A stretch of DNA of 64,000 nt from Bacillus sp. ISL-37 (GTDB taxonomy: Bacteria > Bacillota > Bacilli > Bacillales > Cytobacillaceae), in NCBI RefSeq assembly GCF_018613315.1, contig NZ_JAGGQL010000003.1, positions 310,001-374,000 of the forward strand, written 5' to 3'. Below are positions 1 to 64,000 of the stretch, one piece after another. The notes below the pieces were generated by a model. The model was not told where the DNA came from. It searched no databases and saw nothing but the letters and a program-made list of their open reading frames with translations. Positions within the stretch are counted from its first letter, which is position 1. Each line of letters begins with the position of its first letter. A program made the translations under genes and the position numbers.

Positions 1-351
1 TGCAATAAAAGCGGCCAACGCTACCATCACGGTAAATATAAGTCCCAATGCCGTTAAGCCGCTTGCATAGGAAATGATTCCGCCTGCTAAGCAGACAACA
101 GCAATTTTTTGATTGAACTGCTGTTGTTCCCAGTCTTCTGGGATATAATCAGACGTTTGTTTTCGCAGGAAACGTCTGGCGATTCGCATTACCGGATTGT
201 ATCCGAACAGCAGTCCTGAAATTCCTGCGACCAGTGGCAAAGTCAAGATCCATTCAATACCTGTTAACCAGGTGCTTACTACACTTAAGACAATGAACCA
301 CTGATTGGTTCTTACCAAGGGCCGAGGAATTGAGCGAATCTCAGTAGTCAT
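1..351 (-). CDS. DUF4395 family membrane protein (partial, 3' end outside window)
   Basis: Reading the minus strand from the ATG at 351 gives 117 codons that stay open to the window edge, so the C-terminus is missing. The start MTTEIRSIPRPLVRTNQW, two or three hydrophobic segments and the FGYNPVMR stretch after the first pair match what I know of DUF4395 integral membrane proteins of Bacillaceae, which are about 140 residues long and of unknown function. A ribosome site AGAAAGG lies about 10 nt upstream. The gene is divergent from the VanW-type lipoprotein gene; the 172 bp between them hold both promoters. Family assignment is from memory of the pattern, without a search. Confidence 0.65.
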   Translation of the reverse strand, partial: MTTEIRSIPRPLVRTNQWFIVLSVVSTWLTGIEWILTLPLVAGISGLLFGYNPVMRIARRFLRKQTSDYIPEDWEQQQFNQKIAVVCLAGGIISYASGLTALGLIFTVMVALAAFIA

Positions 352-523
352 GTTAAATCCGACCTTTCTTATTGGTTTATATGTATTTTATCTTTATTTC
401 CCTAAAATGTGAAGACTAAAGCAATTAATTTTTCAGAAGTGAATTTTTTAGGAAATATGGAAAAGTATTCCTGAATATAATAGAATGCTGGTTTTAAATA
501 TAAATAGAAATGATGGGGGAAAC

Positions 524-1548
524 ATGGGGAGAAATTTGAAGGTCATTTGGTTTTTATTTTTTGCGGCATTCATTGGATTAGCTGGCTGTTCACAACCAAT
601 TGCAGAGAAAGCTGGAACGGAAAAAAAGGGGATTGAACAGGAGGGCAAGACAGGAAGTGAAGATGAAAAAAAGAAAAGGAGGCAGCTGAACAAGAAGAAG
701 AAGAAGAAGAAGAAGCTCGACCAATAGTAGTGAATATAATTGAGCCTACCACTCAAGAAGTGATCAGGTCACTTACACCGGTTGAAATGGGTTACGGAAG
801 CGATGATGAGAAGTTTAGAGCTGAATTGGAACAATGGGCTCGAGAATTGGCTCGCGGAAATGATGCGACACCAGGTTACTATCAACGGATGATTCCAGAT
901 AAACTTGGTCCGGATGGCCAGGTGATAAAAGGGAGTCCATTGATTATTCTGGAAGAATCTGAGCTGGTTGAAAGCATCATCCAGGCTTCAGAAATTGGGG
1001 GGAACGTCGAGCTTCCGCTTTATGTAACGGCAAGCGGATATGAAATCGATGATGCTGCCCTGCTCGGCGAGGTTATTGTAGGAAAGTATACAACCTATTT
1101 TAACGCTGGGGTTGCGGGCAGAACAAAGAATATTGAGCTGTCAGCGGAAGCAATCAACAATGTCATCCTAGGCGCAGGGGATGTGTTTTCCTTTAATACA
1201 ACTGTCGGGCCGAGCGACGAAGCTCATGGCTATCAGCCTGCTGAGGAAATTGTCAACAAAAAGCTGGTTATGGGGATAGGAGGCGGCATCTGCCAGACTT
1301 CTTCAACTTTGTATAATGCTGTGGATGTTCTTGGTGTTGGTTATGTGGAGAAACATCATCATTCCCTATCTGTAGGCTATGTTCCTGAAGGAAGGGACGC
1401 AACGGTTTCCTATGGAGGCAAGGATTTCAGGTTCGAGAACACAACAGGCGTGCCACTTTTACTGAAAGCAATAGTAGGAAAAGGTACTTTGACCGTAGAA
1501 GTGAGGACATCCAAGGAATATGAAACCCAAATGAAAAAAGGCATTTAA
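524..1548 (+). CDS. VanW-family lipoprotein, reading frame interrupted by a -1 shift
   Basis: The ATG at 524 follows GGGGGA and encodes a lipoprotein signal peptide with lipobox L-A-G-C (Cys22), then a Lys/Glu-rich linker. That frame runs on only to 727. The VanW domain is open in the -1 frame from about 667 to the stop at 1548, with the family-typical FNTTVGP, GGGICQTSSTLYNA and HHHSLSVGYVP motifs. In the -1 frame the linker becomes an acidic Glu run ending ARPIVVNIIEP, which joins naturally to the domain. Either one base is missing from a poly-A run (mutation or sequence error) or the ribosome shifts at A-AAA-AAG (667-673). A GTG at 730 could start the domain alone but has no good ribosome site and would leave it without a membrane anchor. 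VanW proteins are of uncertain function, linked to the cell envelope and glycopeptide gene clusters. Confidence 0.7.
667..673 (+). other. Candidate -1 slippery heptamer A-AAA-AAG
   Basis: In the lipoprotein frame the codons read GAA AAA AAG, which is the heptamer used for -1 frameshifting in E. coli dnaX. A Shine-Dalgarno-like AGGAAG (652-657) ends 9 nt upstream, close to the dnaX spacing. A shift here moves exactly into the VanW frame. An earlier A-AAA-AAG at 622-628 would run into TGA at 634, so only this copy is productive. A plain one-base deletion in the A run explains the data equally well. Confidence 0.4.
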
Positions 1549-1658
1549 CAGTCTTAAATCAATTCCGTCAAAAGGCGTAGAAAGAATCAATCTGATGGTG
1601 AATGTTTCCATTCTTCAATTCCCTTATTCTTGAATTAAGAACAAGGGAGGCGAACCAT

Positions 1659-1806
1659 ATGGATATGAGCTTTAGAATATATCTGGAATACAAAGAAAGA
1701 AGAAATGAAGCGGAAAGATGATTTTCGAGAAACATATAAACTTTATCAAGAATTTAAAAGGTTTAGCTGGAACAATGCTTTTAGGAGGGAGAATAGATCA
1801 AAGTAA
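1659..1806 (+). pseudogene. Small frameshifted gene, unknown function
   Basis: A strong ribosome site (GGGAGG, 1645-1650) precedes the ATG at 1659, but that frame ends at 1721 after 20 codons (starting MDMSFRIYLEYKERRNE). The neighbouring frame continues from 1705 to a stop at 1806 with a similar highly charged, helical composition (MKRKDDFRETYKLYQEFKR). Joined, they would make a protein of about 50 residues whose stop overlaps the start of the next gene. I do not recognise the family. It could also be two unrelated short open frames; the overlap with the next gene and the good ribosome site favour a real but broken gene. Confidence 0.35.
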
Positions 1807-2192
1807 TAAAGTATTTATTTTATACAGCAGGTTTTATCATTTTGTTGATTGTTATTGGTAACCTTCAGCAAAGCTTTGAGAATATTGGAAAGGAGACCTT
1901 TAGGCTCTATCCATGGAGTTTCATTGCTGTTATATTGTATTTTCCTATCGGCGTTTATCTAGGAATACCAGGGTTACTGAAGGAATATCAAAAGAATGGA
2001 AGCTGGAAGTTCAACTGGGTTAAGATTATTGTCATTACTTTGCCGCTGATCTATTTTTCATTCTTCTGGTTCATTCCAACCTCTTATCCGATACCAGATT
2101 TAATGGTAGGATCCCATTCAACGTTTAAACTGGCGATGATTGCCTCAGGGATTGTTTTCATGAATAGCATTACAAAACAAAACAGCGGCTGA
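1797..2192 (+). CDS. Small integral membrane protein, apparent ATC start
   Basis: The open frame from 1797 encodes 131 residues with four hydrophobic segments (near residues 9-25, 43-63, 79-98 and 112-128). I do not recognise the family. The only good ribosome site, AGGAGGG (1783-1789), lies 7 nt before an ATC codon, followed by AAA GTA ATA AAG, which reads like a normal K-V-I-K amino terminus. A stop (TAG, 1794-1796) directly precedes it. The first canonical start, TTG at 1842, would cut away half of the first membrane segment and has no ribosome site. So either ATC is used, ATG has mutated to ATC, or there is a sequence error. The preceding short gene overlaps by 10 nt, suggesting coupling. 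Confidence 0.55.
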   Translation: MKVIKYLFYTAGFIILLIVIGNLQQSFENIGKETFRLYPWSFIAVILYFPIGVYLGIPGLLKEYQKNGSWKFNWVKIIVITLPLIYFSFFWFIPTSYPIPDLMVGSHSTFKLAMIASGIVFMNSITKQNSG

Positions 2193-2211
2193 AATTTGCC
2201 GCTGTTTTGTA
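2178..2211. terminator. Intrinsic terminator, probably bidirectional
   Basis: A 12-bp perfect stem (CAAAACAGCGGC / GCCGCTGTTTTG, 2178-2189 and 2198-2209) overlaps the end of the membrane protein gene and abuts the stop of the convergent gene at 2212. Its T-rich right side serves the plus strand and its A-rich left side the minus strand. Confidence 0.8.
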
Positions 2212-2430
2212 TTAGGAAGTCCGTCTCTTTTCATTTACATTGACCAACAATCCGCGTTTGATCCAATAATCAAAATTATCAACAGGAAATACACATCGAT
2301 TCTCAGCGTTACTCATTTTTATGATGACGCTGCTATCTGAAACCTCTAAAACCTTCAGTCTGTCAGAGTTGTACATATTCGGCAAAAAGCCATTACGGAT
2401 TTCAAACTCCATGTTATTTTGATAGTCCAT
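2212..2430 (-). CDS. Conserved small hypothetical protein (72 aa)
   Basis: The ATG at 2430 has a textbook ribosome site GGAGG 7 nt upstream, so this short gene is very likely translated. The product starts MDYQNNMEFEIRNGFLP, is soluble, has no signal peptide, and mixes charged and aromatic residues in a way that suggests a compact beta-rich domain of 60-70 residues. I do not recognise it. It is a single gene convergent with the preceding membrane protein, and the shared terminator separates them. The promoter must lie in 2431-2580, but I see no clear -35/-10 pair there. Confidence 0.6.
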   Translation of the reverse strand: MDYQNNMEFEIRNGFLPNMYNSDRLKVLEVSDSSVIIKMSNAENRCVFPVDNFDYWIKRGLLVNVNEKRRTS

Positions 2431-2540
2431 AAAAAAACCTCCAAGATTTCTTCATGGAAATAATATTTGCCAATAAGTGATGATTTATCCAACTAATTAC
2501 CTAAAAACCAAACAGGAGAAATTAGCAACGCCATAAGAAA

Positions 2541-2570
2541 AAGCAAGAGGGGGAAATCCCTCTTGCTTTT
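2541..2570 (-). terminator. Terminator of the met operon
   Basis: An 11-bp stem (AAGCAAGAGGG / CCCTCTTGCTT, 2541-2551 and 2559-2569) is followed on the minus strand by TTTCTT. It lies about 170 nt beyond the metH stop, after the repeat array, so the array would be part of the metH transcript's 3' end. It is also T-rich on the plus side. Confidence 0.7.
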
Positions 2571-2581
2571 GCTCTTTCTTT

Positions 2582-2737
2582 TGACAGCTTTTCTCCTGCT
2601 GAAGCCAAATCTGTCACAAGTTGCTCTTTCTTTTGACATCTTTCCTCCGGTTGAAGCCAAACCTGTCACAAGTTGCTCTTTCTTTTGACAGCTTTTCTCT
2701 GGTTGATGCCAAACCTGTCAGAAGCCTGAAGTGTTCA
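2582..2737. repeat. Three tandem 52-bp units with internal inverted repeat (TGACAG family)
   Basis: Units begin at 2582, 2634 and 2686, exactly 52 bp apart. Each starts TGACAGCTTTTC-like and carries CTGTCA about 24 nt later, so the ends of the first ~36 bp can pair; the rest is an AAGTTGCTCTTTCTTT spacer. The unit is recognisably related to the larger array at 10811-11382 (same TGACAGCTTTTC...AAGCCAAA...TGTCA core) but has a different spacer. It fills most of the gene-free stretch 2431-2742, directly 3' of metH. No gene is visible in it. Confidence 0.85.
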
Positions 2738-2742
2738 ATCTC

Positions 2743-5700
2743 CTAATTCTTCAACACATTGAAATACCTTGCTTCTGGATGGGAGAAAACGAGAGCCGTT
2801 ACTGATGCCTCGGGTTCCATCATGTATCCATCGGTCAAATGGATTCCGATGTCTTCTGGTTTGATCAAGTTGAAGAGCTTACGCTGATCTTCCAGATCGG
2901 GGCATGCAGGATATCCGAATGAGAAGCGCTGGCCTTGATACTTGGCTGCAAAACGGTCTTTCATTGTCATATCCGGGGTGTCAGGAAAACCCCAGCGATC
3001 GCGGATTTGGCGATGGATCAGTTCGGCGTAACCTTCTGCACTTTCAAGGGCAAGGGCCTGGAGTGCGTGGCTTTCCAGGAATCTTCCTTCATTTTTTAGT
3101 TGTTCTGCAGCCTGGCGAATTCCTGCACCTGCTGTGACAGCGAACATTCCGACGTAGTCCTTTTTGGAATCACCCACGGACCGAACGTAATCTGCCAGGC
3201 AAAGGCCGGGAGCAACCTCCTGACGCGGAAAATCAAAGGTTTCCAGGATTTGATCAGGTTGCTCTGGATTAAATATATAAAGCCTATTGCCATCCGACTG
3301 AGCAGGGAAGAACTGATAAACGGCAGCCGGTTTGATCCAACCATTTGCTTTGGCTTCCTTTAAAAGGCTTTGGACAACTTCATATAGCTTGACTGCCTTA
3401 TCATTACCCTCAGCAAGCAGATTTTCTACCTTTCCCTTTAATCCAAGATGATGCCCTATAAGCATTTGCTGGTTGATATAGGGCTCAATATGGGACAGGG
3501 AGTAGGATTTAACGAGATGCCTTTTCGTATCCTGCGGAATGAATACCGAAGCCTTTGCCGTCACTTTGGGACGCTCCAAAACGGTTGTGGATGATTTTCG
3601 CCCTGAGACCGTGAAATCCGGCTTATTCATCGCGGCTTCTTGTTTTGCTTTTTGTTCTGTTAAAAGCTGTTCATACCCTTCCGGTTCGCGGAGTTGATTT
3701 GCGATAGACAGCCCGTTCATCGCATCTTTCGCATACAATACTAGTCCGTCATACTCCTTGGCGATCTTTGTATCAGTGAACTTTCTTGATAAAGCGGCAC
3801 CGCCCACAAGAATAGGAGTGTCAATCCCTGCTTGCTTCATATCATGGGCAGTAAGCACCATCTGCTGTGCCGATTTAACAAGCAGACCAGAGAGGCCAAT
3901 GATGTCCGGTTTTTCCTTTTTAATCGCTTCAATGAGGGCAGTTGGATTCACCTTGATTCCCAGATCGACCACATCATATCCATTATTGCTCAGGATAATA
4001 TCAACCAGGTTTTTGCCAATATCGTGAACATCGCCTTTTACAGTGGCGAGAAGCACCTTGCCCTTAGCAGCGGTTGTATCATTTTTCTCCATATGAGGCT
4101 CTAAATGAGAGACAGCAGCCTTCATGACTTCAGCACTCTGTAGGACCTCAGCCACAATCAACTGGTTATCATTGAACAGTCTGCCAACTTCCTTCATCCC
4201 ATCCATCAATGGACCATTGATGATATCCAGTGGGGCAGGGTAGAGGTCCAGGGCAATATCAAGGTCTGGCTGAAGGCCTTCTTTCGTACCCTCAACCACA
4301 TAGTAGGAAAGTCTTTCTTCTAGTGTCATATCAGGCAGGGTGCTTTTTGTTTCCTTCTTTTTATCACGGTAAAAATCAGTGAATTCCGCAAGTGTCTCAT
4401 CAGTTGTATTGAATAACAGCTCTTCAGACATTTTAACCTCTTCAGGACTGATAGAAGCAAATCGTTCGAGCTTTTCCGTATTCACAATGGCGTAGTCGAG
4501 ACCTGCCTGGGTGCAGTGATAAAGAAAAACCGAATTCAATACTTCTCGTCCTACAGGTGGCAGGCCGAAGGAAACATTGCTAATTCCAAGGATTGTTTGC
4601 GTTTCCGGGAAAGTTTCCTTGATCATCCTGATTCCATCCACAGTTGCTTTAGCTGAACCAATATATTGCTCATCCCCGGTGCCGACAGGGAAGACGAGCG
4701 GATCAAAAATCAAGTCCTGTGCCGGTACTTTATATTTATTGACAAGCAAGTCGTATGATCGTTTAGCAATTTCCAATTTCCTTTCAGCGGAAACACCCAT
4801 ACCCTCTTCTTCAATCGTTCCAACAACGACAGCAGCACCATATTTGTGAATAAGGCGAGCCACAGACTCGAACCGTTCTTCGCCATCTTCCAGATTGATG
4901 GAATTGATAATTGCCTTACCCTGGGAATAACTCAATGCTTTTTCTATTACTTCATCATCAGTAGAATCGATTACGAGAGGAGCTTTAACTTTTTTAACAA
5001 CTTCTTTAATAAATACTTCCATGTCATGAAGCTCATCTCTGTCAGGGTCGGCCAGACAGATATCGATAACATGGGCTCCATTTTTAACCTGGGCCCTTGC
5101 AATCTCAGCTGCTTCTTCTATTTTGCCTTCTGAAATCAGCCGCTTGAATTTTCTGGAACCGATTACGTTCGTCCGTTCACCAACCATGATTGGCCTTAGT
5201 GTTGGATCGTCATAGATGAATGGCTCGATCCCAGAAACCATATGCAGCTTGTTTTCTTCTGTTTGCCTCGGCGGTCGCTCCTGCATTTTTTCCGAAATCG
5301 CCTTTATATGTGCAGGTGTCGTACCACAGCAGCCTCCGACAATATTCAGCCAGCCTTCACCGGCAAAATCAGAGAGCTTCTGAGCGAGCGTGTCAGGCGT
5401 TTCATGATATTGACCTTCCTCATCAGGCAGGCCAGCGTTAGGATAACAGCTGACCGCAGAAGTGGAGAGGGAGGATAGTGAACGCAGATGCTCCTGCATG
5501 AATTCCGGTCCAGTTGCACAATTCAGTCCGATTGCAATCGGATTCATATGCTGAACAGAAATATAAAATGCTTCGATGGATTGCCCTGCGAGTGTCGTGC
5601 CCATTGGTTCAATCGTGGCAGAGATCATCAGAGGAAGCTCTTTGCCACTTTTCTGAAATGCACGCTGGATTCCGGTATAAGCTGCTTTTACATTCAATAA

Positions 5701-6195
5701 GTCCTGGCTTGTTTCGAGCAACAGCAAATCAACGTTGCCATCGATTAGGCCAAGAGCCTGTTCTTCGTAGGAAGCAGACATCTCTTCAAAGGTTGAACCC
5801 CCGGTCACGCTTAGTGTTTTGGTAGTCGGTCCCATAGAACCAGCTACAAAACGGGGCTGTGAGGGAGAGAATGCCTCGTCGGCAGCTCTTCTGGCAATAA
5901 TAGCTGCTTCCTTGTTGATTTCGTACGCTCTGTGGCCCAGTTCGAATTCGTCCAGGACCAGGCTAGTTGCACCAAAGGTATTTGTCTCAACAATATCTGC
6001 GCCAGCCTTAAAGTATTCACGATGGATATTTTCAATAACATCCGGAACGGTCAGGTTCAGCATTTCGTTACAGCCTTCATATTCTTCACCGCCAAAATCC
6101 TCCGGTGTCAGGTCTGCCTGCTGGAGCATTGTTCCCATCGCGCCATCCATGATCAGGATTTTTTTCTTCATCTGTTCAGTTAACAAGGTTGACAT
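2743..6195 (-). CDS. metH: Cobalamin-dependent methionine synthase
   Basis: This 1150-residue cytoplasmic enzyme transfers the methyl group of 5-methyl-tetrahydrofolate to homocysteine through cobalamin. Domains in order: homocysteine-binding barrel (1-~310, MDGAMGTMLQ start, zinc-ligand motif GGCCGTTP), folate-binding barrel (~340-600, containing GERTNVIGS), cap plus B12 domain (~640-870, with DVHDIGKN supplying the cobalt-ligand histidine), and a C-terminal SAM-dependent reactivation domain (~880-1150, RFSFGYPACPD). Length is near the usual 1150-1230. It overlaps the yitJ stop by 20 bp and is the last gene of the met operon, so the SAM riboswitch about 4.3 kb upstream should control it. A full reactivation domain implies a flavodoxin-type reductant encoded elsewhere. 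Confidence 0.95.
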   Translation of the reverse strand: MSTLLTEQMKKKILIMDGAMGTMLQQADLTPEDFGGEEYEGCNEMLNLTVPDVIENIHREYFKAGADIVETNTFGATSLVLDEFELGHRAYEINKEAAIIARRAADEAFSPSQPRFVAGSMGPTTKTLSVTGGSTFEEMSASYEEQALGLIDGNVDLLLLETSQDLLNVKAAYTGIQRAFQKSGKELPLMISATIEPMGTTLAGQSIEAFYISVQHMNPIAIGLNCATGPEFMQEHLRSLSSLSTSAVSCYPNAGLPDEEGQYHETPDTLAQKLSDFAGEGWLNIVGGCCGTTPAHIKAISEKMQERPPRQTEENKLHMVSGIEPFIYDDPTLRPIMVGERTNVIGSRKFKRLISEGKIEEAAEIARAQVKNGAHVIDICLADPDRDELHDMEVFIKEVVKKVKAPLVIDSTDDEVIEKALSYSQGKAIINSINLEDGEERFESVARLIHKYGAAVVVGTIEEEGMGVSAERKLEIAKRSYDLLVNKYKVPAQDLIFDPLVFPVGTGDEQYIGSAKATVDGIRMIKETFPETQTILGISNVSFGLPPVGREVLNSVFLYHCTQAGLDYAIVNTEKLERFASISPEEVKMSEELLFNTTDETLAEFTDFYRDKKKETKSTLPDMTLEERLSYYVVEGTKEGLQPDLDIALDLYPAPLDIINGPLMDGMKEVGRLFNDNQLIVAEVLQSAEVMKAAVSHLEPHMEKNDTTAAKGKVLLATVKGDVHDIGKNLVDIILSNNGYDVVDLGIKVNPTALIEAIKKEKPDIIGLSGLLVKSAQQMVLTAHDMKQAGIDTPILVGGAALSRKFTDTKIAKEYDGLVLYAKDAMNGLSIANQLREPEGYEQLLTEQKAKQEAAMNKPDFTVSGRKSSTTVLERPKVTAKASVFIPQDTKRHLVKSYSLSHIEPYINQQMLIGHHLGLKGKVENLLAEGNDKAVKLYEVVQSLLKEAKANGWIKPAAVYQFFPAQSDGNRLYIFNPEQPDQILETFDFPRQEVAPGLCLADYVRSVGDSKKDYVGMFAVTAGAGIRQAAEQLKNEGRFLESHALQALALESAEGYAELIHRQIRDRWGFPDTPDMTMKDRFAAKYQGQRFSFGYPACPDLEDQRKLFNLIKPEDIGIHLTDGYMMEPEASVTALVFSHPEARYFNVLKN

Positions 6196-8038
6196 TTTGT
6201 TTCCTCCTCATAAGACGGCTGCTGTATTCATTAGCGTAGCTCGACAACTCGACACTCATTTCATAGTTCATAAAAGGAGTGATCAAATAGATTCCGTTAA
6301 ACAGTTCTGCTGCAGCCTCAATTAAACCTTTTGTGATCGCTATGCCTTCCTTTTTGGATTGCAGCGGTTCATTATTGAATTTCGCCATGATGTCGAGGAT
6401 TTCCTGTGAAATCTTGATGCCCGGAACTTCGTTATGAAGGAATTCTGCGTTTCTGCTGCTCGTGAGCGGCATCAATCCAATATAAATAGGGGCATCTATA
6501 TGCTTTGTTGCTTCATGGACCTCAACAAGCATTTTTTCAGAGTAAACGGGCTGGGTGATGAAATAATCGGCACCAGCACGGATTTTCTTTTCCATCCTAG
6601 CCACTGCTTTTTCGATGGAGCGGACATTTGGATTGAAGGCAGCGCCGATCGAAAAAGCACCTTTTTGTCCTAAATCCTTTCCAGAATAGGAAAGACCTTC
6701 ATTAAACTGCTTGATCATCTCGATTAATTCGAAGGAAGAGACATCAAAAACTGACGACGCACCAGGAAAATCACCTACGCGGGCAGGGTCTCCCGTCACG
6801 GCTAACACATCATGAAGCCCAAGCGTATGCAAACCCATCAAATGAGACTGAAGCCCAATGATGTTCCGGTCACGACAAGTAAGATGCACAAGGGGGCGCA
6901 AACCGATCTTTTCCTTTACGAGATGTCCGATTGCACCATTTGAGATTCTTGGTGAAGCAAGTGAATTATCAGCTAGAGTAAGGGCGTCTATACCTGTATC
7001 CTTTAGTGCTTTTGCTCCTTCAAAAAAACGAGTTGTATCCAGTTTTCGCGGTGAGTCAAGCTCGACAATCACAGAAGGCCGTTCCTTTACCACCTGATCT
7101 AGTGGAGCTAAAGGCCTTTTTACGTCAGAAGGAGTGACAATAATCTTTGGCTTCTTCGCAGGGATTTTCTTGTCTAACACTGGTGGCAATCCCTTTAGCT
7201 CATCAGCAAATGCTTTTATATGTTCAGGAGTCGTGCCGCAACAACCTCCAATCAGCCTGATTCCCTGATCTCGGAAGCTGCGGGCTGACTTGCCGAAATA
7301 CTCAGGATTGCCTTCATAGTGGAATTTCCCATCTGTATAGGCAGGCAACCCGGCATTTGGATAGACTGACAGAAATGCCTTTGAAGGAAGCTCTAACTGC
7401 TCAAGACTCGAAATCATATGATGGGGACCAAGTCTGCAATTAAGGCCCACAATATCGGCGCCGAGGTCTTCGAGTCTATTAAAAACTTCCTGAAGCGGGG
7501 TCTGATCCTGCATAATCCCTATTTCCTGAAGGGATACTTGGGAGATGATAGGCAGGTCGGTCTCCTTTCGGGCAATCTCGAGCACCGTCTCGATTTCTTC
7601 CATATCATAAAATGTCTCTAGCAAAAGTCCGTCCACACCCTCAAGGAGGAGACAGTAGAGCTGCTCCCTGAAGCTTCTTTTGATTTCTTCAATCGGGATG
7701 GCGGAAGGCCTGATTCCACGGTTGCCGCCAATCGTCCCGAGGACATAGGCATCGGTGCCTGCAGCTTGTCGGGCGAGTCTTACTGCTGCACTATTAATCT
7801 CTTTCACCTGATCCTCGAGTCCATATCTTTCAAGTTTTATATAATTCGCTGCATAGGTGTTCGTCTGGATAAGGTCAGCACCCGCGTTTATATAGGCTTT
7901 ATGGATCCGGATGATGTCATCAGGATGTGAGATGTTCAACTCTTCAAAACAGGTGCCTGCTCCATAAGAGTGGAGGAGAGTACCAATCGCTCCATCGGCG
8001 ATTAAAATTTCATTTTCCAGGCGTTTCAGGAAACTCAT
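6176..8038 (-). CDS. yitJ: Bifunctional homocysteine S-methyltransferase / methylene-THF reductase
   Basis: The 620-residue protein fuses an N-terminal homocysteine S-methyltransferase barrel (about 1-300, with MDGAIGTLL-like ADGAIGTLLHSYG and the zinc-binding GGCCGTTPEH) to a C-terminal 5,10-methylene-tetrahydrofolate reductase (about 320-610, with LTCRDRNI and FITQPVYS as in MetF). This is the YitJ architecture of Bacillus. The reductase part makes 5-methyl-THF, the methyl donor for the MetH gene that overlaps its 3' end. The N-terminal half may transfer methyl groups from S-methylmethionine or similar donors; that is inferred from the family. Its start shares one base with the metC stop (TAATG), so translation is probably coupled. 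Confidence 0.92.
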   Translation of the reverse strand: MSFLKRLENEILIADGAIGTLLHSYGAGTCFEELNISHPDDIIRIHKAYINAGADLIQTNTYAANYIKLERYGLEDQVKEINSAAVRLARQAAGTDAYVLGTIGGNRGIRPSAIPIEEIKRSFREQLYCLLLEGVDGLLLETFYDMEEIETVLEIARKETDLPIISQVSLQEIGIMQDQTPLQEVFNRLEDLGADIVGLNCRLGPHHMISSLEQLELPSKAFLSVYPNAGLPAYTDGKFHYEGNPEYFGKSARSFRDQGIRLIGGCCGTTPEHIKAFADELKGLPPVLDKKIPAKKPKIIVTPSDVKRPLAPLDQVVKERPSVIVELDSPRKLDTTRFFEGAKALKDTGIDALTLADNSLASPRISNGAIGHLVKEKIGLRPLVHLTCRDRNIIGLQSHLMGLHTLGLHDVLAVTGDPARVGDFPGASSVFDVSSFELIEMIKQFNEGLSYSGKDLGQKGAFSIGAAFNPNVRSIEKAVARMEKKIRAGADYFITQPVYSEKMLVEVHEATKHIDAPIYIGLMPLTSSRNAEFLHNEVPGIKISQEILDIMAKFNNEPLQSKKEGIAITKGLIEAAAELFNGIYLITPFMNYEMSVELSSYANEYSSRLMRRKQNVNLVN

Positions 8039-9219
8039 TAGACTTCCTCCTTTTGTGCTTGTAGTGTTCCTATGGAATCCAAAGCTTGCTCAAAGTCCGC
8101 GATCAAATCATCAGCGCTCTCAAGCCCGACTGATAATCGAAGGAGACCATCACTGATTCCTCGTTTTTTACGTTCATCCTGCGGCATGGCTGCATGTGAC
8201 ATTTTTGCCGGGTAAGAGAGGATGGATTCTACAGCTCCAAGGCTGACTGCAAACACAGGCAGTCTTACTTTTTCTATAAATCTAGCTAAAACCTCGGCAT
8301 TTTCAAGCTCAAAGGATAGTACAGCCCCTGGACCATAGGCCTGCTGAAGCTGAAGTTTTGACTGCGGATGACCCGAAAGACCAGGGTAATAGACCTTCTT
8401 AATTAAAGGCTGTTCTTTTAAAAATCCAGCGATTTTCACTGCACTTTCCTGTGATTGTTTCATTCTGACAGACAAGGTCTTAATCCCTCTCATGACAAGC
8501 CATGCATCTTGGACTCCCAGTACTGCTCCGAAAGAGTTCTGCAGGGAATAAAGTCTGTTTGCTAATTCTTCATCCTTAACTACCGCCAGACCTGCGACCG
8601 TATCACTGTGGCCAGAAAGAAACTTTGTAGCGCTGTGAAGGACAATATCAGCTCCAAGTTCAAGCGGACGCTGCAAGTAAGGTGTCATAAAAGTGTTGTC
8701 GACAAATGTATAAGCACCATGTTTCTTCGCAATTTCACTGACAGCTTGTATATCTGTCACCTTTAACAGGGGATTAGAAGGTGTTTCTGCATATAGTAAA
8801 GTAGTATTTGGTCTAATCGCTTGTTTTACCGCGTCAAGGTCGGTCATGTCCACAAAAGTATGCTCAATTCCAAAGCGGTTCAAAACCTGTGTGACCATCC
8901 GGTAAGTGCCGCCATAAACATCATCGGTGACAACCACGTGATCTCCCTGTGAAAGAAGCAAAAATGCAGTTGAGATGGCAGCCATTCCAGAAGAAAAAGC
9001 AAAACCTCGTGTACCGCCCTCGAGCTCGGCGATTATTTCCTCAAGTGCCTCTCTGGTAGGATTAAGACTGCGGCTATAATCATATTTTCCGAATTTGTCT
9101 GCCGACGGCTGGTGGAAGGTTGACGCGTGCTGGATCGGTACGCTAACCCCACCGGTTGCTGGATCGAATTTATGCTTGTTATGTAGAAGTTGGGTTTCGA
9201 ATGTATATTGGTGACTCAT
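8038..9219 (-). CDS. metC: Cystathionine beta-lyase
   Basis: This 393-residue PLP enzyme of the Cys/Met metabolism family cleaves cystathionine to homocysteine, pyruvate and ammonia. The Schiff-base lysine is in HSATKFLSGHSD (about Lys199); the phosphate-binding SSGMAAI motif and the TPSNPL motif are present. It follows metI with a 4-bp ATGA overlap, and the pair matches the metI-metC order of Bacillus subtilis; that order and the higher similarity to MetC by eye decide between lyase and gamma-synthase. Family members are hard to separate from sequence alone, so gamma-lyase activity cannot be excluded. Confidence 0.88.
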   Translation of the reverse strand: MSHQYTFETQLLHNKHKFDPATGGVSVPIQHASTFHQPSADKFGKYDYSRSLNPTREALEEIIAELEGGTRGFAFSSGMAAISTAFLLLSQGDHVVVTDDVYGGTYRMVTQVLNRFGIEHTFVDMTDLDAVKQAIRPNTTLLYAETPSNPLLKVTDIQAVSEIAKKHGAYTFVDNTFMTPYLQRPLELGADIVLHSATKFLSGHSDTVAGLAVVKDEELANRLYSLQNSFGAVLGVQDAWLVMRGIKTLSVRMKQSQESAVKIAGFLKEQPLIKKVYYPGLSGHPQSKLQLQQAYGPGAVLSFELENAEVLARFIEKVRLPVFAVSLGAVESILSYPAKMSHAAMPQDERKKRGISDGLLRLSVGLESADDLIADFEQALDSIGTLQAQKEEV

Positions 9220-10331
9220 ATTGCTCCTGCCTCCTGGCGTGCCTTTTTGAAGGCTTCTTCTAAATCCTTTTTTAAATCCTCAACATTCTCGATTCCCACA
9301 GAGAACCGCAGCAGTCGGTCACAAACACCTGTTTGTTCGCGTATTTCCACTGGTATATCAGCATGTGTCTGTGTTGCAGGGTAAGTAATGAAACTCTCAA
9401 CACCACCAAGACTTTCGGCAAAAGTGATTGTGGAAAGACTTTTTAAAAATGGATTAACCATGACAGGGGAGTGTACCCTGAAAGAAATCATTCCGCCCCT
9501 GCCAGGATACAGGACATCTCTCACTGCATCATGTTCTTGTAAATAACCCACAAGTTCTCTGGCATTTTGCTCGTGGCGTTCCATCCTTAATGCAAGAGTC
9601 TTCATTCCACGGATGAGGAGCCAGGAATCGAAAGGACTTAATACCGCACCGCCGCCATTGTGATGAAGGAATAGAGAATCACATAACTGCTGTCCCCTGG
9701 CGACGATCAGCCCTGCAAGGACATCATTGTGACCGCCAAGATATTTTGTTGCACTGTGAATCACGATATCTGCACCTAAAGTCAATGGTTTTTGCAGCAG
9801 GGGAGTGTAGAAGGTATTATCAACAATCAACAGAATACCGTTTTCTTTTGCGATGTTTGCGATTGCTTCAATATCAGCTTGCTCCATCAGCGGATTCGTC
9901 GGGGTTTCCACAAAAAGAGCCTTCGTCTTTTGCGTGATGGTCGATTTGATTTCATTTAAATCAGCCATGTCAGCATATGTACTATTTAATCCCCACTTTT
10001 TGAAACCCTGCTCAAGAAGCCGGTAAGTTCCTCCGTATAAATCCTTAGAAACAATCCATTCATCTCCGTGCTCGAATAGTGAAAGAACCGTCCAGATTGC
10101 TGCCATACCGGAGCTACAGGCAAATCCGCGGTCACCTTCCTCGAGATCAGCGATTGCCTTCTCAAGAATTTCCCGAGTAGGATTTCCCGTGCGGACATAA
10201 TCATAGCCGCTGGATTGGCCAATCCCTTCGTGGCGGTATGCCGTGGTTAAATAGATGGGGGGATTGACTGCCCCTGTTGTTGTTTCACTCCTGTTGCCAA
10301 GCTGCGCTAACTTCGTATCGATTTCTGCCAA
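9216..10331 (-). CDS. metI: Cystathionine gamma-synthase / O-acetylhomoserine thiolyase
   Basis: First gene of the met operon, 371 residues from a TTG at 10331. I prefer that start because AGGAG ends 8 nt before it; the GTG at 10340 lies inside the ribosome site. The enzyme is a PLP Cys/Met-family transferase that condenses an acylated homoserine with cysteine (or sulfide). Visible motifs are SSGMAAIW, TPTNPL and the PLP lysine in HSATKYLGGHND (about residue 196). In B. subtilis MetI has both cystathionine synthase and sulfhydrylase activity. It is preceded by a SAM-I riboswitch and overlaps metC by 4 bp. Confidence 0.88.
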   Translation of the reverse strand: MAEIDTKLAQLGNRSETTTGAVNPPIYLTTAYRHEGIGQSSGYDYVRTGNPTREILEKAIADLEEGDRGFACSSGMAAIWTVLSLFEHGDEWIVSKDLYGGTYRLLEQGFKKWGLNSTYADMADLNEIKSTITQKTKALFVETPTNPLMEQADIEAIANIAKENGILLIVDNTFYTPLLQKPLTLGADIVIHSATKYLGGHNDVLAGLIVARGQQLCDSLFLHHNGGGAVLSPFDSWLLIRGMKTLALRMERHEQNARELVGYLQEHDAVRDVLYPGRGGMISFRVHSPVMVNPFLKSLSTITFAESLGGVESFITYPATQTHADIPVEIREQTGVCDRLLRFSVGIENVEDLKKDLEEAFKKARQEAGAI

Positions 10332-10458
10332 TTTACTCACTCCTAATGGTTGTAGTCAGACGGCAATTTTTGTTTTATGAGTAAAGACGAAATTTACGAC
10401 TTTTAAAAAGACCAATTCCCGCAAAGCTTCAGAAAGACGGTGCGGGGAGTCCCTTATA

Positions 10459-10489
10459 AAACAAAAAAGCCTTCTTAAGAAGAAGACTT
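10459..10489 (-). terminator. Riboswitch-controlled transcription terminator
   Basis: On the minus strand a 10-bp stem (AAGTCTTCTT / AAGAAGGCTT, loop CTT) is followed by TTTTGTTTT. It lies directly after the SAM-I aptamer and about 130 nt before metI, the normal place for the expression platform. When SAM is bound this stem should form and stop transcription. Confidence 0.85.
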
Positions 10490-10510
10490 TTACAGATGAT
10501 AGCCATTCTT

Positions 10511-10619
10511 CTTATCTGCCAAGTTTTAAAAACTTGCTGGAATTAGCACCTTTTCAACAAGGAAAGTTGAAGGTTGCTGAAGCTTCACAGGGCCAGGACC
10601 CTCAGCTTCTCTGGATAAG
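10511..10619 (-). promoter_or_regulatory. SAM-I (S-box) riboswitch aptamer
   Basis: Minus-strand sequence shows the S-box consensus in order: CTTATCCAGAGAAGCTGAGG (P1 and start of P2), a GGCCCTGTGAAGCTTCAGC core, AACCTT, a P3 hairpin, GGTGCTAATTCCAGCA, a P4 stem around AAGTTTTT/AAAACTT, and the closing P1 strand AGATAAG. The outer P1 helix pairs CTTATC(C) with (A)GATAAG. It binds S-adenosylmethionine and should switch off the metI-metC-yitJ-metH operon when SAM is plentiful. Confidence 0.95.
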
Positions 10620-10652
10620 ATTTCATATTATTGAATTATTAAATTTCTCTAA

Positions 10653-10681
10653 ATATTACAGCTGTTATGAAAGAATGTCAA
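10653..10681 (-). promoter_or_regulatory. Sigma-A type promoter of the met operon
   Basis: Minus strand: TTGACA (10681-10676), 17-nt spacer, TAATAT (10658-10653). The predicted start near 10646 puts the riboswitch about 27 nt into the transcript. The rest of 10682-10810 shows only a degenerate, partial 52-bp repeat unit (about 10772-10810). Confidence 0.75.
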
Positions 10682-10810
10682 TCATTTTGTTAATGCGGTA
10701 AAGCAAATAGGTAAAAGATCCTTGTGGTTTAATATCTGGCAGGGCATAGTGATTCTATTCAGAGAGCTTTCCAGATTATTGGGGCAAAGCTCAAGATTCC
10801 GTTTTTATTG

Positions 10811-11382
10811 TGACAGCTTTTCTTGTTCTGGAGCCAAAGTTGTCAAGATTCTGCTTTTATTATGACAGCTTTTCTGAATCCGGAACCAAAGTTGTCAAGA
10901 TTCCACCGTTATTATGACAGCTTTTCTTGATCAGAAGCCAAAGTTGTCAAGATTCTGCTTTTATTATGACAGCTTTTCTGAATCCGGAACCAAAGCTGTC
11001 AAGATTCCGCCAGTATTATGACAGCTTTTCATGATCCAAAGCCAAAGCTGTCAAGATTCCGCCGTTATTATGACAGCTTTTCTGAATCCGGAGCCAAAGC
11101 TGTCAAGATTCCGCCAGTATTGTGACAGCTTTTCATGATCCAAAGCTAAAGCTGTCAAGATTCCGCTGTTATTGTGACAGCTTTTCTGGATCCGGAGCCA
11201 AAGCTGTCAAGATTCCGCCAGTATTATGGCAGCTTTTCATGATCCAAAGCCAAAGCTGTCAAGATTCCGCCGTTATTATGACAGCTTTTCTGAATCCGGA
11301 GCCAAAGCTGTCAAGATTCCGCCAGTATTGTGACACCTTTTCATGATCCAAAGCCAAAGCTGTCAAGATTCCGCTGCCTCAT
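10811..11382. repeat. Eleven tandem 52-bp hairpin units (TGACAG array)
   Basis: Units start at 10811 and then every 52 bp to 11331 without a single indel. Positions 1-10 (TGACAGCTTT) and 26-35 (AAAGCTGTCA) are perfect inverted repeats separated by 15 nt; a 17-nt spacer (AGATTCCGCCAGTATTA-like) completes the unit. Loops alternate: even units read TCTGAATCCGGAGCC, later odd units TCATGATCCAAAGCC, so the true period is 104 bp. The array lies between the 3' end of the neutral protease gene and the met promoter. It has no coding potential (52 is not a multiple of 3) and is not CRISPR-like. Function is unknown. Confidence 0.95.
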
Positions 11383-11384
11383 AA

Positions 11385-11418
11385 TAAAAAACTGGCTCAC
11401 ATTAATAAATGAGCCAGT
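11385..11418 (-). terminator. Terminator of the neutral protease gene
   Basis: A 9-bp perfect stem ACTGGCTCA / TGAGCCAGT (11391-11399, 11410-11418) is followed on the minus strand by a run of seven T. It sits 20 nt after the protease stop and directly before the repeat array. Confidence 0.85.
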
Positions 11419-11437
11419 CTGACTAAATATAGAGCTA

Positions 11438-13093
<1,656 letters not shown>

Positions 13094-13122
13094 CTATCTA
13101 ATAAAATTAGTAGATTATCATA

Positions 13123-13151
13123 TTTATACTTTAATAGTCTGAACATTTCAA
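13123..13151 (-). promoter_or_regulatory. Promoter of the neutral protease gene
   Basis: Minus strand: TTGAAA (13151-13146), 17-nt spacer, TATAAA (13128-13123), about 55 nt before the TTG start. Confidence 0.65.
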
Positions 13152-13230
13152 TAACTAAGTCTAAAATTGTCGAATCAGCATGTTGGGAAAATTCCTGGGG
13201 CAAATTTTTAATAAAAGTAATCAGAATTTA

Positions 13231-13260
13231 TTGACTAATTTGTCAATATATTTTTATTAT
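13231..13260 (+). promoter_or_regulatory. Possible cstA promoter with overlapping palindrome
   Basis: TTGACT (13231-13236) and TATTAT (13255-13260) are separated by 18 nt, 40 nt before the cstA start. The -35 box is the left arm of a perfect dyad TTGAC-N6-GTCAA (13231-13246), a likely operator position. No catabolite (cre) site was seen, although cstA is a starvation gene. Confidence 0.45.
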
Positions 13261-13300
13261 TAAGTTGTAGTACCAACTCATAAAAAAGGAGGTTAATAAA

Positions 13301-15043
13301 ATGAATTCTTTATGGTTAGCTGTGATCGGAATGATTGTGTTTGCGATCGGATACCGCTTCTATTCTAAATGGGTAGCAGAAAAGATTTACCGTCTTGACC
13401 CGAACTATGTCACACCGGCGCACCAGTATTCGGATGGAGTAGACTTTGTTCCAACGAAGAAAATGATCCTTTGGGGTCACCATTTTACGTCCGTTGCCGG
13501 GGCAGCACCAATTGTTGGGCCGGCGATCGCTGTCTATTGGGGATGGCTTCCTGCATTCCTCTGGGTTACCTTGGGCACGGTCTTCGCAGCAGGTGTTCAT
13601 GACTTCGGAACTCTTGTCCTTTCAGTCAGGAATAAGGGACAGTCAGTCGGTACAATCACAAATAAGCTAATTGGCAAACGTGCAAAAATTATGTTCTTAT
13701 TCATTATTTTAATACTTGTTTTGATGGTCAACGCCGTTTTTGCATGGGTTATTGCGAACTTGTTTGTAAAATTCCCCGCGAGTGTTCTATCGGTATTCCT
13801 TCAAATACCACTTGCGATTTGGATTGGTTATGCAGTTTATAAAAAGAAGAAGGGGATGCTCGTACCTTCCCTGATTGCATTAGCTGTCATGTATGGTGCC
13901 GCTATCCTGGCCAGCCGCGTACCGGCATTGCAAATTGATCTTGTGAGATATTTTGGCGGGGCGGATAGTACCGTCATGTTTAGTCTAAGTGGTGTATCCA
14001 TGGCTTTCTTAGTCTGGATTGTCGTCCTGATGGTTTATGTTTACATTGCATCAACACTGCCAGTCTGGAAGCTCTTGCAGCCTCGTGATTATATCAATTC
14101 GCACCAGTTGGTTGTAGGTTTATTCATTTTATATGCAGGACTCATTTTCCTTCAGCCAAAGGTTACAGCTCCAGCAATGAATGCTGCAGCTACTGATGTT
14201 TCCTGGTTCCCATTATTGTTCATCACGATTGCCTGTGGTGCCATTTCTGGATTCCATGGACTTGTTTCTTCTGGAACATCCTCTAAGCAGCTGGAAAAAG
14301 AAACAGATGCCCGCTTTGTTGGTTATCTTGGTGCAGTTGGGGAAGGTGTCCTTGCCTTGATCGCCATTATCGCGGTTATCACTGTATTTGCGACAAAAGC
14401 TGATTTTACTGCTGCGTATTCAAGCTTTGCCGCTGCAAGCGCAGGTGGGCTTGGCAACTTCATCAATGGTGCTGCCCAGCTTGCTACCGGCATCTGGATT
14501 CCAGCAGACATCGCAAGGACGATTGTTTCCATCATCGTCGTCAGCTTTGCCGCTACCACTTTGGACACGTCAGTAAGATTGATGCGTTATATCATCGCTG
14601 AAATCGGAAGCGAGTACAATGTCCAGGCACTGACAAAGACTCATGTGGCTACAACTGTTGCGGTTGTTTCCAGTGCGGCGCTAGTATTATTGCCAAAAGG
14701 GCCTAACGGATTCGGTTCTGGCGGATATCTATTGTGGCCATTGTTCGGAACGAGCAACCAGCTTTTGGCCGGAGTCAGCCTGCTGCTTGTTTCCATCTGG
14801 CTGAAGCGTCAGGGAAGGAATTACCTGGTAACCTTCATCCCAATGGTGTTCGTATTCTTCATGACACTTTGGGCAATGATTCAGCAGGTCGTTTTCCAGT
14901 GGTCTGGTTATGGAAGCGGCGAGCTGAATATGCTGCTCTTTGGTATCGGAGGACTGATCCTGATCTTTGTATTCTGGATCATCATCGAAGCAATCGCAGC
15001 CTTCAGCAGGAATAATCAACCGCCATTAAGCAAGGAAATGTAA
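13301..15043 (+). CDS. cstA: Carbon starvation protein CstA family transporter
   Basis: A 580-residue polytopic membrane protein with about 15 hydrophobic segments. The N-terminal DGVDFVPTKKMILWGHHF and AGAAPIVGPAIAVYWGW stretches and later GFHGLVSSGTSSKQ are hallmarks of the CstA family, known as peptide or pyruvate transporters induced on carbon starvation. It is shorter than E. coli CstA (about 700) but typical for the Bacillus short form. A strong ribosome site (AAAGGAGG) supports the start. It is a single gene between its own promoter and a terminator. Substrate cannot be decided from sequence. Confidence 0.9.
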   Translation: MNSLWLAVIGMIVFAIGYRFYSKWVAEKIYRLDPNYVTPAHQYSDGVDFVPTKKMILWGHHFTSVAGAAPIVGPAIAVYWGWLPAFLWVTLGTVFAAGVHDFGTLVLSVRNKGQSVGTITNKLIGKRAKIMFLFIILILVLMVNAVFAWVIANLFVKFPASVLSVFLQIPLAIWIGYAVYKKKKGMLVPSLIALAVMYGAAILASRVPALQIDLVRYFGGADSTVMFSLSGVSMAFLVWIVVLMVYVYIASTLPVWKLLQPRDYINSHQLVVGLFILYAGLIFLQPKVTAPAMNAAATDVSWFPLLFITIACGAISGFHGLVSSGTSSKQLEKETDARFVGYLGAVGEGVLALIAIIAVITVFATKADFTAAYSSFAAASAGGLGNFINGAAQLATGIWIPADIARTIVSIIVVSFAATTLDTSVRLMRYIIAEIGSEYNVQALTKTHVATTVAVVSSAALVLLPKGPNGFGSGGYLLWPLFGTSNQLLAGVSLLLVSIWLKRQGRNYLVTFIPMVFVFFMTLWAMIQQVVFQWSGYGSGELNMLLFGIGGLILIFVFWIIIEAIAAFSRNNQPPLSKEM

Positions 15044-15050
15044 TGAAGTG

Positions 15051-15080
15051 GAGGCCGGGCGACCGGTCTCTATTGTCATT
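15051..15080 (+). terminator. Terminator of cstA
   Basis: Stem GAGGCCGG / CCGGTCTC (15051-15058, 15063-15070) with a GCGA loop, followed by TATTGTCATTTTT. The T run is not immediate, so strength is uncertain. A second perfect 9-bp stem GTTAAAATC / GATTTTAAC lies at 15112-15137 without a T run. Confidence 0.55.
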
Positions 15081-15293
15081 TTTAGAAAGCGCTGTTTTCG
15101 TATAGATTGTTGTTAAAATCCTAAAGCCGATTTTAACGTAATAAAAAGCCATTTTGCAGGTCGGTACTAAGTTTGCATGCTCTTTTCTCATAAAAAGTGT
15201 CAGCTTTACGAAAAAAATAGGTCTTGAAATCCTATTTTGTATTCAAAAGCAACAAAGTTTGAGAAAAGAGCCTTAGAAAGAGAGGAATTCGCG

Positions 15294-15557
15294 ATGGGTT
15301 TCTACGAACAATTAAAGCGTGCAATAGCTGTCTATGATGAGATTCTCAGACAGCCGCACAGGACAGAAATTGCTCGTGAATTAAGAGATGAAGAGGATCT
15401 GTTTATGTTGTTGTGCTTTTCAGAAATGCTCGGTCTGCCCAACCCGGCATTTTACTACACACTTGAACTATACCCTGTCATCATCGAGCGTTTTCATGAT
15501 TGGCATCTGAGGGCCGGGATGGAAAAATCCCCGCTTGAAGGAATACGCTGCTGCTAG
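15294..15557 (+). CDS. Small protein ending in Cys-Cys, cory-CC-star type, partner of ArsA-like ATPase
   Basis: The ATG at 15294 (GAGAGGAA upstream) gives an 87-residue soluble helical protein starting MGFYEQLKRAIAVYDE and ending GIRCC directly before the stop. A terminal Cys-Cys and a position next to an ArsA/GET3-type ATPase match the family I know as 'cory-CC-star'; this identification is from memory. The gap to the ATPase start is 11 nt, so the two are co-transcribed. A reasonable inference is that the protein is a substrate or adaptor of the ATPase, with the exposed C-terminal cysteines as metal or lipid-modification site. An upstream in-frame TTG at 15237 is possible but lacks a ribosome site. 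Confidence 0.6.
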   Translation: MGFYEQLKRAIAVYDEILRQPHRTEIARELRDEEDLFMLLCFSEMLGLPNPAFYYTLELYPVIIERFHDWHLRAGMEKSPLEGIRCC

Positions 15558-15568
15558 GAGGAAGTGTT

Positions 15569-16528
15569 ATGGATATGCTGGAAAAGAAGATCTATTTTAT
15601 TGGTGGAAAAGGCGGTGTTGGCAAAAGTACAACATCCGCGGCAATGGCGCTTTTACTTGCGCAAAAAGGAAAGAAGATACTGCTGGTTTCAACAGATCCC
15701 GCCCATAATACAGGCGATTTATTTCATCGTAACCTCAGCGGGGGAAAAATCGAAAGAGCAACGGAGAATCTTGACGTACTGGAAATTGATTCGGAACAGG
15801 AATCAAGGAATTACATCAATGGAGTAAAGGGAAACCTGAAAGGCCTGGTCAAAGCGACGATGCTGGAGGAGGTCAACAGGCAGATCGATATGGCAGCATC
15901 CTCGCCTGGGGCAGAAGAAGCCGCGCTGTTTGACAAAATCACCTCATTGATTCTTGAGGAAATCGCAAACTATGACGGTATTGTTTTTGACACAGCACCT
16001 ACTGGACATACAATTCGGCTTCTGACACTTCCGGAATTGATGGGCGTCTGGATGGACGGGCTGTTGGAACGGCGTAAAAAAGTGAACGAGAATTACGCAC
16101 AGTGGATGAATGATGGTGAAATCGTTGAAGACCCTTTATATGAAAAGTTGAATGAACGAAAAAACCGCTTCAAGCGTGTAAGGGAAATCCTGCTGGATGA
16201 TACCAAAACACAGTATGTGTTCGTTCTTAATGCTGAAAGGCTTCCAATCCTCGAAACCGCCAAGGCAATTGATACTTTGCACGAGCATGGAATACATGTT
16301 AACTCAATCGTAGTCAATAAGGTCATTCCAGATGAAGCAGATGGAAGGTTCATGGAGCAAAGAAGAACGAACGAGAGAGTGTATCTTGATGAAATTAAAG
16401 ACAAATTTAAGAATCAGAGACAAATTTTCTTGCCGCTCCTTGAGCACGATATTTCCTCGCTGGCCACACTGGAACTTATATCAGGCCTTTTAGGAAAACA
16501 AATCGATTATCATTTAAATCATCGTTAA
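15569..16528 (+). CDS. ArsA/GET3-family P-loop ATPase
   Basis: 319 residues with a deviant Walker A GGKGGVGKST (12-21), switch I STDPAHNTGD (41-50) and switch II DTAPTGHTIRLL (141-152), the classic signatures of ArsA/TRC40 ATPases. There is a single ATPase domain (arsenite-pump ArsA has two), and I see no cysteine in the whole protein. It therefore lacks both the arsenite-binding cysteines and the GET3 CxxC zinc motif. No arsB or arsD is nearby, so arsenic transport is unlikely. The tight pairing with the Cys-Cys small protein upstream suggests a targeting or insertion role. A ribosome site (GGAGGAAG) supports the start. Confidence 0.85.
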   Translation: MDMLEKKIYFIGGKGGVGKSTTSAAMALLLAQKGKKILLVSTDPAHNTGDLFHRNLSGGKIERATENLDVLEIDSEQESRNYINGVKGNLKGLVKATMLEEVNRQIDMAASSPGAEEAALFDKITSLILEEIANYDGIVFDTAPTGHTIRLLTLPELMGVWMDGLLERRKKVNENYAQWMNDGEIVEDPLYEKLNERKNRFKRVREILLDDTKTQYVFVLNAERLPILETAKAIDTLHEHGIHVNSIVVNKVIPDEADGRFMEQRRTNERVYLDEIKDKFKNQRQIFLPLLEHDISSLATLELISGLLGKQIDYHLNHR

Positions 16529-16639
16529 AAGTGGTGTTTTCATTTTATTTATTAGGGTTATATAAAAACACGGATAAATTTTAAAGCAGTATGGAAACTA
16601 AATTTAATTGGAAATTGTAATATAGAAAGGGGCACTAGA

Positions 16640-17317
16640 ATGAGGCGAATCTTTCCCGGCTCGATTACAGCGTACAGTCAGTTCGGACATTTGAAGGTCC
16701 CTAAGAGTATTAGAAATATTTGTCCAGATTGCAAAGACAAAGTTGAGTTTGTCCTAAAATCGACTTATCAGAGCAGCAAACATGGATTGATGACGGAAGG
16801 TGCTTGCCCTTCATGCAAACAAAGTGTTCCGTTTATAATCATTACAAAAGAAAAAGAGACACAGCCTGATGTGTACATATATGATCCCCAGAGCTCGACA
16901 GATCCGTCAAGCCAGATTCAACACATTCCCAGAATACCTGAAGAATTGGTCAGGTCCTATAAATCTGCGGTCAGTGTTCATCTTTCGAAAGAGAATGGAG
17001 CGACTGCTGTACTGGCCAAGCGGGTCCTAGAAAATGTACTTAAAAACTTTTTAGGCGATAAAGTTAAGGGCCTTACTCTTGACCAGCAATTCGAAATTCT
17101 TCCGGACCATATTAATTTAGTAAAACCAGTCACCTCATTAGGTCCATTGATGGCTTCTGAAGGCGGACTTCACAAGATGCTTGAGCTGGAATCTGAGATG
17201 GATGATGAAATGACAGAACTAACAATGGATTTATTGGAGGATTTGATTCAATACCTATTCGTATTGCCTGGAAAAATAGAAATGACCCGAGAACAAATTG
17301 AAAAAAAGTTAAATTGA
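16640..17317 (+). CDS. Zinc-ribbon protein with DUF4145-like domain
   Basis: 225 residues. The N-terminal part has two CxxC pairs (CPDC near residue 29 and CPSC near 57), a zinc ribbon. The C-terminal 130 residues are helical, with A-V-L-A-K-R-V-L-E-N-V-L and G-L-T-L-D-Q-Q-F, which resembles the DUF4145 domain found alone or attached to restriction and defence proteins. Function is unknown. No restriction or phage genes are adjacent, so it is probably a stand-alone housekeeping copy. The gene has its own ribosome site (AGAAAGGGG) and a clear terminator. Confidence 0.65.
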   Translation: MRRIFPGSITAYSQFGHLKVPKSIRNICPDCKDKVEFVLKSTYQSSKHGLMTEGACPSCKQSVPFIIITKEKETQPDVYIYDPQSSTDPSSQIQHIPRIPEELVRSYKSAVSVHLSKENGATAVLAKRVLENVLKNFLGDKVKGLTLDQQFEILPDHINLVKPVTSLGPLMASEGGLHKMLELESEMDDEMTELTMDLLEDLIQYLFVLPGKIEMTREQIEKKLN

Positions 17318-17329
17318 TTTGACTTCAAG

Positions 17330-17355
17330 CAGCTTCCGAGGGAGGCTGTTTTTTT
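17330..17355 (+). terminator. Intrinsic terminator
   Basis: 8-bp stem CAGCTTCC / GGAGGCTG (one G-T pair), 3-nt loop, then seven T, 12 nt after the preceding stop. Confidence 0.85.
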
Positions 17356-17388
17356 GGTATAGTAGGAGGGGTAAAAGGGGGATCAGCT

Positions 17389-18570
17389 GTGAATTACATA
17401 AAAAACTTTAGTGTGATATTTGCCATCCTGATGGCATTTTTTATTTTACCAAACCTGGTTTCGGCGCATAATGGTTCACGGGATGAATTGGGCGGCCATT
17501 TCCGCAATTCCGATTGTATGTATTTGCTTCATGAACCGACGTCGATTGCGAAAAGCGCAGCCAATATTGGCGAGCTGCTCAGATTGATTAATCAGTATAA
17601 CAGTAATTCTGATTGTGCAGCCGGACTCACTGAGGAAAAAGTCGATTTGGAAGGGTATACTTTCTCAGAAGCAGGAAATGCTGCGTCAGAATCTAATCAG
17701 TCTGCAGGCGAAATGCCTAAAGCTGAAGTTTCTACCGGCAAATTGCAGCTTGGAAAAATGTATGAAGCAGAATTGTCAGCTTGCACAGACGGTGATACGG
17801 CTGTGTTTACAATCAACGGCAAGGACTATAAAACACGTTTTCTCTATATTGATACTCCTGAAAGCACAAGGACGAAGGAACCATTCGGACCTGAAGCGGC
17901 ACAGTATACATGTTCCTTTTTAAAGCAAGGGAAAATTAAACTTGAGACGGATGGCGGGAACCTTTTTGATAAATATGATCGACTTCTTGCCTGGGTTTGG
18001 GTAGGAGACAAGCTGCATCAGGAGGAAATTACTAAGGCAGGATTAGTCGAAGACTTTTACGACTATGACAGCTATAAATATGAAAATCGCATCTGGTCGG
18101 CGATGGATTATGCAAAAGAAAGTGGAAAAGGCATATATGCAGGTACGGATACTCCAGAAGAGAGAAATGAACAATCACAAGAGCAACCTAAGAAGCAGGA
18201 GCAACAGACAAAAAATGAAAATGAAGAAAGCCAACAGGAGAATCAACCTGATAGCAATGAAGAAGATACCGAAGTAACAGACCAACAGCGTGAATCGAAA
18301 CAAGAAACCGAAAAGGCTGAAACAGCTGAAGAAGAGTTTGACTGCAGCTTTTTAAGCGGCCTATTATACACTTTGTTATTTTACCTCATCGTTCCCATAA
18401 AGAAGGCGATGGGCAAGCGGACGCTGATCGCTCACAGGTTGTGGAGCAAAAAATGGCCGCTCAACCTGTTACTTGGCTTAATTTATGCTTTCCTATGCTA
18501 CATCACCTTGCTGCTATTGTTGGTGGAAGTCCTCCACCTTTTCAAAAATAAAAAGCGCAAGCGAAAATGA
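17389..18570 (+). CDS. Membrane-anchored thermonuclease with N-terminal YHYH-like domain
   Basis: GTG start with AGGGGG upstream; 393 residues. Order: signal peptide (1-26, cut after VSA), a His/Cys motif HNGSRDELGGHFRNSDC resembling the YHYH domain (27-80), a staphylococcal-nuclease domain (about 118-253) with the catalytic set Arg150, Asp155, Glu158 and Arg198 (RFLYIDTPES, YDRLLAW), a Glu/Gln/Lys-rich linker (255-317), and two membrane helices near 320-336 and 358-382 with a K/R-rich end. The nuclease domain therefore faces the outside, tethered at the membrane. It may supply nucleotides from extracellular DNA or RNA. The C-terminal double anchor is unusual for this family. The stop codon is the first three bases of the repeat array. 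Confidence 0.8.
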   Translation: MNYIKNFSVIFAILMAFFILPNLVSAHNGSRDELGGHFRNSDCMYLLHEPTSIAKSAANIGELLRLINQYNSNSDCAAGLTEEKVDLEGYTFSEAGNAASESNQSAGEMPKAEVSTGKLQLGKMYEAELSACTDGDTAVFTINGKDYKTRFLYIDTPESTRTKEPFGPEAAQYTCSFLKQGKIKLETDGGNLFDKYDRLLAWVWVGDKLHQEEITKAGLVEDFYDYDSYKYENRIWSAMDYAKESGKGIYAGTDTPEERNEQSQEQPKKQEQQTKNENEESQQENQPDSNEEDTEVTDQQRESKQETEKAETAEEEFDCSFLSGLLYTLLFYLIVPIKKAMGKRTLIAHRLWSKKWPLNLLLGLIYAFLCYITLLLLLVEVLHLFKNKKRKRK

Positions 18571-18873
18571 CGGACATAATTCAATGTGTAATCTGAAAAA
18601 CTGTCCGTCATCCAGGTCATGACGGACATAAATCGCTAGAGAATCGAGAAAACTGTCCGTCATCAAGGCCATGACGGACACAAATCGATGGAAAATCGGA
18701 AAAAATGTCCGTCATCCAGGTTAAGACGGACATAAATCGCTGGAGAATCGAGAAAACTGTCCGTCATTGAGGCCATGACGGACACTAATCGATGGGAAAT
18801 CGGAAAAATTGTCCGTCATCAAGGCCATGACGGACACTAATTGATGTAAAACCGGGAAAACTGTCCGTCATCC
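18568..18873. repeat. Six tandem 52-bp hairpin units (TGACGGACA array)
   Basis: Units start at 18568, 18620, 18672, 18724, 18776 and 18828, exactly 52 bp apart; the last is cut short. Positions 1-9 (TGACGGACA) and 35-43 (TGTCCGTCA) are inverted repeats. Units 2 and 4 share AAATCGCTAGAGAATCGAG-like loops while 3 and 5 share AATCGATGGAAAATCGG-like loops, so the true period is 104 bp. The first unit uses the TGA stop of the nuclease gene. The array fills the 3'-3' gap to the convergent gene at 18917. Arm sequence is unrelated to the arrays at 2582 and 10811. Confidence 0.95.
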
Positions 18874-18916
18874 TTTATGGGTGGCGTTTTCTATTTTAGC
18901 AAGAACCCAGCTTTTC

Positions 18917-19696
18917 TTATGGTGCCGCGATCTTCAATATCTTGAAGAAATCATCCCGATTATATGCCTCGTAAAGTAATGTTTCATGATTGAAAATGGC
19001 GTAATACGGCAGCGAATCGATTTTCAAATCAGGAAATTGCCGGCGTGCTTCCTCAAGGTTGTTAACCTTCAAAGAATGTGCCTTATGTACATATTTGTTA
19101 TTTACCTGTTCAAGAGCCCAATTTTCCTGCAGCGCTTCTGGTTTATACAGTTCTAGTACGGCCAAGTAGCCTGGTTCTTCGGCAAGTTGTGCCTGATAAG
19201 CAACCACTTCTTCAATGATTAATGGAAAAGCATAATGATAGACTTGATCTCCGCTGGAGGCCTGAATGATTACTGTACTTTGGCCAGCCACATTGTTAAA
19301 AGTATAGGTATTATCAAAAAATGTTTCAAATGGAAGGTTCCCCATCTCCAAATCTCCATGTCCCTTTGAGCGGTAGATGGAAATATTGTCAATTCCGGCT
19401 TTTTCGGGAAAAGTGATCTTCATTTCGCTGAATGGCTTCACGCTGACAGGCAGCAGATCATGGAACAGGATTGGTGGCTCATCCTGGTCGACGACAGGTC
19501 CGGTGCCTTTTTCTACCCAGGCAAATGTACCTGATTTATATAATACTTCCTGGCCTCCAACGGTTATTACTGCTACTGGAATGCTAAATGACGGTTCTTT
19601 TTCCTGTTCTGGCATAAGGGTTCGGAATCCATCTATGGTGAGGATCAGCAATATAGCTAATAGGACGATTCCATACGGAAGCCATTTACTTGTCAT
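18917..19696 (-). CDS. Membrane-anchored extracytoplasmic protein of unknown function
   Basis: 259 residues; one N-terminal membrane helix (about 6-24, YGIVLLAILLILTI) followed by a soluble, beta-rich extracytoplasmic part with no cysteines and no motif I recognise. The C-terminal third (PYYAIFNHETLLYEAYNRDDF) hints at a thioredoxin-like tail seen in some Bacillus proteins, but this is weak. The start overlaps the end of the small membrane protein gene by 11 bp and has a poor ribosome site, so translation is probably coupled to it. The pair forms a two-gene unit. Confidence 0.6.
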   Translation of the reverse strand: MTSKWLPYGIVLLAILLILTIDGFRTLMPEQEKEPSFSIPVAVITVGGQEVLYKSGTFAWVEKGTGPVVDQDEPPILFHDLLPVSVKPFSEMKITFPEKAGIDNISIYRSKGHGDLEMGNLPFETFFDNTYTFNNVAGQSTVIIQASSGDQVYHYAFPLIIEEVVAYQAQLAEEPGYLAVLELYKPEALQENWALEQVNNKYVHKAHSLKVNNLEEARRQFPDLKIDSLPYYAIFNHETLLYEAYNRDDFFKILKIAAP

Positions 19697-19856
19697 GGTT
19701 AGTATTCTTTGAAGTTAGCATCTTTTCAATTTCCTCATCCGTTGGCGGTGGTAACACTGGGTTTAGATGACCACTCAACTTATCGATTTTCTTATGCAGT
19801 CTTACTACATCAATGAGTATGAACAACAGTAAAACAATGGATAACAACGTCAACAT
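19686..19856 (-). CDS. Small single-helix membrane protein (56 aa)
   Basis: I place the start at the ATG at 19856 because GTGAGGTG lies 6 nt upstream; the in-frame TTG at 19880 would put the ribosome site inside the gene. The product has one membrane helix at its very N-terminus (LTLLSIVLLLFILIDVV) followed by a short charged tail with a PVLPPPTDEE stretch. No family recognised. It overlaps the next gene and is probably its membrane partner or a translational leader. Confidence 0.6.
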   Translation of the reverse strand: MLTLLSIVLLLFILIDVVRLHKKIDKLSGHLNPVLPPPTDEEIEKMLTSKNTNHDK

Positions 19857-19982
19857 AAAAAACACCTCACTTTTTTTCAATATAAAACAAAAGGCATGGA
19901 ATAGAAAGGTGAAATTGGATAAAATTTGCGCTGCGCACTGGATTATTATACTATCTTAGGGAGTACGAATGGTGGTGTTGCA

Positions 19983-21233
19983 GTGGAAATTACAAAGCAT
20001 TTATTAATGAATCTCTCACTTCTTCTTGTCCTTTTGTTTTTTACACAGCTAATCATCGAAAGACAAGTAAAGGAAGAGAGCCGAGAAAGATATCAATTAT
20101 TCTATTTCATTATATCGATATTTACATGTTATATTTTTTCGGTACAAGTCCAGGATGGCATTCGCTTTGACCTTCGACAGGTGCCGATGATTCTTGGAAG
20201 TCTCTATACTGGATATAGTTTTCTGCTTGCAGGTGTCACGATCCTTATGAGAGGTTTTTTAGGCATAAACGATGGCTTCTGGGTCTCGGTGGGGGTCTTT
20301 GCAGCCCTTGCCATCCTTCTTAAATGGATTCATCCCTGGTTCAACAGGCTAACCTTGAACAGCAGGGTCGGTATCTCTGTTTTATTGACCGTAATCACTT
20401 CCTTTTTGTTAATGCAAATGGTCACTGTAGTCAGCGAACCAATCAGACACCCGGAAGCCTGGATCAGTTTCATTTTGATTCCCGCACTAACTTCAGGTCT
20501 GGTCAGCTATTCAATTGAGACAATTCGTCAAACGTTCATTATCCGACAAAGACTAGCGAAAGCCGATAAAATTGAAGCCGTCAGCCATTTAAGTGCGGCT
20601 ATTTCTCATGAGATCCGTAATCCGCTTACAACTGTAAAAGGATTCCTGCAACTGCTCGGAGAGAATGATTATCCTGATGAAAAGAAAAAGGAATTCATCG
20701 ATATTGCGGTCCAGGAATTAAATCGTGCTGAAGAGGTCATTAATGACTATCTAACTTTTGCAAGACCTGCATTTGAAAAGGAAGAGCAAATTGAAGTCGA
20801 TAAGGAATTGAATCAGGTTCTTAATGTACTAAATCCATTGGCTAACCTTAATGGTGTGAAAATAATGAAAAAATATAGTCCTGAATTAGTCATATCAGGG
20901 GATTGTTCGAAATTCAAGCAAGCATTCATCAACCTAATCAAGAACGGTTTGGAGGCTATGCCAAACGGCGGGGAACTAATCGTTCAAACCTTCAGCACAG
21001 GGACTGTGATCCATATCCTCGTGAGAGATACAGGTCTCGGGATGACTGAAGAGCAGATTGCCCGCCTGGGAGAACCATACTATACGACAAAAGGGCAGCA
21101 GGGAACTGGGCTTGGCATGATGGTGACTTTCAGCATCATCCGTGCAATGAGAGGTAAAGTTGAAGTTAAAAGCCAGGTTGGCATAGGGACAACCTTCCAT
21201 ATCCGTTTCAGCAATTTAATAGATGAAGAGTAA
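19983..21233 (+). CDS. Sensor histidine kinase, KinB-like (5TM-5TMR_LYT sensor)
   Basis: About 416 residues from the GTG at 19983 (start uncertain: weak GGTGG ribosome site; an in-frame TTG lies at 19926). Six membrane helices fill the first 190 residues, with the FDLRQVPMILGSLYTGY stretch typical of the 5TM-5TMR_LYT sensor of KinB and LytS. A HisKA domain follows with phospho-acceptor His in SAAISHEIRNPLTTVKGFLQ, then an ATPase domain with N box NLIKNGLEAMP, G1 DTGLGM and G2 GTGLGM. No response regulator is adjacent, as expected of orphan sporulation kinases that feed Spo0F. Function in sporulation is inferred from the family only. Confidence 0.82.
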   Translation: MEITKHLLMNLSLLLVLLFFTQLIIERQVKEESRERYQLFYFIISIFTCYIFSVQVQDGIRFDLRQVPMILGSLYTGYSFLLAGVTILMRGFLGINDGFWVSVGVFAALAILLKWIHPWFNRLTLNSRVGISVLLTVITSFLLMQMVTVVSEPIRHPEAWISFILIPALTSGLVSYSIETIRQTFIIRQRLAKADKIEAVSHLSAAISHEIRNPLTTVKGFLQLLGENDYPDEKKKEFIDIAVQELNRAEEVINDYLTFARPAFEKEEQIEVDKELNQVLNVLNPLANLNGVKIMKKYSPELVISGDCSKFKQAFINLIKNGLEAMPNGGELIVQTFSTGTVIHILVRDTGLGMTEEQIARLGEPYYTTKGQQGTGLGMMVTFSIIRAMRGKVEVKSQVGIGTTFHIRFSNLIDEE

Positions 21234-21342
21234 CTAGATCCTTACAAAGATTGGGTGTGGTATTGGTTTTTTTCAACATTTCTCAGTAGAAACTCTGCCA
21301 GAAAAAAAACCACTTTTAACAGATTGTCAGGTTTGTCTTTTG

Positions 21343-21371
21343 TTGACAATAAAATCCATCATTGCTATATT
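21343..21371 (+). promoter_or_regulatory. Promoter and long 5' leader of the cold-shock gene
   Basis: TTGACA (21343-21348), 17-nt spacer, TATATT (21366-21371). The predicted transcript start near 21378 leaves a leader of about 145 nt before the csp ATG, the length typical of csp genes whose leader refolds in the cold. Nothing else is seen in 21234-21523. Confidence 0.8.
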
Positions 21372-21523
21372 GAAATTAGCTGATTGCACACGTATTAGGC
21401 ACTTTGCAATTTGCTTATTCTAATGTTTGAAGACGTTTGAATAGGTCATGTATGAGGAACTAGTCGTTGTGATTTGCTAAATTTAATCATGGCTTGTTCG
21501 GCCGATCTAGGAGGATTTTTCAC

Positions 21524-21724
21524 ATGAAAAACGGTAAAGTTAAATGGTTCAATGCGGAAAAGGGTTTTGGATTCATCGAAGCTGAAGACGGCAATGATAT
21601 TTTCGTACATTACTCTGCTATTCAAACAGAAGGTTTCAAAACATTAGAAGAAGGCCAGGAAGTATCTTTCGAGGTTGTTGAAGGTGCTCGTGGACCACAA
21701 GCTGCTAACGTTACTAAACTATAA
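21524..21724 (+). CDS. cspD: Cold-shock protein (CspA/CspB family)
   Basis: 66 residues, the standard length. The ATG at 21524 has TAGGAGGA upstream; an upstream in-frame ATG at 21494 lies in the leader and is not needed. The RNA-binding motifs RNP1 (KGFGFIE) and RNP2 (DIFVHYSAI) are intact. It is a single oligonucleotide-binding fold that melts mRNA structure at low temperature. The start [17 protein letters not shown] resembles B. subtilis CspD more than CspB; the exact paralog is uncertain. Followed by its own terminator. Confidence 0.93.
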
Positions 21725-21742
21725 TTCTTAATTTGATCTTAT

Positions 21743-21769
21743 AGCTCAGCCATCTGGCTGGGCTTTTTA
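21743..21769 (+). terminator. Terminator of the cold-shock gene
   Basis: 9-bp stem AGCTCAGCC / GGCTGGGCT (one G-T pair) with ATCT loop and five T. Confidence 0.9.
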
Positions 21770-21855
21770 TGTACCAAAAAAATTATTTCGAAACCTTTCC
21801 AGTATGGAAAACGTAATATCGTTAACAACTATTTCACAAGGTGAGGTGTATAAAA

Positions 21856-22812
21856 ATGGGTGTCTTCTTAACAATCGCGGCTGGAGCAGGGATACTCTTT
21901 GCCATTGCTTATTTTTCCGGCAATGGAAGCAAAAAGAAAGTTTTATTGAAGGAGAACATCCCGGACCACCTTGGCTTACTGGATGATGTGCCGGCTTTTG
22001 CTATCTTGAATAAATTAGAAAAATCTCTTTCTTATGAGTTTATAAATCAAGTGAAACTTCGTTTTTTAAGCGAACATCCCGAGATTTCCGATGATGAATT
22101 TGAATGGCGTCTATTTGAATTAAAACGATATTTTTTCCTTAATTCGTTTATGAAAAGCACGCCAATGTTCAGCAGCAAGGTCGATGAGATTTGGCATGAG
22201 ATGCTGATGTTCACTAAGCAATATGAAGCTTTTACTGATAAATATCTTGGCAAAATGCTTCATCATACGCCAAACTTGGAACCGGAACCAGCACCACAGC
22301 AACGGGCGTTCTTTGATTGGGTGTTTGCTCAGCTTTTTGAAATAACAGAATACACATGGCAGACATGGGGAGACTTTTTCCATTATCCACTTGATCAGCA
22401 GCTACTCCAAAAAATCGGTTCACTTAGTGACGATGAGCTGAAACAGCAATTTTTCAAGGTTACTGATGATAATCAGGAACTTGTGAATTATTTAATCAAA
22501 CAGCTGAGATCACAACTAAAAAAAGCGCAAGAAATGTACAATGTCGATAGAAAAGGGGCTTTTGAAAGGCCAGGACTTTTTGGTGACCTATCAGGACTGA
22601 GCCTGGTAATGGTGTTTTACTCTTACTATTACTTTGATGAATACTGGGATTATGCTCAAGCATATGCTTATTCACACCAGAATCATGGAACATCGGGCTG
22701 CAGTGCCGTTTTTTGCGGCTCAGGCGACATAAATGATTCACATAATGATGGAGGCGGCCACAGCTGTTCCAGCAGCAGTTGCTCTAGCTGTGGCGGAGGT
22801 TGCTCATCATAA
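21856..22812 (+). CDS. Membrane-anchored protein with GRDP-like (DUF1399) helical motif and Cys/Ser-rich tail
   Basis: 318 residues from the ATG at 21856 (GGTGAGGTG 7 nt upstream). A single N-terminal membrane helix (3-22) is followed by a helical domain containing FSSKVDEIWHEMLMFTKQY and later HHTPN. This resembles the W-H-x(2)-L...Y motif of glycine-rich-domain (DUF1399) proteins. A Tyr-rich hydrophobic patch (VMVFYSYYYFDEYWDYAQAY) precedes a C-terminal tail of 50 residues rich in His, Ser, Gly and Cys (seven Cys, ending CSSCGGGCSS). Such tails occur in DUF1399-like bacterial proteins and could bind metal; this is inference. Single gene between terminators. Confidence 0.6.
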   Translation: MGVFLTIAAGAGILFAIAYFSGNGSKKKVLLKENIPDHLGLLDDVPAFAILNKLEKSLSYEFINQVKLRFLSEHPEISDDEFEWRLFELKRYFFLNSFMKSTPMFSSKVDEIWHEMLMFTKQYEAFTDKYLGKMLHHTPNLEPEPAPQQRAFFDWVFAQLFEITEYTWQTWGDFFHYPLDQQLLQKIGSLSDDELKQQFFKVTDDNQELVNYLIKQLRSQLKKAQEMYNVDRKGAFERPGLFGDLSGLSLVMVFYSYYYFDEYWDYAQAYAYSHQNHGTSGCSAVFCGSGDINDSHNDGGGHSCSSSSCSSCGGGCSS

Positions 22813-22817
22813 TAATG

Positions 22818-22848
22818 AAAACCTGCTAACAAGTAGCTAGCAGGTTTT
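22818..22848. terminator. Shared bidirectional terminator
   Basis: Perfect 11-bp stem AAAACCTGCTA / TAGCAGGTTTT (22818-22828, 22838-22848). It lies between convergent genes; its right end touches the last base of the RsbR stop region. Confidence 0.85.
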
Positions 22849-23690
22849 TAACTTTGGATGAATTTTTTGATTACATTTTGCAAATTGCCTTCTGTCATAA
22901 TGTCTGAAAAATCAATCCCCAGCTGGACTGCTGTCTGTGCAACCTCTGGCCGGATTCCTGTTACGATGGATTGAACGCCAAGCAGCTTTAAAGCATCCAT
23001 AAGCTTGAAGATTTGATGTGCAACCATCGTATCAACCATCACCACTCCAGAAAGATCCACTATCAAAGTATTGATTCTGGCATCGATGCTTTGTGTGAGA
23101 GTTGATTCCATTAAGCCTTTTGCTCTCGTTGTATCGATTTCACCAATCAATGGCAAAAGACCGACTTCCTTTGTCAAGCTAATGACTGGTGCGCTCAATT
23201 CTTTAATTAGAGTTGCTTGAGAGGCTAATCGATTCATAAGGATTTCCATAAATACTACTATAAAACTTTCAAAGACATAATCAAGAGTATAATTGATTTC
23301 TGCTTCCCATGTAAAAACGTCGTCCAGTGTAATCTCCATTTCCGCCTGTTTTACGAATTTTTGAACGTATTCCCAATATACCCGGCGGAAAACGCCTGAA
23401 TTCCAAGCAACTTCTGTCAGGTCAGTTTTAGATTTTATCCGGTCTGCTGCAGTCTGCCTCGTCCAGGACGAAATCGTTTCCTTCATCTCTTCTTCAGTCT
23501 GGAAAAGCGATTTAGCCACAAGACGAACATAATTTGAATTCTGTTCCTTTACCCTGTCCATTACTTCTGACGGAGCGTCAGCAGAGTAATCTGATCCCTT
23601 AATAACGCGCTGGCGTTTTAGCCACTCATCGGTAAAATTAGTGGCATTGTCGACAAGAAACTTGTATAACGCCTCTGTTTTTGTATCCAT
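22848..23690 (-). CDS. rsbR: Stressosome protein, RsbR paralog with C-terminal STAS domain
   Basis: 280 residues: a variable N-terminal sensory globin-like helical domain (1-~155) and a STAS domain (~160-280). The linker LIKELSAPVISLTKEVGLLPLIGEIDTTRA and the core VDLSGVVMVDTMVAHQIFKLMDA carry the threonines (in IDTTR and VDTMV) that RsbT phosphorylates in RsbRA. LGVQSIVTGIRPEVAQT is also typical. Such proteins build the stressosome that releases RsbT to activate sigma-B. No rsbS or rsbT is adjacent, so this is a dispersed paralog. The start has AGGGA 6 nt upstream. Confidence 0.88.
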   Translation of the reverse strand: MDTKTEALYKFLVDNATNFTDEWLKRQRVIKGSDYSADAPSEVMDRVKEQNSNYVRLVAKSLFQTEEEMKETISSWTRQTAADRIKSKTDLTEVAWNSGVFRRVYWEYVQKFVKQAEMEITLDDVFTWEAEINYTLDYVFESFIVVFMEILMNRLASQATLIKELSAPVISLTKEVGLLPLIGEIDTTRAKGLMESTLTQSIDARINTLIVDLSGVVMVDTMVAHQIFKLMDALKLLGVQSIVTGIRPEVAQTAVQLGIDFSDIMTEGNLQNVIKKFIQS

Positions 23691-23831
23691 TTTAATCCCT
23701 GCTTTTTTGATTAGTCGTTATCTCTATTGTGAAAAACATGAACAGAAAAGTCAAATTTCAAATATAATCACTAATAGTTATCTCAACAGACTAAAATTGT
23801 GGAAAATCCAGGTAGATTTTAAAGAGAATGT

Positions 23832-23861
23832 TTGATAGAATAAGAACAAACGTTCTATAAA
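23832..23861 (+). promoter_or_regulatory. SOS-type promoter: LexA (DinR) box between -35 and -10 of sbcDC
   Basis: TTGATA (23832-23837) and TATAAA (23856-23861) are separated by 18 nt, and the spacer contains a perfect dyad AGAAC-AAAC-GTTCT (23843-23856). It matches the Gram-positive LexA box GAAC-N4-GTTC. LexA bound here would block RNA polymerase. The leader to sbcD would be about 115 nt. A second -10-like TATAAT at 23903 has no good -35. Confidence 0.7.
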
Positions 23862-23981
23862 TCTTTCCTTTTTTTGAGTGACCATTAAATTTTTGAGTTT
23901 GATATAATAGTAGCATTGTCAAATTGGCTTTTAAAAATTATTTAAATAGATAACTTCTTAGGAAACAGGGGGGGGATTTGC

Positions 23982-25127
23982 ATGAAATTTATTCATACAG
24001 GTGACTGGCATCTCGGAAAGCTTGTCCACGGAATGTACATGACCGAAGACCAGAGAGAGGTATTGAATCAATTTATTGAGCTTGTCGCGGAAGAACAACC
24101 TGATGCTGTTGTAATTGCAGGGGATCTATACGACAGGTCCGTACCGCCAACTGATGCAGTAGAGCTTCTTGACGAAATACTATTCAAAATCAACGTGGAA
24201 CTGAACACGCCTGTTGTAGCGATTGCAGGCAACCACGACAGTGCAGAACGTCTATCATTTGGAAGCTCATGGTACCGCCATAATCATTTTTACCTTACCG
24301 GAAAAATGACGAACGACTTTAGGCCAGTGAATATAAGCGGGGTCAATTTTTACCTTATTCCTTATGCAGAACCTGGTGTCGTCCGCCATATGCTTGACGA
24401 TTCTTCAATCCACTCCCATCAGGACGCGATGAAGGCTGTGATCGGCAAAATTGAAGAGAATCTGAATCCTGACGAAGCAAATGTTTTTGTTGGACATGCT
24501 TTCGTTCTCGGTGGTGACTCAAGCGATTCAGAGCGTTCATTATCGGTCGGTGGATCTGGCTGTGTCACCCAGGACCTGTTTGACCCATTTGCATTCACTG
24601 CACTCGGCCATCTCCATAGCCCAGACGCAATCAAACATGACAAAATAAAATACTCAGGCTCCCTATTAAAATACTCTTTTTCAGAGGCTAAACAGCGCAA
24701 ATCGATTACAATCGTAGAAATGAACGAAAACGGCAGTTTTGATATGCGTTACAGGACCCTGAAACCGAAGCAGGATATGCGTGAATTGGAAGGCCATCTG
24801 GAACAACTTCTCGATCCTTCCTTTTATGAAAAAGAAAATATTAATGATTATTTAAAAGTAACTTTGCTTGACGATGGAGCCATAATCGACCCAATGGGCA
24901 AGCTGCGCCAGGTCTTCCCGAATGTTCTTCATCTTGATCGTAAAATTGAATCCATTGATCAAAAGCATAAGCAGCACTTCAACTCGATCAGGGAAGAAAA
25001 AAAGTCCGAGCTAGATCTTTTCGAACAGTTTTACAAGGAAATGACGACAAGCGAATTTACTGAAGATAAACGCGGTGTCATGACAGATGTGATTGGCAAA
25101 GTATTCAAGGAGGAGGGACAAAAATGA
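23982..25127 (+). CDS. sbcD: Exonuclease SbcCD subunit D (Mre11-like nuclease)
   Basis: 381 residues, metallophosphoesterase fold with the five phosphodiesterase motifs: GDWHLG (7-12), GDLYDR, AGNHDSAERLSFG, GHAFV and LGHLHSP. Together with SbcC it cuts hairpins and DNA ends, in the cytoplasm. It overlaps sbcC by 4 bp (ATGA). A G-rich ribosome site precedes the ATG. The LexA-type box upstream suggests induction by DNA damage. The same genome carries many hairpin-forming arrays, the kind of structure SbcCD cleaves; that link is speculation. Confidence 0.95.
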   Translation: MKFIHTGDWHLGKLVHGMYMTEDQREVLNQFIELVAEEQPDAVVIAGDLYDRSVPPTDAVELLDEILFKINVELNTPVVAIAGNHDSAERLSFGSSWYRHNHFYLTGKMTNDFRPVNISGVNFYLIPYAEPGVVRHMLDDSSIHSHQDAMKAVIGKIEENLNPDEANVFVGHAFVLGGDSSDSERSLSVGGSGCVTQDLFDPFAFTALGHLHSPDAIKHDKIKYSGSLLKYSFSEAKQRKSITIVEMNENGSFDMRYRTLKPKQDMRELEGHLEQLLDPSFYEKENINDYLKVTLLDDGAIIDPMGKLRQVFPNVLHLDRKIESIDQKHKQHFNSIREEKKSELDLFEQFYKEMTTSEFTEDKRGVMTDVIGKVFKEEGQK

Positions 25128-28100
25128 AACCTCTGAAACTGACGATGCAGGCCTTTGGGCCATATGCCGGTGCGGAAACAATTGACTTTAGGCAGCTTGA
25201 AAACCGGACGATGTTTGTCATTTCTGGCAAAACTGGTTCCGGAAAGACAACCATTTTTGATGGCATCAGTTATGCGATTTACGGCAAGGCAAGCGGTGAG
25301 GACCGGAATGGTTCCGACTTGCGAAGCCAGTTTGCGGATGATGAGTTATTGACTGAAGTTACGCTTGAATTTTCTTTGCGTCAAAAGACATACCAGATTA
25401 CCAGATCTCCGCAGCAGGAAAAGAAAAAGAAGTCTGGTGAAGGAACGACTACTGTCGGTGCAAAAGCAGAATTATATTTAATTGACGAAAACGGAGAACT
25501 GCAGCTGCTTGCTTCAAATGTTCGCGAAGTGGATGAAAAGGTCAAGGAGATCATGATCATCGACAGCAATCAATTCCGGCAGATTCTGATGATCCCCCAG
25601 GGGGAATTCCGTAAGCTTCTAACGTCGGACAGTAAAGAAAAAGAAGTCATACTGCAAAGACTTTTCCATACGGAAATCTATAAAAGAGTAGAAGAAAAAC
25701 TTAGAGAAGAAGCAACTGTCCTGAAAAAATCGGTTGAGGACCAGGTTGAGAAAAGAAATTCAGCCCTTCGCAGCATTAAAGCTGTCGAAAATGAAGAATT
25801 GATGGAATATGTAGAAGCTGGCAGTACAAACGATGTCCTGATCCTCCCGCTTTTGAAAGAAGAAATTGGCGCAATGGAAACAAAACTTGAAAAGTTGAAT
25901 AAAGACCGTGAAAAGCTTCAGCTGGACCGCGATAAAATGCAGCAGCGTTTGTTCGAAGCGGAAGCAACCTTAAAACAAATCCAATCACTAGAAACCTTGA
26001 AGATGACAAAGGAAAAGCTTGAAGCTCAAAAGGACCTTTTTGAAGAAAAAGAAAAACAAACAGTGCTTGCAAAAAAAGCAGCCCTTCTGAATGCACAGGA
26101 ACAGCTTTGCCACCGACTTAAGGCCGACCTGGACAGTATAACAAATCAGGTAAGTGTGATCACGAAGCGAATTGAACAATTAACAGCGAGACTCACAGCA
26201 GCCGAAAAAGAACACCAGAAACAAATTGATCGGGAACCTGAGCGAAAAGCAGCTGCTGAACAGGTTAACAGCCTTGAAAATATGAAGGAAGATGTACATG
26301 CATTCGCCAGCATAGCTGCACAGTTTGCAGAGCTAAAGCAAGCACTGGAATCATCGGTACAGAACCGGGAGAACAATGAAGCCAAGCTTAAGTCAACAGA
26401 GGAGCGACTTAAAGTCTTGCTTACAGAAAAGGAAGATGCCGAAAAGGCGCAGATTACTTATCTGGAGAATGACCGGAAATTGGAAAAGCTGCTGCTTGAA
26501 TTGGACAAGCTGAAAAAGCTTGGCAACCACAATCAGAAAGTCAAACAGGTTCGTTCGAGTTTTGAAACCCGCAAAGGTCAGTTTAACCAAGCTGTTTCCA
26601 GACTGAATGATGCCAAAGCCGCAGTAGAAGCTCTTGAGCAAAAATGGCTGCATTCACAGGCTGCTGTTTTGGCTGCATCTCTGCATGAAGGTGGCGCTTG
26701 CCCTGTTTGCGGATCAGAGGATCATCCTGAACCCGCGAAAGCAACAGAAGGTTTTATCCCGACCCAAGAAGATCTAAAAGCTGCCCGGGAGCAGATCACT
26801 GGTGTTGAAAAAGAGAAGAGCGCTGCTGAAAAGTCTTATATTGAAACAGATACGACATTAAGGTCGATGATTGAAACAGGAGAAGAAATGATGGCTGAGG
26901 TCGTCAAATTCCGCCCTGACTTAGATGTTGGCCAGTTAGCTGATGCCGTACTTCTGACTGAAAGTGATATTGAAAAGCTCCAAAATGAGCAGAAACAGTA
27001 TTCGGTAAAAATAAAAGCCCTGGAAAAAATCAAAACTGAAATCAAAAGGTTTGAAGACGACAGAGAAAGGCTGAATAAGCAGCTGAAAGCTATCGACGAA
27101 AGCTATCAAAGCCTGATGATCCAGTATACAGAAAAGAAAACCACCCTAGAGAGAATAACAGGGAAAATACCTGAACAACTGCGCTCACTGCAAGTATTCG
27201 AATTGAAAATGAAATCAGCACGACTCTTACAGAAGCAGCTTGATGAGGAACTGGAGCAGGCCCGCAAAAATTATCAGGAAGCGAAAGAACTTCTGGGAAC
27301 CGAAAAAGCACGAAGTGAAGAGGCTGAAAAGAGATTGAAGGAAATAGATACGCAATTGACAGCCGAGCGCGAAACATTCAAAAACAATATGACATCCCAG
27401 GGCTTTGAAAACTATCAGGCCTATCACCAGGCGAAAATACCAGAACAGGCTATTCAACAGCTTGATGCAGACATCTTGAATTATCGAGAAGAAGTCAGGT
27501 CAGTAACGGATCGTTTCGCAGAGCAGTCTGAGATGCTAAAAGATGTCAAGAAGCCAGATTTGGAAGCACTTCAATCAGAATTCGCACAATTAAATAAAAT
27601 AATCAAAGAAACAGACGAAGCATACCAGGATTTAAATCTTAAAAAACGCGATAATCAATCTATTATGGAACAGGTAGACTCTTTGAATGAGCAGATGAAG
27701 GTGCTTGAGGAAAAATATAAGCTAGTCGGCCATTTATTCGAGATTTCAAAAGGCCAGAACACATACAGGATTACATTCGAGCGCTTTGTCCTGGCAGCTT
27801 TCCTAGATGATATTCTTGCAGAGGCTAATGTAAGACTCAACAAGATGACGAGCGGACGATACCGATTATTACGAAAGACTGATCGTTCAAAAGGCAATGT
27901 ACAGAGTGGATTGGAGCTATTGGTTCTGGATGCATATACCGGACAGGAGCGCCATGTAAAGACATTGTCTGGCGGAGAAAGCTTCAAGGCGGCGTTATCA
28001 CTTGCCCTGGGATTGGCCGATGTTGTCCAGAATTACGCAGGTGGAGTTTCATTAGAGACAATGTTCATAGATGAAGGCTTCGGAACCCTTGATCCAGAGT

Positions 28101-28261
28101 CCCTGGACCAGGCCATTGAAGCATTAATCGATATCCAGAGCAGCGGCCGACTTGTCGGAATCATCTCCCATGTACCAGAGCTAAAGGAACGGATCGACGT
28201 AAGGCTCGAGGTCATATCCACCCAAACAGGAAGCAAAACAGAATTTCATTTAATGAATTAA
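25124..28261 (+). CDS. sbcC: Exonuclease SbcCD subunit C (Rad50-like ATPase)
   Basis: 1045 residues with SMC/Rad50 architecture: Walker A GKTGSGKT (35-42), a Q-loop region QILMIPQGEFRKLL, two long coiled coils (~190-500 and ~560-860) around a zinc hook CPVC (Cys526 and Cys529), then the ABC signature LSGGES (about 947) and Walker B with D-loop FIDEGFGTLD (about 980). It forms the ATP-driven clamp for SbcD. Length matches the family (1000-1150). It starts inside the sbcD stop with its own GGAGGGA site. Confidence 0.95.
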   Translation: MKPLKLTMQAFGPYAGAETIDFRQLENRTMFVISGKTGSGKTTIFDGISYAIYGKASGEDRNGSDLRSQFADDELLTEVTLEFSLRQKTYQITRSPQQEKKKKSGEGTTTVGAKAELYLIDENGELQLLASNVREVDEKVKEIMIIDSNQFRQILMIPQGEFRKLLTSDSKEKEVILQRLFHTEIYKRVEEKLREEATVLKKSVEDQVEKRNSALRSIKAVENEELMEYVEAGSTNDVLILPLLKEEIGAMETKLEKLNKDREKLQLDRDKMQQRLFEAEATLKQIQSLETLKMTKEKLEAQKDLFEEKEKQTVLAKKAALLNAQEQLCHRLKADLDSITNQVSVITKRIEQLTARLTAAEKEHQKQIDREPERKAAAEQVNSLENMKEDVHAFASIAAQFAELKQALESSVQNRENNEAKLKSTEERLKVLLTEKEDAEKAQITYLENDRKLEKLLLELDKLKKLGNHNQKVKQVRSSFETRKGQFNQAVSRLNDAKAAVEALEQKWLHSQAAVLAASLHEGGACPVCGSEDHPEPAKATEGFIPTQEDLKAAREQITGVEKEKSAAEKSYIETDTTLRSMIETGEEMMAEVVKFRPDLDVGQLADAVLLTESDIEKLQNEQKQYSVKIKALEKIKTEIKRFEDDRERLNKQLKAIDESYQSLMIQYTEKKTTLERITGKIPEQLRSLQVFELKMKSARLLQKQLDEELEQARKNYQEAKELLGTEKARSEEAEKRLKEIDTQLTAERETFKNNMTSQGFENYQAYHQAKIPEQAIQQLDADILNYREEVRSVTDRFAEQSEMLKDVKKPDLEALQSEFAQLNKIIKETDEAYQDLNLKKRDNQSIMEQVDSLNEQMKVLEEKYKLVGHLFEISKGQNTYRITFERFVLAAFLDDILAEANVRLNKMTSGRYRLLRKTDRSKGNVQSGLELLVLDAYTGQERHVKTLSGGESFKAALSLALGLADVVQNYAGGVSLETMFIDEGFGTLDPESLDQAIEALIDIQSSGRLVGIISHVPELKERIDVRLEVISTQTGSKTEFHLMN

Positions 28262-28405
28262 ACTGAGAAATACAGCATCTTGAAATTGGTGCTGTATTTT
28301 CGCGAATATTCAGCAGCTCACATCCAGAAGTATCGATCGAATTGGTTGGGAGTCCTGGTTCTAAACAAGGAAGAACAAAGACATACGTCAGCAGGGAGTT
28401 TTATC

Positions 28406-29467
28406 ATGGAATTTGAAGTTCAATATTTATCATTTTATGTTGTACAGGTAGAAGGCAAAGGAGAGCAGGCTGATAAAAGATATAAGCATTTCCAGACATT
28501 GAATGAGCAAGAATATGAATCTAGTCATTTAAAGGACTTTCTTGATGGCGAGTTCGCAAAAATCGTCAAGCGCAAGGTAGATCGCCATCCAAAAACAGAT
28601 GAAGTTTCCACCAAGCTCGGCTACTTCATCGTTGAGGAGGGCCACGATTTAACCTCCAACCCAAACTACAACCTTTTCCATCGTGTCCGTTTCGCGGAGT
28701 CAAAGGAAGACTTCCAGCAAGAGAGTGAAAAATTCGCTATTGCTTACGTAGATACAAGCGCTGTAAGAGGCGGAGCTTTCATCGTAGCAAGAGCCAAGCT
28801 ACGCAAGTTTTTTGATGATGCATTCGTGTTCATCCTGAAATGCGATTTTGAACCAAAGGTTGCCTCTATTTCCGATGAATCGACATTGATCCGGCAGGTG
28901 GAAATGGCGATAACGACGAAAAACATGAAATCAATACAGTATCCCTATATGCCAGAAGAGGGAATGATCCAGGATAATGAACTAAAAATCAACCAGTCCT
29001 CACATGCACGTTATTTTGAAGACTTCCTAAAATATGTAGAGTATGGCCAGTCAATGCCTGAAATCGTAAAGACTCAGGTCATAGAGATGGTCCGCGGGCA
29101 TATGGAAGAAACCTTCGAGCCAGAAAGTGAAGAACGGGAGCAGCTTGAGAACGCAATGGAAATTTGGGCGGCCAGCGAAAAACGTGAGCTCCAGGAACGC
29201 TTCGAGCCCGAACAGGTCATTGAAGCGGCTGCACAGCTTATCGAGCATACCCCTGAACTCGAACTGAAAATGAAGCTCGACCACATTTCGGTAAAAGGAT
29301 TGCTGGCTGATTACGGTGACAGCATCCATCTGGCAAAGGTTAATGGAAAGTATGTGATCATGATCGAAGCCGACACCATTACCTTTGAAAAAGGCTTTTC
29401 CCCAGTCGAATTTGCAAAACCGGATGAAATCGGCACTGTAGTTGAAAGAATCAGGCAAAAGAGCTGA
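28406..29467 (+). CDS. DUF3900 family protein
   Basis: 353 residues from the ATG at 28406, which has GGGAG 8 nt upstream; an in-frame upstream extension (from 28280) covers the intergenic region and is unlikely to be translated. The start MEFEVQYLSFYVVQVEG and the length match what I remember of DUF3900, a Bacillaceae family of unknown function. The protein is soluble, acidic, has no cysteine cluster and no signal peptide. It lies 144 bp downstream of sbcC and ends at a strong terminator, so it could be transcribed with sbcDC. A few nucleoid-associated proteins (YejK/NdpA type) have a similar layout, but I see no decisive motif. Confidence 0.6.
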   Translation: MEFEVQYLSFYVVQVEGKGEQADKRYKHFQTLNEQEYESSHLKDFLDGEFAKIVKRKVDRHPKTDEVSTKLGYFIVEEGHDLTSNPNYNLFHRVRFAESKEDFQQESEKFAIAYVDTSAVRGGAFIVARAKLRKFFDDAFVFILKCDFEPKVASISDESTLIRQVEMAITTKNMKSIQYPYMPEEGMIQDNELKINQSSHARYFEDFLKYVEYGQSMPEIVKTQVIEMVRGHMEETFEPESEEREQLENAMEIWAASEKRELQERFEPEQVIEAAAQLIEHTPELELKMKLDHISVKGLLADYGDSIHLAKVNGKYVIMIEADTITFEKGFSPVEFAKPDEIGTVVERIRQKS

Positions 29468-29511
29468 CCTTTCTCATACACAGCAGGGCATTTTGTATTA
29501 CTCATACACAG

Positions 29512-29545
29512 AAAAGCATTGGCATAATTGCCAGTGCTTTTTTAC
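29512..29545 (+). terminator. Intrinsic terminator
   Basis: 13-bp stem AAAAGCATTGGCA / TGCCAGTGCTTTT with TAAT loop and T run. A short direct repeat CTCATACACAG occurs twice just before it (about 29473 and 29501). Confidence 0.85.
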
Positions 29546-29620
29546 TTCTTGTCATCAACTTCATTTTTTGGTTACAATTGGAAAGGAGGAGTGGTTGTAT
29601 AGCAGTAAGGGGGATTAGGA

Positions 29621-30121
29621 ATGGTTACTACATATGTAAACTGGAACAACGCAAGAGTTAAATTATCCTGGCAGGAAGATGACCAGCTTCCACCCAGGGA
29701 GTTAATCAGTAGTGTCCATGGTTTCTGTTTCCACAATGATAAGGTGCTCCTGGTAAACTTAAATCATCGCGGATGGGATATGACTGGAGGTCATATTGAA
29801 GCAAGTGAATCCGTTGAGGAATGCTTTAAGAGAGAAACTATGGAAGAGGCCTATGTTTCTGGTGATTGCAGGCTTTTAGGTTCAATTATTGTCGATCATA
29901 GTGAAAACTCGCTATGGAATGAGAATAGTCTCTACCCCAAAGTCGGTTTCCAAGTGTTTTACCGGATGGACATTAAAGAAATACACGATTTCGATGCAGG
30001 ATATGAATCCTCTGAAAGAATATTTGTCGATCAAAATCAGGTCCGCGAGTATTATCATGATTGGCATACGCTGTATGAACACATTTTAAATTATGCTGCT
30101 AATAAAAAAATAATAGATTAA
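29621..30121 (+). CDS. Nudix hydrolase
   Basis: 166 residues with a Nudix box G-HIEAS-E-SVEECFK-RETMEEA (around residues 57-78), which fits G-x5-E-x7-REUxEE except that the usual Gly after EE is Ala. Such enzymes hydrolyse nucleoside diphosphates linked to another group; the substrate cannot be told. A WNNARVKLSWQ lead and a DWHTLYEHI tail surround the fold. GGGGGATTAGGA precedes the ATG. The methyltransferase gene follows after 19 nt, so the two form an operon ending at the terminator at 30927. Confidence 0.82.
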   Translation: MVTTYVNWNNARVKLSWQEDDQLPPRELISSVHGFCFHNDKVLLVNLNHRGWDMTGGHIEASESVEECFKRETMEEAYVSGDCRLLGSIIVDHSENSLWNENSLYPKVGFQVFYRMDIKEIHDFDAGYESSERIFVDQNQVREYYHDWHTLYEHILNYAANKKIID

Positions 30122-30140
30122 GATAGTTAGGGTGATTCAA

Positions 30141-30920
30141 ATGGATGCAGTTAAACAAAATAGTCTTGCATGGGACAAGAAGGTTGAAAGTGAAGCAGTT
30201 TATACTAAGGCTGTTTCAAGGGAAGTAATTGAAAAAAGCAAAGCGGGAGAATGGGAAATAACAGTTACGACTGGAAAACCGGTCCCAAGAAGCTGGTTTC
30301 CACAATCACTGGCAGGATTGAAAGTTCTTTGTCTTGCTTCTGGCGGCGGACAGCAGGGGCCCGTTCTGGCTGCAGCGGGAGCTGATGTAACAGTTGTTGA
30401 TATCTCCAAAAAACAGTTGGAACAGGATGAATTTGTTGCGAAAAGAGATGGACTCAATTTAAGTACATTACAATGCAGCATGACAGATCTTTCGGCATTT
30501 AGTGATGAGCAATTTGACATGATCATCCATCCAGTGGCCAATTTATTCGTCGAAGACATCTCACTAGTTTGGAAGGAAGCATCAAGAGTATTGAAAGACA
30601 AAGGGACGCTAATATCCGGCTTTACAAATCCGCTCTTATTTATTTTCGATGATGAAGAGGACAAGAAAGGAAACCTGGTGGTGAAACATAAGATTCCTAC
30701 GTCGTCACTTGATAATCTGACAGGTGAAGAAAAGGAAGAGTATATGAACTCTGATCAAACGATTGAATTCGGCCATACATTAGAGAATCAGATCCAGGGT
30801 CAAATTGATGCCGGCCTGGTCATTGCTGGATTGTATGAAGACGATTTTGGCGGCAGAAGGCCACTTGATGAGTATATTAAATGCTTTGTCGCAACAAGAG
30901 CAGTTAAGATTAAGCTCTAA
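30141..30920 (+). CDS. Class I SAM-dependent methyltransferase
   Basis: 259 residues from the ATG at 30141 (GGGTGA 5 nt upstream; a GTG 9 nt earlier is possible). Rossmann motif I is VLCLASGGGQQGPVLAAAGADV, with VVDIS as the acidic strand-2 end binding the SAM ribose, and FDMIIHPVANLFVED for motif post-II. This pattern fits the YcgJ/UbiE-like class I family. The substrate is unknown; the N-terminal WEITVTTGKPVPRSWFP is conserved in a Bacillus group of unknown function. Co-transcribed with the Nudix gene. Confidence 0.82.
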   Translation: MDAVKQNSLAWDKKVESEAVYTKAVSREVIEKSKAGEWEITVTTGKPVPRSWFPQSLAGLKVLCLASGGGQQGPVLAAAGADVTVVDISKKQLEQDEFVAKRDGLNLSTLQCSMTDLSAFSDEQFDMIIHPVANLFVEDISLVWKEASRVLKDKGTLISGFTNPLLFIFDDEEDKKGNLVVKHKIPTSSLDNLTGEEKEEYMNSDQTIEFGHTLENQIQGQIDAGLVIAGLYEDDFGGRRPLDEYIKCFVATRAVKIKL

Positions 30921-30926
30921 AGTGCT

Positions 30927-30955
30927 AAAGCCCTAAGCATCCTTAGGGCTTTTTC
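30927..30955 (+). terminator. Intrinsic terminator
   Basis: Perfect 11-bp stem AAAGCCCTAAG / CTTAGGGCTTT with a CATC loop and T run; ends the Nudix-methyltransferase unit. Confidence 0.92.
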
Positions 30956-30984
30956 TTATATATTTAGAATATTTAGACTAATAG

Positions 30985-31045
30985 TTGAATATTTCAATAT
31001 AAACGTTATAATAAAGTTAATAATACATACCGACCGGTTAGTAGA
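30985..31045 (+). promoter_or_regulatory. Promoter and TetR-type operator 1 (31065 operon)
   Basis: TTGAAT (30985-30990), 16-nt spacer, TATAAT (31007-31012), then an imperfect palindrome CATACCGACC-GGTTAGTAGA centred at 31035/31036, about +17. The same palindrome occurs at 34171, 49466 and 54001. Operator within the first transcribed bases implies repression, most likely by the TetR protein encoded at the end of this operon. Confidence 0.75.
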
Positions 31046-31064
31046 TAGCCTAAGGGGGAATAAA

Positions 31065-31817
31065 ATGAGATTAGAAAACAAGACAGCAATCATTACTGGC
31101 GGTGCCAGCGGTATAGGCCGTGCAGCCGCCCTTCGATTTGCTGCGGAAGGAGCTCAGCTGGTGATTGCCGATGTGAATGGTGATGGCGGGCGAGAGACAG
31201 TTCAGCTTATTGAACAACAGGGAGGCAGCGCTCTATTTTTTGAGATAAATGTAAGCGATTCCAAAAAGGTCAAAGAACTCGTTTCAACAACTGTTGAAGC
31301 ATACGGTAAGCTTGATATTCTCTTTAATAACGCAGGCATAGGCAATCCGGATGTTAAAAGTGTTGATCTTGAGGAAGAGGATTGGGACAGGATCATTGAT
31401 ATTAACCTGAAAGGGGTATTCCTCGGCATTAAATATGCGGTTCCTGAGATGAAAAAGGCTGGAGGCGGAGCGATTATCAACACCTCTAGTTTGCTTGGGA
31501 TCAAGGGACAAAAATATCTGGCTGCGTACAATGCATCCAAGGCCGGCGTCATCTTGCTGACCAAAAATGCAGCGTTAGAATACGGCAGAGACCATATCCG
31601 TGTAAATGCTATTGCCCCGGGTGTTATCGACACCCAAATTATCGACGGGTGGAAAAATGATGAGCGAAAATGGCCAATTATTTCGAGGGCCAATGCCTTA
31701 GGCAGAATCGGAACACCTGAGGAGGTCGCAAATGCGGTCCTGTTCTTAGCCTCCGATGAAGCTTCCTTTATTACTGGTGCCACTTTGTCAGTCGACGGCG
31801 GTGGACTGACATTTTAG
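31065..31817 (+). CDS. SDR-family 3-hydroxyacyl/oxo-acyl dehydrogenase
   Basis: 250-residue classical short-chain dehydrogenase: TGGASGIGR cofactor motif, an Asp after strand 2 (ADVNGDG) favouring NAD over NADP, NNAG, and catalytic Ser in NTSS with Y-N-A-S-K. The end GATLSVDGGGLTF is typical of the FabG-like group. Its place at the head of an operon with an acyl-CoA ligase and a TetR regulator suggests it oxidises 3-hydroxyacyl-CoA or a related alcohol; the exact substrate is inferred. GGGGGAA precedes the ATG. Confidence 0.82.
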   Translation: MRLENKTAIITGGASGIGRAAALRFAAEGAQLVIADVNGDGGRETVQLIEQQGGSALFFEINVSDSKKVKELVSTTVEAYGKLDILFNNAGIGNPDVKSVDLEEEDWDRIIDINLKGVFLGIKYAVPEMKKAGGGAIINTSSLLGIKGQKYLAAYNASKAGVILLTKNAALEYGRDHIRVNAIAPGVIDTQIIDGWKNDERKWPIISRANALGRIGTPEEVANAVLFLASDEASFITGATLSVDGGGLTF

Positions 31818-31857
31818 CCATATACAATTAAGTTATATTTTGAATGGGGGAAATTAA

Positions 31858-33471
31858 ATGAGCGAGAAGAACGTCTGGCTTTCCAAGTATCCTGACTCCA
31901 TTGCATCCACTATCACTATTCCTGAAAAATCTTTGCCGCAAATGCTGCGAGAATCAGCAGAGAAGTATCCTCAAAATAATGCTTTATCCTTCTATGGCAG
32001 GAAAGTTACCTACGAACAATTGTCCCAGACTGTGACACATTTTGCCTCAGCACTGCAAAACAGAAGAGTCGAGGCTGGAGACAGAGTTGCCATCATGCTT
32101 CCGAACTGTCCTCAATATGTCATTTCATATTTTGGGGTATTGACAGCAGGGGGTATTGTCACACAGATTAATCCAATGTCCGTTGAACGTGAGCTTGAAT
32201 ATATTCTCAATGACTCAGGAGCGGAAACGATTGTCGTGTTTGATGCGCTCTATGCCAAAGTTAAAAGTGTTCAGGCCTCTACGAAACTAAGAAATATCAT
32301 TGTTGTCAGTCTCCAACCTTCTAATCATGATTTTGCACCAGATACAAAATTTGAAGTGTTCTTATCAGAAAGCAGCGGCCGGACATCTGTAGCGGATGTT
32401 GATCCAGCAGAGGATGTCGCTGTCCTGCAGTATACCGGCGGAACGACAGGAAGATCCAAGGGAGCGATGCTAACCCATCAGAATCTGCTTGCTAATGTCC
32501 TGCAATCATATGAATTTTTCAAGAATGACATCAAACCTGGTCTAGAGCGCTCGTTGACTGTCATTCCCCTGTTCCATGTGTTTGGAATGACAGCTTGTAT
32601 GAATCTATCAATCTATACAGGGGCAGAGATTATTTTGTTGCCGCGCTTTGATCTGGAAGAGGTCCTGAATACGATAAAAAATGAGCAGCCGACCATGTTC
32701 CCAGGTGTGCCAACGATGTACGTCGCGATCACGAACCACCCGAAAGCAGAGGAATATGGAATCGGCAGCATAGAAATTTGCAACAGCGGCAGTGCTCCTA
32801 TGCCAGTCGAGCTGCTAAAAGAATTTGAGAGAAAAACTGGTTCAAAGATCCTTGAAGGCTATGGCCTTTCGGAGGCATCGCCAACTACACATTGCAATCC
32901 AAGTTTTGCGGAGAGAAAGCCTGGCAGTGTCGGTATCGGCATGCCATCAACAGAATACAAAGTTGTTGACCTGGCAACAGGAACAGAAGAAGTACCAGCT
33001 GGAGAACTGGGTGAAGTAATCATCAAAGGGCCGCAGGTTATGAAGGGCTATTGGAATATGCCAGAGGAGACAGCGAACACATTGAGGGATGGATGGCTTT
33101 ATACAGGTGATATTGCTAAGGTAGATGAAGACGGATATCTCTATATAGTCGACAGGAAAAAAGACTTAATCATTGCGAGCGGCTACAATATTTATCCGCG
33201 AGATATCGAGGAAGTATTATATGAACACCCAGCTGTCCAGGAGGCCGTTGTCATTGGCATACCGGATGAATACCGAGGTGAGGCAGTTAAAGCAGTGATC
33301 GTGCTTAAAGCAGGTAAGGAAGCGGATGAAGCTCAAATCAAGGAATTTTGCCGGCAAAATATGGCGGCATACAAGGTTCCGAACGTCGTGGAGTACCGTG
33401 AACAGCTGCCGAAGACGAGTGTGGGCAAGATTTTGCGCAGAGCATTAAGAGAAGAGGTAAAAAGTATATAA
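31858..33471 (+). CDS. Long-chain acyl-CoA synthetase
   Basis: 537-residue adenylate-forming enzyme that activates fatty acids with ATP and CoA. Motifs: P-loop-like YTGGTTGRSKGAMLTH (usual YTSGTTG has Ser; here Gly), EGYGLSEASPTTH, YTGDIAKVDEDGYL, DRKKDLIIASGYNIYPRD and the catalytic lysine in PKTSVGKILRR. Similar length and order to LcfA. It follows the SDR by 40 bp and precedes tetR, which has an extra promoter of its own. Chain length preference cannot be read. Confidence 0.9.
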   Translation: MSEKNVWLSKYPDSIASTITIPEKSLPQMLRESAEKYPQNNALSFYGRKVTYEQLSQTVTHFASALQNRRVEAGDRVAIMLPNCPQYVISYFGVLTAGGIVTQINPMSVERELEYILNDSGAETIVVFDALYAKVKSVQASTKLRNIIVVSLQPSNHDFAPDTKFEVFLSESSGRTSVADVDPAEDVAVLQYTGGTTGRSKGAMLTHQNLLANVLQSYEFFKNDIKPGLERSLTVIPLFHVFGMTACMNLSIYTGAEIILLPRFDLEEVLNTIKNEQPTMFPGVPTMYVAITNHPKAEEYGIGSIEICNSGSAPMPVELLKEFERKTGSKILEGYGLSEASPTTHCNPSFAERKPGSVGIGMPSTEYKVVDLATGTEEVPAGELGEVIIKGPQVMKGYWNMPEETANTLRDGWLYTGDIAKVDEDGYLYIVDRKKDLIIASGYNIYPRDIEEVLYEHPAVQEAVVIGIPDEYRGEAVKAVIVLKAGKEADEAQIKEFCRQNMAAYKVPNVVEYREQLPKTSVGKILRRALREEVKSI

Positions 33472-33487
33472 ATACTTTATTACTCAA

Positions 33488-33515
33488 TGGGACAGGGGGT
33501 AAAATATGGTATAAT
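33488..33515 (+). promoter_or_regulatory. Internal promoter of the TetR regulator gene
   Basis: TGGGAC (33488-33493), 16-nt spacer, extended -10 TGGTATAAT with TATAAT at 33510-33515. A degenerate ACTAGT-centred half palindrome (about 33524-33533) sits just after the start, a possible weak autoregulatory site. Confidence 0.55.
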
Positions 33516-33551
33516 TTCTGTGCAGACTAGTAGGATTGCGAGGACAGCAAA

Positions 33552-34115
33552 GTGAAAGAAAAAATTACAGCACACAGCATAAAATTATTTGAGAAGAAAG
33601 GCTTCAGTGAGACATCCATCCAGGATATTGTTGACTCACTCGGGGTGACCAAAGGTTCGTTTTATTATTACTTTTCCAGCAAAGAAGAATTACTGATGGA
33701 TATACACCTGAGATATATTGACGAGTTATTAGGACGTCAAGAAGAAATTCTCTCAGAACAGTCAACAAGCAAGCAAAAATTGTTCGATATCGTATATATG
33801 CTGATTAGAAGCATTAAATCAAAGGGTGCCTCGGCAAAAATCTTTTTCAGGGAAATGCGTCACTTAAGTGATGACAGGCTTTCCCAGATTGTCGCAAAGC
33901 GAGATCAATTCAGGATGAACGTTGAAAGACTGATTCGTGAAGGAATCGATAGCGGCGAATTCCGGAAGGATTTGAATCCTGTTATTGTTACCTTTGGTAT
34001 ACTGGGTGCTGCCAACTGGAGCTACCAGTGGTTCAATCCTCAGGGGAAGATATCAGATCGGGAAGTGGCCGAGATTTTTGTCGAAATGATCCTAAAGGGA
34101 ATCGAAGTCAATTGA
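33552..34115 (+). CDS. TetR/AcrR-family transcriptional regulator (FadR-like)
   Basis: 187 residues, GTG start with GCGAGGA upstream. The N-terminal helix-turn-helix is clear (IQDIVDSLGVTKGSFYYYFSSKEELL, residues about 24-49); the C-terminal ligand domain has FFREMRHLSDDRL and GILGAANWSYQWFNPQGK, a pattern typical of the fatty-acid/acyl-CoA responsive TetR group (FadR/KstR2-like). It is embedded in the catabolic genes, and four copies of one palindrome sit at the starts of neighbouring operons. It is the natural candidate to bind them and to be released by an acyl-CoA. Not proven. Confidence 0.85.
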   Translation: MKEKITAHSIKLFEKKGFSETSIQDIVDSLGVTKGSFYYYFSSKEELLMDIHLRYIDELLGRQEEILSEQSTSKQKLFDIVYMLIRSIKSKGASAKIFFREMRHLSDDRLSQIVAKRDQFRMNVERLIREGIDSGEFRKDLNPVIVTFGILGAANWSYQWFNPQGKISDREVAEIFVEMILKGIEVN

Positions 34116-34127
34116 AGAATGAATGTA

Positions 34128-34160
34128 GGGAGGGGCTTGTGAGAGCCAAGCCTCTTTCTA
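34128..34160 (+). terminator. Probable terminator after tetR
   Basis: Stem GAGGGGCTTG / CAAGCCTCTTT with a TGAGAG loop and a T-rich tail, 15 nt after the tetR stop. The same stretch could supply a -35 (TTGTGA, 34138-34143) and -10 (TATACC, 34160-34165) for the next operon. Confidence 0.55.
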
Positions 34161-34170
34161 TACCATTTAC

Positions 34171-34188
34171 ATACCAACCGGTTAGTAC
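34171..34188 (+). promoter_or_regulatory. TetR-type operator 2 (34238 operon)
   Basis: ATACCAACC-GGTTAGTAC, identical to operator 1 in its core ACCGGTTAGTA. It lies 50 bp before the thioesterase start and just past a candidate -10. Confidence 0.7.
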
Positions 34189-34237
34189 GAAGGGTGGTTA
34201 CTAAATTCTATACTGCAAAGAGTAAAGGAGCGATACT

Positions 34238-34639
34238 ATGCAGGAAATCCAGGTTCAGGCTCGATTCGGCGAGACAGACGCACTTGGACATATTAACAAT
34301 ACTAGTTATTTTGTTTATCTGGAGGAGGCAAGGATTCGTTTTTTCGAGTCTATAGGCTACAGCATGGAATTGAATGACTGGAAATTCATTTTAGCTTCCA
34401 CTAAATGTGATTTCGTTAGCCAGGGTTATTTTGATCAGTTATTAACGGTAAAAACTTATGTATCAAGAATTGGCTCAAAAAGCTTTCAGCTTGAGCATGA
34501 TATTGTTTGCTCGCAAACGCAGCAGCTGATTGCAAAGGGAAATGCAATCATTGTGTATTATGATTTTACAAATCAAAAGAGTGAGTCTTTGCCAGAATTG
34601 CTTAAAGAAGGCCTGAAAAGCTATTCATTGCCCGCATAA
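34238..34639 (+). CDS. Acyl-CoA thioesterase (hotdog, 4HBT/YbgC type)
   Basis: 133 residues, single hotdog domain with the active-site stretch RFGETDALGHINNTSYF (Asp14 of the Asp-x-x-Gly-His motif) and VYLEEARIRFF helix. The family hydrolyses acyl-CoA thioesters. It opens the operon under operator 2, where a thioesterase may prevent CoA trapping. AAAGGAG precedes the ATG. Confidence 0.82.
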   Translation: MQEIQVQARFGETDALGHINNTSYFVYLEEARIRFFESIGYSMELNDWKFILASTKCDFVSQGYFDQLLTVKTYVSRIGSKSFQLEHDIVCSQTQQLIAKGNAIIVYYDFTNQKSESLPELLKEGLKSYSLPA

Positions 34640-34676
34640 ATTACTGAAGATTCCGTTTAATTAGGAGGTGCCAAAA

Positions 34677-35456
34677 TTGAGATTTGAAGAATCAGTGGTT
34701 CTTATTACAGGAGCGGGGAGCGGAATCGGGAAAGCGACGGCGGCCCGGTTTGCCAGTGAAGGAGCAAAAGTGATACTGGTCGGACGGACGAAATCCAAGC
34801 TTGAGAGCGCGGCTAAGGAAATTAATGAATACCATAAGGTTCCTAGAGTAGAAATCTTTCCAGCTGACGTAACAGATGAAGAAGATGTCAGGGAGTTAGC
34901 ACAATACATGGAGGAGCAATTTGGCGAATTACATGTTCTTGTCAATAATGCAGGCGGTTCGGTCCACTCAAAGATCATGGACACCTCAGCAAGCGATTGG
35001 GACTTTGTACAAAATACGAACTTAAAAAGTGTTTTCCTTGTCTCGAAAACGCTTGGAAAGCTCATGGCAAATAGTGCAGAGAAGGAAGGAGATCTGTCTC
35101 AAAACCGTTCGATTGTGAATGTAGCCAGCTTATCCGGACACCAGGCAGGTGCGCATATCCCCCATTATAGTGCTGCTAAAGCTGGTGTCATCAATTTCAC
35201 AAAAGCAATGGCATTAGAATTGTCTCCTTACGGAATCAGGGTCAATTCAGTATCACCTGGTTTTGTGGAAACTCCCCTGACTGAGGAGGGGATGAAGAAT
35301 GAACAATTTGTTAAAGCAATCAGAAGAAATACAGCTCTAAGGCGAGCTGGCAATCCTGATGAAATCGCAAATGTAATTGCTTTTGTCGCTTCACATGAGG
35401 CTTCCTACATGACGGGTTCTGACATTCTCGTTGATGGCGGCTGGTTGATTAAATAG
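34677..35456 (+). CDS. SDR-family oxidoreductase
   Basis: 259 residues from the TTG at 34677, chosen because AGGAGGTG ends 7 nt before it; the in-frame GTG at 34668 is inside that ribosome site. Motifs: TGAGSGIGK, an Arg after strand 2 (VGRTKSK) pointing to NADP, NNAGG, NVASLSG and Y-S-A-A-K. GTG-free end SDILVDGGWLIK is normal for the class. Likely reduces or oxidises a CoA- or alcohol-bound intermediate of the pathway encoded here; 2,4-dienoyl-CoA reductase is one possibility. Confidence 0.8.
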   Translation: MRFEESVVLITGAGSGIGKATAARFASEGAKVILVGRTKSKLESAAKEINEYHKVPRVEIFPADVTDEEDVRELAQYMEEQFGELHVLVNNAGGSVHSKIMDTSASDWDFVQNTNLKSVFLVSKTLGKLMANSAEKEGDLSQNRSIVNVASLSGHQAGAHIPHYSAAKAGVINFTKAMALELSPYGIRVNSVSPGFVETPLTEEGMKNEQFVKAIRRNTALRRAGNPDEIANVIAFVASHEASYMTGSDILVDGGWLIK

Positions 35457-35494
35457 TTTAGGATTCTATAAAAATCTGAGAAAGGGTGAAACCT

Positions 35495-36286
35495 TTGACG
35501 AATGTTAAGACGAGTGACCATATGATCATCAATAAAAATGGGGCAGTGCTTTCCTTAACCTTAAACAGACCTGAAAGCTTAAATGCCTTCAGTCCAGAAA
35601 TGATTCTTACACTGACGGAGGCATTGAAAGAGGCACAGAACGACCCCGAGGTAAAGGTAATCGTTTTATCAGGTGCCGGCCGATCGTTCAGTGCTGGCGG
35701 CGATGTAAAAACGATGGGCCAGGCAAACGCAGCAGGCGTCTATGACCATATCGGCAAGCTGAATGAGTGTATTCTTGCCCTGAAAGCTACAGAGAAGCCA
35801 ATCATTGCAGCAGTTCATGGTTTTGCTGCTGGTGCAGGTTTTAACCTAGCCCTTGCTTGTGACTTAATTATCGCAGCTGATGACAGTAATTTTGCACTAA
35901 GCTTTTCGCAGGTAGGCCTTGTATCTGATGGCGGGGGCTCTTATTTTGTCCCAAGACTTGTAGGTCCACATCTGGCAAAACAATTTTTGTTCACTGCAGA
36001 ACCCATACCAGCGGAGCGTTTATACCAGCTGGGGGTCATCAATTATCTTGTACCTGTGGAAAAGTTACAGGAAGAAACTCTGAAGCTTGCCGGTCAGCTG
36101 GCAAATGGGCCGACCAGAACATATGGGATGATCAAGAAGCTAGTCGACCATTCAATGACAGCAACACTGGAAGAGATTCTTGAGCAGGAACGAATCACAC
36201 AGACGATGATGGTATCCACTGAAGATCATCAAGAAGGTATTGCAGCCTTCAAAGAAAAAAGAAAACCAAACTTTACAGGCAACTAA
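35495..36286 (+). CDS. Enoyl-CoA hydratase/isomerase family protein, PaaG-like
   Basis: 263 residues from TTG at 35495 (AAAGGGTG upstream; GTG 35486 and ATG 35522 are alternatives). Crotonase fold with oxyanion-hole motifs AGRSFSAGGDVK and HGFAAGAGFNLALACD. The two catalytic glutamates of true hydratases are not where expected; instead an Asp follows in GLVSDGGGSYFVPR, the arrangement of PaaG-type 2,3-to-3,4 enoyl-CoA isomerases. So isomerase rather than hydratase activity is likely. It sits between the SDR and the quinone oxidoreductase genes. Confidence 0.8.
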   Translation: MTNVKTSDHMIINKNGAVLSLTLNRPESLNAFSPEMILTLTEALKEAQNDPEVKVIVLSGAGRSFSAGGDVKTMGQANAAGVYDHIGKLNECILALKATEKPIIAAVHGFAAGAGFNLALACDLIIAADDSNFALSFSQVGLVSDGGGSYFVPRLVGPHLAKQFLFTAEPIPAERLYQLGVINYLVPVEKLQEETLKLAGQLANGPTRTYGMIKKLVDHSMTATLEEILEQERITQTMMVSTEDHQEGIAAFKEKRKPNFTGN

Positions 36287-36298
36287 GGAGGCAAAAAC

Positions 36299-37273
36299 AT
36301 GAAAGCAATTCAACTGAAAGAATATGGCGGGCCGGAGGTTCTCCTATTAGTAGAGCTGGAACGCCCAGTACCTAAAGGTCATCAAGTTTTAATTGAAATC
36401 CAGGCGATCGGTGTCAATTATGCTGACACAGCAAGAAGAGAAGGACAGTATGTGGTTCCAACTAAACTGCCTTTTATTCCTGGAGCGGAGATTGCGGGAG
36501 TAGTTGTAGAAACAGGAGAATCCGTAACAAATGTCAAGAAAGGTGACCGCATTGTTACCTTGATCGAATCAGGAGGTTACGCTGAGTTTGCCCTGGCTGA
36601 CAGCCGCGGTCTGATTCCGTTGCAGGACCAGATGGAATTTGAGCAGGCAGTTGCACTCCCGCTTCAAGGTTTGAGCGCTTACCACATCCTGAAAACGATG
36701 GGGCGCCTTGAAAAAGGTGAAACAGTGCTAGTCCATGCAGCAGCTGGAGGTGTAGGCACTCTGGCTGTCCAACTAGCCAAGCTATCAGGTGCTGGCAAAG
36801 TAATAGCGACTGCTAGCACAGAGGATAAACTCACATTGGCCTCTGATATGGGAGCGGATGTACTTGTCAATTATACTGAACAAGGATGGGAGGAAAAGGT
36901 TCTTGAAGCGACCGGCGGTAAAGGGGTCGATGTCGCGCTGGAAATGGCAGGAGGCGAGGTTTTCAATAGAACATTGAAATGCCTTGCCACTTTTGGACGG
37001 CTGGTTATCTATGGGGTTGCAAGCGGGGAGCAGAGCCGCTTTTATCCATCATCCTTGATGGCCAGGAACCAGTCTGTCATCGGGTTTTTCCTGCCGCAGA
37101 TCATGAGGAAGCCAGAGCTGATTCAATCAAGTATGGCTGAAATGCTTGGTTATTTATCAAAGGGTCAATTGAAACTGACAATCGGCGGCGTTTACCCGCT
37201 CGACCAGGCAGCAGAAGTCCATCGACTTTTACAATCACGGCAGACAAAGGGAAAGCTGATTCTTAAACCATAA
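36299..37273 (+). CDS. Quinone oxidoreductase-like (zinc-free MDR) NADPH reductase
   Basis: 324-residue medium-chain reductase with N-terminal GroES-like fold (KEYGGPEVLLLVELERP, GVNYADTARREG) and Rossmann domain HAAAGGVGTLAVQLAKL. The catalytic-zinc cysteine and structural-zinc cysteines of alcohol dehydrogenases are absent, so it belongs to the quinone oxidoreductase/enoyl reductase branch. It could reduce an enoyl-CoA or an enone. AGGAGG 7 nt before the ATG; 12 nt gap from the preceding gene. Confidence 0.85.
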   Translation: MKAIQLKEYGGPEVLLLVELERPVPKGHQVLIEIQAIGVNYADTARREGQYVVPTKLPFIPGAEIAGVVVETGESVTNVKKGDRIVTLIESGGYAEFALADSRGLIPLQDQMEFEQAVALPLQGLSAYHILKTMGRLEKGETVLVHAAAGGVGTLAVQLAKLSGAGKVIATASTEDKLTLASDMGADVLVNYTEQGWEEKVLEATGGKGVDVALEMAGGEVFNRTLKCLATFGRLVIYGVASGEQSRFYPSSLMARNQSVIGFFLPQIMRKPELIQSSMAEMLGYLSKGQLKLTIGGVYPLDQAAEVHRLLQSRQTKGKLILKP

Positions 37274-37287
37274 AAGGGGTGTGCTGT

Positions 37288-38286
37288 ATGACAACAATCA
37301 ATACGGTAACTGGTCCAATTAAAGCGGAGCAATTGGGAAAGACGCTGATTCATGAGCACTTTATCTTTGGCTATCCTGGTTTCCAGGGGGATGTTACTTT
37401 GGGTGCTTTTAATGAAGAAGCAGCTCTGGAAGAGGCCATCAACATTGCCAGGTACATGCAGAGCTTTGGTGTGAAGACAGTCGTGGATCCGACACCTAAT
37501 GAATGTGGAAGGAACCCTGAGTTTTTAAAGAAAATCTCGGAAGCTACTAGCCTCCAGATTATTTGTGCTACGGGCTATTATTACGAAGGTGAAGGAGCAA
37601 CTCCTTACTTTAAGTTCAGGCAGGCACTGGGCACAGCGGAAGACGAAATCTATATAATGTTCAAGAAAGAGCTGACCGAAGGGATCGCAGGTTCCGGAAT
37701 AAAGCCAGGAGTGATTAAGCTCGCTTCAAGCAAGGATGAAATCACAGAGTATGAAAAAATGTTCTTCCGTGCAGGCGCACGCGTGCAGCAGGAAACAGGC
37801 GCAGTCATCCTCACGCACACTCAGGAAGGAACAATGGGCCCAGAGCAGGTACGGTTACTGATTGAGAATGGAGCAGATCCTGGAAAAATCATTATCGGCC
37901 ATATGTGCGGGAATACCGATCCTGAATATCATAAACAGGTAATGGACCAGGGAGTCAGGATCGGCTTGGACCGTTTCGGCATCCAGGGAATGGTTGGAGC
38001 TCCTTTCGACCAGGAACGGGTACAGACTTTATTGGCTTTACTTAATGAAGGGTACGAAGATCAAATTTTACTGGCACATGATACCGTAAATATCTGGCTG
38101 GGACGCCCACCTGTCATGCCGGAACAGGCTGCGAAGATCATGGAGAACTGGCAGCCAGGGCATATATTCAACAATATCCTTCCACAGCTCAGAGAAAGTG
38201 GAGTAACTGAATCGCAAATTGATAAGATGCTTGGCGGAAATGCAGTGGGTCTCTTCACAGGGGCTCCGGCAAAGGTAGTTTCCTAG
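37288..38286 (+). CDS. Phosphotriesterase-family hydrolase (PTE/lactonase-like)
   Basis: 332 residues from the ATG at 37288 (AAGGGGTG 6-7 nt upstream). Amidohydrolase fold with all PTE metal ligands visible: HEHF (two His), the bridging carboxylated lysine in GVIKLASSK, HTQEG, GHMCGNTD and the final Asp in LLAHDTVN. This family has two branches, organophosphate hydrolases and quorum/lactone hydrolases (PLL). In a fatty-acid catabolic operon a lactonase that opens a gamma- or delta-lactone to a hydroxy acid is more likely; this is inference. Confidence 0.82.
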   Translation: MTTINTVTGPIKAEQLGKTLIHEHFIFGYPGFQGDVTLGAFNEEAALEEAINIARYMQSFGVKTVVDPTPNECGRNPEFLKKISEATSLQIICATGYYYEGEGATPYFKFRQALGTAEDEIYIMFKKELTEGIAGSGIKPGVIKLASSKDEITEYEKMFFRAGARVQQETGAVILTHTQEGTMGPEQVRLLIENGADPGKIIIGHMCGNTDPEYHKQVMDQGVRIGLDRFGIQGMVGAPFDQERVQTLLALLNEGYEDQILLAHDTVNIWLGRPPVMPEQAAKIMENWQPGHIFNNILPQLRESGVTESQIDKMLGGNAVGLFTGAPAKVVS

Positions 38287-38337
38287 AAACAGTTCTCAGA
38301 GCTGATTCAAGATTCTAATAGAAAGGGGCGATGACGT

Positions 38338-39282
38338 ATCCAAAAGATTATACCGCTGACTCTGGATTCGCCTTTTTCTGAAGGAATCGTTGTCGTTTAT
38401 GCCGTTCTTGGTGAAACAGCAACACTTATAGATACAGGCAATCCAGGCGAGAAATCCTTTTACCAGCTTAAGTCATTGTTAAAAGATCATAAACTCAGCT
38501 TTAAGGATTTTGACCATATCATTGTGACCCATATGCATACGGACCATTGTGGAGGAGTCCGCCTGATCCAACAAGAAGCACCCCTTCCAGTATATGTACA
38601 TGAGCTTGCCAGGCCAGCGATTACAGGAGGAGAAGCAGAGTTTAATAGAATCAATCAATTTTTTAATGATTTTATCAGGCAATGTGGTGCTGACGCTTCC
38701 GTTCATCAGCATGCACGCAAATACAAAGAAGAAATCTGGCGTGACGTCCATTATGTCAGCGAAGGTGATGAAGTATACATAGGTGGAAGGCCCTATAGTG
38801 TGTTGCATGTTCCGGGCCACAGCCAGACAGATATCCTTCTGATCGATGAAATACAAGGCATTACATTTGTCGGGGACCATATTATTCCCGAGCTGGCCGT
38901 CAACGCTTTTATAGAGCCTCCTATACAAGGAACGAACCATCGCCCGGCTCCCTTGATCCAATACAGAGAATCCCTGATCCGCTCAAGAGGCAGACAGCTT
39001 GGAAAATGTTTTTCTGGACATGGAAAACCCTTCACACAGCACATTGAACTCATTGATAAAAGATTAGCTCAGCAGGATGCACGCTGCCAGCAAATACGGC
39101 AGGTTTTAAAAGAACGTGATAAAAATGTTTACGAGATTTGTCAGGAGGTCTACCCGCACTTGAAGGGCGGAATCGTTTTCCTTGGGCTCTCACAAATACA
39201 GGGCCATCTTGATTTGATGGAGACCCGAAATGAGGTGATGAAAGAGGAACGGAACTCAATCACATATTACAAGCTGATCTGA
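38338..39282 (+). CDS. Metallo-beta-lactamase fold hydrolase, apparent ATC start
   Basis: The zinc motif THMHTDHCGG (HxHxDH), PGHSQTDI and GDHII identify an MBL-fold hydrolase of the glyoxalase II-like group; about 314 residues. The frame is open back to a TGA at 38332, and upstream of the first TTG (38476) it encodes the conserved first strands (IIPLTLDSPFSEGIVVVYAV, LIDTGNPG). These are essential to the fold, so translation must start near 38338. The codon there is ATC, 9 nt after AAAGGGG. An ATG at 38331 is out of frame by one base. So ATC start, ATG-to-ATC mutation or a one-base error. Probably a thioester or lactone hydrolase. Confidence 0.75.
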   Translation: MQKIIPLTLDSPFSEGIVVVYAVLGETATLIDTGNPGEKSFYQLKSLLKDHKLSFKDFDHIIVTHMHTDHCGGVRLIQQEAPLPVYVHELARPAITGGEAEFNRINQFFNDFIRQCGADASVHQHARKYKEEIWRDVHYVSEGDEVYIGGRPYSVLHVPGHSQTDILLIDEIQGITFVGDHIIPELAVNAFIEPPIQGTNHRPAPLIQYRESLIRSRGRQLGKCFSGHGKPFTQHIELIDKRLAQQDARCQQIRQVLKERDKNVYEICQEVYPHLKGGIVFLGLSQIQGHLDLMETRNEVMKEERNSITYYKLI

Positions 39283-39324
39283 TAGTTGCCCAAGCTTCTT
39301 AAACTTTTAACAGGAGAGGATTAC

Positions 39325-40842
39325 ATGAAGCTGAAAGAGCTGCTTGAAAATAATATCAGTAAATACGGTGAATACCCATTTATCTATTATAACGGTCAGC
39401 AGTATACAAATATAGAAACCAGGAATTATGCTGACCAGATAGCGAATGGTCTCCATAAGCTTGGAGTCGGAAAAGGCGACAGGGTTGTCGTTTGTATGCC
39501 AAATAATCCTGAAGTGATTTTCTCCTATCAAGGGATTACCAGGAGCGGTGCAGTCATTGTACCCATCATGTTCACCCTGCATCCGAAAGAAATTCAGTAC
39601 ATCATCAGAAATTGCGAAGCCAAAGTTGTCATTTCCTCTTCCTATACAGCAGAAAATATGAAAAAAGCGATTGAAGGCCTGGAAGTCAAACCAGTGCTGG
39701 TCGTTACAGATCTTCCTGGCAGTGAAGACGTATTCAACCTTTATGATCTTATGTCTACGGAGTCAGCTGTCACCGAGGATGGTTCTGATGAAAACGAAAC
39801 CGCCGTGATTTTATACACCTCAGGAACGACTGGAAATCCGAAAGGCGTTCTATTGACCCACAAAAACCTCTACACCAATGCTGCTAACTCCGCGGCCCAT
39901 AATGAAACCGAAAGAGGCGTAACAATTGGCGTCCTTCCGCTAGCGCATGTATACGGGCTTACGATATCTAATACATGCTATATAACGGGTAGTTCAGTTG
40001 TTGTTTTCGCCCGGTTTGATCCAGAAGAAATTTTCAAAGCCATCGAGACATACCAGGTCAAAGCTTTCTCAGCAGTGCCTGCGATGATCCACGCAATGGT
40101 TGGCAGCCCACATGCTGACCGTTATGATACGTCCTCGCTAGAGTGGATTGGCTCAGGATCGGCACCATTGCCCATTGCGTTACTCAATGGTTTCCGGCAT
40201 AAGTTCGGTGCGAAAGTTTTTGAGGGTTATGGTTTATCAGAGGCAGCCCCTATCGTTACCGCTCACAATAAGAAAATCGAAATAAAACCAGGTTCAGTCG
40301 GAATCCCGCTTCCAGGGGTCAACATAAAAATTGTTGATGACCGGGGATGTGAAGTCCCAGCTGGAGAGGTTGGCGAATTGATTGTCTCAGGTGACAATGT
40401 TACCCCGGGATACTACCAGAACAGAGAAGAAACAAACAAGGTAATCAAGGAAGGCTGGCTGTTTACCGGTGATATGGCCAGAGTTGACAACGAAGGTTAT
40501 CTCTATATTGTCGACAGGAAAAAGGATTTGGTCATCAGAGGTGGTTTTAATGTGTATCCCCGTGACATTGAAGAGCTGCTGAACTCTCATGAGGCTGTCT
40601 CAGAAGCGGCTGTTGTTGGAGTACCTGATGAGGCTATGGGTGAAGAAATCGTTGCATGCGTCGTGAAAAAAACGGGAGCCACTGCGACTGCAGAGGATCT
40701 AATTCATTACTGCCAGGACAATCTTGCCAAAAACAAAACACCGAAGCGCATTGTTTTTATGGAATCTTTGCCCCGGAACGGAGTTGGCAAGATCCTGAAA
40801 ACTCGTTTAAGAGAAACAGCTGCAAATATCATTACAAAATAA
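39325..40842 (+). CDS. Long-chain acyl-CoA synthetase
   Basis: 505 residues from the ATG at 39325 (GGAGAGG upstream). Second adenylate-forming ligase of the window: YTSGTTGNPKGVLLTHKN, EGYGLSEAAPIV, FTGDMARVDNEGYL, DRKKDLVIRGGFNVYPRD and catalytic lysine in PRNGVGKILKTRL. It activates a carboxylic acid to its CoA ester by an acyl-adenylate. It precedes R2lox by 24 bp in the operon under operator 2. Confidence 0.9.
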   Translation: MKLKELLENNISKYGEYPFIYYNGQQYTNIETRNYADQIANGLHKLGVGKGDRVVVCMPNNPEVIFSYQGITRSGAVIVPIMFTLHPKEIQYIIRNCEAKVVISSSYTAENMKKAIEGLEVKPVLVVTDLPGSEDVFNLYDLMSTESAVTEDGSDENETAVILYTSGTTGNPKGVLLTHKNLYTNAANSAAHNETERGVTIGVLPLAHVYGLTISNTCYITGSSVVVFARFDPEEIFKAIETYQVKAFSAVPAMIHAMVGSPHADRYDTSSLEWIGSGSAPLPIALLNGFRHKFGAKVFEGYGLSEAAPIVTAHNKKIEIKPGSVGIPLPGVNIKIVDDRGCEVPAGEVGELIVSGDNVTPGYYQNREETNKVIKEGWLFTGDMARVDNEGYLYIVDRKKDLVIRGGFNVYPRDIEELLNSHEAVSEAAVVGVPDEAMGEEIVACVVKKTGATATAEDLIHYCQDNLAKNKTPKRIVFMESLPRNGVGKILKTRLRETAANIITK

Positions 40843-40866
40843 GCCATTTACCAAGGAGGAGCGCAA

Positions 40867-41730
40867 GTGGAACAAAGAACAATTTTAACAACCAGCAAGC
40901 GAGGACTGCAGATAGATTCATTCCCGTTCCGTCTCTATCAAAAAGCGAAGAAGTTCGGCATCTGGAACCCAGCTGATATTGATTTTACCCAGGACCAAAA
41001 AGACTGGAAGCAACTGAATGCTGAACAACAGAATGATATTTTGCGTTTAGTTTCGCAGTTCCAGGCCGGGGAGGAGGCCGTTACCCTTGATTTGCTGCCA
41101 CTGATCATGGCCATCGCAAAAGAAGGCAGGCTCGAGGAGGAGATGTTTTTAACCACCTTCTTGTTCGAAGAGGCCAAGCATACAGAGTTCTTCCGTCTTG
41201 CCTTGAATGCACTTGGTGAAACAGGTGATCTATCAGGACACCATACAACTACCTATAAAACGATTTTTTATGAAATCCTGCCAACTACGATGGACCGTCT
41301 GATGACAGACCAATCACCTGAAGCGATCGCCGAAGCAGCAACTGTCTACAATATGTTCGTCGAGGGTGTCCTTGCTGAAACGGGCTATTACTCATTCTAT
41401 CAAAATCTCGAAACACTCGGTTTAATGCCAGGACTCCTCAAGGGAATCGGCAATTTGAAAAGAGACGAATCCAGGCATATCGGCTATGGAACCTTCCTGC
41501 TGCAAAGACTGATCTGTGAGCACCCTCATTTGTACGAGTTTGTTGAAGGGAAAATGCAGGAACTAACTCCGCTTGCCATCCGCCTGAACCAGGAGGGCTT
41601 CAAGGGTAAGGATGTAAGTACCTTCGGCAACCAGATTGAAGATACGATGAATTTTACCATGAAACAGCTTGCTGTCCGGATGGACATCCTGTCCCGTGCA
41701 AGGGGCAAGCGGATTGAAGAGATTTATTGA
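40867..41730 (+). CDS. R2-like ligand-binding oxidase (R2lox), Mn/Fe
   Basis: 287 residues, GTG start after AAGGAGGAG. Ferritin-like fold with six metal ligands visible at about Glu69, Glu102, His105, Glu166, Glu201 and His204 (GEEAVT, FEEAKHTEF, YNMFVEG, DESRH). Val72 and Tyr161 are both present; in Geobacillus kaustophilus R2lox the matching pair forms a Tyr-Val ether cross-link. These proteins bind a long-chain fatty acid next to a Mn/Fe centre and are not ribonucleotide reductases; the physiological reaction is unknown. Its place at the end of a fatty-acid operon, behind an acyl-CoA ligase, supports a lipid oxidation role. Confidence 0.92.
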   Translation: MEQRTILTTSKRGLQIDSFPFRLYQKAKKFGIWNPADIDFTQDQKDWKQLNAEQQNDILRLVSQFQAGEEAVTLDLLPLIMAIAKEGRLEEEMFLTTFLFEEAKHTEFFRLALNALGETGDLSGHHTTTYKTIFYEILPTTMDRLMTDQSPEAIAEAATVYNMFVEGVLAETGYYSFYQNLETLGLMPGLLKGIGNLKRDESRHIGYGTFLLQRLICEHPHLYEFVEGKMQELTPLAIRLNQEGFKGKDVSTFGNQIEDTMNFTMKQLAVRMDILSRARGKRIEEIY

Positions 41731-41786
41731 GTCACAGAAACAGAGATGGGAGTTCTATAAGGATAACCCAAGGAGGTAACTATCGA

Positions 41787-41913
41787 GTTGATCGAAATAA
41801 ATCCAGAAGTGGTCGATATATTCGCTAATGTGGTCGATAAATCCTGAAATGTGGTCGATATATTCGCTAATGTGGTCGATAAATCCCGAAATGTGGTCGA
41901 TAAATCTGTAAAA
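41787..41913. repeat. 21-bp tandem array (GTGGTCGAT), alternating dimers
   Basis: Five units start at 41809, 41830, 41851, 41872 and 41893, exactly 21 bp apart, preceded by a diverged one. They begin GTGGTCGATA and alternate between ATATTCGCTAAT and AAATCC(C/T)GAAAT endings, so the true period is 42 bp. Because 21 is a multiple of 3 both strands show heptad open frames, but none is a convincing gene. An unused AAGGAGG lies at 41773. The array follows the R2lox gene; the rest of the gene-free stretch to 42086 shows nothing clear. Confidence 0.9.
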
Positions 41914-42086
41914 CTGTTCAATAAAATTCAAATCTGGCTGATCAGCGTTGTTACGTGAACCCGAAATCTTAATTTTTGCTGATAATCGCTAAAGAATGAT
42001 AGTAAAAAAGAATTTATTTTTACCTGGTTACTGTATTCGTTGATATTTCGGAATCAAAATTTAAAAAGCGATAAGGAGGAAGCAAA

Positions 42087-43616
42087 ATCACAGTGAATAT
42101 CGATGTAAAAACGTTCCCGTTGTTCATTAATGGAAAATGGGAGGCAGCGAGCAGCCAGGAAACCTTTGATGTATTTAATCCGGCAACTGGTGAACTAGTG
42201 GCACGCGTGGCAAAAGGAAATGCAGCTGATGTTGACAGGGCCATTGATGCAGCACGTAAGGCATTTGATGAAACTGACTGGAAGGATATGAAGCCAAAGG
42301 ACAGGTCGAAGGTGCTTTATGCTATCTCCTATCAAATAGCTGCCCATGCAGAAGAATTGGCTTATCTTGAAGCGGTCAGTTCCGGCGGTACGGTGAGAAG
42401 AATTGGCGCAAACGATATTCTTCAAATGGTCGATTTATTCCAGACATTGGCTAAGTTCGTTGAAGAATATGAGTTTTCTGAAACGCTGCCAAGCCCGCCA
42501 TTTCCGGGACCGGCACATAATTTTATCTGGCGTGAACCTATCGGAGTTTGCGCAGCAATTACTCCTTGGAACCTGCCAATGGTGATCGCGACATGGAAAA
42601 TCGCGCCTGCACTGGCGATGGGAAATACGGTTGTCGTCAAGCCGGCAAGCTACACTCCTTTATCGACTTTGAAGTTGGCTGAAATCATTTCACAGGTCGT
42701 ACCTCCTGGAGTCATTAATGTCGTGACTGGCCCGGGTGCTGAAGTCGGGGAAAAGCTGGCCAGTCATCCAAAAGTTGATAAGGTTGCTTTTACAGGATCA
42801 ACTGAAGTGGGCCGAAAGGTGATGCAGCTGGCTGCCGGGACAGTAAAGAACACGACACTAGAGCTTGGAGGTAAGTCACCTAACATCATTCTTGAGGATG
42901 CAGACTTAAGTATCGCCCTGCCAGGAAGCTTATTCGGGGTGTTCCTGCACTCAGGACAGCTTTGTGAATCAGGGACGAGATTGTTTGTACCGGATCATTT
43001 GCATGATGTCATTGTTGAGAACCTTGTAAAGCTGGCTGGGAAAATTAAACTCGGCAACCCACTTGACCCAGCAAGTGATGTGGGCCCTATCATCTCAAAT
43101 AAGCAAAAAGAGACGATTTTATCCTATATCGAAGCAGGAAAAGCAGAAGGAGCCACCCTTGTTTGCGGTGGAAAAGAAGCTAAGGTTGATGGCTGCGAAA
43201 ATGGCCATTTCATTGAACCAACCATTTTCACAAATGTAACGAATGACATGAAAATTGCCCGTGAAGAAATTTTTGGTCCAGTATTGTCGGTGATCCGATA
43301 TACAGATGTTAACGAAGCCATCAAAATGGCGAATGACTCGATCTACGGTCTTGCTGCAGGCGTTTGGACCAGGGACGTGAATAAAGCATATGAGGTTGCC
43401 CGCAAGCTGCAGGCTGGCGTGGTTTGGATCAATGACTGGCATATGCTGCGCAATGATGCCCCATTTGGCGGTTATAAGCAGAGCGGAATCGGCCGCGAGA
43501 TGGGCAAGCATTCACTCGATGCCTACACACAAGTCAAGCATGTGCACACTTCTATGGTACCAGAAGCTCATAAGCGAACATGGTATGGCTTGCTGCTTTC
43601 CGACAGTGCTGAGTAA
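42087..43616 (+). CDS. Aldehyde dehydrogenase family protein
   Basis: About 508 residues. NAD(P)-dependent oxidation of an aldehyde to an acid: [41 protein letters not shown], the catalytic Glu in LELGGKS and catalytic Cys in GQLCESGTR. The GTG at 42093 is 13 nt from AAGGAGG (long), whereas an in-frame ATC at 42087 sits at the ideal 7 nt, the third such case in this window; either start gives a full-length enzyme (coordinates here use ATC). It pairs with the alcohol dehydrogenase 29 nt downstream, so an alcohol to aldehyde to acid route is likely. Confidence 0.9.
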
Positions 43617-43645
43617 GAAAATAAAAATTTTATGAGGTGAATAGG

Positions 43646-44860
43646 ATGCAAACGACAACATTATCACAGTTCTCCCTACGTTCGGCAATTTACAGTGGAT
43701 CAAATTCCCGTGCAATGGTACCTGATTTGTTCAAGGGCTTAGGGTCTAAAAGGGTGGTTCTTTTTAGCGACAGAGGTCTGGAAAAAGCCGGCGTAGTAGA
43801 CAAGGTCGCCCAAATTTTCGAGCTGACCAGTAAAGGAACCGGCCCTGAACTTGCAGGGATTTATGTCGACATTGCCCAGGATGCCGAAAGCACTTCGGTG
43901 AATGAAGCACTTCGTTATGCAAGGGAAGTGGGGGCTGACGGATTGCTTGCTGTCGGAGGCGGCAGCGTGCTTGACACAGTTAAAGGAGTAAAGTATGCCC
44001 TGCATAAAGGGTTAACCGATATCAAGGAAGCGATTCCTGGCGGCTTTTTATTCGAGCAATTTCCAAAGGCAACCCATATCCCGATTCCGCACATCGCCAT
44101 TCCGACAACTGCGGGAACAGGATCTGAGGTCTCGCCGATCGCGGTCATCTACAATGAAGATATCCAAATGAAGGGCAATATCATCAATCCTTTCCTCAGT
44201 GCGGACATTGCGGTACTGGATCCTGACTTGACAGTAGGTCTGCCGCCTGCAATCACTGCTTTTACCGGCTTTGATGCACTGACCCATGCGATCGAGGCAT
44301 TTGCATCACCTAGTGCCACTGCACTGACTGATGCCCATGCTTTGCATGCAATCAGGCTGATTGAAAAAAATCTTCCGCTTGCTGTAGCAGAAGGTTCCAA
44401 TCTTGACGCAAGAATGGAAATGCTGCAGGCTAGCCTTATGGGGATCACGGCATTCAGTTTTGCTTTGAACGCCATTCCAGTCCATAACTTCGCCCATGCA
44501 TATGGAGCATTGTTCCGAATTCCTCATGGACTGGCAAATGCCGTTTTCCTCCCTGTGGTGATGGAATATGTACCAAGTTTGTATCTTCCGAAGGTAAAAG
44601 AGTTAGCCGCGGCATTGAGGGTTGACTTTGATACTGATGAGGATCATGAGTCTGTCCTGGCAAAAGTTGTTGAAAAAATCAGGGTGCTTCAGCATAAGAC
44701 CGGATTGCCATCGGACTTTACAGAATACAATTTAACTGAGGGAGACCTGGAGCGGGTTGCAGGTGCCGTTGCCAAGGACCCTGCCGCCGTATCCTTCCCG
44801 ATGCCAAAAGAACTGATTCAGGCTGTCGGACAGCAAGTCGTGCCACTTGGCGTAAAATAA
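43646..44860 (+). CDS. Iron-dependent alcohol dehydrogenase (group III)
   Basis: 404 residues from the ATG at 43646 (GAGGTGAAT upstream). Motifs: NAD-binding GGGSVLDTVKG, AGTGSEVSP, and the metal-binding histidines in DALTHAIEAFAS and HNFAHAYGALFRIPHG. It oxidises a primary alcohol, or reduces an aldehyde, with NAD. Forms a two-gene unit with the aldehyde dehydrogenase and ends at a terminator. Confidence 0.9.
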   Translation: MQTTTLSQFSLRSAIYSGSNSRAMVPDLFKGLGSKRVVLFSDRGLEKAGVVDKVAQIFELTSKGTGPELAGIYVDIAQDAESTSVNEALRYAREVGADGLLAVGGGSVLDTVKGVKYALHKGLTDIKEAIPGGFLFEQFPKATHIPIPHIAIPTTAGTGSEVSPIAVIYNEDIQMKGNIINPFLSADIAVLDPDLTVGLPPAITAFTGFDALTHAIEAFASPSATALTDAHALHAIRLIEKNLPLAVAEGSNLDARMEMLQASLMGITAFSFALNAIPVHNFAHAYGALFRIPHGLANAVFLPVVMEYVPSLYLPKVKELAAALRVDFDTDEDHESVLAKVVEKIRVLQHKTGLPSDFTEYNLTEGDLERVAGAVAKDPAAVSFPMPKELIQAVGQQVVPLGVK

Positions 44861-44867
44861 TATGAAA

Positions 44868-44893
44868 TAAGAGGGGAATCCGAACGCGGTTCA
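44868..44893 (+). terminator. Terminator after the alcohol dehydrogenase gene
   Basis: Stem AAGAGGG / CCCTCTT with an inner CCG/CGG helix, followed by TTTTT. Confidence 0.75.
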
Positions 44894-44964
44894 CCCTCTT
44901 TTTACAGTAAAAAGGGATATTCAATCTAATTTGCTTGCACATTCTCATAAAGGAGTGGTCACCG

Positions 44965-46182
44965 ATGATGAATTTTGATTTTACTGAAGAACAAGAGCTA
45001 TTGAGAAAAACGGTCAGGAGCTTTGTAGACAAGGAAATCATGCCATATATAAAAGATTGGGATGAAAACCAGCATTTTGAAACCAGTATTTTAACAAGAC
45101 TTGCTGACCTTGGACTCATGGGTGTCTGTATACCAGAACAATATGGCGGCAGCGGGATGGACTATAATTCCCTGGCGATTGTATGCGAGGAACTAGAACG
45201 CGGCGATACAGCATTCAGGACAGCAGTATCCGTGCACACCGGACTGAACAGCATGACATTGCTTCAGTGGGGAAATGAGGAACAAAAGCAAAAGTACCTG
45301 GTGCCACAGTCAAAAGGGCAGAAGATAGGAGCGTTCGGCCTTACCGAACCTAATGCAGGGTCCGATGTGGCCGCGATGGAGACAACGGCAAGTGATGCAG
45401 GAGACCACTATGTCCTCAATGGATCAAAAACATGGATATCATTATGTGATGTAGCGGACCACTTCCTTGTATTTGCTTATACGGACAAAAGCAAAAAACA
45501 CCATGGCATCTCTGCCTTTATTGTGGAAAGAACCTGGGAAGGCTTCTCCTCTAAAGCGATAAAAGGAAAATTGGGTATTAGGGCCGGAAATACCGGTGAA
45601 ATTTTCTTTGATAATGTAAAGGTTCCTAAAGAAAATTTGCTGGGTGAAGAGGGAGATGGGTTTAAAATTGCGATGTCTGCACTGGATAATGGCCGCTTCA
45701 CGGTAGCTGCTGGGGCATGCGGAACAATCCTGGCAAGCCTTGAGTCTAGTGTAAAATACTGCCATGAACGAAGCACCTTTGGCAAAGAGATAGGCAGACA
45801 CCAGCTCATCCAGCAGATGATCGCCAAGATGGAAGCAGGATTGGTACAATCACGATTGCTCGTTTACCGTGCCGGCTGTCTTAAAAACCAGGGTAAGAGG
45901 AATACCCGGGAAACCTCCCTGGCCAAGTGGCAGGCATGCGACTATGCGTATGAAGCGGCAAATGATGCCGTCCAAATCCACGGTGCCTACGGATTCTCTA
46001 ACGAATATCCGGTTGAACGATATTTAAGGAACGCTAAAGCACCTGTCATTTATGAAGGAACTCGAGAAATTCATACAGTCATGCAGGGAGAGTATGTTTT
46101 AGGATATCGGGTCGATAAGCCATTGTCCAATATGCTTCCAGCCTGGCCGTTTGAGTCTGTTACTGAAGAGGCCGTGAAATAA
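44965..46182 (+). CDS. Acyl-CoA dehydrogenase (glutaryl-CoA dehydrogenase-like)
   Basis: 405 residues from ATG 44965 (AAAGGAGTGG upstream; ATG 44968 also possible). FAD flavoprotein with FGLTEPNAGSD, the FAD-binding SKTWIS, and the catalytic Glu in YEGTREIHTVMQGEYVLG, the sequence context of glutaryl-CoA-type enzymes. It introduces the alpha-beta double bond in an acyl-CoA and passes electrons to ETF, which is not encoded here. Single gene between a terminator and the 52-bp array. Confidence 0.88.
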   Translation: MMNFDFTEEQELLRKTVRSFVDKEIMPYIKDWDENQHFETSILTRLADLGLMGVCIPEQYGGSGMDYNSLAIVCEELERGDTAFRTAVSVHTGLNSMTLLQWGNEEQKQKYLVPQSKGQKIGAFGLTEPNAGSDVAAMETTASDAGDHYVLNGSKTWISLCDVADHFLVFAYTDKSKKHHGISAFIVERTWEGFSSKAIKGKLGIRAGNTGEIFFDNVKVPKENLLGEEGDGFKIAMSALDNGRFTVAAGACGTILASLESSVKYCHERSTFGKEIGRHQLIQQMIAKMEAGLVQSRLLVYRAGCLKNQGKRNTRETSLAKWQACDYAYEAANDAVQIHGAYGFSNEYPVERYLRNAKAPVIYEGTREIHTVMQGEYVLGYRVDKPLSNMLPAWPFESVTEEAVK

Positions 46183-46211
46183 GTTAAGTGTAGAGATTGA
46201 GTAGATACTTT

Positions 46212-46679
46212 TGCTTTACCCGAAATTCGGTGGTGGAGTCCATTTAGGGTAATGCAACGGCTCTGCTTTACCCATAAATCGCTGACGGAGTCCATTTGGG
46301 GTAATGCAACGGCTCTGCTTTACCCGTAATTCGGTGGCGAAGTCCATTTGGGGTAATGCAATGGCTCTGCTTTACCCGTAAACCGCTGACGGAGTCCATT
46401 TGAGGTAATGCAACGGCTTTGCTTTACCCGTAATTCTGTGGATGGAGTCCATTTGGGAAAAGCAACGGCTCTGCATTGCCCGTAATTCGCTGGAGATGTC
46501 ATTTTGGGGAAATGCAACGGCTCTGCTTTACTCGTAATTCGGCGGCAAAGTCATTTTGGGTAAAAGCAACGCTTCTAAATTGCCCGAAAATCCTTGGCGA
46601 AGTCATTTTGGGGAAATGCAACACCTCTGCATTGACCGTAATTCGCTGGCGATGTCATTTTGGGTAAAAGCAGCAAATA
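46212..46679. repeat. Nine tandem 52-bp hairpin units (TGCTTTACCC array)
   Basis: Units start at 46212 and every 52 bp to 46628 with no indel. Positions 1-10 (TGCTTTACCC) pair with 36-45 (GGGTAATGCA, one mismatch). In units 5-9 arms change (e.g. TGCATTGCCC with GGGAAATGCA) yet stay mostly complementary. In the first five units, odd and even loops alternate (AATTCGGTGG versus AATCGCTGACGG). It fills most of the 600-bp gap between two convergent genes; the remainder (46680-46740) shows nothing. Confidence 0.95.
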
Positions 46680-46741
46680 AAACGTATTATTCATTTGATT
46701 TATCTTAACTAGAACTTCTTGAATTATGGTGTACACACGTA

Positions 46742-46781
46742 AAAAGGGTGACGACTTCATTTCGAAGCCAGTCACCTTTTT
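46742..46781. terminator. Terminator of the M42 peptidase gene
   Basis: AAAAAGGGTGAC / GTCACCTTTTT stem (with an inner GAC/GCC bulge) just after the minus-strand stop; A and T runs on both sides allow action in both directions. Confidence 0.75.
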
Positions 46782-46785
46782 ACTC

Positions 46786-47835
46786 TTATAAGATCATTTC
46801 AGATTGAACGTAGTGATATAACAGTTTCGCTGTATTCTCAATTGAATCCTTGTGCGTTCTTTCGAAGGCATGGGATGAATCGATTCCCGGTCCGATCAGT
46901 CCATGGATGATATCATGTCCTGAACGGATAGCAGCAGATGCGTCTGATCCGTAGAATGGATAAATATCGAGCTTGTAGCCGATTTCATTGTCGACCGCAA
47001 TCTGGGTAAGCCTTTTCCTTAGCTCGTAATGATACGGGCCGCTCGCGTCCTTTACACAGATGGAAACTGTGTACTCATCCGTTGACTGGCCATCACCCAT
47101 TGCGCCCATATCGACCGCCAGATACTCAACGGTTTCCGGTGTGATATTTGAGTTTCCGCCATAGCCAATTTCTTCATTATTGGATATCAAAAAATGGGTT
47201 GTGTATGGCAGTTCGATGTTCTCTGCCTTAATTTGTTTGATTAACTGAAGCAAGATGGCCACGCTTGCTTTGTCATCAAGATGGCGGGATTTAATGTATC
47301 CTGAAGGTGTGGTTTGAACACGTGGGTCGAATGAAACAAAATCTCCTACTTCAATTCCATGTGCCCTCACATCTTCCACGCTATGTACTTTTTCATCAAG
47401 ACGCACTTCCATGTTGTCCTGGTTGCGCTCTGCCTTCCCAGCATCCTTGTATACATGCACAGAAGTTTGGTGCATCAAAATCGTTCCGGTGAACTTCTTG
47501 CCGCTTGAAGTTTCAATTTCGCAATATTCACCTTCAATTGAGTTGTATTTGAAACCACCAATCAAATCAAGCTTAAGGCGGCCGCTTGGCTTGATTTCTT
47601 TTACAATCGCTCCGAGAGTATCAACGTGGGCAGTCAGCATCCTGTGGTTTTGCTGATCCTTGCCAGGAAGAGTCGCAATCAATCCGCCTTTGCGGTTCCG
47701 TTTCGTTTCAACCTGTAACTCTTTTAAATAATTTTCCACATATGTAATTACTTCATTCGTATTTCCTGAAGGACTCGGGATGCTAACCAATTCCTTCAAT
47801 AAGCTTACTGTTTCATCTGTGTTCGGGTATGCCAT
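46786..47835 (-). CDS. M42-family metallopeptidase (glutamyl/deblocking aminopeptidase-like)
   Basis: 349 residues from ATG at 47835, chosen because GAGAGGAG lies 7-8 nt upstream; the in-frame codons before it are leader. Di-metal peptidase with ligands in TAHVDTLG, RHLDDKASVAI, NNEEIGYGG (catalytic Glu pair), VDMG and DSSHAFERT. Cytoplasmic dodecameric aminopeptidases of this family trim peptides. The closest B. subtilis group is YsdC/YhfE/YtoP; I cannot tell which. Single gene. Confidence 0.88.
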   Translation of the reverse strand: MAYPNTDETVSLLKELVSIPSPSGNTNEVITYVENYLKELQVETKRNRKGGLIATLPGKDQQNHRMLTAHVDTLGAIVKEIKPSGRLKLDLIGGFKYNSIEGEYCEIETSSGKKFTGTILMHQTSVHVYKDAGKAERNQDNMEVRLDEKVHSVEDVRAHGIEVGDFVSFDPRVQTTPSGYIKSRHLDDKASVAILLQLIKQIKAENIELPYTTHFLISNNEEIGYGGNSNITPETVEYLAVDMGAMGDGQSTDEYTVSICVKDASGPYHYELRKRLTQIAVDNEIGYKLDIYPFYGSDASAAIRSGHDIIHGLIGPGIDSSHAFERTHKDSIENTAKLLYHYVQSEMIL

Positions 47836-47984
47836 TATAAAACTCCTCTCATATAAAATCTTCACATTATTCATATTATAAACTTTTTTCCTGCAGCAAA
47901 GTAAGCCTTAATCCAAAATACTGTAATCACCAATCCAGTCTATTCATATTTTGATTATGGATGCAGTTTTGGGGAGGGATTATA

Positions 47985-48884
47985 ATGAATGGGTATTGGT
48001 TTAGATATTCATTGGTGGAATGGTGCAGGGAGATGGAAGCAAAATGGGCTTCTGTAAAAGGGCAAAATAGAAACTCAACAGAAGAAGCCGCATTAAAGCA
48101 GTGGGAAGAAAAACTTTTAACACTGAAAGCTCAAGCTGAGACTTCCATGGATGAGGAAGAGCTATATGCTCAAGCAAGAAACTTATATGACGAGCTTGCG
48201 GATTATTTAAGTGATTCTGAAACAGAAAATGATCGACAGCAAGGACAAAGACTGCAGCCAGTCCCAATAGGAGGACATAGACTGCCACCTTTGCCATATG
48301 CGTATAATGCACTTGAGCCTGTCATCGCTGAAGAAATCATGAGACTTCACCATTTAAAGCATCATCAAAGCTATGTGAATGGTTTGAACAAGGCTGAAAA
48401 AGAAATGCAGAAAGCAAGACAAACTGGGGATTTTGGTTTAATTAAACACTGGGAAAGAGAAGCAGCCTTCAATGGCGCGGGCCATTATCTTCACACAATT
48501 TTTTGGAGCATTATGAGCCCTAATGGCGGCGGCACCCCAAAAGGACAGCTAGGAAAAGCGATCAACGATTCATTCGGCAGCTTTGATGCATTCAAAAAGC
48601 ATTTTTCAGAAGCAGCGAAAAACGTTGAGGCTGTTGGCTGGGCAATCCTTGTTTGGTCACCGCGTTCCCACAGACTGGAAATCCTTCAGGCAGAAAAACA
48701 CCAGAATTTATCCCAATGGGATGTTGTCCCTTTACTTGTCTTGGATGTTTGGGAGCATGCTTATTATCTGCAGTATAAGAACGAGCGTGCTAAATATGTT
48801 GAAAACTGGTGGAAGGTAGTCAATTGGAAAGAAGTCGAGCAGCGGTTCAATAAAGCCAGGACACTGGCATGGCAGCCTATTTGA
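47985..48884 (+). CDS. sodF: Fe/Mn superoxide dismutase, SodF-like with N-terminal extension
   Basis: 299 residues from the ATG at 47985 (GGGAGGG upstream). Residues ~100-299 are a complete Fe/Mn SOD: LPPLPYAYNALEP, HHLKHHQSYVNGLN (first His ligand), GHYLHTIFW (second), GWAILVWSP and DVWEHAYYLQYKN (Asp and His ligands). The first ~95 residues form an extra charged helical domain, as in SodF of B. subtilis; its role is unknown. It dismutates superoxide in the cytoplasm. Metal choice cannot be decided by eye. A terminator follows. Confidence 0.9.
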   Translation: MNGYWFRYSLVEWCREMEAKWASVKGQNRNSTEEAALKQWEEKLLTLKAQAETSMDEEELYAQARNLYDELADYLSDSETENDRQQGQRLQPVPIGGHRLPPLPYAYNALEPVIAEEIMRLHHLKHHQSYVNGLNKAEKEMQKARQTGDFGLIKHWEREAAFNGAGHYLHTIFWSIMSPNGGGTPKGQLGKAINDSFGSFDAFKKHFSEAAKNVEAVGWAILVWSPRSHRLEILQAEKHQNLSQWDVVPLLVLDVWEHAYYLQYKNERAKYVENWWKVVNWKEVEQRFNKARTLAWQPI

Positions 48885-48912
48885 GGAGTGACTTCTTGTC
48901 ACCCTTTTTTTG
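48885..48912 (+). terminator. Terminator after sodF
   Basis: Short stem GTGAC / GTCAC, TTCTT loop, then seven T directly after the stop codon. Confidence 0.65.
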
Positions 48913-48916
48913 TATA

Positions 48917-49004
48917 GGCTCTTCTGTTATAGCCTGTTATTATAAAGCCGTGTTGTTTGTAGTGTAAGGCGCGTAGAAAATCAACAGTCGATTTTAACAG
49001 AGCC
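48917..49004. repeat. 88-bp inverted-terminal-repeat element, short form
   Basis: Begins GGCTCTTCTGTTA and ends TTTTAACAGAGCC, so the ends are inverted repeats. The interior (TTGTAGTGTAAGGCG, AAAATCAACAG) matches the two flanks of the 182-bp element at 52421-52602, but the central CTCCTGCGGG...CCTGGAAC segment is absent. It looks like a non-coding, MITE-like intergenic element. Confidence 0.7.
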
Positions 49005-49062
49005 TTTTGTATAAAAGTCTCCTTATAGCGAACACTAAACATATGTTCGGGAGGTGTTTTTT

Positions 49063-49374
49063 ATGGAAAACAAAGATTATAACCAGATTTACAATGAATA
49101 CAAGGAGCAAAGCCAGGGACAAGCGGAACTGGAAGCTAACTCACCACAATCAGGAAAAGAACAAATCGTTGCCGTCCGTAAAAATGATGATGGCGATCTG
49201 ATTGCTTTTAAAACAGAAAGTGGGAGAGAGCTTGATTATATTTCTGCTCTTACCGAAGCTAAAGCGGGAAAACTTGCCCATGTGGATGTATTCCATAAAT
49301 ATGGCCGTGATATCCTCAGGAGTGAGCCTGATGGAATTAAAGAAAACAACCTCGATAATTTACCACATTTTTAG
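49063..49374 (+). CDS. DUF3892 domain protein (103 aa)
   Basis: ATG at 49063 with GGAGGTG 6 nt upstream (a GTG 9 nt before is inside that site). A hydrophilic N-terminal half is followed by the DUF3892 pattern QIVAVRKNDDGDLIAFKTE, ALTEAKAGKLAHVDVF and YGRDILRSEPDG. Small soluble Bacillaceae protein, function unknown. Its terminator (GCAGGG / CCCTGC plus T run, 49374-49402) follows at once. Confidence 0.78.
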   Translation: MENKDYNQIYNEYKEQSQGQAELEANSPQSGKEQIVAVRKNDDGDLIAFKTESGRELDYISALTEAKAGKLAHVDVFHKYGRDILRSEPDGIKENNLDNLPHF

Positions 49375-49402
49375 CAGGGAGGAATCCCTGCATTTTTTTT
49401 TT
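49374..49402 (+). terminator. Terminator after the DUF3892 gene
   Basis: 6-bp stem GCAGGG / CCCTGC with AGGAAT loop and a run of nine T. Confidence 0.8.
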
Positions 49403-49428
49403 CATTTTTTTACAGAGCAAGAAATAAC

Positions 49429-49487
49429 TTGATTTTTCTGAAATTTCAATCTAAAATTAATGTTAACATACCAACCGGTAGGTATGT
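49429..49487 (+). promoter_or_regulatory. Promoter and TetR-type operator 3 (49555 operon)
   Basis: TTGATT (49429-49434), 17-nt spacer, TAAAAT (49452-49457), then the best copy of the palindrome, ACATACCAACC-GGTAGGTATGT (49466-49487), 22 bp with one mismatch, covering the predicted start. Geometry matches operator 1. Confidence 0.8.
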
Positions 49488-49554
49488 ATGATGGAGTTAA
49501 GACATACACTTTAATAGACTATCAGATTTTAAGAATACGATGGGAGTGACTTGA

Positions 49555-50730
49555 ATGCATTTACGCCTTACAGAAGAACAAAAAATGGTGCAAAAGACAA
49601 TTCGCCGATTTGTAGAGAAAGAATTAATTCCGCTCGAAAATGAAGTGTTAAGAAATGAAAGAGAAGGACGTCCAAGCCTTCCTCCTGGAAAAATGCATGA
49701 ACTACAGATGAAAGCTAAAGAAGCAGGCTTCTGGGGAATCAATACACCTGAAGAATATGGCGGTGCAGATCTGGGCCAGATGATGATGGCGATCGTCCTG
49801 ATGGAAGTATCTAAAACATTCGTGCCATTCCAGTTTGGCGGTTCAGCAGACAATATCCTTTATTATGGCAACGAAGAGCAAAAACAGAAGTATCTGATTC
49901 CTACCATCAATGGGGAGAAAAAATCGTGCTTCGCGATGACAGAGCCATGTGCGGGTTCGGATACCCGAAACATTAAAATGACGGCTGTAAAGGACGGGAA
50001 TGAATGGGTCCTGAATGGTGAAAAGACATTCATTACAGGCGGAAATGAAGCTGATTTTGTTATGGTCATCGCGATCACTGATAAAGAAAAACACCGTGCC
50101 ACAGGCCGTGACGGGGTGACCTGTTTTATTGTTGACCGTGAAATGGGCTGGAAATCAGAATTCATACATACGATGGGCGAATGGGGACCGGCTGGGCTGG
50201 TGTTCGATAACGTCCGGGTACCAGAAGAAAATATCCTGGGCGAAATTGATGGCGGCTATAAACTGGGACTGGAATGGATCGGGTTTGCAAGATGGGTTGT
50301 TGGCGCAAGGGCGATAGGATCCGCTGAACGCTTGCTGCAAATGGCGATCGACTATTCAAAAGAACGGATTACCTTTGGCAAACCGATTGCTGAAAGACAA
50401 GCTATCCAGTGGATGATTGCCGATTCAGCTGTGGAAATCGAAGCCGCAAGATGGCTCGTGCTTAATGCCGCTTATACACTTGATGCCGGTGAGGATAACA
50501 GGCATATGGCATCGATGGCAAAATTGTATGGCTCCAACATGGGGAACAGGGTTGTCGACCGCGTCATGCAAATCCATGGCGGTATGGGTTACACAAGGGA
50601 ATTGCCAATAGAGCGCTGGTATCGGGAAGCAAGACTTTGGAGAATTTACGATGGCACTGATGAAATCCAGCGGATGATCATCGCCAGGGACCTATTGAAA
50701 GGGCATGTGAAAATCGGCCAGTTTGTATAA
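49555..50730 (+). CDS. Acyl-CoA dehydrogenase
   Basis: 391 residues; ATG after GGGAGTGA. FAD acyl-CoA dehydrogenase fold with CFAMTEPCAGSDT, GEKTFITGG and the C-terminal QIHGGMGYTRELPIERWYREAR. The usual catalytic Glu motif YEGT reads YDGTDEIQRM here, so Asp stands at the base position or the base lies elsewhere; enzymes acting on branched or bulky acyl-CoA often show this. First gene of the operon under operator 3. Confidence 0.88.
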   Translation: MHLRLTEEQKMVQKTIRRFVEKELIPLENEVLRNEREGRPSLPPGKMHELQMKAKEAGFWGINTPEEYGGADLGQMMMAIVLMEVSKTFVPFQFGGSADNILYYGNEEQKQKYLIPTINGEKKSCFAMTEPCAGSDTRNIKMTAVKDGNEWVLNGEKTFITGGNEADFVMVIAITDKEKHRATGRDGVTCFIVDREMGWKSEFIHTMGEWGPAGLVFDNVRVPEENILGEIDGGYKLGLEWIGFARWVVGARAIGSAERLLQMAIDYSKERITFGKPIAERQAIQWMIADSAVEIEAARWLVLNAAYTLDAGEDNRHMASMAKLYGSNMGNRVVDRVMQIHGGMGYTRELPIERWYREARLWRIYDGTDEIQRMIIARDLLKGHVKIGQFV

Positions 50731-50778
50731 CCAACAAATGAAAGCGTCAACAGTTTGATAGACAGAGGAGGAACTAGA

Positions 50779-51543
50779 ATGACAGGAAGATTTGAGGGAA
50801 GAGTTGCTTTTGTGACGGGAGGCAGCAGGGGGATCGGAAAAGGAATTGTTCAGCTTTTCGCCGAGGAAGGAGCAAAGGTTGCTTTTATTGACTTGAATGA
50901 AGAAGCATTAGCGGAAACGACGAACGAGTTACGTGAGAAAGGATATGAAGTTTATTCCAAAGTAGCGAACGTGACAGACTCCGGGCAGGTTGAACAGGCA
51001 ATGAAAGAAGTCCATGACACTTTGGGATCTGTCGACATCCTTGTGAACAATGCCGGTGTCATACGCGATAACCTGCTTTTTAAAATGACTGATTCCGACT
51101 GGCAAACGGTCATGGATGTTCACCTGAAAGGTTCATTCAATGCAGCAAAAGCAGCTCAGAAGTACATGGTTGAACAGAAATATGGCCGGATTATCAATAT
51201 TTCATCAACGTCCGCACTTGGAAACAGAGGGCAGGCAAACTATGCAGCTGCCAAGGCAGGTCTCCAGGGTTTCACTAAAACACTTGCAATCGAACTTGGT
51301 CGTTATGGTATTACATCCAACTCGGTGGCTCCAGGCTTCATCGAGACAGAAATGACGAAAGAAACAGCAGCTCGAATTGGAATCTCGTTCGATGACCTGA
51401 TTAAACACAGTGTCGCGAGCATTCCGGTCGGCAGGAGCGGTAAACCAGCCGATATCGCCAATGCAGTTGCTTTCTTTGCGGATGAAAAATCGTCCTTTGT
51501 CAACGGCCAGGTCATTTATGTGGCTGGCGGTCCAAAAAACTAA
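50779..51543 (+). CDS. SDR-family 3-oxoacyl reductase / hydroxyacyl-CoA dehydrogenase
   Basis: 254 residues from ATG 50779 (GAGGAGG upstream). FabG-like SDR with TGGSRGIGK, an Asp after strand 2 (FIDLNEEA) favouring NAD, NNAGV, NISSTSA and Y-A-A-A-K. In an operon with a dehydrogenase and two MaoC-type proteins it most likely oxidises the 3-hydroxyacyl-CoA made by them; direction is inferred from context. Confidence 0.85.
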   Translation: MTGRFEGRVAFVTGGSRGIGKGIVQLFAEEGAKVAFIDLNEEALAETTNELREKGYEVYSKVANVTDSGQVEQAMKEVHDTLGSVDILVNNAGVIRDNLLFKMTDSDWQTVMDVHLKGSFNAAKAAQKYMVEQKYGRIINISSTSALGNRGQANYAAAKAGLQGFTKTLAIELGRYGITSNSVAPGFIETEMTKETAARIGISFDDLIKHSVASIPVGRSGKPADIANAVAFFADEKSSFVNGQVIYVAGGPKN

Positions 51544-51560
51544 AGTGAGGTGAAGAGTAA

Positions 51561-52010
51561 GTGTTCAAAGAACATATTGGCAAGCAGTCGAATAAAGTAA
51601 AAAACATTGTGGAACGTGGCGCTGTCAAAAAATTTGCTGAGTCCATCGGAGATCAACACCCCATTTTCATTGATGAGGAAACCGGCAAAAACTCTCGCTA
51701 TAACAAGAACATTGCACCACCTACTTTTCCAAGGGTATTTGATTACGGAACAATACAGGGACTGAACCTTCCTAATAAAGGCCTGATCCATGGGGAACAG
51801 ACTTATCATTACGAACGCCCTTTGTTTGTAGGTGAAGAAATAACTTGTTATTCGGTAATCAAAAATTATTTCGAAAAGAAAGGAACCCAGGGTGAAATGG
51901 GCTTCCTGGTATTAGAAAGCTTTGGTGAAGACGAAATGGGAAAACTAGTCTTTTCCTCCACGCAAACTGTCATTATCACGGAAGCGGTAAGGAAGGTGCT
52001 GATTGGATGA
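51561..52010 (+). CDS. MaoC-like dehydratase, N-terminal-type subunit (FAS1-like DH)
   Basis: 149 residues, GTG start with GAGGTG 8 nt upstream. Hotdog fold of the MaoC_dehydrat_N type: VERGAVKKFAESIGDQHPIF, IAPPTFPRVFD, and RPLFVGEEITCYSVI. It has the Asp-x-x-Pro of the hydratase motif without the following catalytic His. It overlaps the next MaoC gene by 4 bp. The two should form a heteromeric (R)-type enoyl-CoA hydratase as in the mycobacterial HadAB-like and ChsH1-ChsH2 pairs. Confidence 0.8.
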   Translation: MFKEHIGKQSNKVKNIVERGAVKKFAESIGDQHPIFIDEETGKNSRYNKNIAPPTFPRVFDYGTIQGLNLPNKGLIHGEQTYHYERPLFVGEEITCYSVIKNYFEKKGTQGEMGFLVLESFGEDEMGKLVFSSTQTVIITEAVRKVLIG

Positions 52011-52414
52011 GTAGCTTGGCAGAATTGAAGGTAGGCGAATCCCTGAAGGAAGTTCAACTGGACCCGGTCGACCGGATTACCCTGATTAAATACGCCGGTG
52101 CTTCAGGAGATTACAACCCGATCCATACAATTGATGAAGAAGCGAAAAAAGCAGGGCTGCCGGGAATCATCGCTCATGGCATGTGGACAATGGGTAATCT
52201 CGCAAAGCTTTTCACCGATTTTTATGAGGAAGGATTCATTCAGGATTATACGATTCGTTTTAAAGGAATGGTGTTCCTGAATGACGTCGTCACTCTCCAG
52301 GCAGAACTGGCAGAGGAAAATGAGAACCTCCTCACATTCCACGTTCAGGCAGTCAATCAAAATGGCAATAAAGTCATTAAGGGAGATGTCCTGTATCATC
52401 GGTATGCTTCTTAA
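52007..52414 (+). CDS. MaoC-like (R)-enoyl-CoA hydratase, catalytic subunit
   Basis: 135 residues with the complete hydratase 2 motif: GASGDYNPIHTIDEEAKKAG (Asp and His five apart) then GIIAHGMW. It adds water to a 2-enoyl-CoA. Overlaps the preceding gene by 4 bp (ATGA), which implies a fixed ratio of the two hotdog subunits. Last gene before the 182-bp inverted-repeat element. Confidence 0.86.
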   Translation: MSSLAELKVGESLKEVQLDPVDRITLIKYAGASGDYNPIHTIDEEAKKAGLPGIIAHGMWTMGNLAKLFTDFYEEGFIQDYTIRFKGMVFLNDVVTLQAELAEENENLLTFHVQAVNQNGNKVIKGDVLYHRYAS

Positions 52415-52420
52415 TAACTC

Positions 52421-52602
52421 GGCTCTGTTAAAGCCCATTGTTGTTTTATAGCCCTGTTGATTGTAGTGTAAGGCGTAGACTCCTGCGGGCTTAGCTGGTC
52501 AGATGAGACCCCGCAGGAGCGAAGCGACGAGGAGGCTCATCGCCAGCCCCGCTGAAAGCGAAGCGCCTGGAACGAAAATCAACAGCCTAGTTTAACAGAG
52601 GC
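52421..52602. repeat. 182-bp inverted-terminal-repeat element, long form
   Basis: Ends GGCTCTGTTAAA and TTTAACAGAGGC. Inside are TGTTGATTGTAGTGTAAGGCG and GAAAATCAACAG flanks, which pair further (TGTTGATT / AATCAACA), around a GC-rich core (CTCCTGCGGG pairs with CCCGCAGGAG; also GAAGCGAAGCGCC). It has no open frame. A copy without the core is at 48917. I know similar CTCCTGCGGG/AAGCGAAGC intergenic elements from Bacillus genomes but cannot name the family. Confidence 0.8.
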
Positions 52603-52667
52603 AATATCTAAAACCCTGCAGAGAGTTGCTGGGTTTATTGCTATAGCTTGAGCGATATATACCATTT

Positions 52668-52790
52668 AGGAATATAACGAGATTATTAGGAATAAAAAGA
52701 GAGTTTTCAGGAATATCTCGAAAAATTCAGGAATAAAGCTGCAGGTTTCAGGAATAAACACAAAATCTAAGGAATATCGGTTCAATTATG
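52668..52790. repeat. 20/21-bp tandem array (AGGAATA), alternating dimers
   Basis: AGGAATA occurs at 52668, 52688, 52709, 52729, 52750 and 52770: spacing 20, 21, 20, 21, 20. For the first four units AGGAATAT (20) and AGGAATAA (21) alternate, so the period is 41 bp, close to four helical turns. The rest of each unit is AT-rich and diverged. With the 182-bp element it fills the gap 52415-52846; no promoter was identified. Confidence 0.8.
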
Positions 52791-52846
52791 GACTTACTTT
52801 CGATTTCGCATATTAAAAAATAGCAGAAACGAGGTGTTAAACGATA

Positions 52847-53992
52847 GTGAACTTCGATTTTGACCAGGATTTACTGGCTTTAAAAAGAAATGTCCGTGAT
52901 TTTATCCAAACCGAAGTCGAGCCTGTGGCGATGCAAATCGAAGAAGAAGACAAAATTCCGGAAAACATCATCCAGCTTTCCAGGGAAATGGGCCTCTTCG
53001 GACTAAGCATACCGGAGGAATACGGCGGACTTGGAATCGGCATGGTGGAGAAATGTGCACTGTATGAGGAAATCGGCCAGACGCACAATGGCTATACGAC
53101 TTTGGTTGGAGCCCATACCGGGATTGGCACGGTCGGGATTGTCGAGTTGGGCAATGAACAGCAAAAGCAAAAATACTTGCCGGCTATGGCGAGCGGAGAG
53201 AAAATCGGCGCCTTTGCCCTCACAGAACCTGAAGCCGGTTCGAACGCGGCCAACTTAAAAACGACAGCCGTAAGGAATGGCGATAAATATGTGCTGAACG
53301 GTTTGAAGCACTATATTACGAATGCATTAGAGGCGAGTGTTTTTACAGTGATGGCAGTGACAGACCCTGAAAAAGGAGCAAAAGGAATTACTTCATTCAT
53401 CGTTGAGAAGGACTTTCCTGGCTTCAAGCTCGGCAAAGTGGAAAAGAAGATGGGCCTGAAGGGATCGCATTCTGCTGAATTGGTGTTCGAGGATTGCGAG
53501 GTTCCAGTTGAAAATGTTCTGGGAACTGAAGGCCAGGGCTATGTAAATGCCTTGAAAATACTGGCCAACGGCAGGGCGGGCCTCGCGGCGAGAAATTTGG
53601 GGTCATCACAAAAGCTTCTTGACATGTCTGTAGCCTACGCGAAAGAGAGGATCCAGTTCGGGAAACCGATTATCAAGCATCAGGCAGTAAGCCATATGCT
53701 GGCGGAAATGGCGGTTGAAATCGAAGCGCTCAGGTCTTTTACATACCGAGTTGCCTGGATGGTTGATTCTGGCCAGAAGGTTATAAAGGAAGCTGCCATG
53801 CTGAAGCTCTATGGATCGGAGGTTTACAACAGGATCGCCGATAAAGCAGTGCAGATTCACGGTGGTCTCGGTTATATATCTGATTACCCGGTCGAAAGAT
53901 TTTTCCGTGATGCACGAATCACAAGGATTTATGAGGGCACCTCGGAAATCCAGAAAAACATCATTGCGGCACAGCTGGAAAAAGAATATTAG
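52847..53992 (+). CDS. Acyl-CoA dehydrogenase (short/branched-chain type)
   Basis: 381 residues, GTG start with GAGGTG 10 nt upstream (an in-frame ATA sits 3 nt earlier). Typical short-chain acyl-CoA dehydrogenase: AFALTEPEAGSNA, NGLKHYITNA, and catalytic Glu in YEGTSEIQKNIIA, which is the canonical position. The substrate loop cannot be read for chain length. The promoter of the next operon lies inside its 3' end, so it may be read both alone and together. Confidence 0.88.
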   Translation: MNFDFDQDLLALKRNVRDFIQTEVEPVAMQIEEEDKIPENIIQLSREMGLFGLSIPEEYGGLGIGMVEKCALYEEIGQTHNGYTTLVGAHTGIGTVGIVELGNEQQKQKYLPAMASGEKIGAFALTEPEAGSNAANLKTTAVRNGDKYVLNGLKHYITNALEASVFTVMAVTDPEKGAKGITSFIVEKDFPGFKLGKVEKKMGLKGSHSAELVFEDCEVPVENVLGTEGQGYVNALKILANGRAGLAARNLGSSQKLLDMSVAYAKERIQFGKPIIKHQAVSHMLAEMAVEIEALRSFTYRVAWMVDSGQKVIKEAAMLKLYGSEVYNRIADKAVQIHGGLGYISDYPVERFFRDARITRIYEGTSEIQKNIIAAQLEKEY

Positions 53993-54020
53993 GACTTAAA
54001 CATACCTACTAGTTAGTATG
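53964..54020 (+). promoter_or_regulatory. Promoter and TetR-type operator 4 (54042 operon)
   Basis: TTGCGG (53964-53969), 17-nt spacer, TATTAG (53987-53992), followed by the palindrome CATACCTACT-AGTTAGTATG (54001-54020), here centred on ACTAGT. The geometry matches operators 1 and 3. Because it covers the in-frame ATG at 54018, the real start of the next gene is the ATG at 54042. Confidence 0.65.
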
Positions 54021-54041
54021 AAAAAGAAAGAGGTGGAATGG

Positions 54042-55247
54042 ATGAATTTTAACCATACGGAGAAGATCAAGGAATATCAGGCCAGACTGACTGAGTTTAT
54101 GGATGAATATGTCTATCCGAATGAAAAGCTTTATAAAGAACAAATTGACAAACATGACCCATTCTCCAAAGTTCCCCCAATTATGGAAGAACTGAAGGTG
54201 AAGGCGAAAGAAAAAGGGCTCTGGAACCTGTTTTTACCAGAAAGCGAATACGGCGAAGGTCTCAGCAACCTTGAATACGCACCGCTTTGCGAAATCATGG
54301 GAAGATCAAGCATCGCCCCAGAGGTGTTCAATTGTGCTGCGCCTGATACGGGCAATATGGAGGTGCTTGTCCGCTATGGAAAGGAAGAGCATAAGGAACA
54401 ATGGCTGAAACCGCTCCTCGATGGCGAGATCCGGTCCTGCTTCTCGATGACAGAGCCCGACGTCGCTTCCTCCGACGCAACGAACATCCAGGCAAGCATT
54501 ATCCGTGATGGAGATGAGTATGTCATTAACGGAACGAAATGGTGGTCTTCAGGTGCTGGGGATCCGCGCTGCAAGATTGCGATTGTGATGGGTAAAAATG
54601 ACCCCAATGCCCCGAAGCATGAGCAGCAATCTATGATTCTGGTTCCTCTTGATACACCAGGAGTAACGATTAAAAGAATTCTGCCTGTCTTCGGGTACGA
54701 CCATGCGCCTCATGGACACGCGGAAATAGAATACAAGAATGTGAGAGTGCCTGCCTCCAATATGCTATGGGGTAAAGGAAAAGGCTTTGCGATTGCCCAG
54801 GGCCGCCTCGGACCGGGGAGGATCCATCATTGTATGAGAACGATCGGTGCCGCTGAAAGAGCTCTTGAAGAGATGTCTAAACGCGTTCTCCAAAGAACTG
54901 CATTCGGTAAAAAGCTCGCCGACCAGGGCGTCATCCAGGAGTGGATCGCGGAAGCAAGGATTGATATCGAGCAGGCGAGACTCCTTACTTTAAAGGCAGC
55001 CTTCATGATGGATACAGTCGGAAACAAAGAGGCCAAGGCCGAGATTGCTATGATCAAGGTGGTCGCTCCTAATATGGCACTCAAAATCATCGACAGGGCC
55101 ATCCAGGCTTTCGGTGCGGCAGGTGTAAGTGATGACTTCACGCTTGCAGCTGCATGGGCGAATATCAGGACACTTAGATTAGCGGATGGGCCAGATGAAG
55201 TGCACAAACGAGCGATAGCAAGATACGAGCTAAAAAAATATTTGTAA
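54042..55247 (+). CDS. Acyl-CoA dehydrogenase of the ACAD10/11 type
   Basis: 401 residues from ATG 54042 (GAGGTGG 5 nt upstream). ACAD fold with [29 protein letters not shown] and [13 protein letters not shown] at the C-terminal catalytic region, where typical enzymes have YEGT. This [16 protein letters not shown] pattern is that of ACAD11 and of LvaC from levulinate catabolism. In those pathways this protein and an APH-like kinase convert 4-hydroxyacyl-CoA via a 4-phosphoacyl-CoA. The matching kinase is encoded three genes downstream. Confidence 0.85.
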
Positions 55248-55260
55248 GGAGGACTCATCA

Positions 55261-56034
55261 ATGCATGTATCGGAACTATTTTCACTTAAAGGAAAAGTAG
55301 CGATTGTCACAGGCGGAGGGCGAGGCCTTGGAGAACAAATCGCGATTGGTTTCGCAGAAGCCGGTGCCAATGTCGTGGTTTGCTCACGGCGAGTCGAAGC
55401 CTGTGAGGTAGTCAGCGGGAAGCTGAAGGAAATCGGTGTTGAATCCATGGCTCTTAAATGTGACATCACCAACCCGGAAGATGTGAAGAACGTAGTAGAG
55501 CAGACCCGTGAGAGATTCGGCAGGATCGATATCCTTGTCAATAACAGCGGAGCCTCCTGGGGCGCACCGGCGGAAGAAATGCCGCTTGAAGCATGGCAAA
55601 AAGTCTTGAATGTCAATGTGACAGGAACATTCTTAATGTCACAGGCAGCTGGAAAAGTGATGCTAGAGCAAGGGTCAGGCAAGATCATCAATATCGCCTC
55701 GGTTGCAGGGCTTAAAGGCTCCAACCCAAAGGTGATGGATGCCATTGGATATAACGCCAGCAAAGGGGCTGTCATTACTTTCACAAAGGACCTGGCCGCA
55801 AAATGGGGGCCGCGCGGAATTTACGTCAATGCAATTGCACCTGGATTCTTCCCGACAAAGATGTCGAAGGGTCTGCTTGAAAAAGGCGGCCAGGCCATTC
55901 TTGAAGGAACTCCATTAAGGAAATTTGGTTCTGATACGGATCTTAAGGGTGTAGCGGTATTCCTGGCAGCATCAGCATCGGATTATATTACCGGGGATAT
56001 AGTAGTCGTCGATGGCGGAACGCATGTACTGTAA
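55261..56034 (+). CDS. SDR-family oxidoreductase
   Basis: 257 residues, AGGAGG before the ATG. TGGGRGLGEQ, an Arg pair after strand 2 (VCSRRVEA) pointing to NADP, NNSGAS (Ser replaces Ala in NNAG), NIASVAG and Y-N-A-S-K. The sequence resembles the gluconate-5-dehydrogenase-like SDR branch. By position between an ACAD and a thiolase it probably handles a 3-hydroxyacyl-CoA. Co-transcribed, 13 nt after the ACAD stop. Confidence 0.82.
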   Translation: MHVSELFSLKGKVAIVTGGGRGLGEQIAIGFAEAGANVVVCSRRVEACEVVSGKLKEIGVESMALKCDITNPEDVKNVVEQTRERFGRIDILVNNSGASWGAPAEEMPLEAWQKVLNVNVTGTFLMSQAAGKVMLEQGSGKIINIASVAGLKGSNPKVMDAIGYNASKGAVITFTKDLAAKWGPRGIYVNAIAPGFFPTKMSKGLLEKGGQAILEGTPLRKFGSDTDLKGVAVFLAASASDYITGDIVVVDGGTHVL

Positions 56035-56049
56035 AAGGAGGCAGCATCC

Positions 56050-57219
56050 ATGAACAGAGATGCAGTGATTGTATCTGCAGTTAGGACAGCAATCGGCAGG
56101 CAGGGAGGAGCGCTTGCTTCGGTACCTGCCCATGTCTTTGGGGCAGAAGTCATTAAAGAAGCCATTCGCAGGGCAAACGTACAGCCTGAAATGGTCGAGG
56201 ATGTCATCATGGGAAATGTCATCAGCGGAGGAGGGAATATTGCCCGACTCACAGCGCTGCAAACAGGACTTTCACTTGAATTGCCCGGCCTGACGATCGA
56301 CCGCCAGTGCGGGTCGGGAATTAATGCAGTCAACCTTGCGGCCCAGGCAATAAAGGCGGGGACTGGTGATGTCTATGTTGCTGGCGGCATCGAAAGCATG
56401 AGCAGGGCACCTTATTTAATGGATAAACCAGAAAGACCTTACAGTCCTGTGCCTCCAAGTTTCAGAAAGTCCCAGCTGTCACCGAAAGAAATCGGCGATC
56501 CGCCAATGGGAATCACCGCGGAAAATCTAGTAACAAAGTATTCAATCAGCAGGGAAGAGCAGGATGAATTCGCACTGGCAAGTCAGCAAAAAATGGCTGC
56601 AGCGATGTCTGAAGGACGATTAGAAGAACAAATTGTGCCGATTATGATACCTGTCCGAAAAGGTACACCAGTTATTTTTAACAAGGATGAGCATCCGAGG
56701 CCGCAAACGACTATGGAGGCCCTGGCTCAACTTAAGCCAGCCTTTTTACCAAATGGAACGGTCACAGCCGGAAGCAGTTCTGGCCTGAATGACGCAGCGG
56801 CAGCCTTAATTGTTATGTCAAGAGAGAAAGCACAAGAATTAGGTGTGAAACCAATGGCGGTCGTAAGGGAGCAGGCAGTAGCCGGGGTGGATCCAAATAT
56901 CATGGGCATCGGTCCGGTACCTGCAGTCAGAAAGGTTCTTGAAAAGTCTGGGCTGACTCTCGATGACATGGACATCATCGAAATTAACGAAGCATTTGCT
57001 GCACAGGTGATTGCTTGTGACAGGGAGCTAAACATGGATAGGACCAAAGTCAATGTCAATGGTGGGGCGATTGCCCATGGACATCCATTGGGAGCAACAG
57101 GAGCAATCCTGATCACGAAAGCAGTTTACGAGCTTGAGAGAAGAGGCGGACGGTACGCGCTGATCACTGCTTGCATCGGCGGCGGCCAGGGAATCGCCAC
57201 AATCATTGAACGAGAATAA
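56050..57219 (+). CDS. Acetyl-CoA C-acyltransferase (thiolase)
   Basis: 389 residues with acyl-carrying Cys87 in DRQCGSGINAV, the CoA/active-site His in GGAIAHGHPLGATGA and the second Cys in ACIGGGQG. Degradative thiolase that splits a 3-ketoacyl-CoA with CoA. It completes a beta-oxidation set within the operon. AAGGAGG precedes the ATG. Confidence 0.92.
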   Translation: MNRDAVIVSAVRTAIGRQGGALASVPAHVFGAEVIKEAIRRANVQPEMVEDVIMGNVISGGGNIARLTALQTGLSLELPGLTIDRQCGSGINAVNLAAQAIKAGTGDVYVAGGIESMSRAPYLMDKPERPYSPVPPSFRKSQLSPKEIGDPPMGITAENLVTKYSISREEQDEFALASQQKMAAAMSEGRLEEQIVPIMIPVRKGTPVIFNKDEHPRPQTTMEALAQLKPAFLPNGTVTAGSSSGLNDAAAALIVMSREKAQELGVKPMAVVREQAVAGVDPNIMGIGPVPAVRKVLEKSGLTLDDMDIIEINEAFAAQVIACDRELNMDRTKVNVNGGAIAHGHPLGATGAILITKAVYELERRGGRYALITACIGGGQGIATIIERE

Positions 57220-57249
57220 CAATTTCACCTAAAAGGAGGAATGCTACTT

Positions 57250-58305
57250 ATGGCTTCTGATACGATTCCCATCAGGCAAGGGGAAGAACTTGATACCAGT
57301 GCGATCGAAAACTACTTAAGGGAGCAATTAACAGATCTTCCTGAAGAAAATCTGACGATCCAGCAATTCAGCTTTGGAAAATCGAATTTAACCTATCAGC
57401 TGAAGATGGGAGAGTGGGAAGCGGTCCTACGGCGCCCCCCGCTTGGTCCTGTGGCACCGAAAGCTCATGATATGGAACGGGAATATAAAATCCTGAAAGA
57501 GATCAGCCCTCATTTCTCGGCTGCTCCGAAACCATATTTGTTTGCAGATGAAAGTGTCATCGGCAGTCCATTTTTTGTGATGGAAAGAAAGCGCGGCATT
57601 GTCCTTGATACTGATTTCCCGGAAGGTATTACGCCTAGCAGAGAGATATGCAGATCTTTGTCAGAAACGATGGTCAACCACCTTGTAGAGCTCCACAGCA
57701 TTGATTATACGAAGACAAAGCTTATGGAAATGACCAAACCCGAAGGCTTCATGGAAAGACAGGTCATAGGCTGGATCCGCCGGTATGAGCGGGCGGAAAC
57801 GGATATCGTTGAAGGCGTGGAGCAATTGAAGCAATGGATGCTAAAGAATGTATCTGAATCTGAAACGCCGGCAATTATCCATTATGATTACAAATTGAAC
57901 AATGCCATGTTCAATAAAGAATTGACAGAAATGGTTGGATTGTTCGATTGGGAGATGACAACCGTAGGTGATCCGCTAGCTGATTTGGGTGTTGCGATGA
58001 GCTATTGGATACAACCCGACGACTCCGACCTTTTGAAAAAAGGGATGGGAAAACCGCCGGTCACGGTAGCACCTGGTTTCATGACCCGTGATGAATTTAT
58101 GGAGCATTACGCAAGAAAAAGCGGCAAGGATTTGGCTAACATGAATTTTTATCAAACATTTGCTTATTTCAAGCTTGCTGTCATTTGCCAGCAAATCTAT
58201 TACAGGTGGAAAAAGGGACAGACGAAGGATCCCCGGTTTGCACACCTTGACAAGTTTGTCAGCAGCCTGATCCAATATGCTCTTTACACCGCAGAAAAAA
58301 AATGA
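57250..58305 (+). CDS. APH-family kinase, ACAD10/11 N-terminal type (LvaA-like)
   Basis: 351 residues from ATG 57250 (AGGAGG 10 nt upstream; ATG 57241 is too close to it). Aminoglycoside-phosphotransferase fold: catalytic loop HYDYKLNNAMF (HxDx4N; the usual HGD Gly is Tyr) and metal-binding Asp in LFDWEMTTVGDPLADLG. PFFVMERKRGIVL and the C-terminal region match the kinase half of ACAD11 and LvaA rather than drug-resistance kinases. It probably phosphorylates the 4-hydroxyl of a 4-hydroxyacyl-CoA. It lies in one operon with the ACAD11-type dehydrogenase. Confidence 0.82.
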   Translation: MASDTIPIRQGEELDTSAIENYLREQLTDLPEENLTIQQFSFGKSNLTYQLKMGEWEAVLRRPPLGPVAPKAHDMEREYKILKEISPHFSAAPKPYLFADESVIGSPFFVMERKRGIVLDTDFPEGITPSREICRSLSETMVNHLVELHSIDYTKTKLMEMTKPEGFMERQVIGWIRRYERAETDIVEGVEQLKQWMLKNVSESETPAIIHYDYKLNNAMFNKELTEMVGLFDWEMTTVGDPLADLGVAMSYWIQPDDSDLLKKGMGKPPVTVAPGFMTRDEFMEHYARKSGKDLANMNFYQTFAYFKLAVICQQIYYRWKKGQTKDPRFAHLDKFVSSLIQYALYTAEKK

Positions 58306-58318
58306 CAGAAAGGGCTGA

Positions 58319-59053
58319 ATGCTGATGAAAGTTCATCTTTTGCTAAAAAAGGAGGATATCGATAAACAGAAAATGGCTGACAACAAAATCGCTGTTGTTT
58401 TCGATGTTCTGCTGGCTACTTCCACTATCGCGTCAGCACTTGAGTTCGGTGCGAAAGAAGTGATCCCAGTCCTGGATGGAAAGGCAGCCGAACAGGAAGC
58501 TGCCGGCAGGGAAAAAGACAGTTTCGTTCTCGTTGGTGAATATCAAGGGAAAACAATCGACGGATTTCTGTCACCAAATCCTCTGGAACTGAAAGAAAAA
58601 ATTGAGGGGAAATCTGTCATTCTATCTACAACTAATGGAACGGTCGCACTCAAAAATTCTGCTCATGCGAATGCAGTTTACGCTGCTTCGCTACTGAACT
58701 GCGAGGCAGTCGCCAATCATATTTTAAAAGAATATCAGGGAGAGACGATCGTGGTCGTCTGCTCAGGTTCTTCCAATGAATTTAATGTCGAAGATTTCCA
58801 GGGAGCGGGGTGCTTTATTGACTCTCTCATCAAGCAATTCCGCGATGAGTTTTTTCTAACTGATTCAGCTTATGCTGCGTATAGTTTCTACCATGGGCAC
58901 AATCAAAATAGTGATGATATCCTAAAAGCTTCCCGAGTAGGTCGAATGCTGAGCAAACATGGATTTGACAAAGAGATTGAATTCGTTTCACAGCAAAATA
59001 TATTTAATAAGGTTCCTATGCTTATAGATAAAAAAAGAATTATTGCAATATAA
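58319..59053 (+). CDS. 2-phosphosulfolactate phosphatase family protein (ComB-like)
   Basis: 244 residues; ATG 58319 or 58325 (AAAGGG upstream lies nearer the first). Features of the ComB family: VVFDVLLATSTIASALEFGA, GEYQGKTIDGF, SNPLEL-like SPNPLEL, STTNGTVAL and CSGSSNEFNVEDFQGAG. The family removes phosphate from 2-phosphosulfolactate (coenzyme M or sulfolactate pathways) and occurs in Bacillus as YitC. No ComA or ComC relatives are here. Directly after a kinase acting on a hydroxy acid, it may instead remove phosphate from a related phospho-acid; that is inference. Confidence 0.8.
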   Translation: MLMKVHLLLKKEDIDKQKMADNKIAVVFDVLLATSTIASALEFGAKEVIPVLDGKAAEQEAAGREKDSFVLVGEYQGKTIDGFLSPNPLELKEKIEGKSVILSTTNGTVALKNSAHANAVYAASLLNCEAVANHILKEYQGETIVVVCSGSSNEFNVEDFQGAGCFIDSLIKQFRDEFFLTDSAYAAYSFYHGHNQNSDDILKASRVGRMLSKHGFDKEIEFVSQQNIFNKVPMLIDKKRIIAI

Positions 59054-59056
59054 AAA

Positions 59057-59070
59057 TGATAACGCTTACA
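59057..59070 (+). promoter_or_regulatory. Candidate catabolite-responsive element (cre)
   Basis: TGATAACGCTTACA matches the consensus TGWAANCGNTNWCA at all fixed positions but one (T for A at position 4). It lies between two genes of the operon, 20 bp before the esterase start, so CcpA here would act as a roadblock or at an unrecognised internal promoter. Confidence 0.5.
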
Positions 59071-59089
59071 TAAAAAAGGAGGACAGATT

Positions 59090-60043
59090 ATGTCATTAAA
59101 ACCGGAAGTAAAGGCGTTACTTGAAGCATTTGCCAATAACCCAGTTCCGCCAATGGAACAGCTGCCATTGGAGGAAGCTAGAAAGGGATTTGAACAATCT
59201 GCTAAACAAATGAGCAGGGCTGAAAAACTAGCAAAAACGGAAGATCGGAAAATCAATGGATTTAACGGAGAAATTGATATCAGGATCTATACACCTCAAG
59301 GAGATGGAGAGTCAAAGCTTCCAGCCGTAGTTTATTATCATGGAGGCGGCTGGGTGATCGGCAACATCGAAACTCATGATGCTCTCTGCCACACATTTTC
59401 TAATGAAGCTGAATGTATAGTAGTTTCTGTTGATTACAGTCTTGCACCAGAAAGCAAATTCCCGGTTGCAGTAGAAGATTCATATCTAGCTGCTCAATGG
59501 GTGTTTGAAAACGCTCATGAGCTGAATATCGATGAAAACTTTATCGCAGTCGCGGGTGATAGTGCAGGAGGAAATCTTGCAGCTGTTGTCAGCTTTCTTG
59601 CAGTCGAAAGGCAGACACCGTCGATTGCTTACCAAATGCTGTTTTACCCGTCTACAGGCTTTGAATATACTCCATCTTACGAAAAATACGGAGAAGGCTA
59701 CTACTTAACGAAGTCCACAATGAACTGGTTCCGTGAACAATACCTGAACACACCAGCTGATACACAAAATCCTCTGGCCGCACCGATGCTCATTCCCGAT
59801 GATGTCACTGCACAGCTTCCGCCAGCTTTTATTTTGACAGCAGAGCTTGATCCTCTATGCGATGGCGGCGAGCACTTTGCTATGAAACTGAAAAATGCCG
59901 GAGTAGAAACAGAATATGTGTGCGTTCCGGGAATGCTTCATGGATTCCTTGGAATGACTGAATACCTGCCAGACGGCAAGAAATCAATTAGAGCTGCCGC
60001 AAAAGCTTTCAAAAACAGAAGTTCTCTTAAACCGGTTGATTAA
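59090..60043 (+). CDS. Alpha/beta hydrolase, HSL-family esterase
   Basis: 317 residues with the hormone-sensitive-lipase motifs: oxyanion HGGGW (YYHGGGWVIGN), nucleophile Ser in GDSAGGN, acidic residue in the TAELDPLCDGGE region and His in GMLHGFLGM. It splits short or medium acyl esters in the cytoplasm (no signal peptide). Within this operon it could release the acid that the next gene's product activates. AAAGGAGGA precedes the ATG, and a cre-like site lies just upstream. Confidence 0.88.
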   Translation: MSLKPEVKALLEAFANNPVPPMEQLPLEEARKGFEQSAKQMSRAEKLAKTEDRKINGFNGEIDIRIYTPQGDGESKLPAVVYYHGGGWVIGNIETHDALCHTFSNEAECIVVSVDYSLAPESKFPVAVEDSYLAAQWVFENAHELNIDENFIAVAGDSAGGNLAAVVSFLAVERQTPSIAYQMLFYPSTGFEYTPSYEKYGEGYYLTKSTMNWFREQYLNTPADTQNPLAAPMLIPDDVTAQLPPAFILTAELDPLCDGGEHFAMKLKNAGVETEYVCVPGMLHGFLGMTEYLPDGKKSIRAAAKAFKNRSSLKPVD

Positions 60044-60060
60044 GAAATAAGGAGGAATAC

Positions 60061-61740
60061 ATGATGCCTAATCTACACTTTGAACATTGGCCGAAAATCT
60101 CTAAATCTCTCAAACTGCCAGAAACATCACTTTATGAAAATTTAAAAGTCAGTGCGGAGAGATACCCTGACCAGAGTGCGATCTACTACTATGGTCATAC
60201 AATTTCCTACAAGGAGCTTGATGAGGAAGTCAACGCTCTTGCAGGTTTCCTACAGCAAAAGCTGGGGGTTACTAGAGGGGAAAAAGTATTGTTATTCATG
60301 CAAAATTCACCACAATTCGTGATTGGATTCTATGCCATTTCAAAAGCAGATGCAGTCGTGGTACCCATCAATCCTATGCTAACCGCAGAAGAGCTGAGCT
60401 TTTACATCAAGGATTGCGAAATCAATTCAGCATTGGTAGGCCAGGAACTTTATGACAAGGTCGATCCTCTCATAGGATCAACTCCATTAAATAATGTGGT
60501 TGTTGCCGCTTATTCTGATTATAAAGGGGATGAATATAGCGGCACAGTGCCTCCGGAGGTAGAAGCAGCGAGAACGGTTTATGATCAGCCAGGACACTTC
60601 CAATGGAAGGAAGCCATTGGTGCACAGTATGAACCAGGCGCTCATACTACCCTGGCAGATGACCTTGTTGTGCTTCCTTATACCTCTGGAACGACAGGGC
60701 TGCCAAAAGGCTGTATGCATACAAACCGTACCGTTCAGGCAAATACAATCGGTGCGTATCACTGGTCAAGCTCCACAACTAGTGCAGTTCATTTAACCAC
60801 ACTTCCATTGTTCCATGTTACCGGAATGGTACACAGCATGCATATGCCGATCTTTTCAGGAAGCACAATGGTGCTGATGACAAGATGGAACCGCGAGGCA
60901 GCAGTTGAATTGATTCAATCACAAGGATGCACACACTGGGTGGCCATTGCAACAATGATCGTCGACTTCCTTGCAAATCCCAAACTAAAATCAGAGGATA
61001 TTGCAACATTAACCTCTATATCAGGCGGCGGTGCAGCGCTCCCTGAGGCTGTTGGAGAAAAACTGTACAAACTTACAGGCCTAAGGTTTGTGGAAGGATA
61101 CGGACTTTCTGAAACCATTGCCCAGACGCACTTCAACCCGCCTGACAGGCCTAAAATGCAATGCCTTGGCATCCCGTCCTTTGATGTCGATGCAAGAGTT
61201 ATTGAACCGTCAACCGGAAAAGAACTTGGAGCAGGTGAGATTGGTGAGATCGTAGTCCATGGTCCGCAGGTTATGGTCGGCTACTACAACAGGGATGATG
61301 AAAACAGAAATTCATTCATTGAAATAGACGGAAAAAGGTTTTTCAGGACAGGTGACATTGGCCGTTTTGATGAAGAAGGATACTACTTCATGGTCGATCG
61401 TGTCAAAAGAATGATCAATGCATCAGGTTATAAGGTATGGCCTACTGAAGTTGAATCCTATCTTTACAAACATCCGGCGATACAGCAGGCTGTTGTGGTT
61501 GGTATCCCGGATCCAAGAAGAGGAGAATCCGTAAAGGCGTTCGTGATTCTAAATGAGGGGTACGATGGAGAAATAAGTGAAGATGAAATCATCGAATGGT
61601 CCAAACAGCATATGGCAGCCTATAAATATCCCCGTGAAGTCGAGTTCAGGTCACAGTTCCCAATGACTAGCAGCGGCAAGATCCTATGGCGTAAATTACA
61701 GGAGGAAGAACGGGAAAAAGCTGAAAAACAGGTGAGGTAA
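60061..61740 (+). CDS. Long-chain acyl-CoA synthetase
   Basis: 559 residues (ATG 60061; ATG 60064 also possible; GGAGGAA upstream). Third ligase of the window: YTSGTTGLPKGCMHTN, EGYGLSETIAQTHFNPP, FRTGDIGRFDEEGYYF, DRVKRMINASGYKVWPTE and the catalytic lysine in PMTSSGKILWRKL. The KVWPTEVE form is typical of a Bacillus fatty-acid ligase group. Placed between the esterase and the ABC importer, it probably activates the imported acid. Confidence 0.9.
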   Translation: MMPNLHFEHWPKISKSLKLPETSLYENLKVSAERYPDQSAIYYYGHTISYKELDEEVNALAGFLQQKLGVTRGEKVLLFMQNSPQFVIGFYAISKADAVVVPINPMLTAEELSFYIKDCEINSALVGQELYDKVDPLIGSTPLNNVVVAAYSDYKGDEYSGTVPPEVEAARTVYDQPGHFQWKEAIGAQYEPGAHTTLADDLVVLPYTSGTTGLPKGCMHTNRTVQANTIGAYHWSSSTTSAVHLTTLPLFHVTGMVHSMHMPIFSGSTMVLMTRWNREAAVELIQSQGCTHWVAIATMIVDFLANPKLKSEDIATLTSISGGGAALPEAVGEKLYKLTGLRFVEGYGLSETIAQTHFNPPDRPKMQCLGIPSFDVDARVIEPSTGKELGAGEIGEIVVHGPQVMVGYYNRDDENRNSFIEIDGKRFFRTGDIGRFDEEGYYFMVDRVKRMINASGYKVWPTEVESYLYKHPAIQQAVVVGIPDPRRGESVKAFVILNEGYDGEISEDEIIEWSKQHMAAYKYPREVEFRSQFPMTSSGKILWRKLQEEEREKAEKQVR

Positions 61741-61785
61741 AAGCACTCCGTCGAAGGTAGCTATCAAATTATAAGGAGGATTTTG

Positions 61786-62649
61786 ATGGAGATTTTGGTT
61801 CAGCAGCTGTTCAATGGGCTTACGATTGGAAGTGTTTATGCATTAGTAGCCCTCGGACTAACTCTAGTTTACGGTATCCTTCATATCCCGAATTTCGCCC
61901 ACGGTGCCCTATATATGATGGGTGGCTATATCACCTTGATGATGATGGTGCAGTACGGGCTTCATTATTGGCTGGCGATCCTGGTTTCTGTCATTGTTGT
62001 CGGACTTATTGGTGTGCTGATGGAACGATTGGTTTTTTACCCATTAAGGCATGCACCGCCTATTCACGACAAAATTGCTGCGATCGGCATTCTGTTGTTT
62101 CTGGAAGCTTTTGCTCAGTATGTCTGGGGAGCTGACTATCAAACAATGCCAACTCCATACGGCCAGGTGGTACAGTTATTCGGATTGACCTTTACCATGC
62201 AAAGATTACTGATCATCATTGCGGCGATTACCGTCATGGTACTGCTATTCCTTTTCCTGAAAAAGACGTATACAGGGGCATCCATCATCGCCATGTCACA
62301 GGACCGTGACGGAGCTAACCTTGTGGGAATCAATACGAACCGGGTCGCGATGCTGACGTTCCTGATCTCTGGAGGGCTTGCGGCGATCGCCAGCTCTCTG
62401 GCTGCGCCTATCAATCTGGTTTTTCCGGGTATGGGACAGCTGGTTATTCTAAAAGCATTTGTCATTATCATTCTCGGCGGTATGGGCAGCATTCCAGGAG
62501 CTATCATCGGCGGCTACATTTTAGGATTCAGCGAAAGCCTGGGGGCGACGTATATATCAAACGATTATAAAGATATCATCGCGTTCATCCTGCTGGTGAT
62601 CATTCTATCCGTAAAACCAACAGGCCTTTTTGCAAAGGGGGGACACTAG
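61786..62649 (+). CDS. Liv-type ABC transporter permease (LivH family)
   Basis: 287 residues from ATG 61786 (AAGGAGGA upstream). About eight membrane helices; QLFNGLTIGSVYALVALGLTLVYGILHIPNFAHG is split family signature of LivH, and the cytoplasmic loop has LVGINTNRVAMLTFLISGGLA. The family imports branched-chain amino acids, urea or carboxylic acids. Here, directly behind an acyl-CoA ligase, the substrate is more likely a carboxylic acid. The stop shares a base with the livM-like start. Confidence 0.88.
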   Translation: MEILVQQLFNGLTIGSVYALVALGLTLVYGILHIPNFAHGALYMMGGYITLMMMVQYGLHYWLAILVSVIVVGLIGVLMERLVFYPLRHAPPIHDKIAAIGILLFLEAFAQYVWGADYQTMPTPYGQVVQLFGLTFTMQRLLIIIAAITVMVLLFLFLKKTYTGASIIAMSQDRDGANLVGINTNRVAMLTFLISGGLAAIASSLAAPINLVFPGMGQLVILKAFVIIILGGMGSIPGAIIGGYILGFSESLGATYISNDYKDIIAFILLVIILSVKPTGLFAKGGH

Positions 62650-63674
62650 TGGCGAAAATCATCAATAAACGGATTATCATTCCTGTACTCGTACTGTTTG
62701 CCATCGTCTTTCCATTTGTGACCCAAAATGACTATTTTATCCATGTCATGACTCTCTCTTTTATCTGGATGATTGGTGTGTATGGGCTTAATCTTCTGGC
62801 CGGTTACACAGGATATCTATCATTGGCGCATGCTGGATTCTTTGCGGTTGGGGCATATTCCTTAGGGCTTTTAACAGTTAAAGCGCAGTTGAATTTCTGG
62901 CTGGCTTTTGTGCTCGCCCTGATTATTACCAGTGTTCTTGGGTTTTTGATTGGCCTGATTGCACTCAGGACAAAGGAGCATTTCTTTGCCATCTATACGC
63001 TATGTGTAGGGTATATCCTTTACCTTATCATTGATAAGTGGGATAGCTTAACAGAAGGAGTCCGAGGTCTGATCGGAATTCCAGCACCAGGAAATATCGG
63101 GCCGATTTCCTTTGAAACACCATTATCACAATATTATCTTGTCCTTGCGATCCTGCTAGTTGTGATCCTGATTGTCTACCGTATCGTGCATTCCCTGACT
63201 GGAAGGACTTACATTGCTATTCGCAATAGTGAGGACCTCGCCCAAACAATCGGTATATCGACAATGAAAAATAAACTGGAAGTATTTGTTCTCTCGACTT
63301 TTTTTGCTGGTTTATCAGGAGCACTATACGCCTCTTTCATCCGCTTCATTGGTCCTGATATTGGCAACATCGTCATCACGTTTGATTTGCTGACATACCT
63401 GTTGATTGGCGGAATCGGCACGCTGTCAGGACCAATCGTGGGTACTGTATTGGTCGTATGGATTTCACAGCAGCTGCAATTTCTCCAGGATTACCGCATG
63501 CTTATTTTTGGCCCGATCCTTACACTGCTAGTGATCTTTTACCCACGAGGAATCGCCGGTTCGATTGCAGGGTGGAATGTAAAGCGAGCTGAGAAGAAGC
63601 ATGCAAAAGCCCAACAGGACGAACGATTTTCACGAAGCTCAATCTCGCCAGAAAATCAAGTGAAGGAGGGATAA
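62649..63674 (+). CDS. Liv-type ABC transporter permease (LivM family)
   Basis: 341 residues, GTG start overlapping the previous stop (TAGTG). About ten membrane helices; LNLLAGYTGYLSLAHAGFFAVGAY and RNSEDLAQTIGISTMKNKL are LivM signatures, with a charged C-terminal tail. Second permease of the importer. GGGGG upstream provides the ribosome site. The ATPase gene follows after 2 nt. Confidence 0.88.
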   Translation: MAKIINKRIIIPVLVLFAIVFPFVTQNDYFIHVMTLSFIWMIGVYGLNLLAGYTGYLSLAHAGFFAVGAYSLGLLTVKAQLNFWLAFVLALIITSVLGFLIGLIALRTKEHFFAIYTLCVGYILYLIIDKWDSLTEGVRGLIGIPAPGNIGPISFETPLSQYYLVLAILLVVILIVYRIVHSLTGRTYIAIRNSEDLAQTIGISTMKNKLEVFVLSTFFAGLSGALYASFIRFIGPDIGNIVITFDLLTYLLIGGIGTLSGPIVGTVLVVWISQQLQFLQDYRMLIFGPILTLLVIFYPRGIAGSIAGWNVKRAEKKHAKAQQDERFSRSSISPENQVKEG

Positions 63675-63676
63675 GG

Positions 63677-64000
63677 ATGTTCCTTGAAACAAAAAATTTA
63701 TCGAAGAAATTTGGCGGTTTGACAGCAGTGAACAACGTTGATTTTTCAATAGAAAAGGGTAAAATCAATGCCATCATCGGTCCTAATGGCGCCGGCAAGT
63801 CAACGTTTTTCAATTTGATAAGCGGCTTCCACCCTCCGAGTTCAGGCAGCATTATTCTGAAAGGTCAGGATATCACCAGGATGCCTCCTAATAAAATAGC
63901 AGAAATGGGAATTGCTCGCACCTTTCAAACTACCAATCTGTTTGAACAGTCAACTGTACTTGACAACGTGGTCGTCGGACACAGATTGAGGACAAAGTCC
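63677..64000 (+). CDS. Liv-type ABC transporter ATP-binding protein (LivG family), partial
   Basis: 108 codons to the window edge. Walker A GPNGAGKST (about residues 37-45) and the LivG-specific GIARTFQTTNLFEQSTVLDNV (Q loop) are visible; the ABC signature and Walker B are beyond the edge. Drives import by the two permeases. GAAGGAGGG before the ATG. A second ATPase (LivF) and a binding protein are expected just outside the window. Confidence 0.92.
   Translation, partial: MFLETKNLSKKFGGLTAVNNVDFSIEKGKINAIIGPNGAGKSTFFNLISGFHPPSSGSIILKGQDITRMPPNKIAEMGIARTFQTTNLFEQSTVLDNVVVGHRLRTKS

What the first reader, a model, noticed from the sequence alone, without database searches (positions are those of the whole stretch)
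2582..46679. One 52-bp pitch and a 104-bp dimer rule shared by unrelated intergenic hairpin arrays
Four arrays (2582, 10811, 18568, 46212; 3, 11, 6 and 9 units) all repeat at exactly 52 bp with no indel. Three arm families are unrelated in sequence (TGACAGCTTT, TGACGGACA, TGCTTTACCC). Each unit holds one inverted repeat with arms of 9-10 bp, and in the three longer arrays two unit variants alternate, giving 104 bp. Conserved length with free sequence suggests selection or an amplification mechanism that measures length: 52 bp is about five and 104 bp about ten helical turns. All lie directly 3' of a gene, two of them between convergent genes. I know no named family with these properties. Possible roles are transcript 3'-end structures, nucleoid-protein or topoisomerase sites, or products of a replication-slippage or hairpin-processing system.
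Basis: partly seen in the sequence, partly recalled or inferred. Interest (0 to 1): 0.88.

Follow-up and report, generated by a model that had tools for sequence, protein, structure and literature searches.

The report
Fork-oriented 52-bp hairpin repeat arrays
Between the genes of many Bacillus-like bacteria lie tandem 52-base-pair units, often hundreds per genome, each a small imperfect palindrome with fixed ends plus a one-sided spacer; most arrays examined face along the direction of DNA replication, and what they do is not known.

Summary
In detail: all four arrays are real and strictly 52 bp (25 of 25 spacings), and they belong to a genome-wide class in a Mesobacillus genome. The arm families are not unrelated: 28 of 43 position-sampled arrays contain exactly TGTC-N19-GACA, and 8 of the 14 that lack even a near match hold a GGGY-N19-KACC-like core. 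A unit is a 27-bp imperfect palindrome with fixed ends plus a 25-bp linker. The 104-bp dimer is not a rule (best lag in 6 of 30 arrays). The tandem class-1 core occurs in 98 of 151 genomes of the family and 51 of 299 of the order; the reversed pattern gave 0-1 per genome. Inner arms covary. The purine-rich strand is the leading strand in 37 of 43 arrays. Arrays avoid divergent intergenic regions (1 of 129). Loci turn over fast. Y1 transposase and reverse transcriptase are each absent from some array-rich genomes. Best reading: a REP/STAR-like repeat family held to fixed geometry because an unidentified factor reads each unit; a functionless satellite is the main rival.

The parts
2569..2724 (-). 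52-bp array, 3 units, class 1 (F1), between the metH stop and a bidirectional terminator-like hairpin; purine-rich on the - strand
   Evidence: the orthologous site has 3, 2, 9 and 9 units in 4 of the 20 genus genomes whose metH 3' end is held, none called in the other 16
2612..2638 (.). first 27-bp core of that array, TGTC-N19-GACA
   Evidence: sequence; core defined
10791..11376 (-). 52-bp array, 11 units, class 1 (F1), downstream of a terminator-like hairpin of a neutral-protease gene and upstream of the SAM-riboswitch met operon
10841..10867 (.). first 27-bp core of that array, TGTC-N19-GACA
   Evidence: sequence
18567..18873 (+). 52-bp array, 6 units, class 1 (F2, TGTCCGTCAT-N7-ATGACGGACA), between convergent genes; purine-rich on the + strand; terminator-like hairpins on the - strand
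18602..18628 (.). first 27-bp core of that array, TGTC-N19-GACA
   Evidence: sequence; also listed by the terminator scan
46212..46680 (+). 52-bp array, 9 units, class-2-like (GGGT-N19-ACCC), between convergent acyl-CoA dehydrogenase and M42 peptidase genes
   Evidence: orthologous arrays of other lengths, or none, in the genus
46247..46273 (.). first 27-bp core of that array, GGGTAATGCAACGGCTCTGCTTTACCC
   Evidence: sequence, geometry

Best explanation
Shown: these are members of a dispersed, high-copy family of intergenic tandem repeats found in many Bacillales genomes. Each 52-bp unit is a 27-bp imperfect palindrome with fixed 4-bp ends (TGTC...GACA, or GGGY...KACC) whose inner arms vary but tend to stay complementary, followed by a 25-bp linker that is purine-rich on one strand, usually the leading strand. 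In the sampled Mesobacillus genomes arrays lie in intergenic regions 3' of at least one gene and almost never between divergent genes; at the one site compared in detail, copy number differs by whole units. Inferred: units multiply by slippage or unequal recombination, as in other bacterial tandem repeats. The core, the pitch of 52 (51-53) and the orientation are kept because each unit is read by a factor acting in trans, which recognises the palindrome, as a dyad in duplex DNA or as a hairpin exposed in single-stranded DNA at the fork, and tolerates only a small change in spacing between neighbours. Functionally this would be closest to BIME/REP sites bound by nucleoid or topology factors. 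The factor is not identified.
For: Fixed ends at one offset in 28 of 43 position-sampled arrays (shuffled consensus 0.0005 per array). Spacing spectrum: N19 = 60 vs median 5 (own), 124 vs 11 (G020), 15 vs 6 (G011), and 4 vs 4 in ten other families. Tandem class-1 pattern in 98 of 151 family genomes and 51 of 299 order genomes, reversed-pattern control 0-1 per genome; class 2 in 29 of 61. Inner arms covary: six positions at 32-47 of 55 paired, 0 of 500 shuffles reaching each. Length kept: 519 of 543 units at modal pitch. In arrays with significant arms, arms diverge less than the rest of the unit (6.2% vs 9.4%). Polarity with replication 32 of 37 plus 5 of 6, including 5 of 6 arrays between two lagging-strand genes. 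Arrays in 14 of 110 convergent, 17 of 485 codirectional and 1 of 129 divergent intergenic regions.
Against: No binding protein is known and no gene was linked to the arrays. Arrays are patchy: 53 of 151 family genomes, including one of the 21 genus genomes, lack the tandem class-1 pattern, and individual loci turn over (metH site: 4 of 20), so no single array is essential. Pitch 53 and 51 arrays are uniform within themselves in several cases, as expected from plain inheritance of unit length. 37 of 43 does not exceed the share of genes on the leading strand (0.79-0.84; p=0.14 against 0.78); independence from genes rests on 6 arrays plus the F2 loci (41 or 42 of 44). Inner-arm mismatches of exact class-1 cores lean to wobble on the pyrimidine strand (51 vs 25), which a duplex-only model does not predict. 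Only 9 of 25 arrays of the other named loci carry one of the two cores.
Confidence: 0.5

Rival explanations
1. Selfish or neutral satellite: units spread and expand only through replication slippage, template switching at hairpins and recombination. Pitch, core and polarity are inherited from a few founders, and palindromes are kept by hairpin-templated correction. No host function.
For: Whole-unit copy differences at fixed edges (insert = 52n+5 with n = 2, 3, 9, 9 at metH); fast locus turnover; patchy distribution; uniform 53-bp arrays; location where insertion is tolerated.
Against: The same fixed ends at the same 23-bp offset recur in genomes whose arms and linkers are quite different; unit length is kept while sequence is lost (24 units of changed length against 2197 substitutions; comparator 51 indels per 325 substitutions).
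Confidence: 0.28
2. RNA role: tandem one-way terminators, or RNA hairpins, in transcripts that run head-on to the fork, protecting leading-strand genes from antisense transcription.
For: On the pyrimidine strand class-1 hairpins are followed by T runs (>=4 T of 8 in 60% vs 11% on the purine strand); terminator-like units 48 vs 5 of 360, shuffled 13.8; four of the cores in the 18567 array are called on the - strand only; inner arms covary; GT exceeds AC on that strand (34 vs 19 and 17 vs 6); in some class-2 arrays a T run follows the core at once (G105, G133).
Against: 34 of 43 arrays have fewer than two terminator-like units on either strand; class-2 cores keep a non-pairing step and in others (G135, most G104) the T run lies about 9 nt away; no Rfam match to an array; over arrays with significant arms GT and AC mismatches are about equal (110 vs 101).
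Confidence: 0.14
3. REP/REPIN-like mobile element moved by a single-strand transposase (Y1, IS200/IS605 or RAYT) or a reverse transcriptase, which would explain fork polarity.
For: Hairpins, dispersal and fork polarity. In the same genus six IS200-like copies in G007 and 14 identical-scoring reverse-transcriptase copies in G005 all show the same polarity; array-rich G007 has the most Y1 matches (7).
Against: Y1 gave no match in the host genome and G020, both array-rich, and 4 and 6 matches in array-poor G012 and G017, so there is no clear relation; reverse transcriptase gave no match in array-rich G002, G003, G008, G009, G016 and G018.
Confidence: 0.08

Closest known systems
STAR elements of Staphylococcus (PMC3532100; part 1 of the whole text and searched passages read)
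   Same: Intergenic, interspersed, tandem repeats of about 50 nt where several copies occur, variable copy number, locus-specific sequence, loci differing between species, no known function
   Different: STAR is a 14-bp GC-rich motif with at least 40 bp between copies; its motif is absent from this window and found in 1 of 315 loci; a word search of the paper finds no 'convergent', 'inverted' or 'orientation'; most STAR loci hold one motif
REP / BIME repeats (PMC3733652; searched passages read; gyrase and BIME roles recalled)
   Same: Short imperfect palindromes, high copy, extragenic; that paper notes its terminal CGTC motif is TGTC in many repeats
   Different: Here TGTC pairs with GACA as the palindrome's ends rather than being a one-sided tag; strict 52-bp head-to-tail pitch; fork polarity; no Y1 match in two array-rich genomes; the two Bacillus mentions found in that paper concern bcr1 only
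REPINs (PMC3116915; search listing with start of abstract only)
   Same: Dispersed miniature palindromic elements
   Different: Tied to RAYT transposases (recalled); no fixed 52-bp arrays recalled
MIRU/VNTR loci of mycobacteria (recalled)
   Same: Units of about 51-54 bp, variable number, intergenic
   Different: No palindromic core or fork polarity is recalled; sequence relation not tested

Membership tests
REP/BIME | GTAG or CGTC(TGTC) tag at one end of a palindromic stem | tested here: not met
   TGTC is one end of the palindrome and pairs with GACA; class 2 has GGGY/KACC
REP/BIME | associated Y1/RAYT transposase gene | tested here: not met
   PF01797: no match in the host genome, G019 and G020; matches in 18 of 21 genus genomes, array-rich G007 (7) and array-poor G012 (4) and G017 (6) alike
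REP/BIME | extragenic, high copy, palindromic | tested here: met
REP/BIME | bound by gyrase, IHF or Pol I (recalled) | not testable with these tools
   needs binding experiments
STAR element | TNTGTTGNGGCCC motif | tested here: not met
   0 in the window with one mismatch allowed; 1 of 315 loci for TGTTGNGGCCC
STAR element | intergenic tandem repeats of about 50 nt, locus-specific, variable number | tested here: met
Rho-independent terminator | stem-loop followed at once by a T run | tested here: not met
   as a general rule: fewer than two terminator-like units on either strand in 34 of 43 arrays; two or more, mainly on the pyrimidine strand, in 8 of 43 and on the purine strand in 1
Known structured RNA (Rfam) | match above or near a family's gathering score | tested here: not met
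   whole window, gathering; 18500-18950, E up to 5: one chance-level hit outside the array
CRISPR array | identical repeats with unique spacers and cas genes | tested here: not met
   within an array the 25-bp linkers are near-repeats, not unique spacers; cas genes were not searched for

The most novel reading that the evidence does not exclude
An unrecognised chromosome-marking system spread through the order: a dedicated hairpin- or dyad-binding protein assembles along phased 52-bp units at gene ends and uses their fork-aligned polarity, for example to handle topology, SSB or Okazaki traffic, or head-on transcription, with two recognition classes (TGTC/GACA and GGGY/KACC) reflecting specificity variants of the protein.
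Probability: 0.3. Interest if true: 0.92.

Novelty: new variant of a known kind. Interest (0 to 1): 0.77.

Why it matters
506 tandem core pairs in one genome, with one exact geometry kept across genera while the rest of the sequence changes, is a strong signature of something that reads these units. The geometry is now explicit (27-bp core with fixed ends, 25-bp polar linker, pitch 52), so the factor can be fished for and the role tested. It also offers a natural case of bacterial satellites whose orientation follows the replication fork without an obvious transposase. No description of them was seen in the listings of the ten searches of the paper library made here, which covers open-licence papers only.

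Tried and rejected
104-bp dimer rule: the best lag in units was 1 in 11, 2 in 6, 3 in 7, 4 in 4 and 5 in 2 of the 30 arrays with at least 6 units. Unrelated arm families: rejected. Coding repeats: an array was counted as noncoding unless an ORF of 100 aa or more covered over 80% of it. SpoIIIE-type SRS (GAGAAGGG) in 37 array consensuses: 0 on either strand; AddAB Chi-like AGCGG: 3 vs 1 (motifs recalled). Y1 transposase and reverse transcriptase as drivers. Known RNA. STAR motif. tRNA in one stretch, L139: none. The F2 array by DNA similarity in seven other-genus genomes: none of 7, which was misleading because mainly the core is conserved. Window array polarity: three of the five exceptions lie in the window. 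GC skew is near zero over 1-16 kb of the window, where two of the three lie, and orthologs of the window lie near mid-chromosome from the origin, that is near the presumed terminus, in G007, G009 and G011; they were kept as exceptions.

Rows dropped or repeated: arrays with fewer than 3 walked units (G020: 19 of 22 kept); one search tested those 56. The 'rel' set still includes a few arrays that overlap ORFs of 63-108 aa (L031, L041, L056, L057, L071). In one search only intergenic alignments that spanned both flanks were kept (22), which lowers the comparator's indel count; three of the 22 repeat one genome (L200 is identical to L030), and without them it is 42 indels per 285 substitutions (p=2e-5). 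One search's gapped count is less extreme than the net count: 138 indel events per 2197 substitutions (0.063) against 0.157. One search's scan for M42-locus units kept matches of 30 of 52 or better. The metH count leaves out G010, whose contig ends inside the gene. The polarity count of F2 loci is my reading of the truncated listing in six complete genomes, neighbouring hits merged, origin, terminus from skew in G020 and G011 and half-way in the others: 41 of 44 agree, 42 if the terminus of G009 is placed as in G011. The 27 cores of other genera were one per array from the listed part, one near-duplicate left out.
Full report
HOST AND SURVEY. The window lies in a 4.74-Mb, 62-contig genome. Its M42 peptidase is 98% identical to that of Mesobacillus selenatarsenatis, so the host is taken as a Mesobacillus. 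I took stretches chosen by position: 400 kb of the host genome plus the window (464 kb), 800 kb of a complete genome of the same genus (G020) and 400 kb of another (G011), and used 1.6 Mb of named loci around the M42 gene, nearly all Bacillaceae by title.

THE PITCH IS REAL AND NARROW. The four arrays have 3, 11, 6 and 9 units, all 25 spacings 52. Noncoding tandem repeats in the host sample fall at 20-21 bp (20 of 40) or 51-52 bp (15 of 40). In the named loci 25 of 69 fall at 51-53 or twice that, with none at 25-50 or 54-103. G011 repeats the pattern (9 at 20-21, 7 at 52-53, of 18). Over 56 arrays and 543 units, 519 units have exactly their array's modal length, with 2197 substitutions from consensus. 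Aligned intergenic regions of the same genus show 51 indels per 325 substitutions, or 42 per 285 without three repeated alignments. With gapped alignment the array ratio is 0.063 per substitution, still lower (p=9e-7; 2e-5 without the repeats). Pitch 53 occurs in three G020 arrays and is uniform there, so the constraint is about 51-53, not exactly 52.

THE UNIT. An unbiased scan of 43 position-sampled arrays for any 4-mer and its complement at any offset gave one winner: TGTC with GACA 23 bp on, exact in 28 of 43 (shuffled consensus 0.0005 per array). Arrays that looked unrelated (AAAGCTGTCA/TGACAGGTTT, TGACGGACA/TGTCCGTCA, AAATGTCTA, TGTCCGAA) share it. Five others carry GGGY-N19-KACC with the same 27-bp span, and looser versions, 8 of the 14 arrays without a near class-1 match, include the window's 46212 array and a 53-bp family. 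Class 2 also occurs in named Neobacillus loci, and the looser version in a Bacillus locus, L107. The remaining 25 bp form a linker that on one strand is purine-rich, with AAA two bases before TGTC in about 85% of 85 distinct linkers. Among 25 arrays of the other loci, some of them Mesobacillus too, 9 carry one of the two cores, class 1 with one mismatch allowed, so other cores probably exist.

RANGE. The tandem pattern TGTC-N19-GACA-N25-TGTC-N19-GACA (16 fixed bases) occurs 506 times in the host and in 98 of 151 genomes of the family, 17 of 25 genera; the reversed pattern gave 0-1 per genome. In a sample of the order it occurs in 51 of 299, of which 44 of 288 lie outside the family. Class 2 occurs in 29 of 61 family genomes, with two hits of the reversed pattern in all. 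Position samples of ten other families (400 kb) had no 51-53-bp array, and those ten genomes have no tandem class-1 match.

PALINDROME. Among 55 cores (28 Mesobacillus arrays, 27 copied), the six inner arm positions pair in 32 to 47 of 55, against means of 16 to 23 after shuffling partners, and no shuffle of 500 reached any of the six. The loop positions do not pair. Cores are related, so this is strong but not tree-corrected. Class 2 keeps a step that does not pair, GC against TA or GA, and several F1 arrays keep a G.G mismatch. So both sequence and pairing seem to matter. Over arrays with significant arms, GT and AC mismatches are about even (110 vs 101). On exact class-1 cores they lean to wobble on the pyrimidine strand (34 vs 19 and 17 vs 6).

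POLARITY AND CONTEXT. The purine-rich strand is the leading strand, judged by GC skew, in 32 of 37 arrays of the host and G020 and 5 of 6 of G011. Noncoding background is 0.52 purine, arrays 0.60-0.61. Genes are 0.79-0.84 on the leading strand, so the raw count alone does not separate replication from transcription (p=0.14). Two facts point to replication: arrays between two lagging-strand genes are still leading-polar in 5 of 6, and F2 loci listed in six complete genomes agree with the replichore in 41 of 44 with the terminus half-way, 42 if G009's is placed as in G011 (with origins; p=0.007 and 0.0016 against 0.78). Arrays lie in 14 of 110 convergent, 17 of 485 codirectional and 1 of 129 divergent intergenic regions.

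TURNOVER. At the metH 3' end an array is called in 4 of the 20 genus genomes whose gene end is held, and most empty sites printed show the gene running straight into a terminator-like hairpin. The inserts are 52n+5 bp with n = 2, 3, 9, 9 and the same edges. At the M42 site arrays of about 3 to 20 units, one single unit, and absences occur.

WHAT IT IS. The anatomy is that of a dispersed intergenic palindromic repeat, nearest in kind to BIME/REP and STAR repeats, but it fails the tested tags of both. Known fork-dependent elements in the same genus show the polarity expected of single-strand insertion: six of six IS200-like copies in G007 and 14 of 14 identical-scoring reverse-transcriptase copies in G005. 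But some array-rich genomes gave no match to those enzymes, while array-rich G007 has seven Y1 matches, so no relation is seen. I favour recognition in trans of a phased 27-bp site, because the fixed ends and their offset survive when much else changes. A satellite without function remains the main rival, and a one-way terminator role fits only 8 of 43 arrays.

LITERATURE. Ten searches of the held library listed no paper that, by title and start of abstract, describes these arrays. Papers opened: PMC3532100 (part 1 and passages) and PMC3733652 (passages). The library holds open-licence papers only, so prior description elsewhere is possible.

Noticed in passing
window 41785-41934; also L155, L159, L170, L027: A second class of intergenic tandem repeats with 20-21-bp pitch: TGGTCGATA family (spacings 21 and 41), CAACGGGGATTA family (21), and TTTCGCTATAAAAATC family (20). 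About six units of the last recur at several G020 loci.
   Followed up: partly
L055 16041-20211: A 4.2-kb array of 80 units (104-bp dimers by TRF) in Cytobacillus massiliigabonensis, within one mismatch of class 1 in its core.
   Followed up: no
G005 and G007: Identical-scoring reverse-transcriptase copies (14 of 14 in G005) and IS200-like copies (6 of 6 in G007) are oriented with the replication fork, a neat natural control for fork-dependent insertion.
   Followed up: partly
L196, L208, L210, 3' of the M42 gene: A related element of about 180 bp (ending GAAAACAGCC) sits between the M42 stop and its terminator-like hairpin in G020, G006 and G007.
   Followed up: no
window 10509-10621 (-) and 21467-21770 (+): SAM riboswitch of a met operon and a cspA thermoregulator match.
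   Followed up: no
G012: One Mesobacillus genome has no tandem class-1 core at all, although others of the genus have up to 615: a natural null strain.
   Followed up: no
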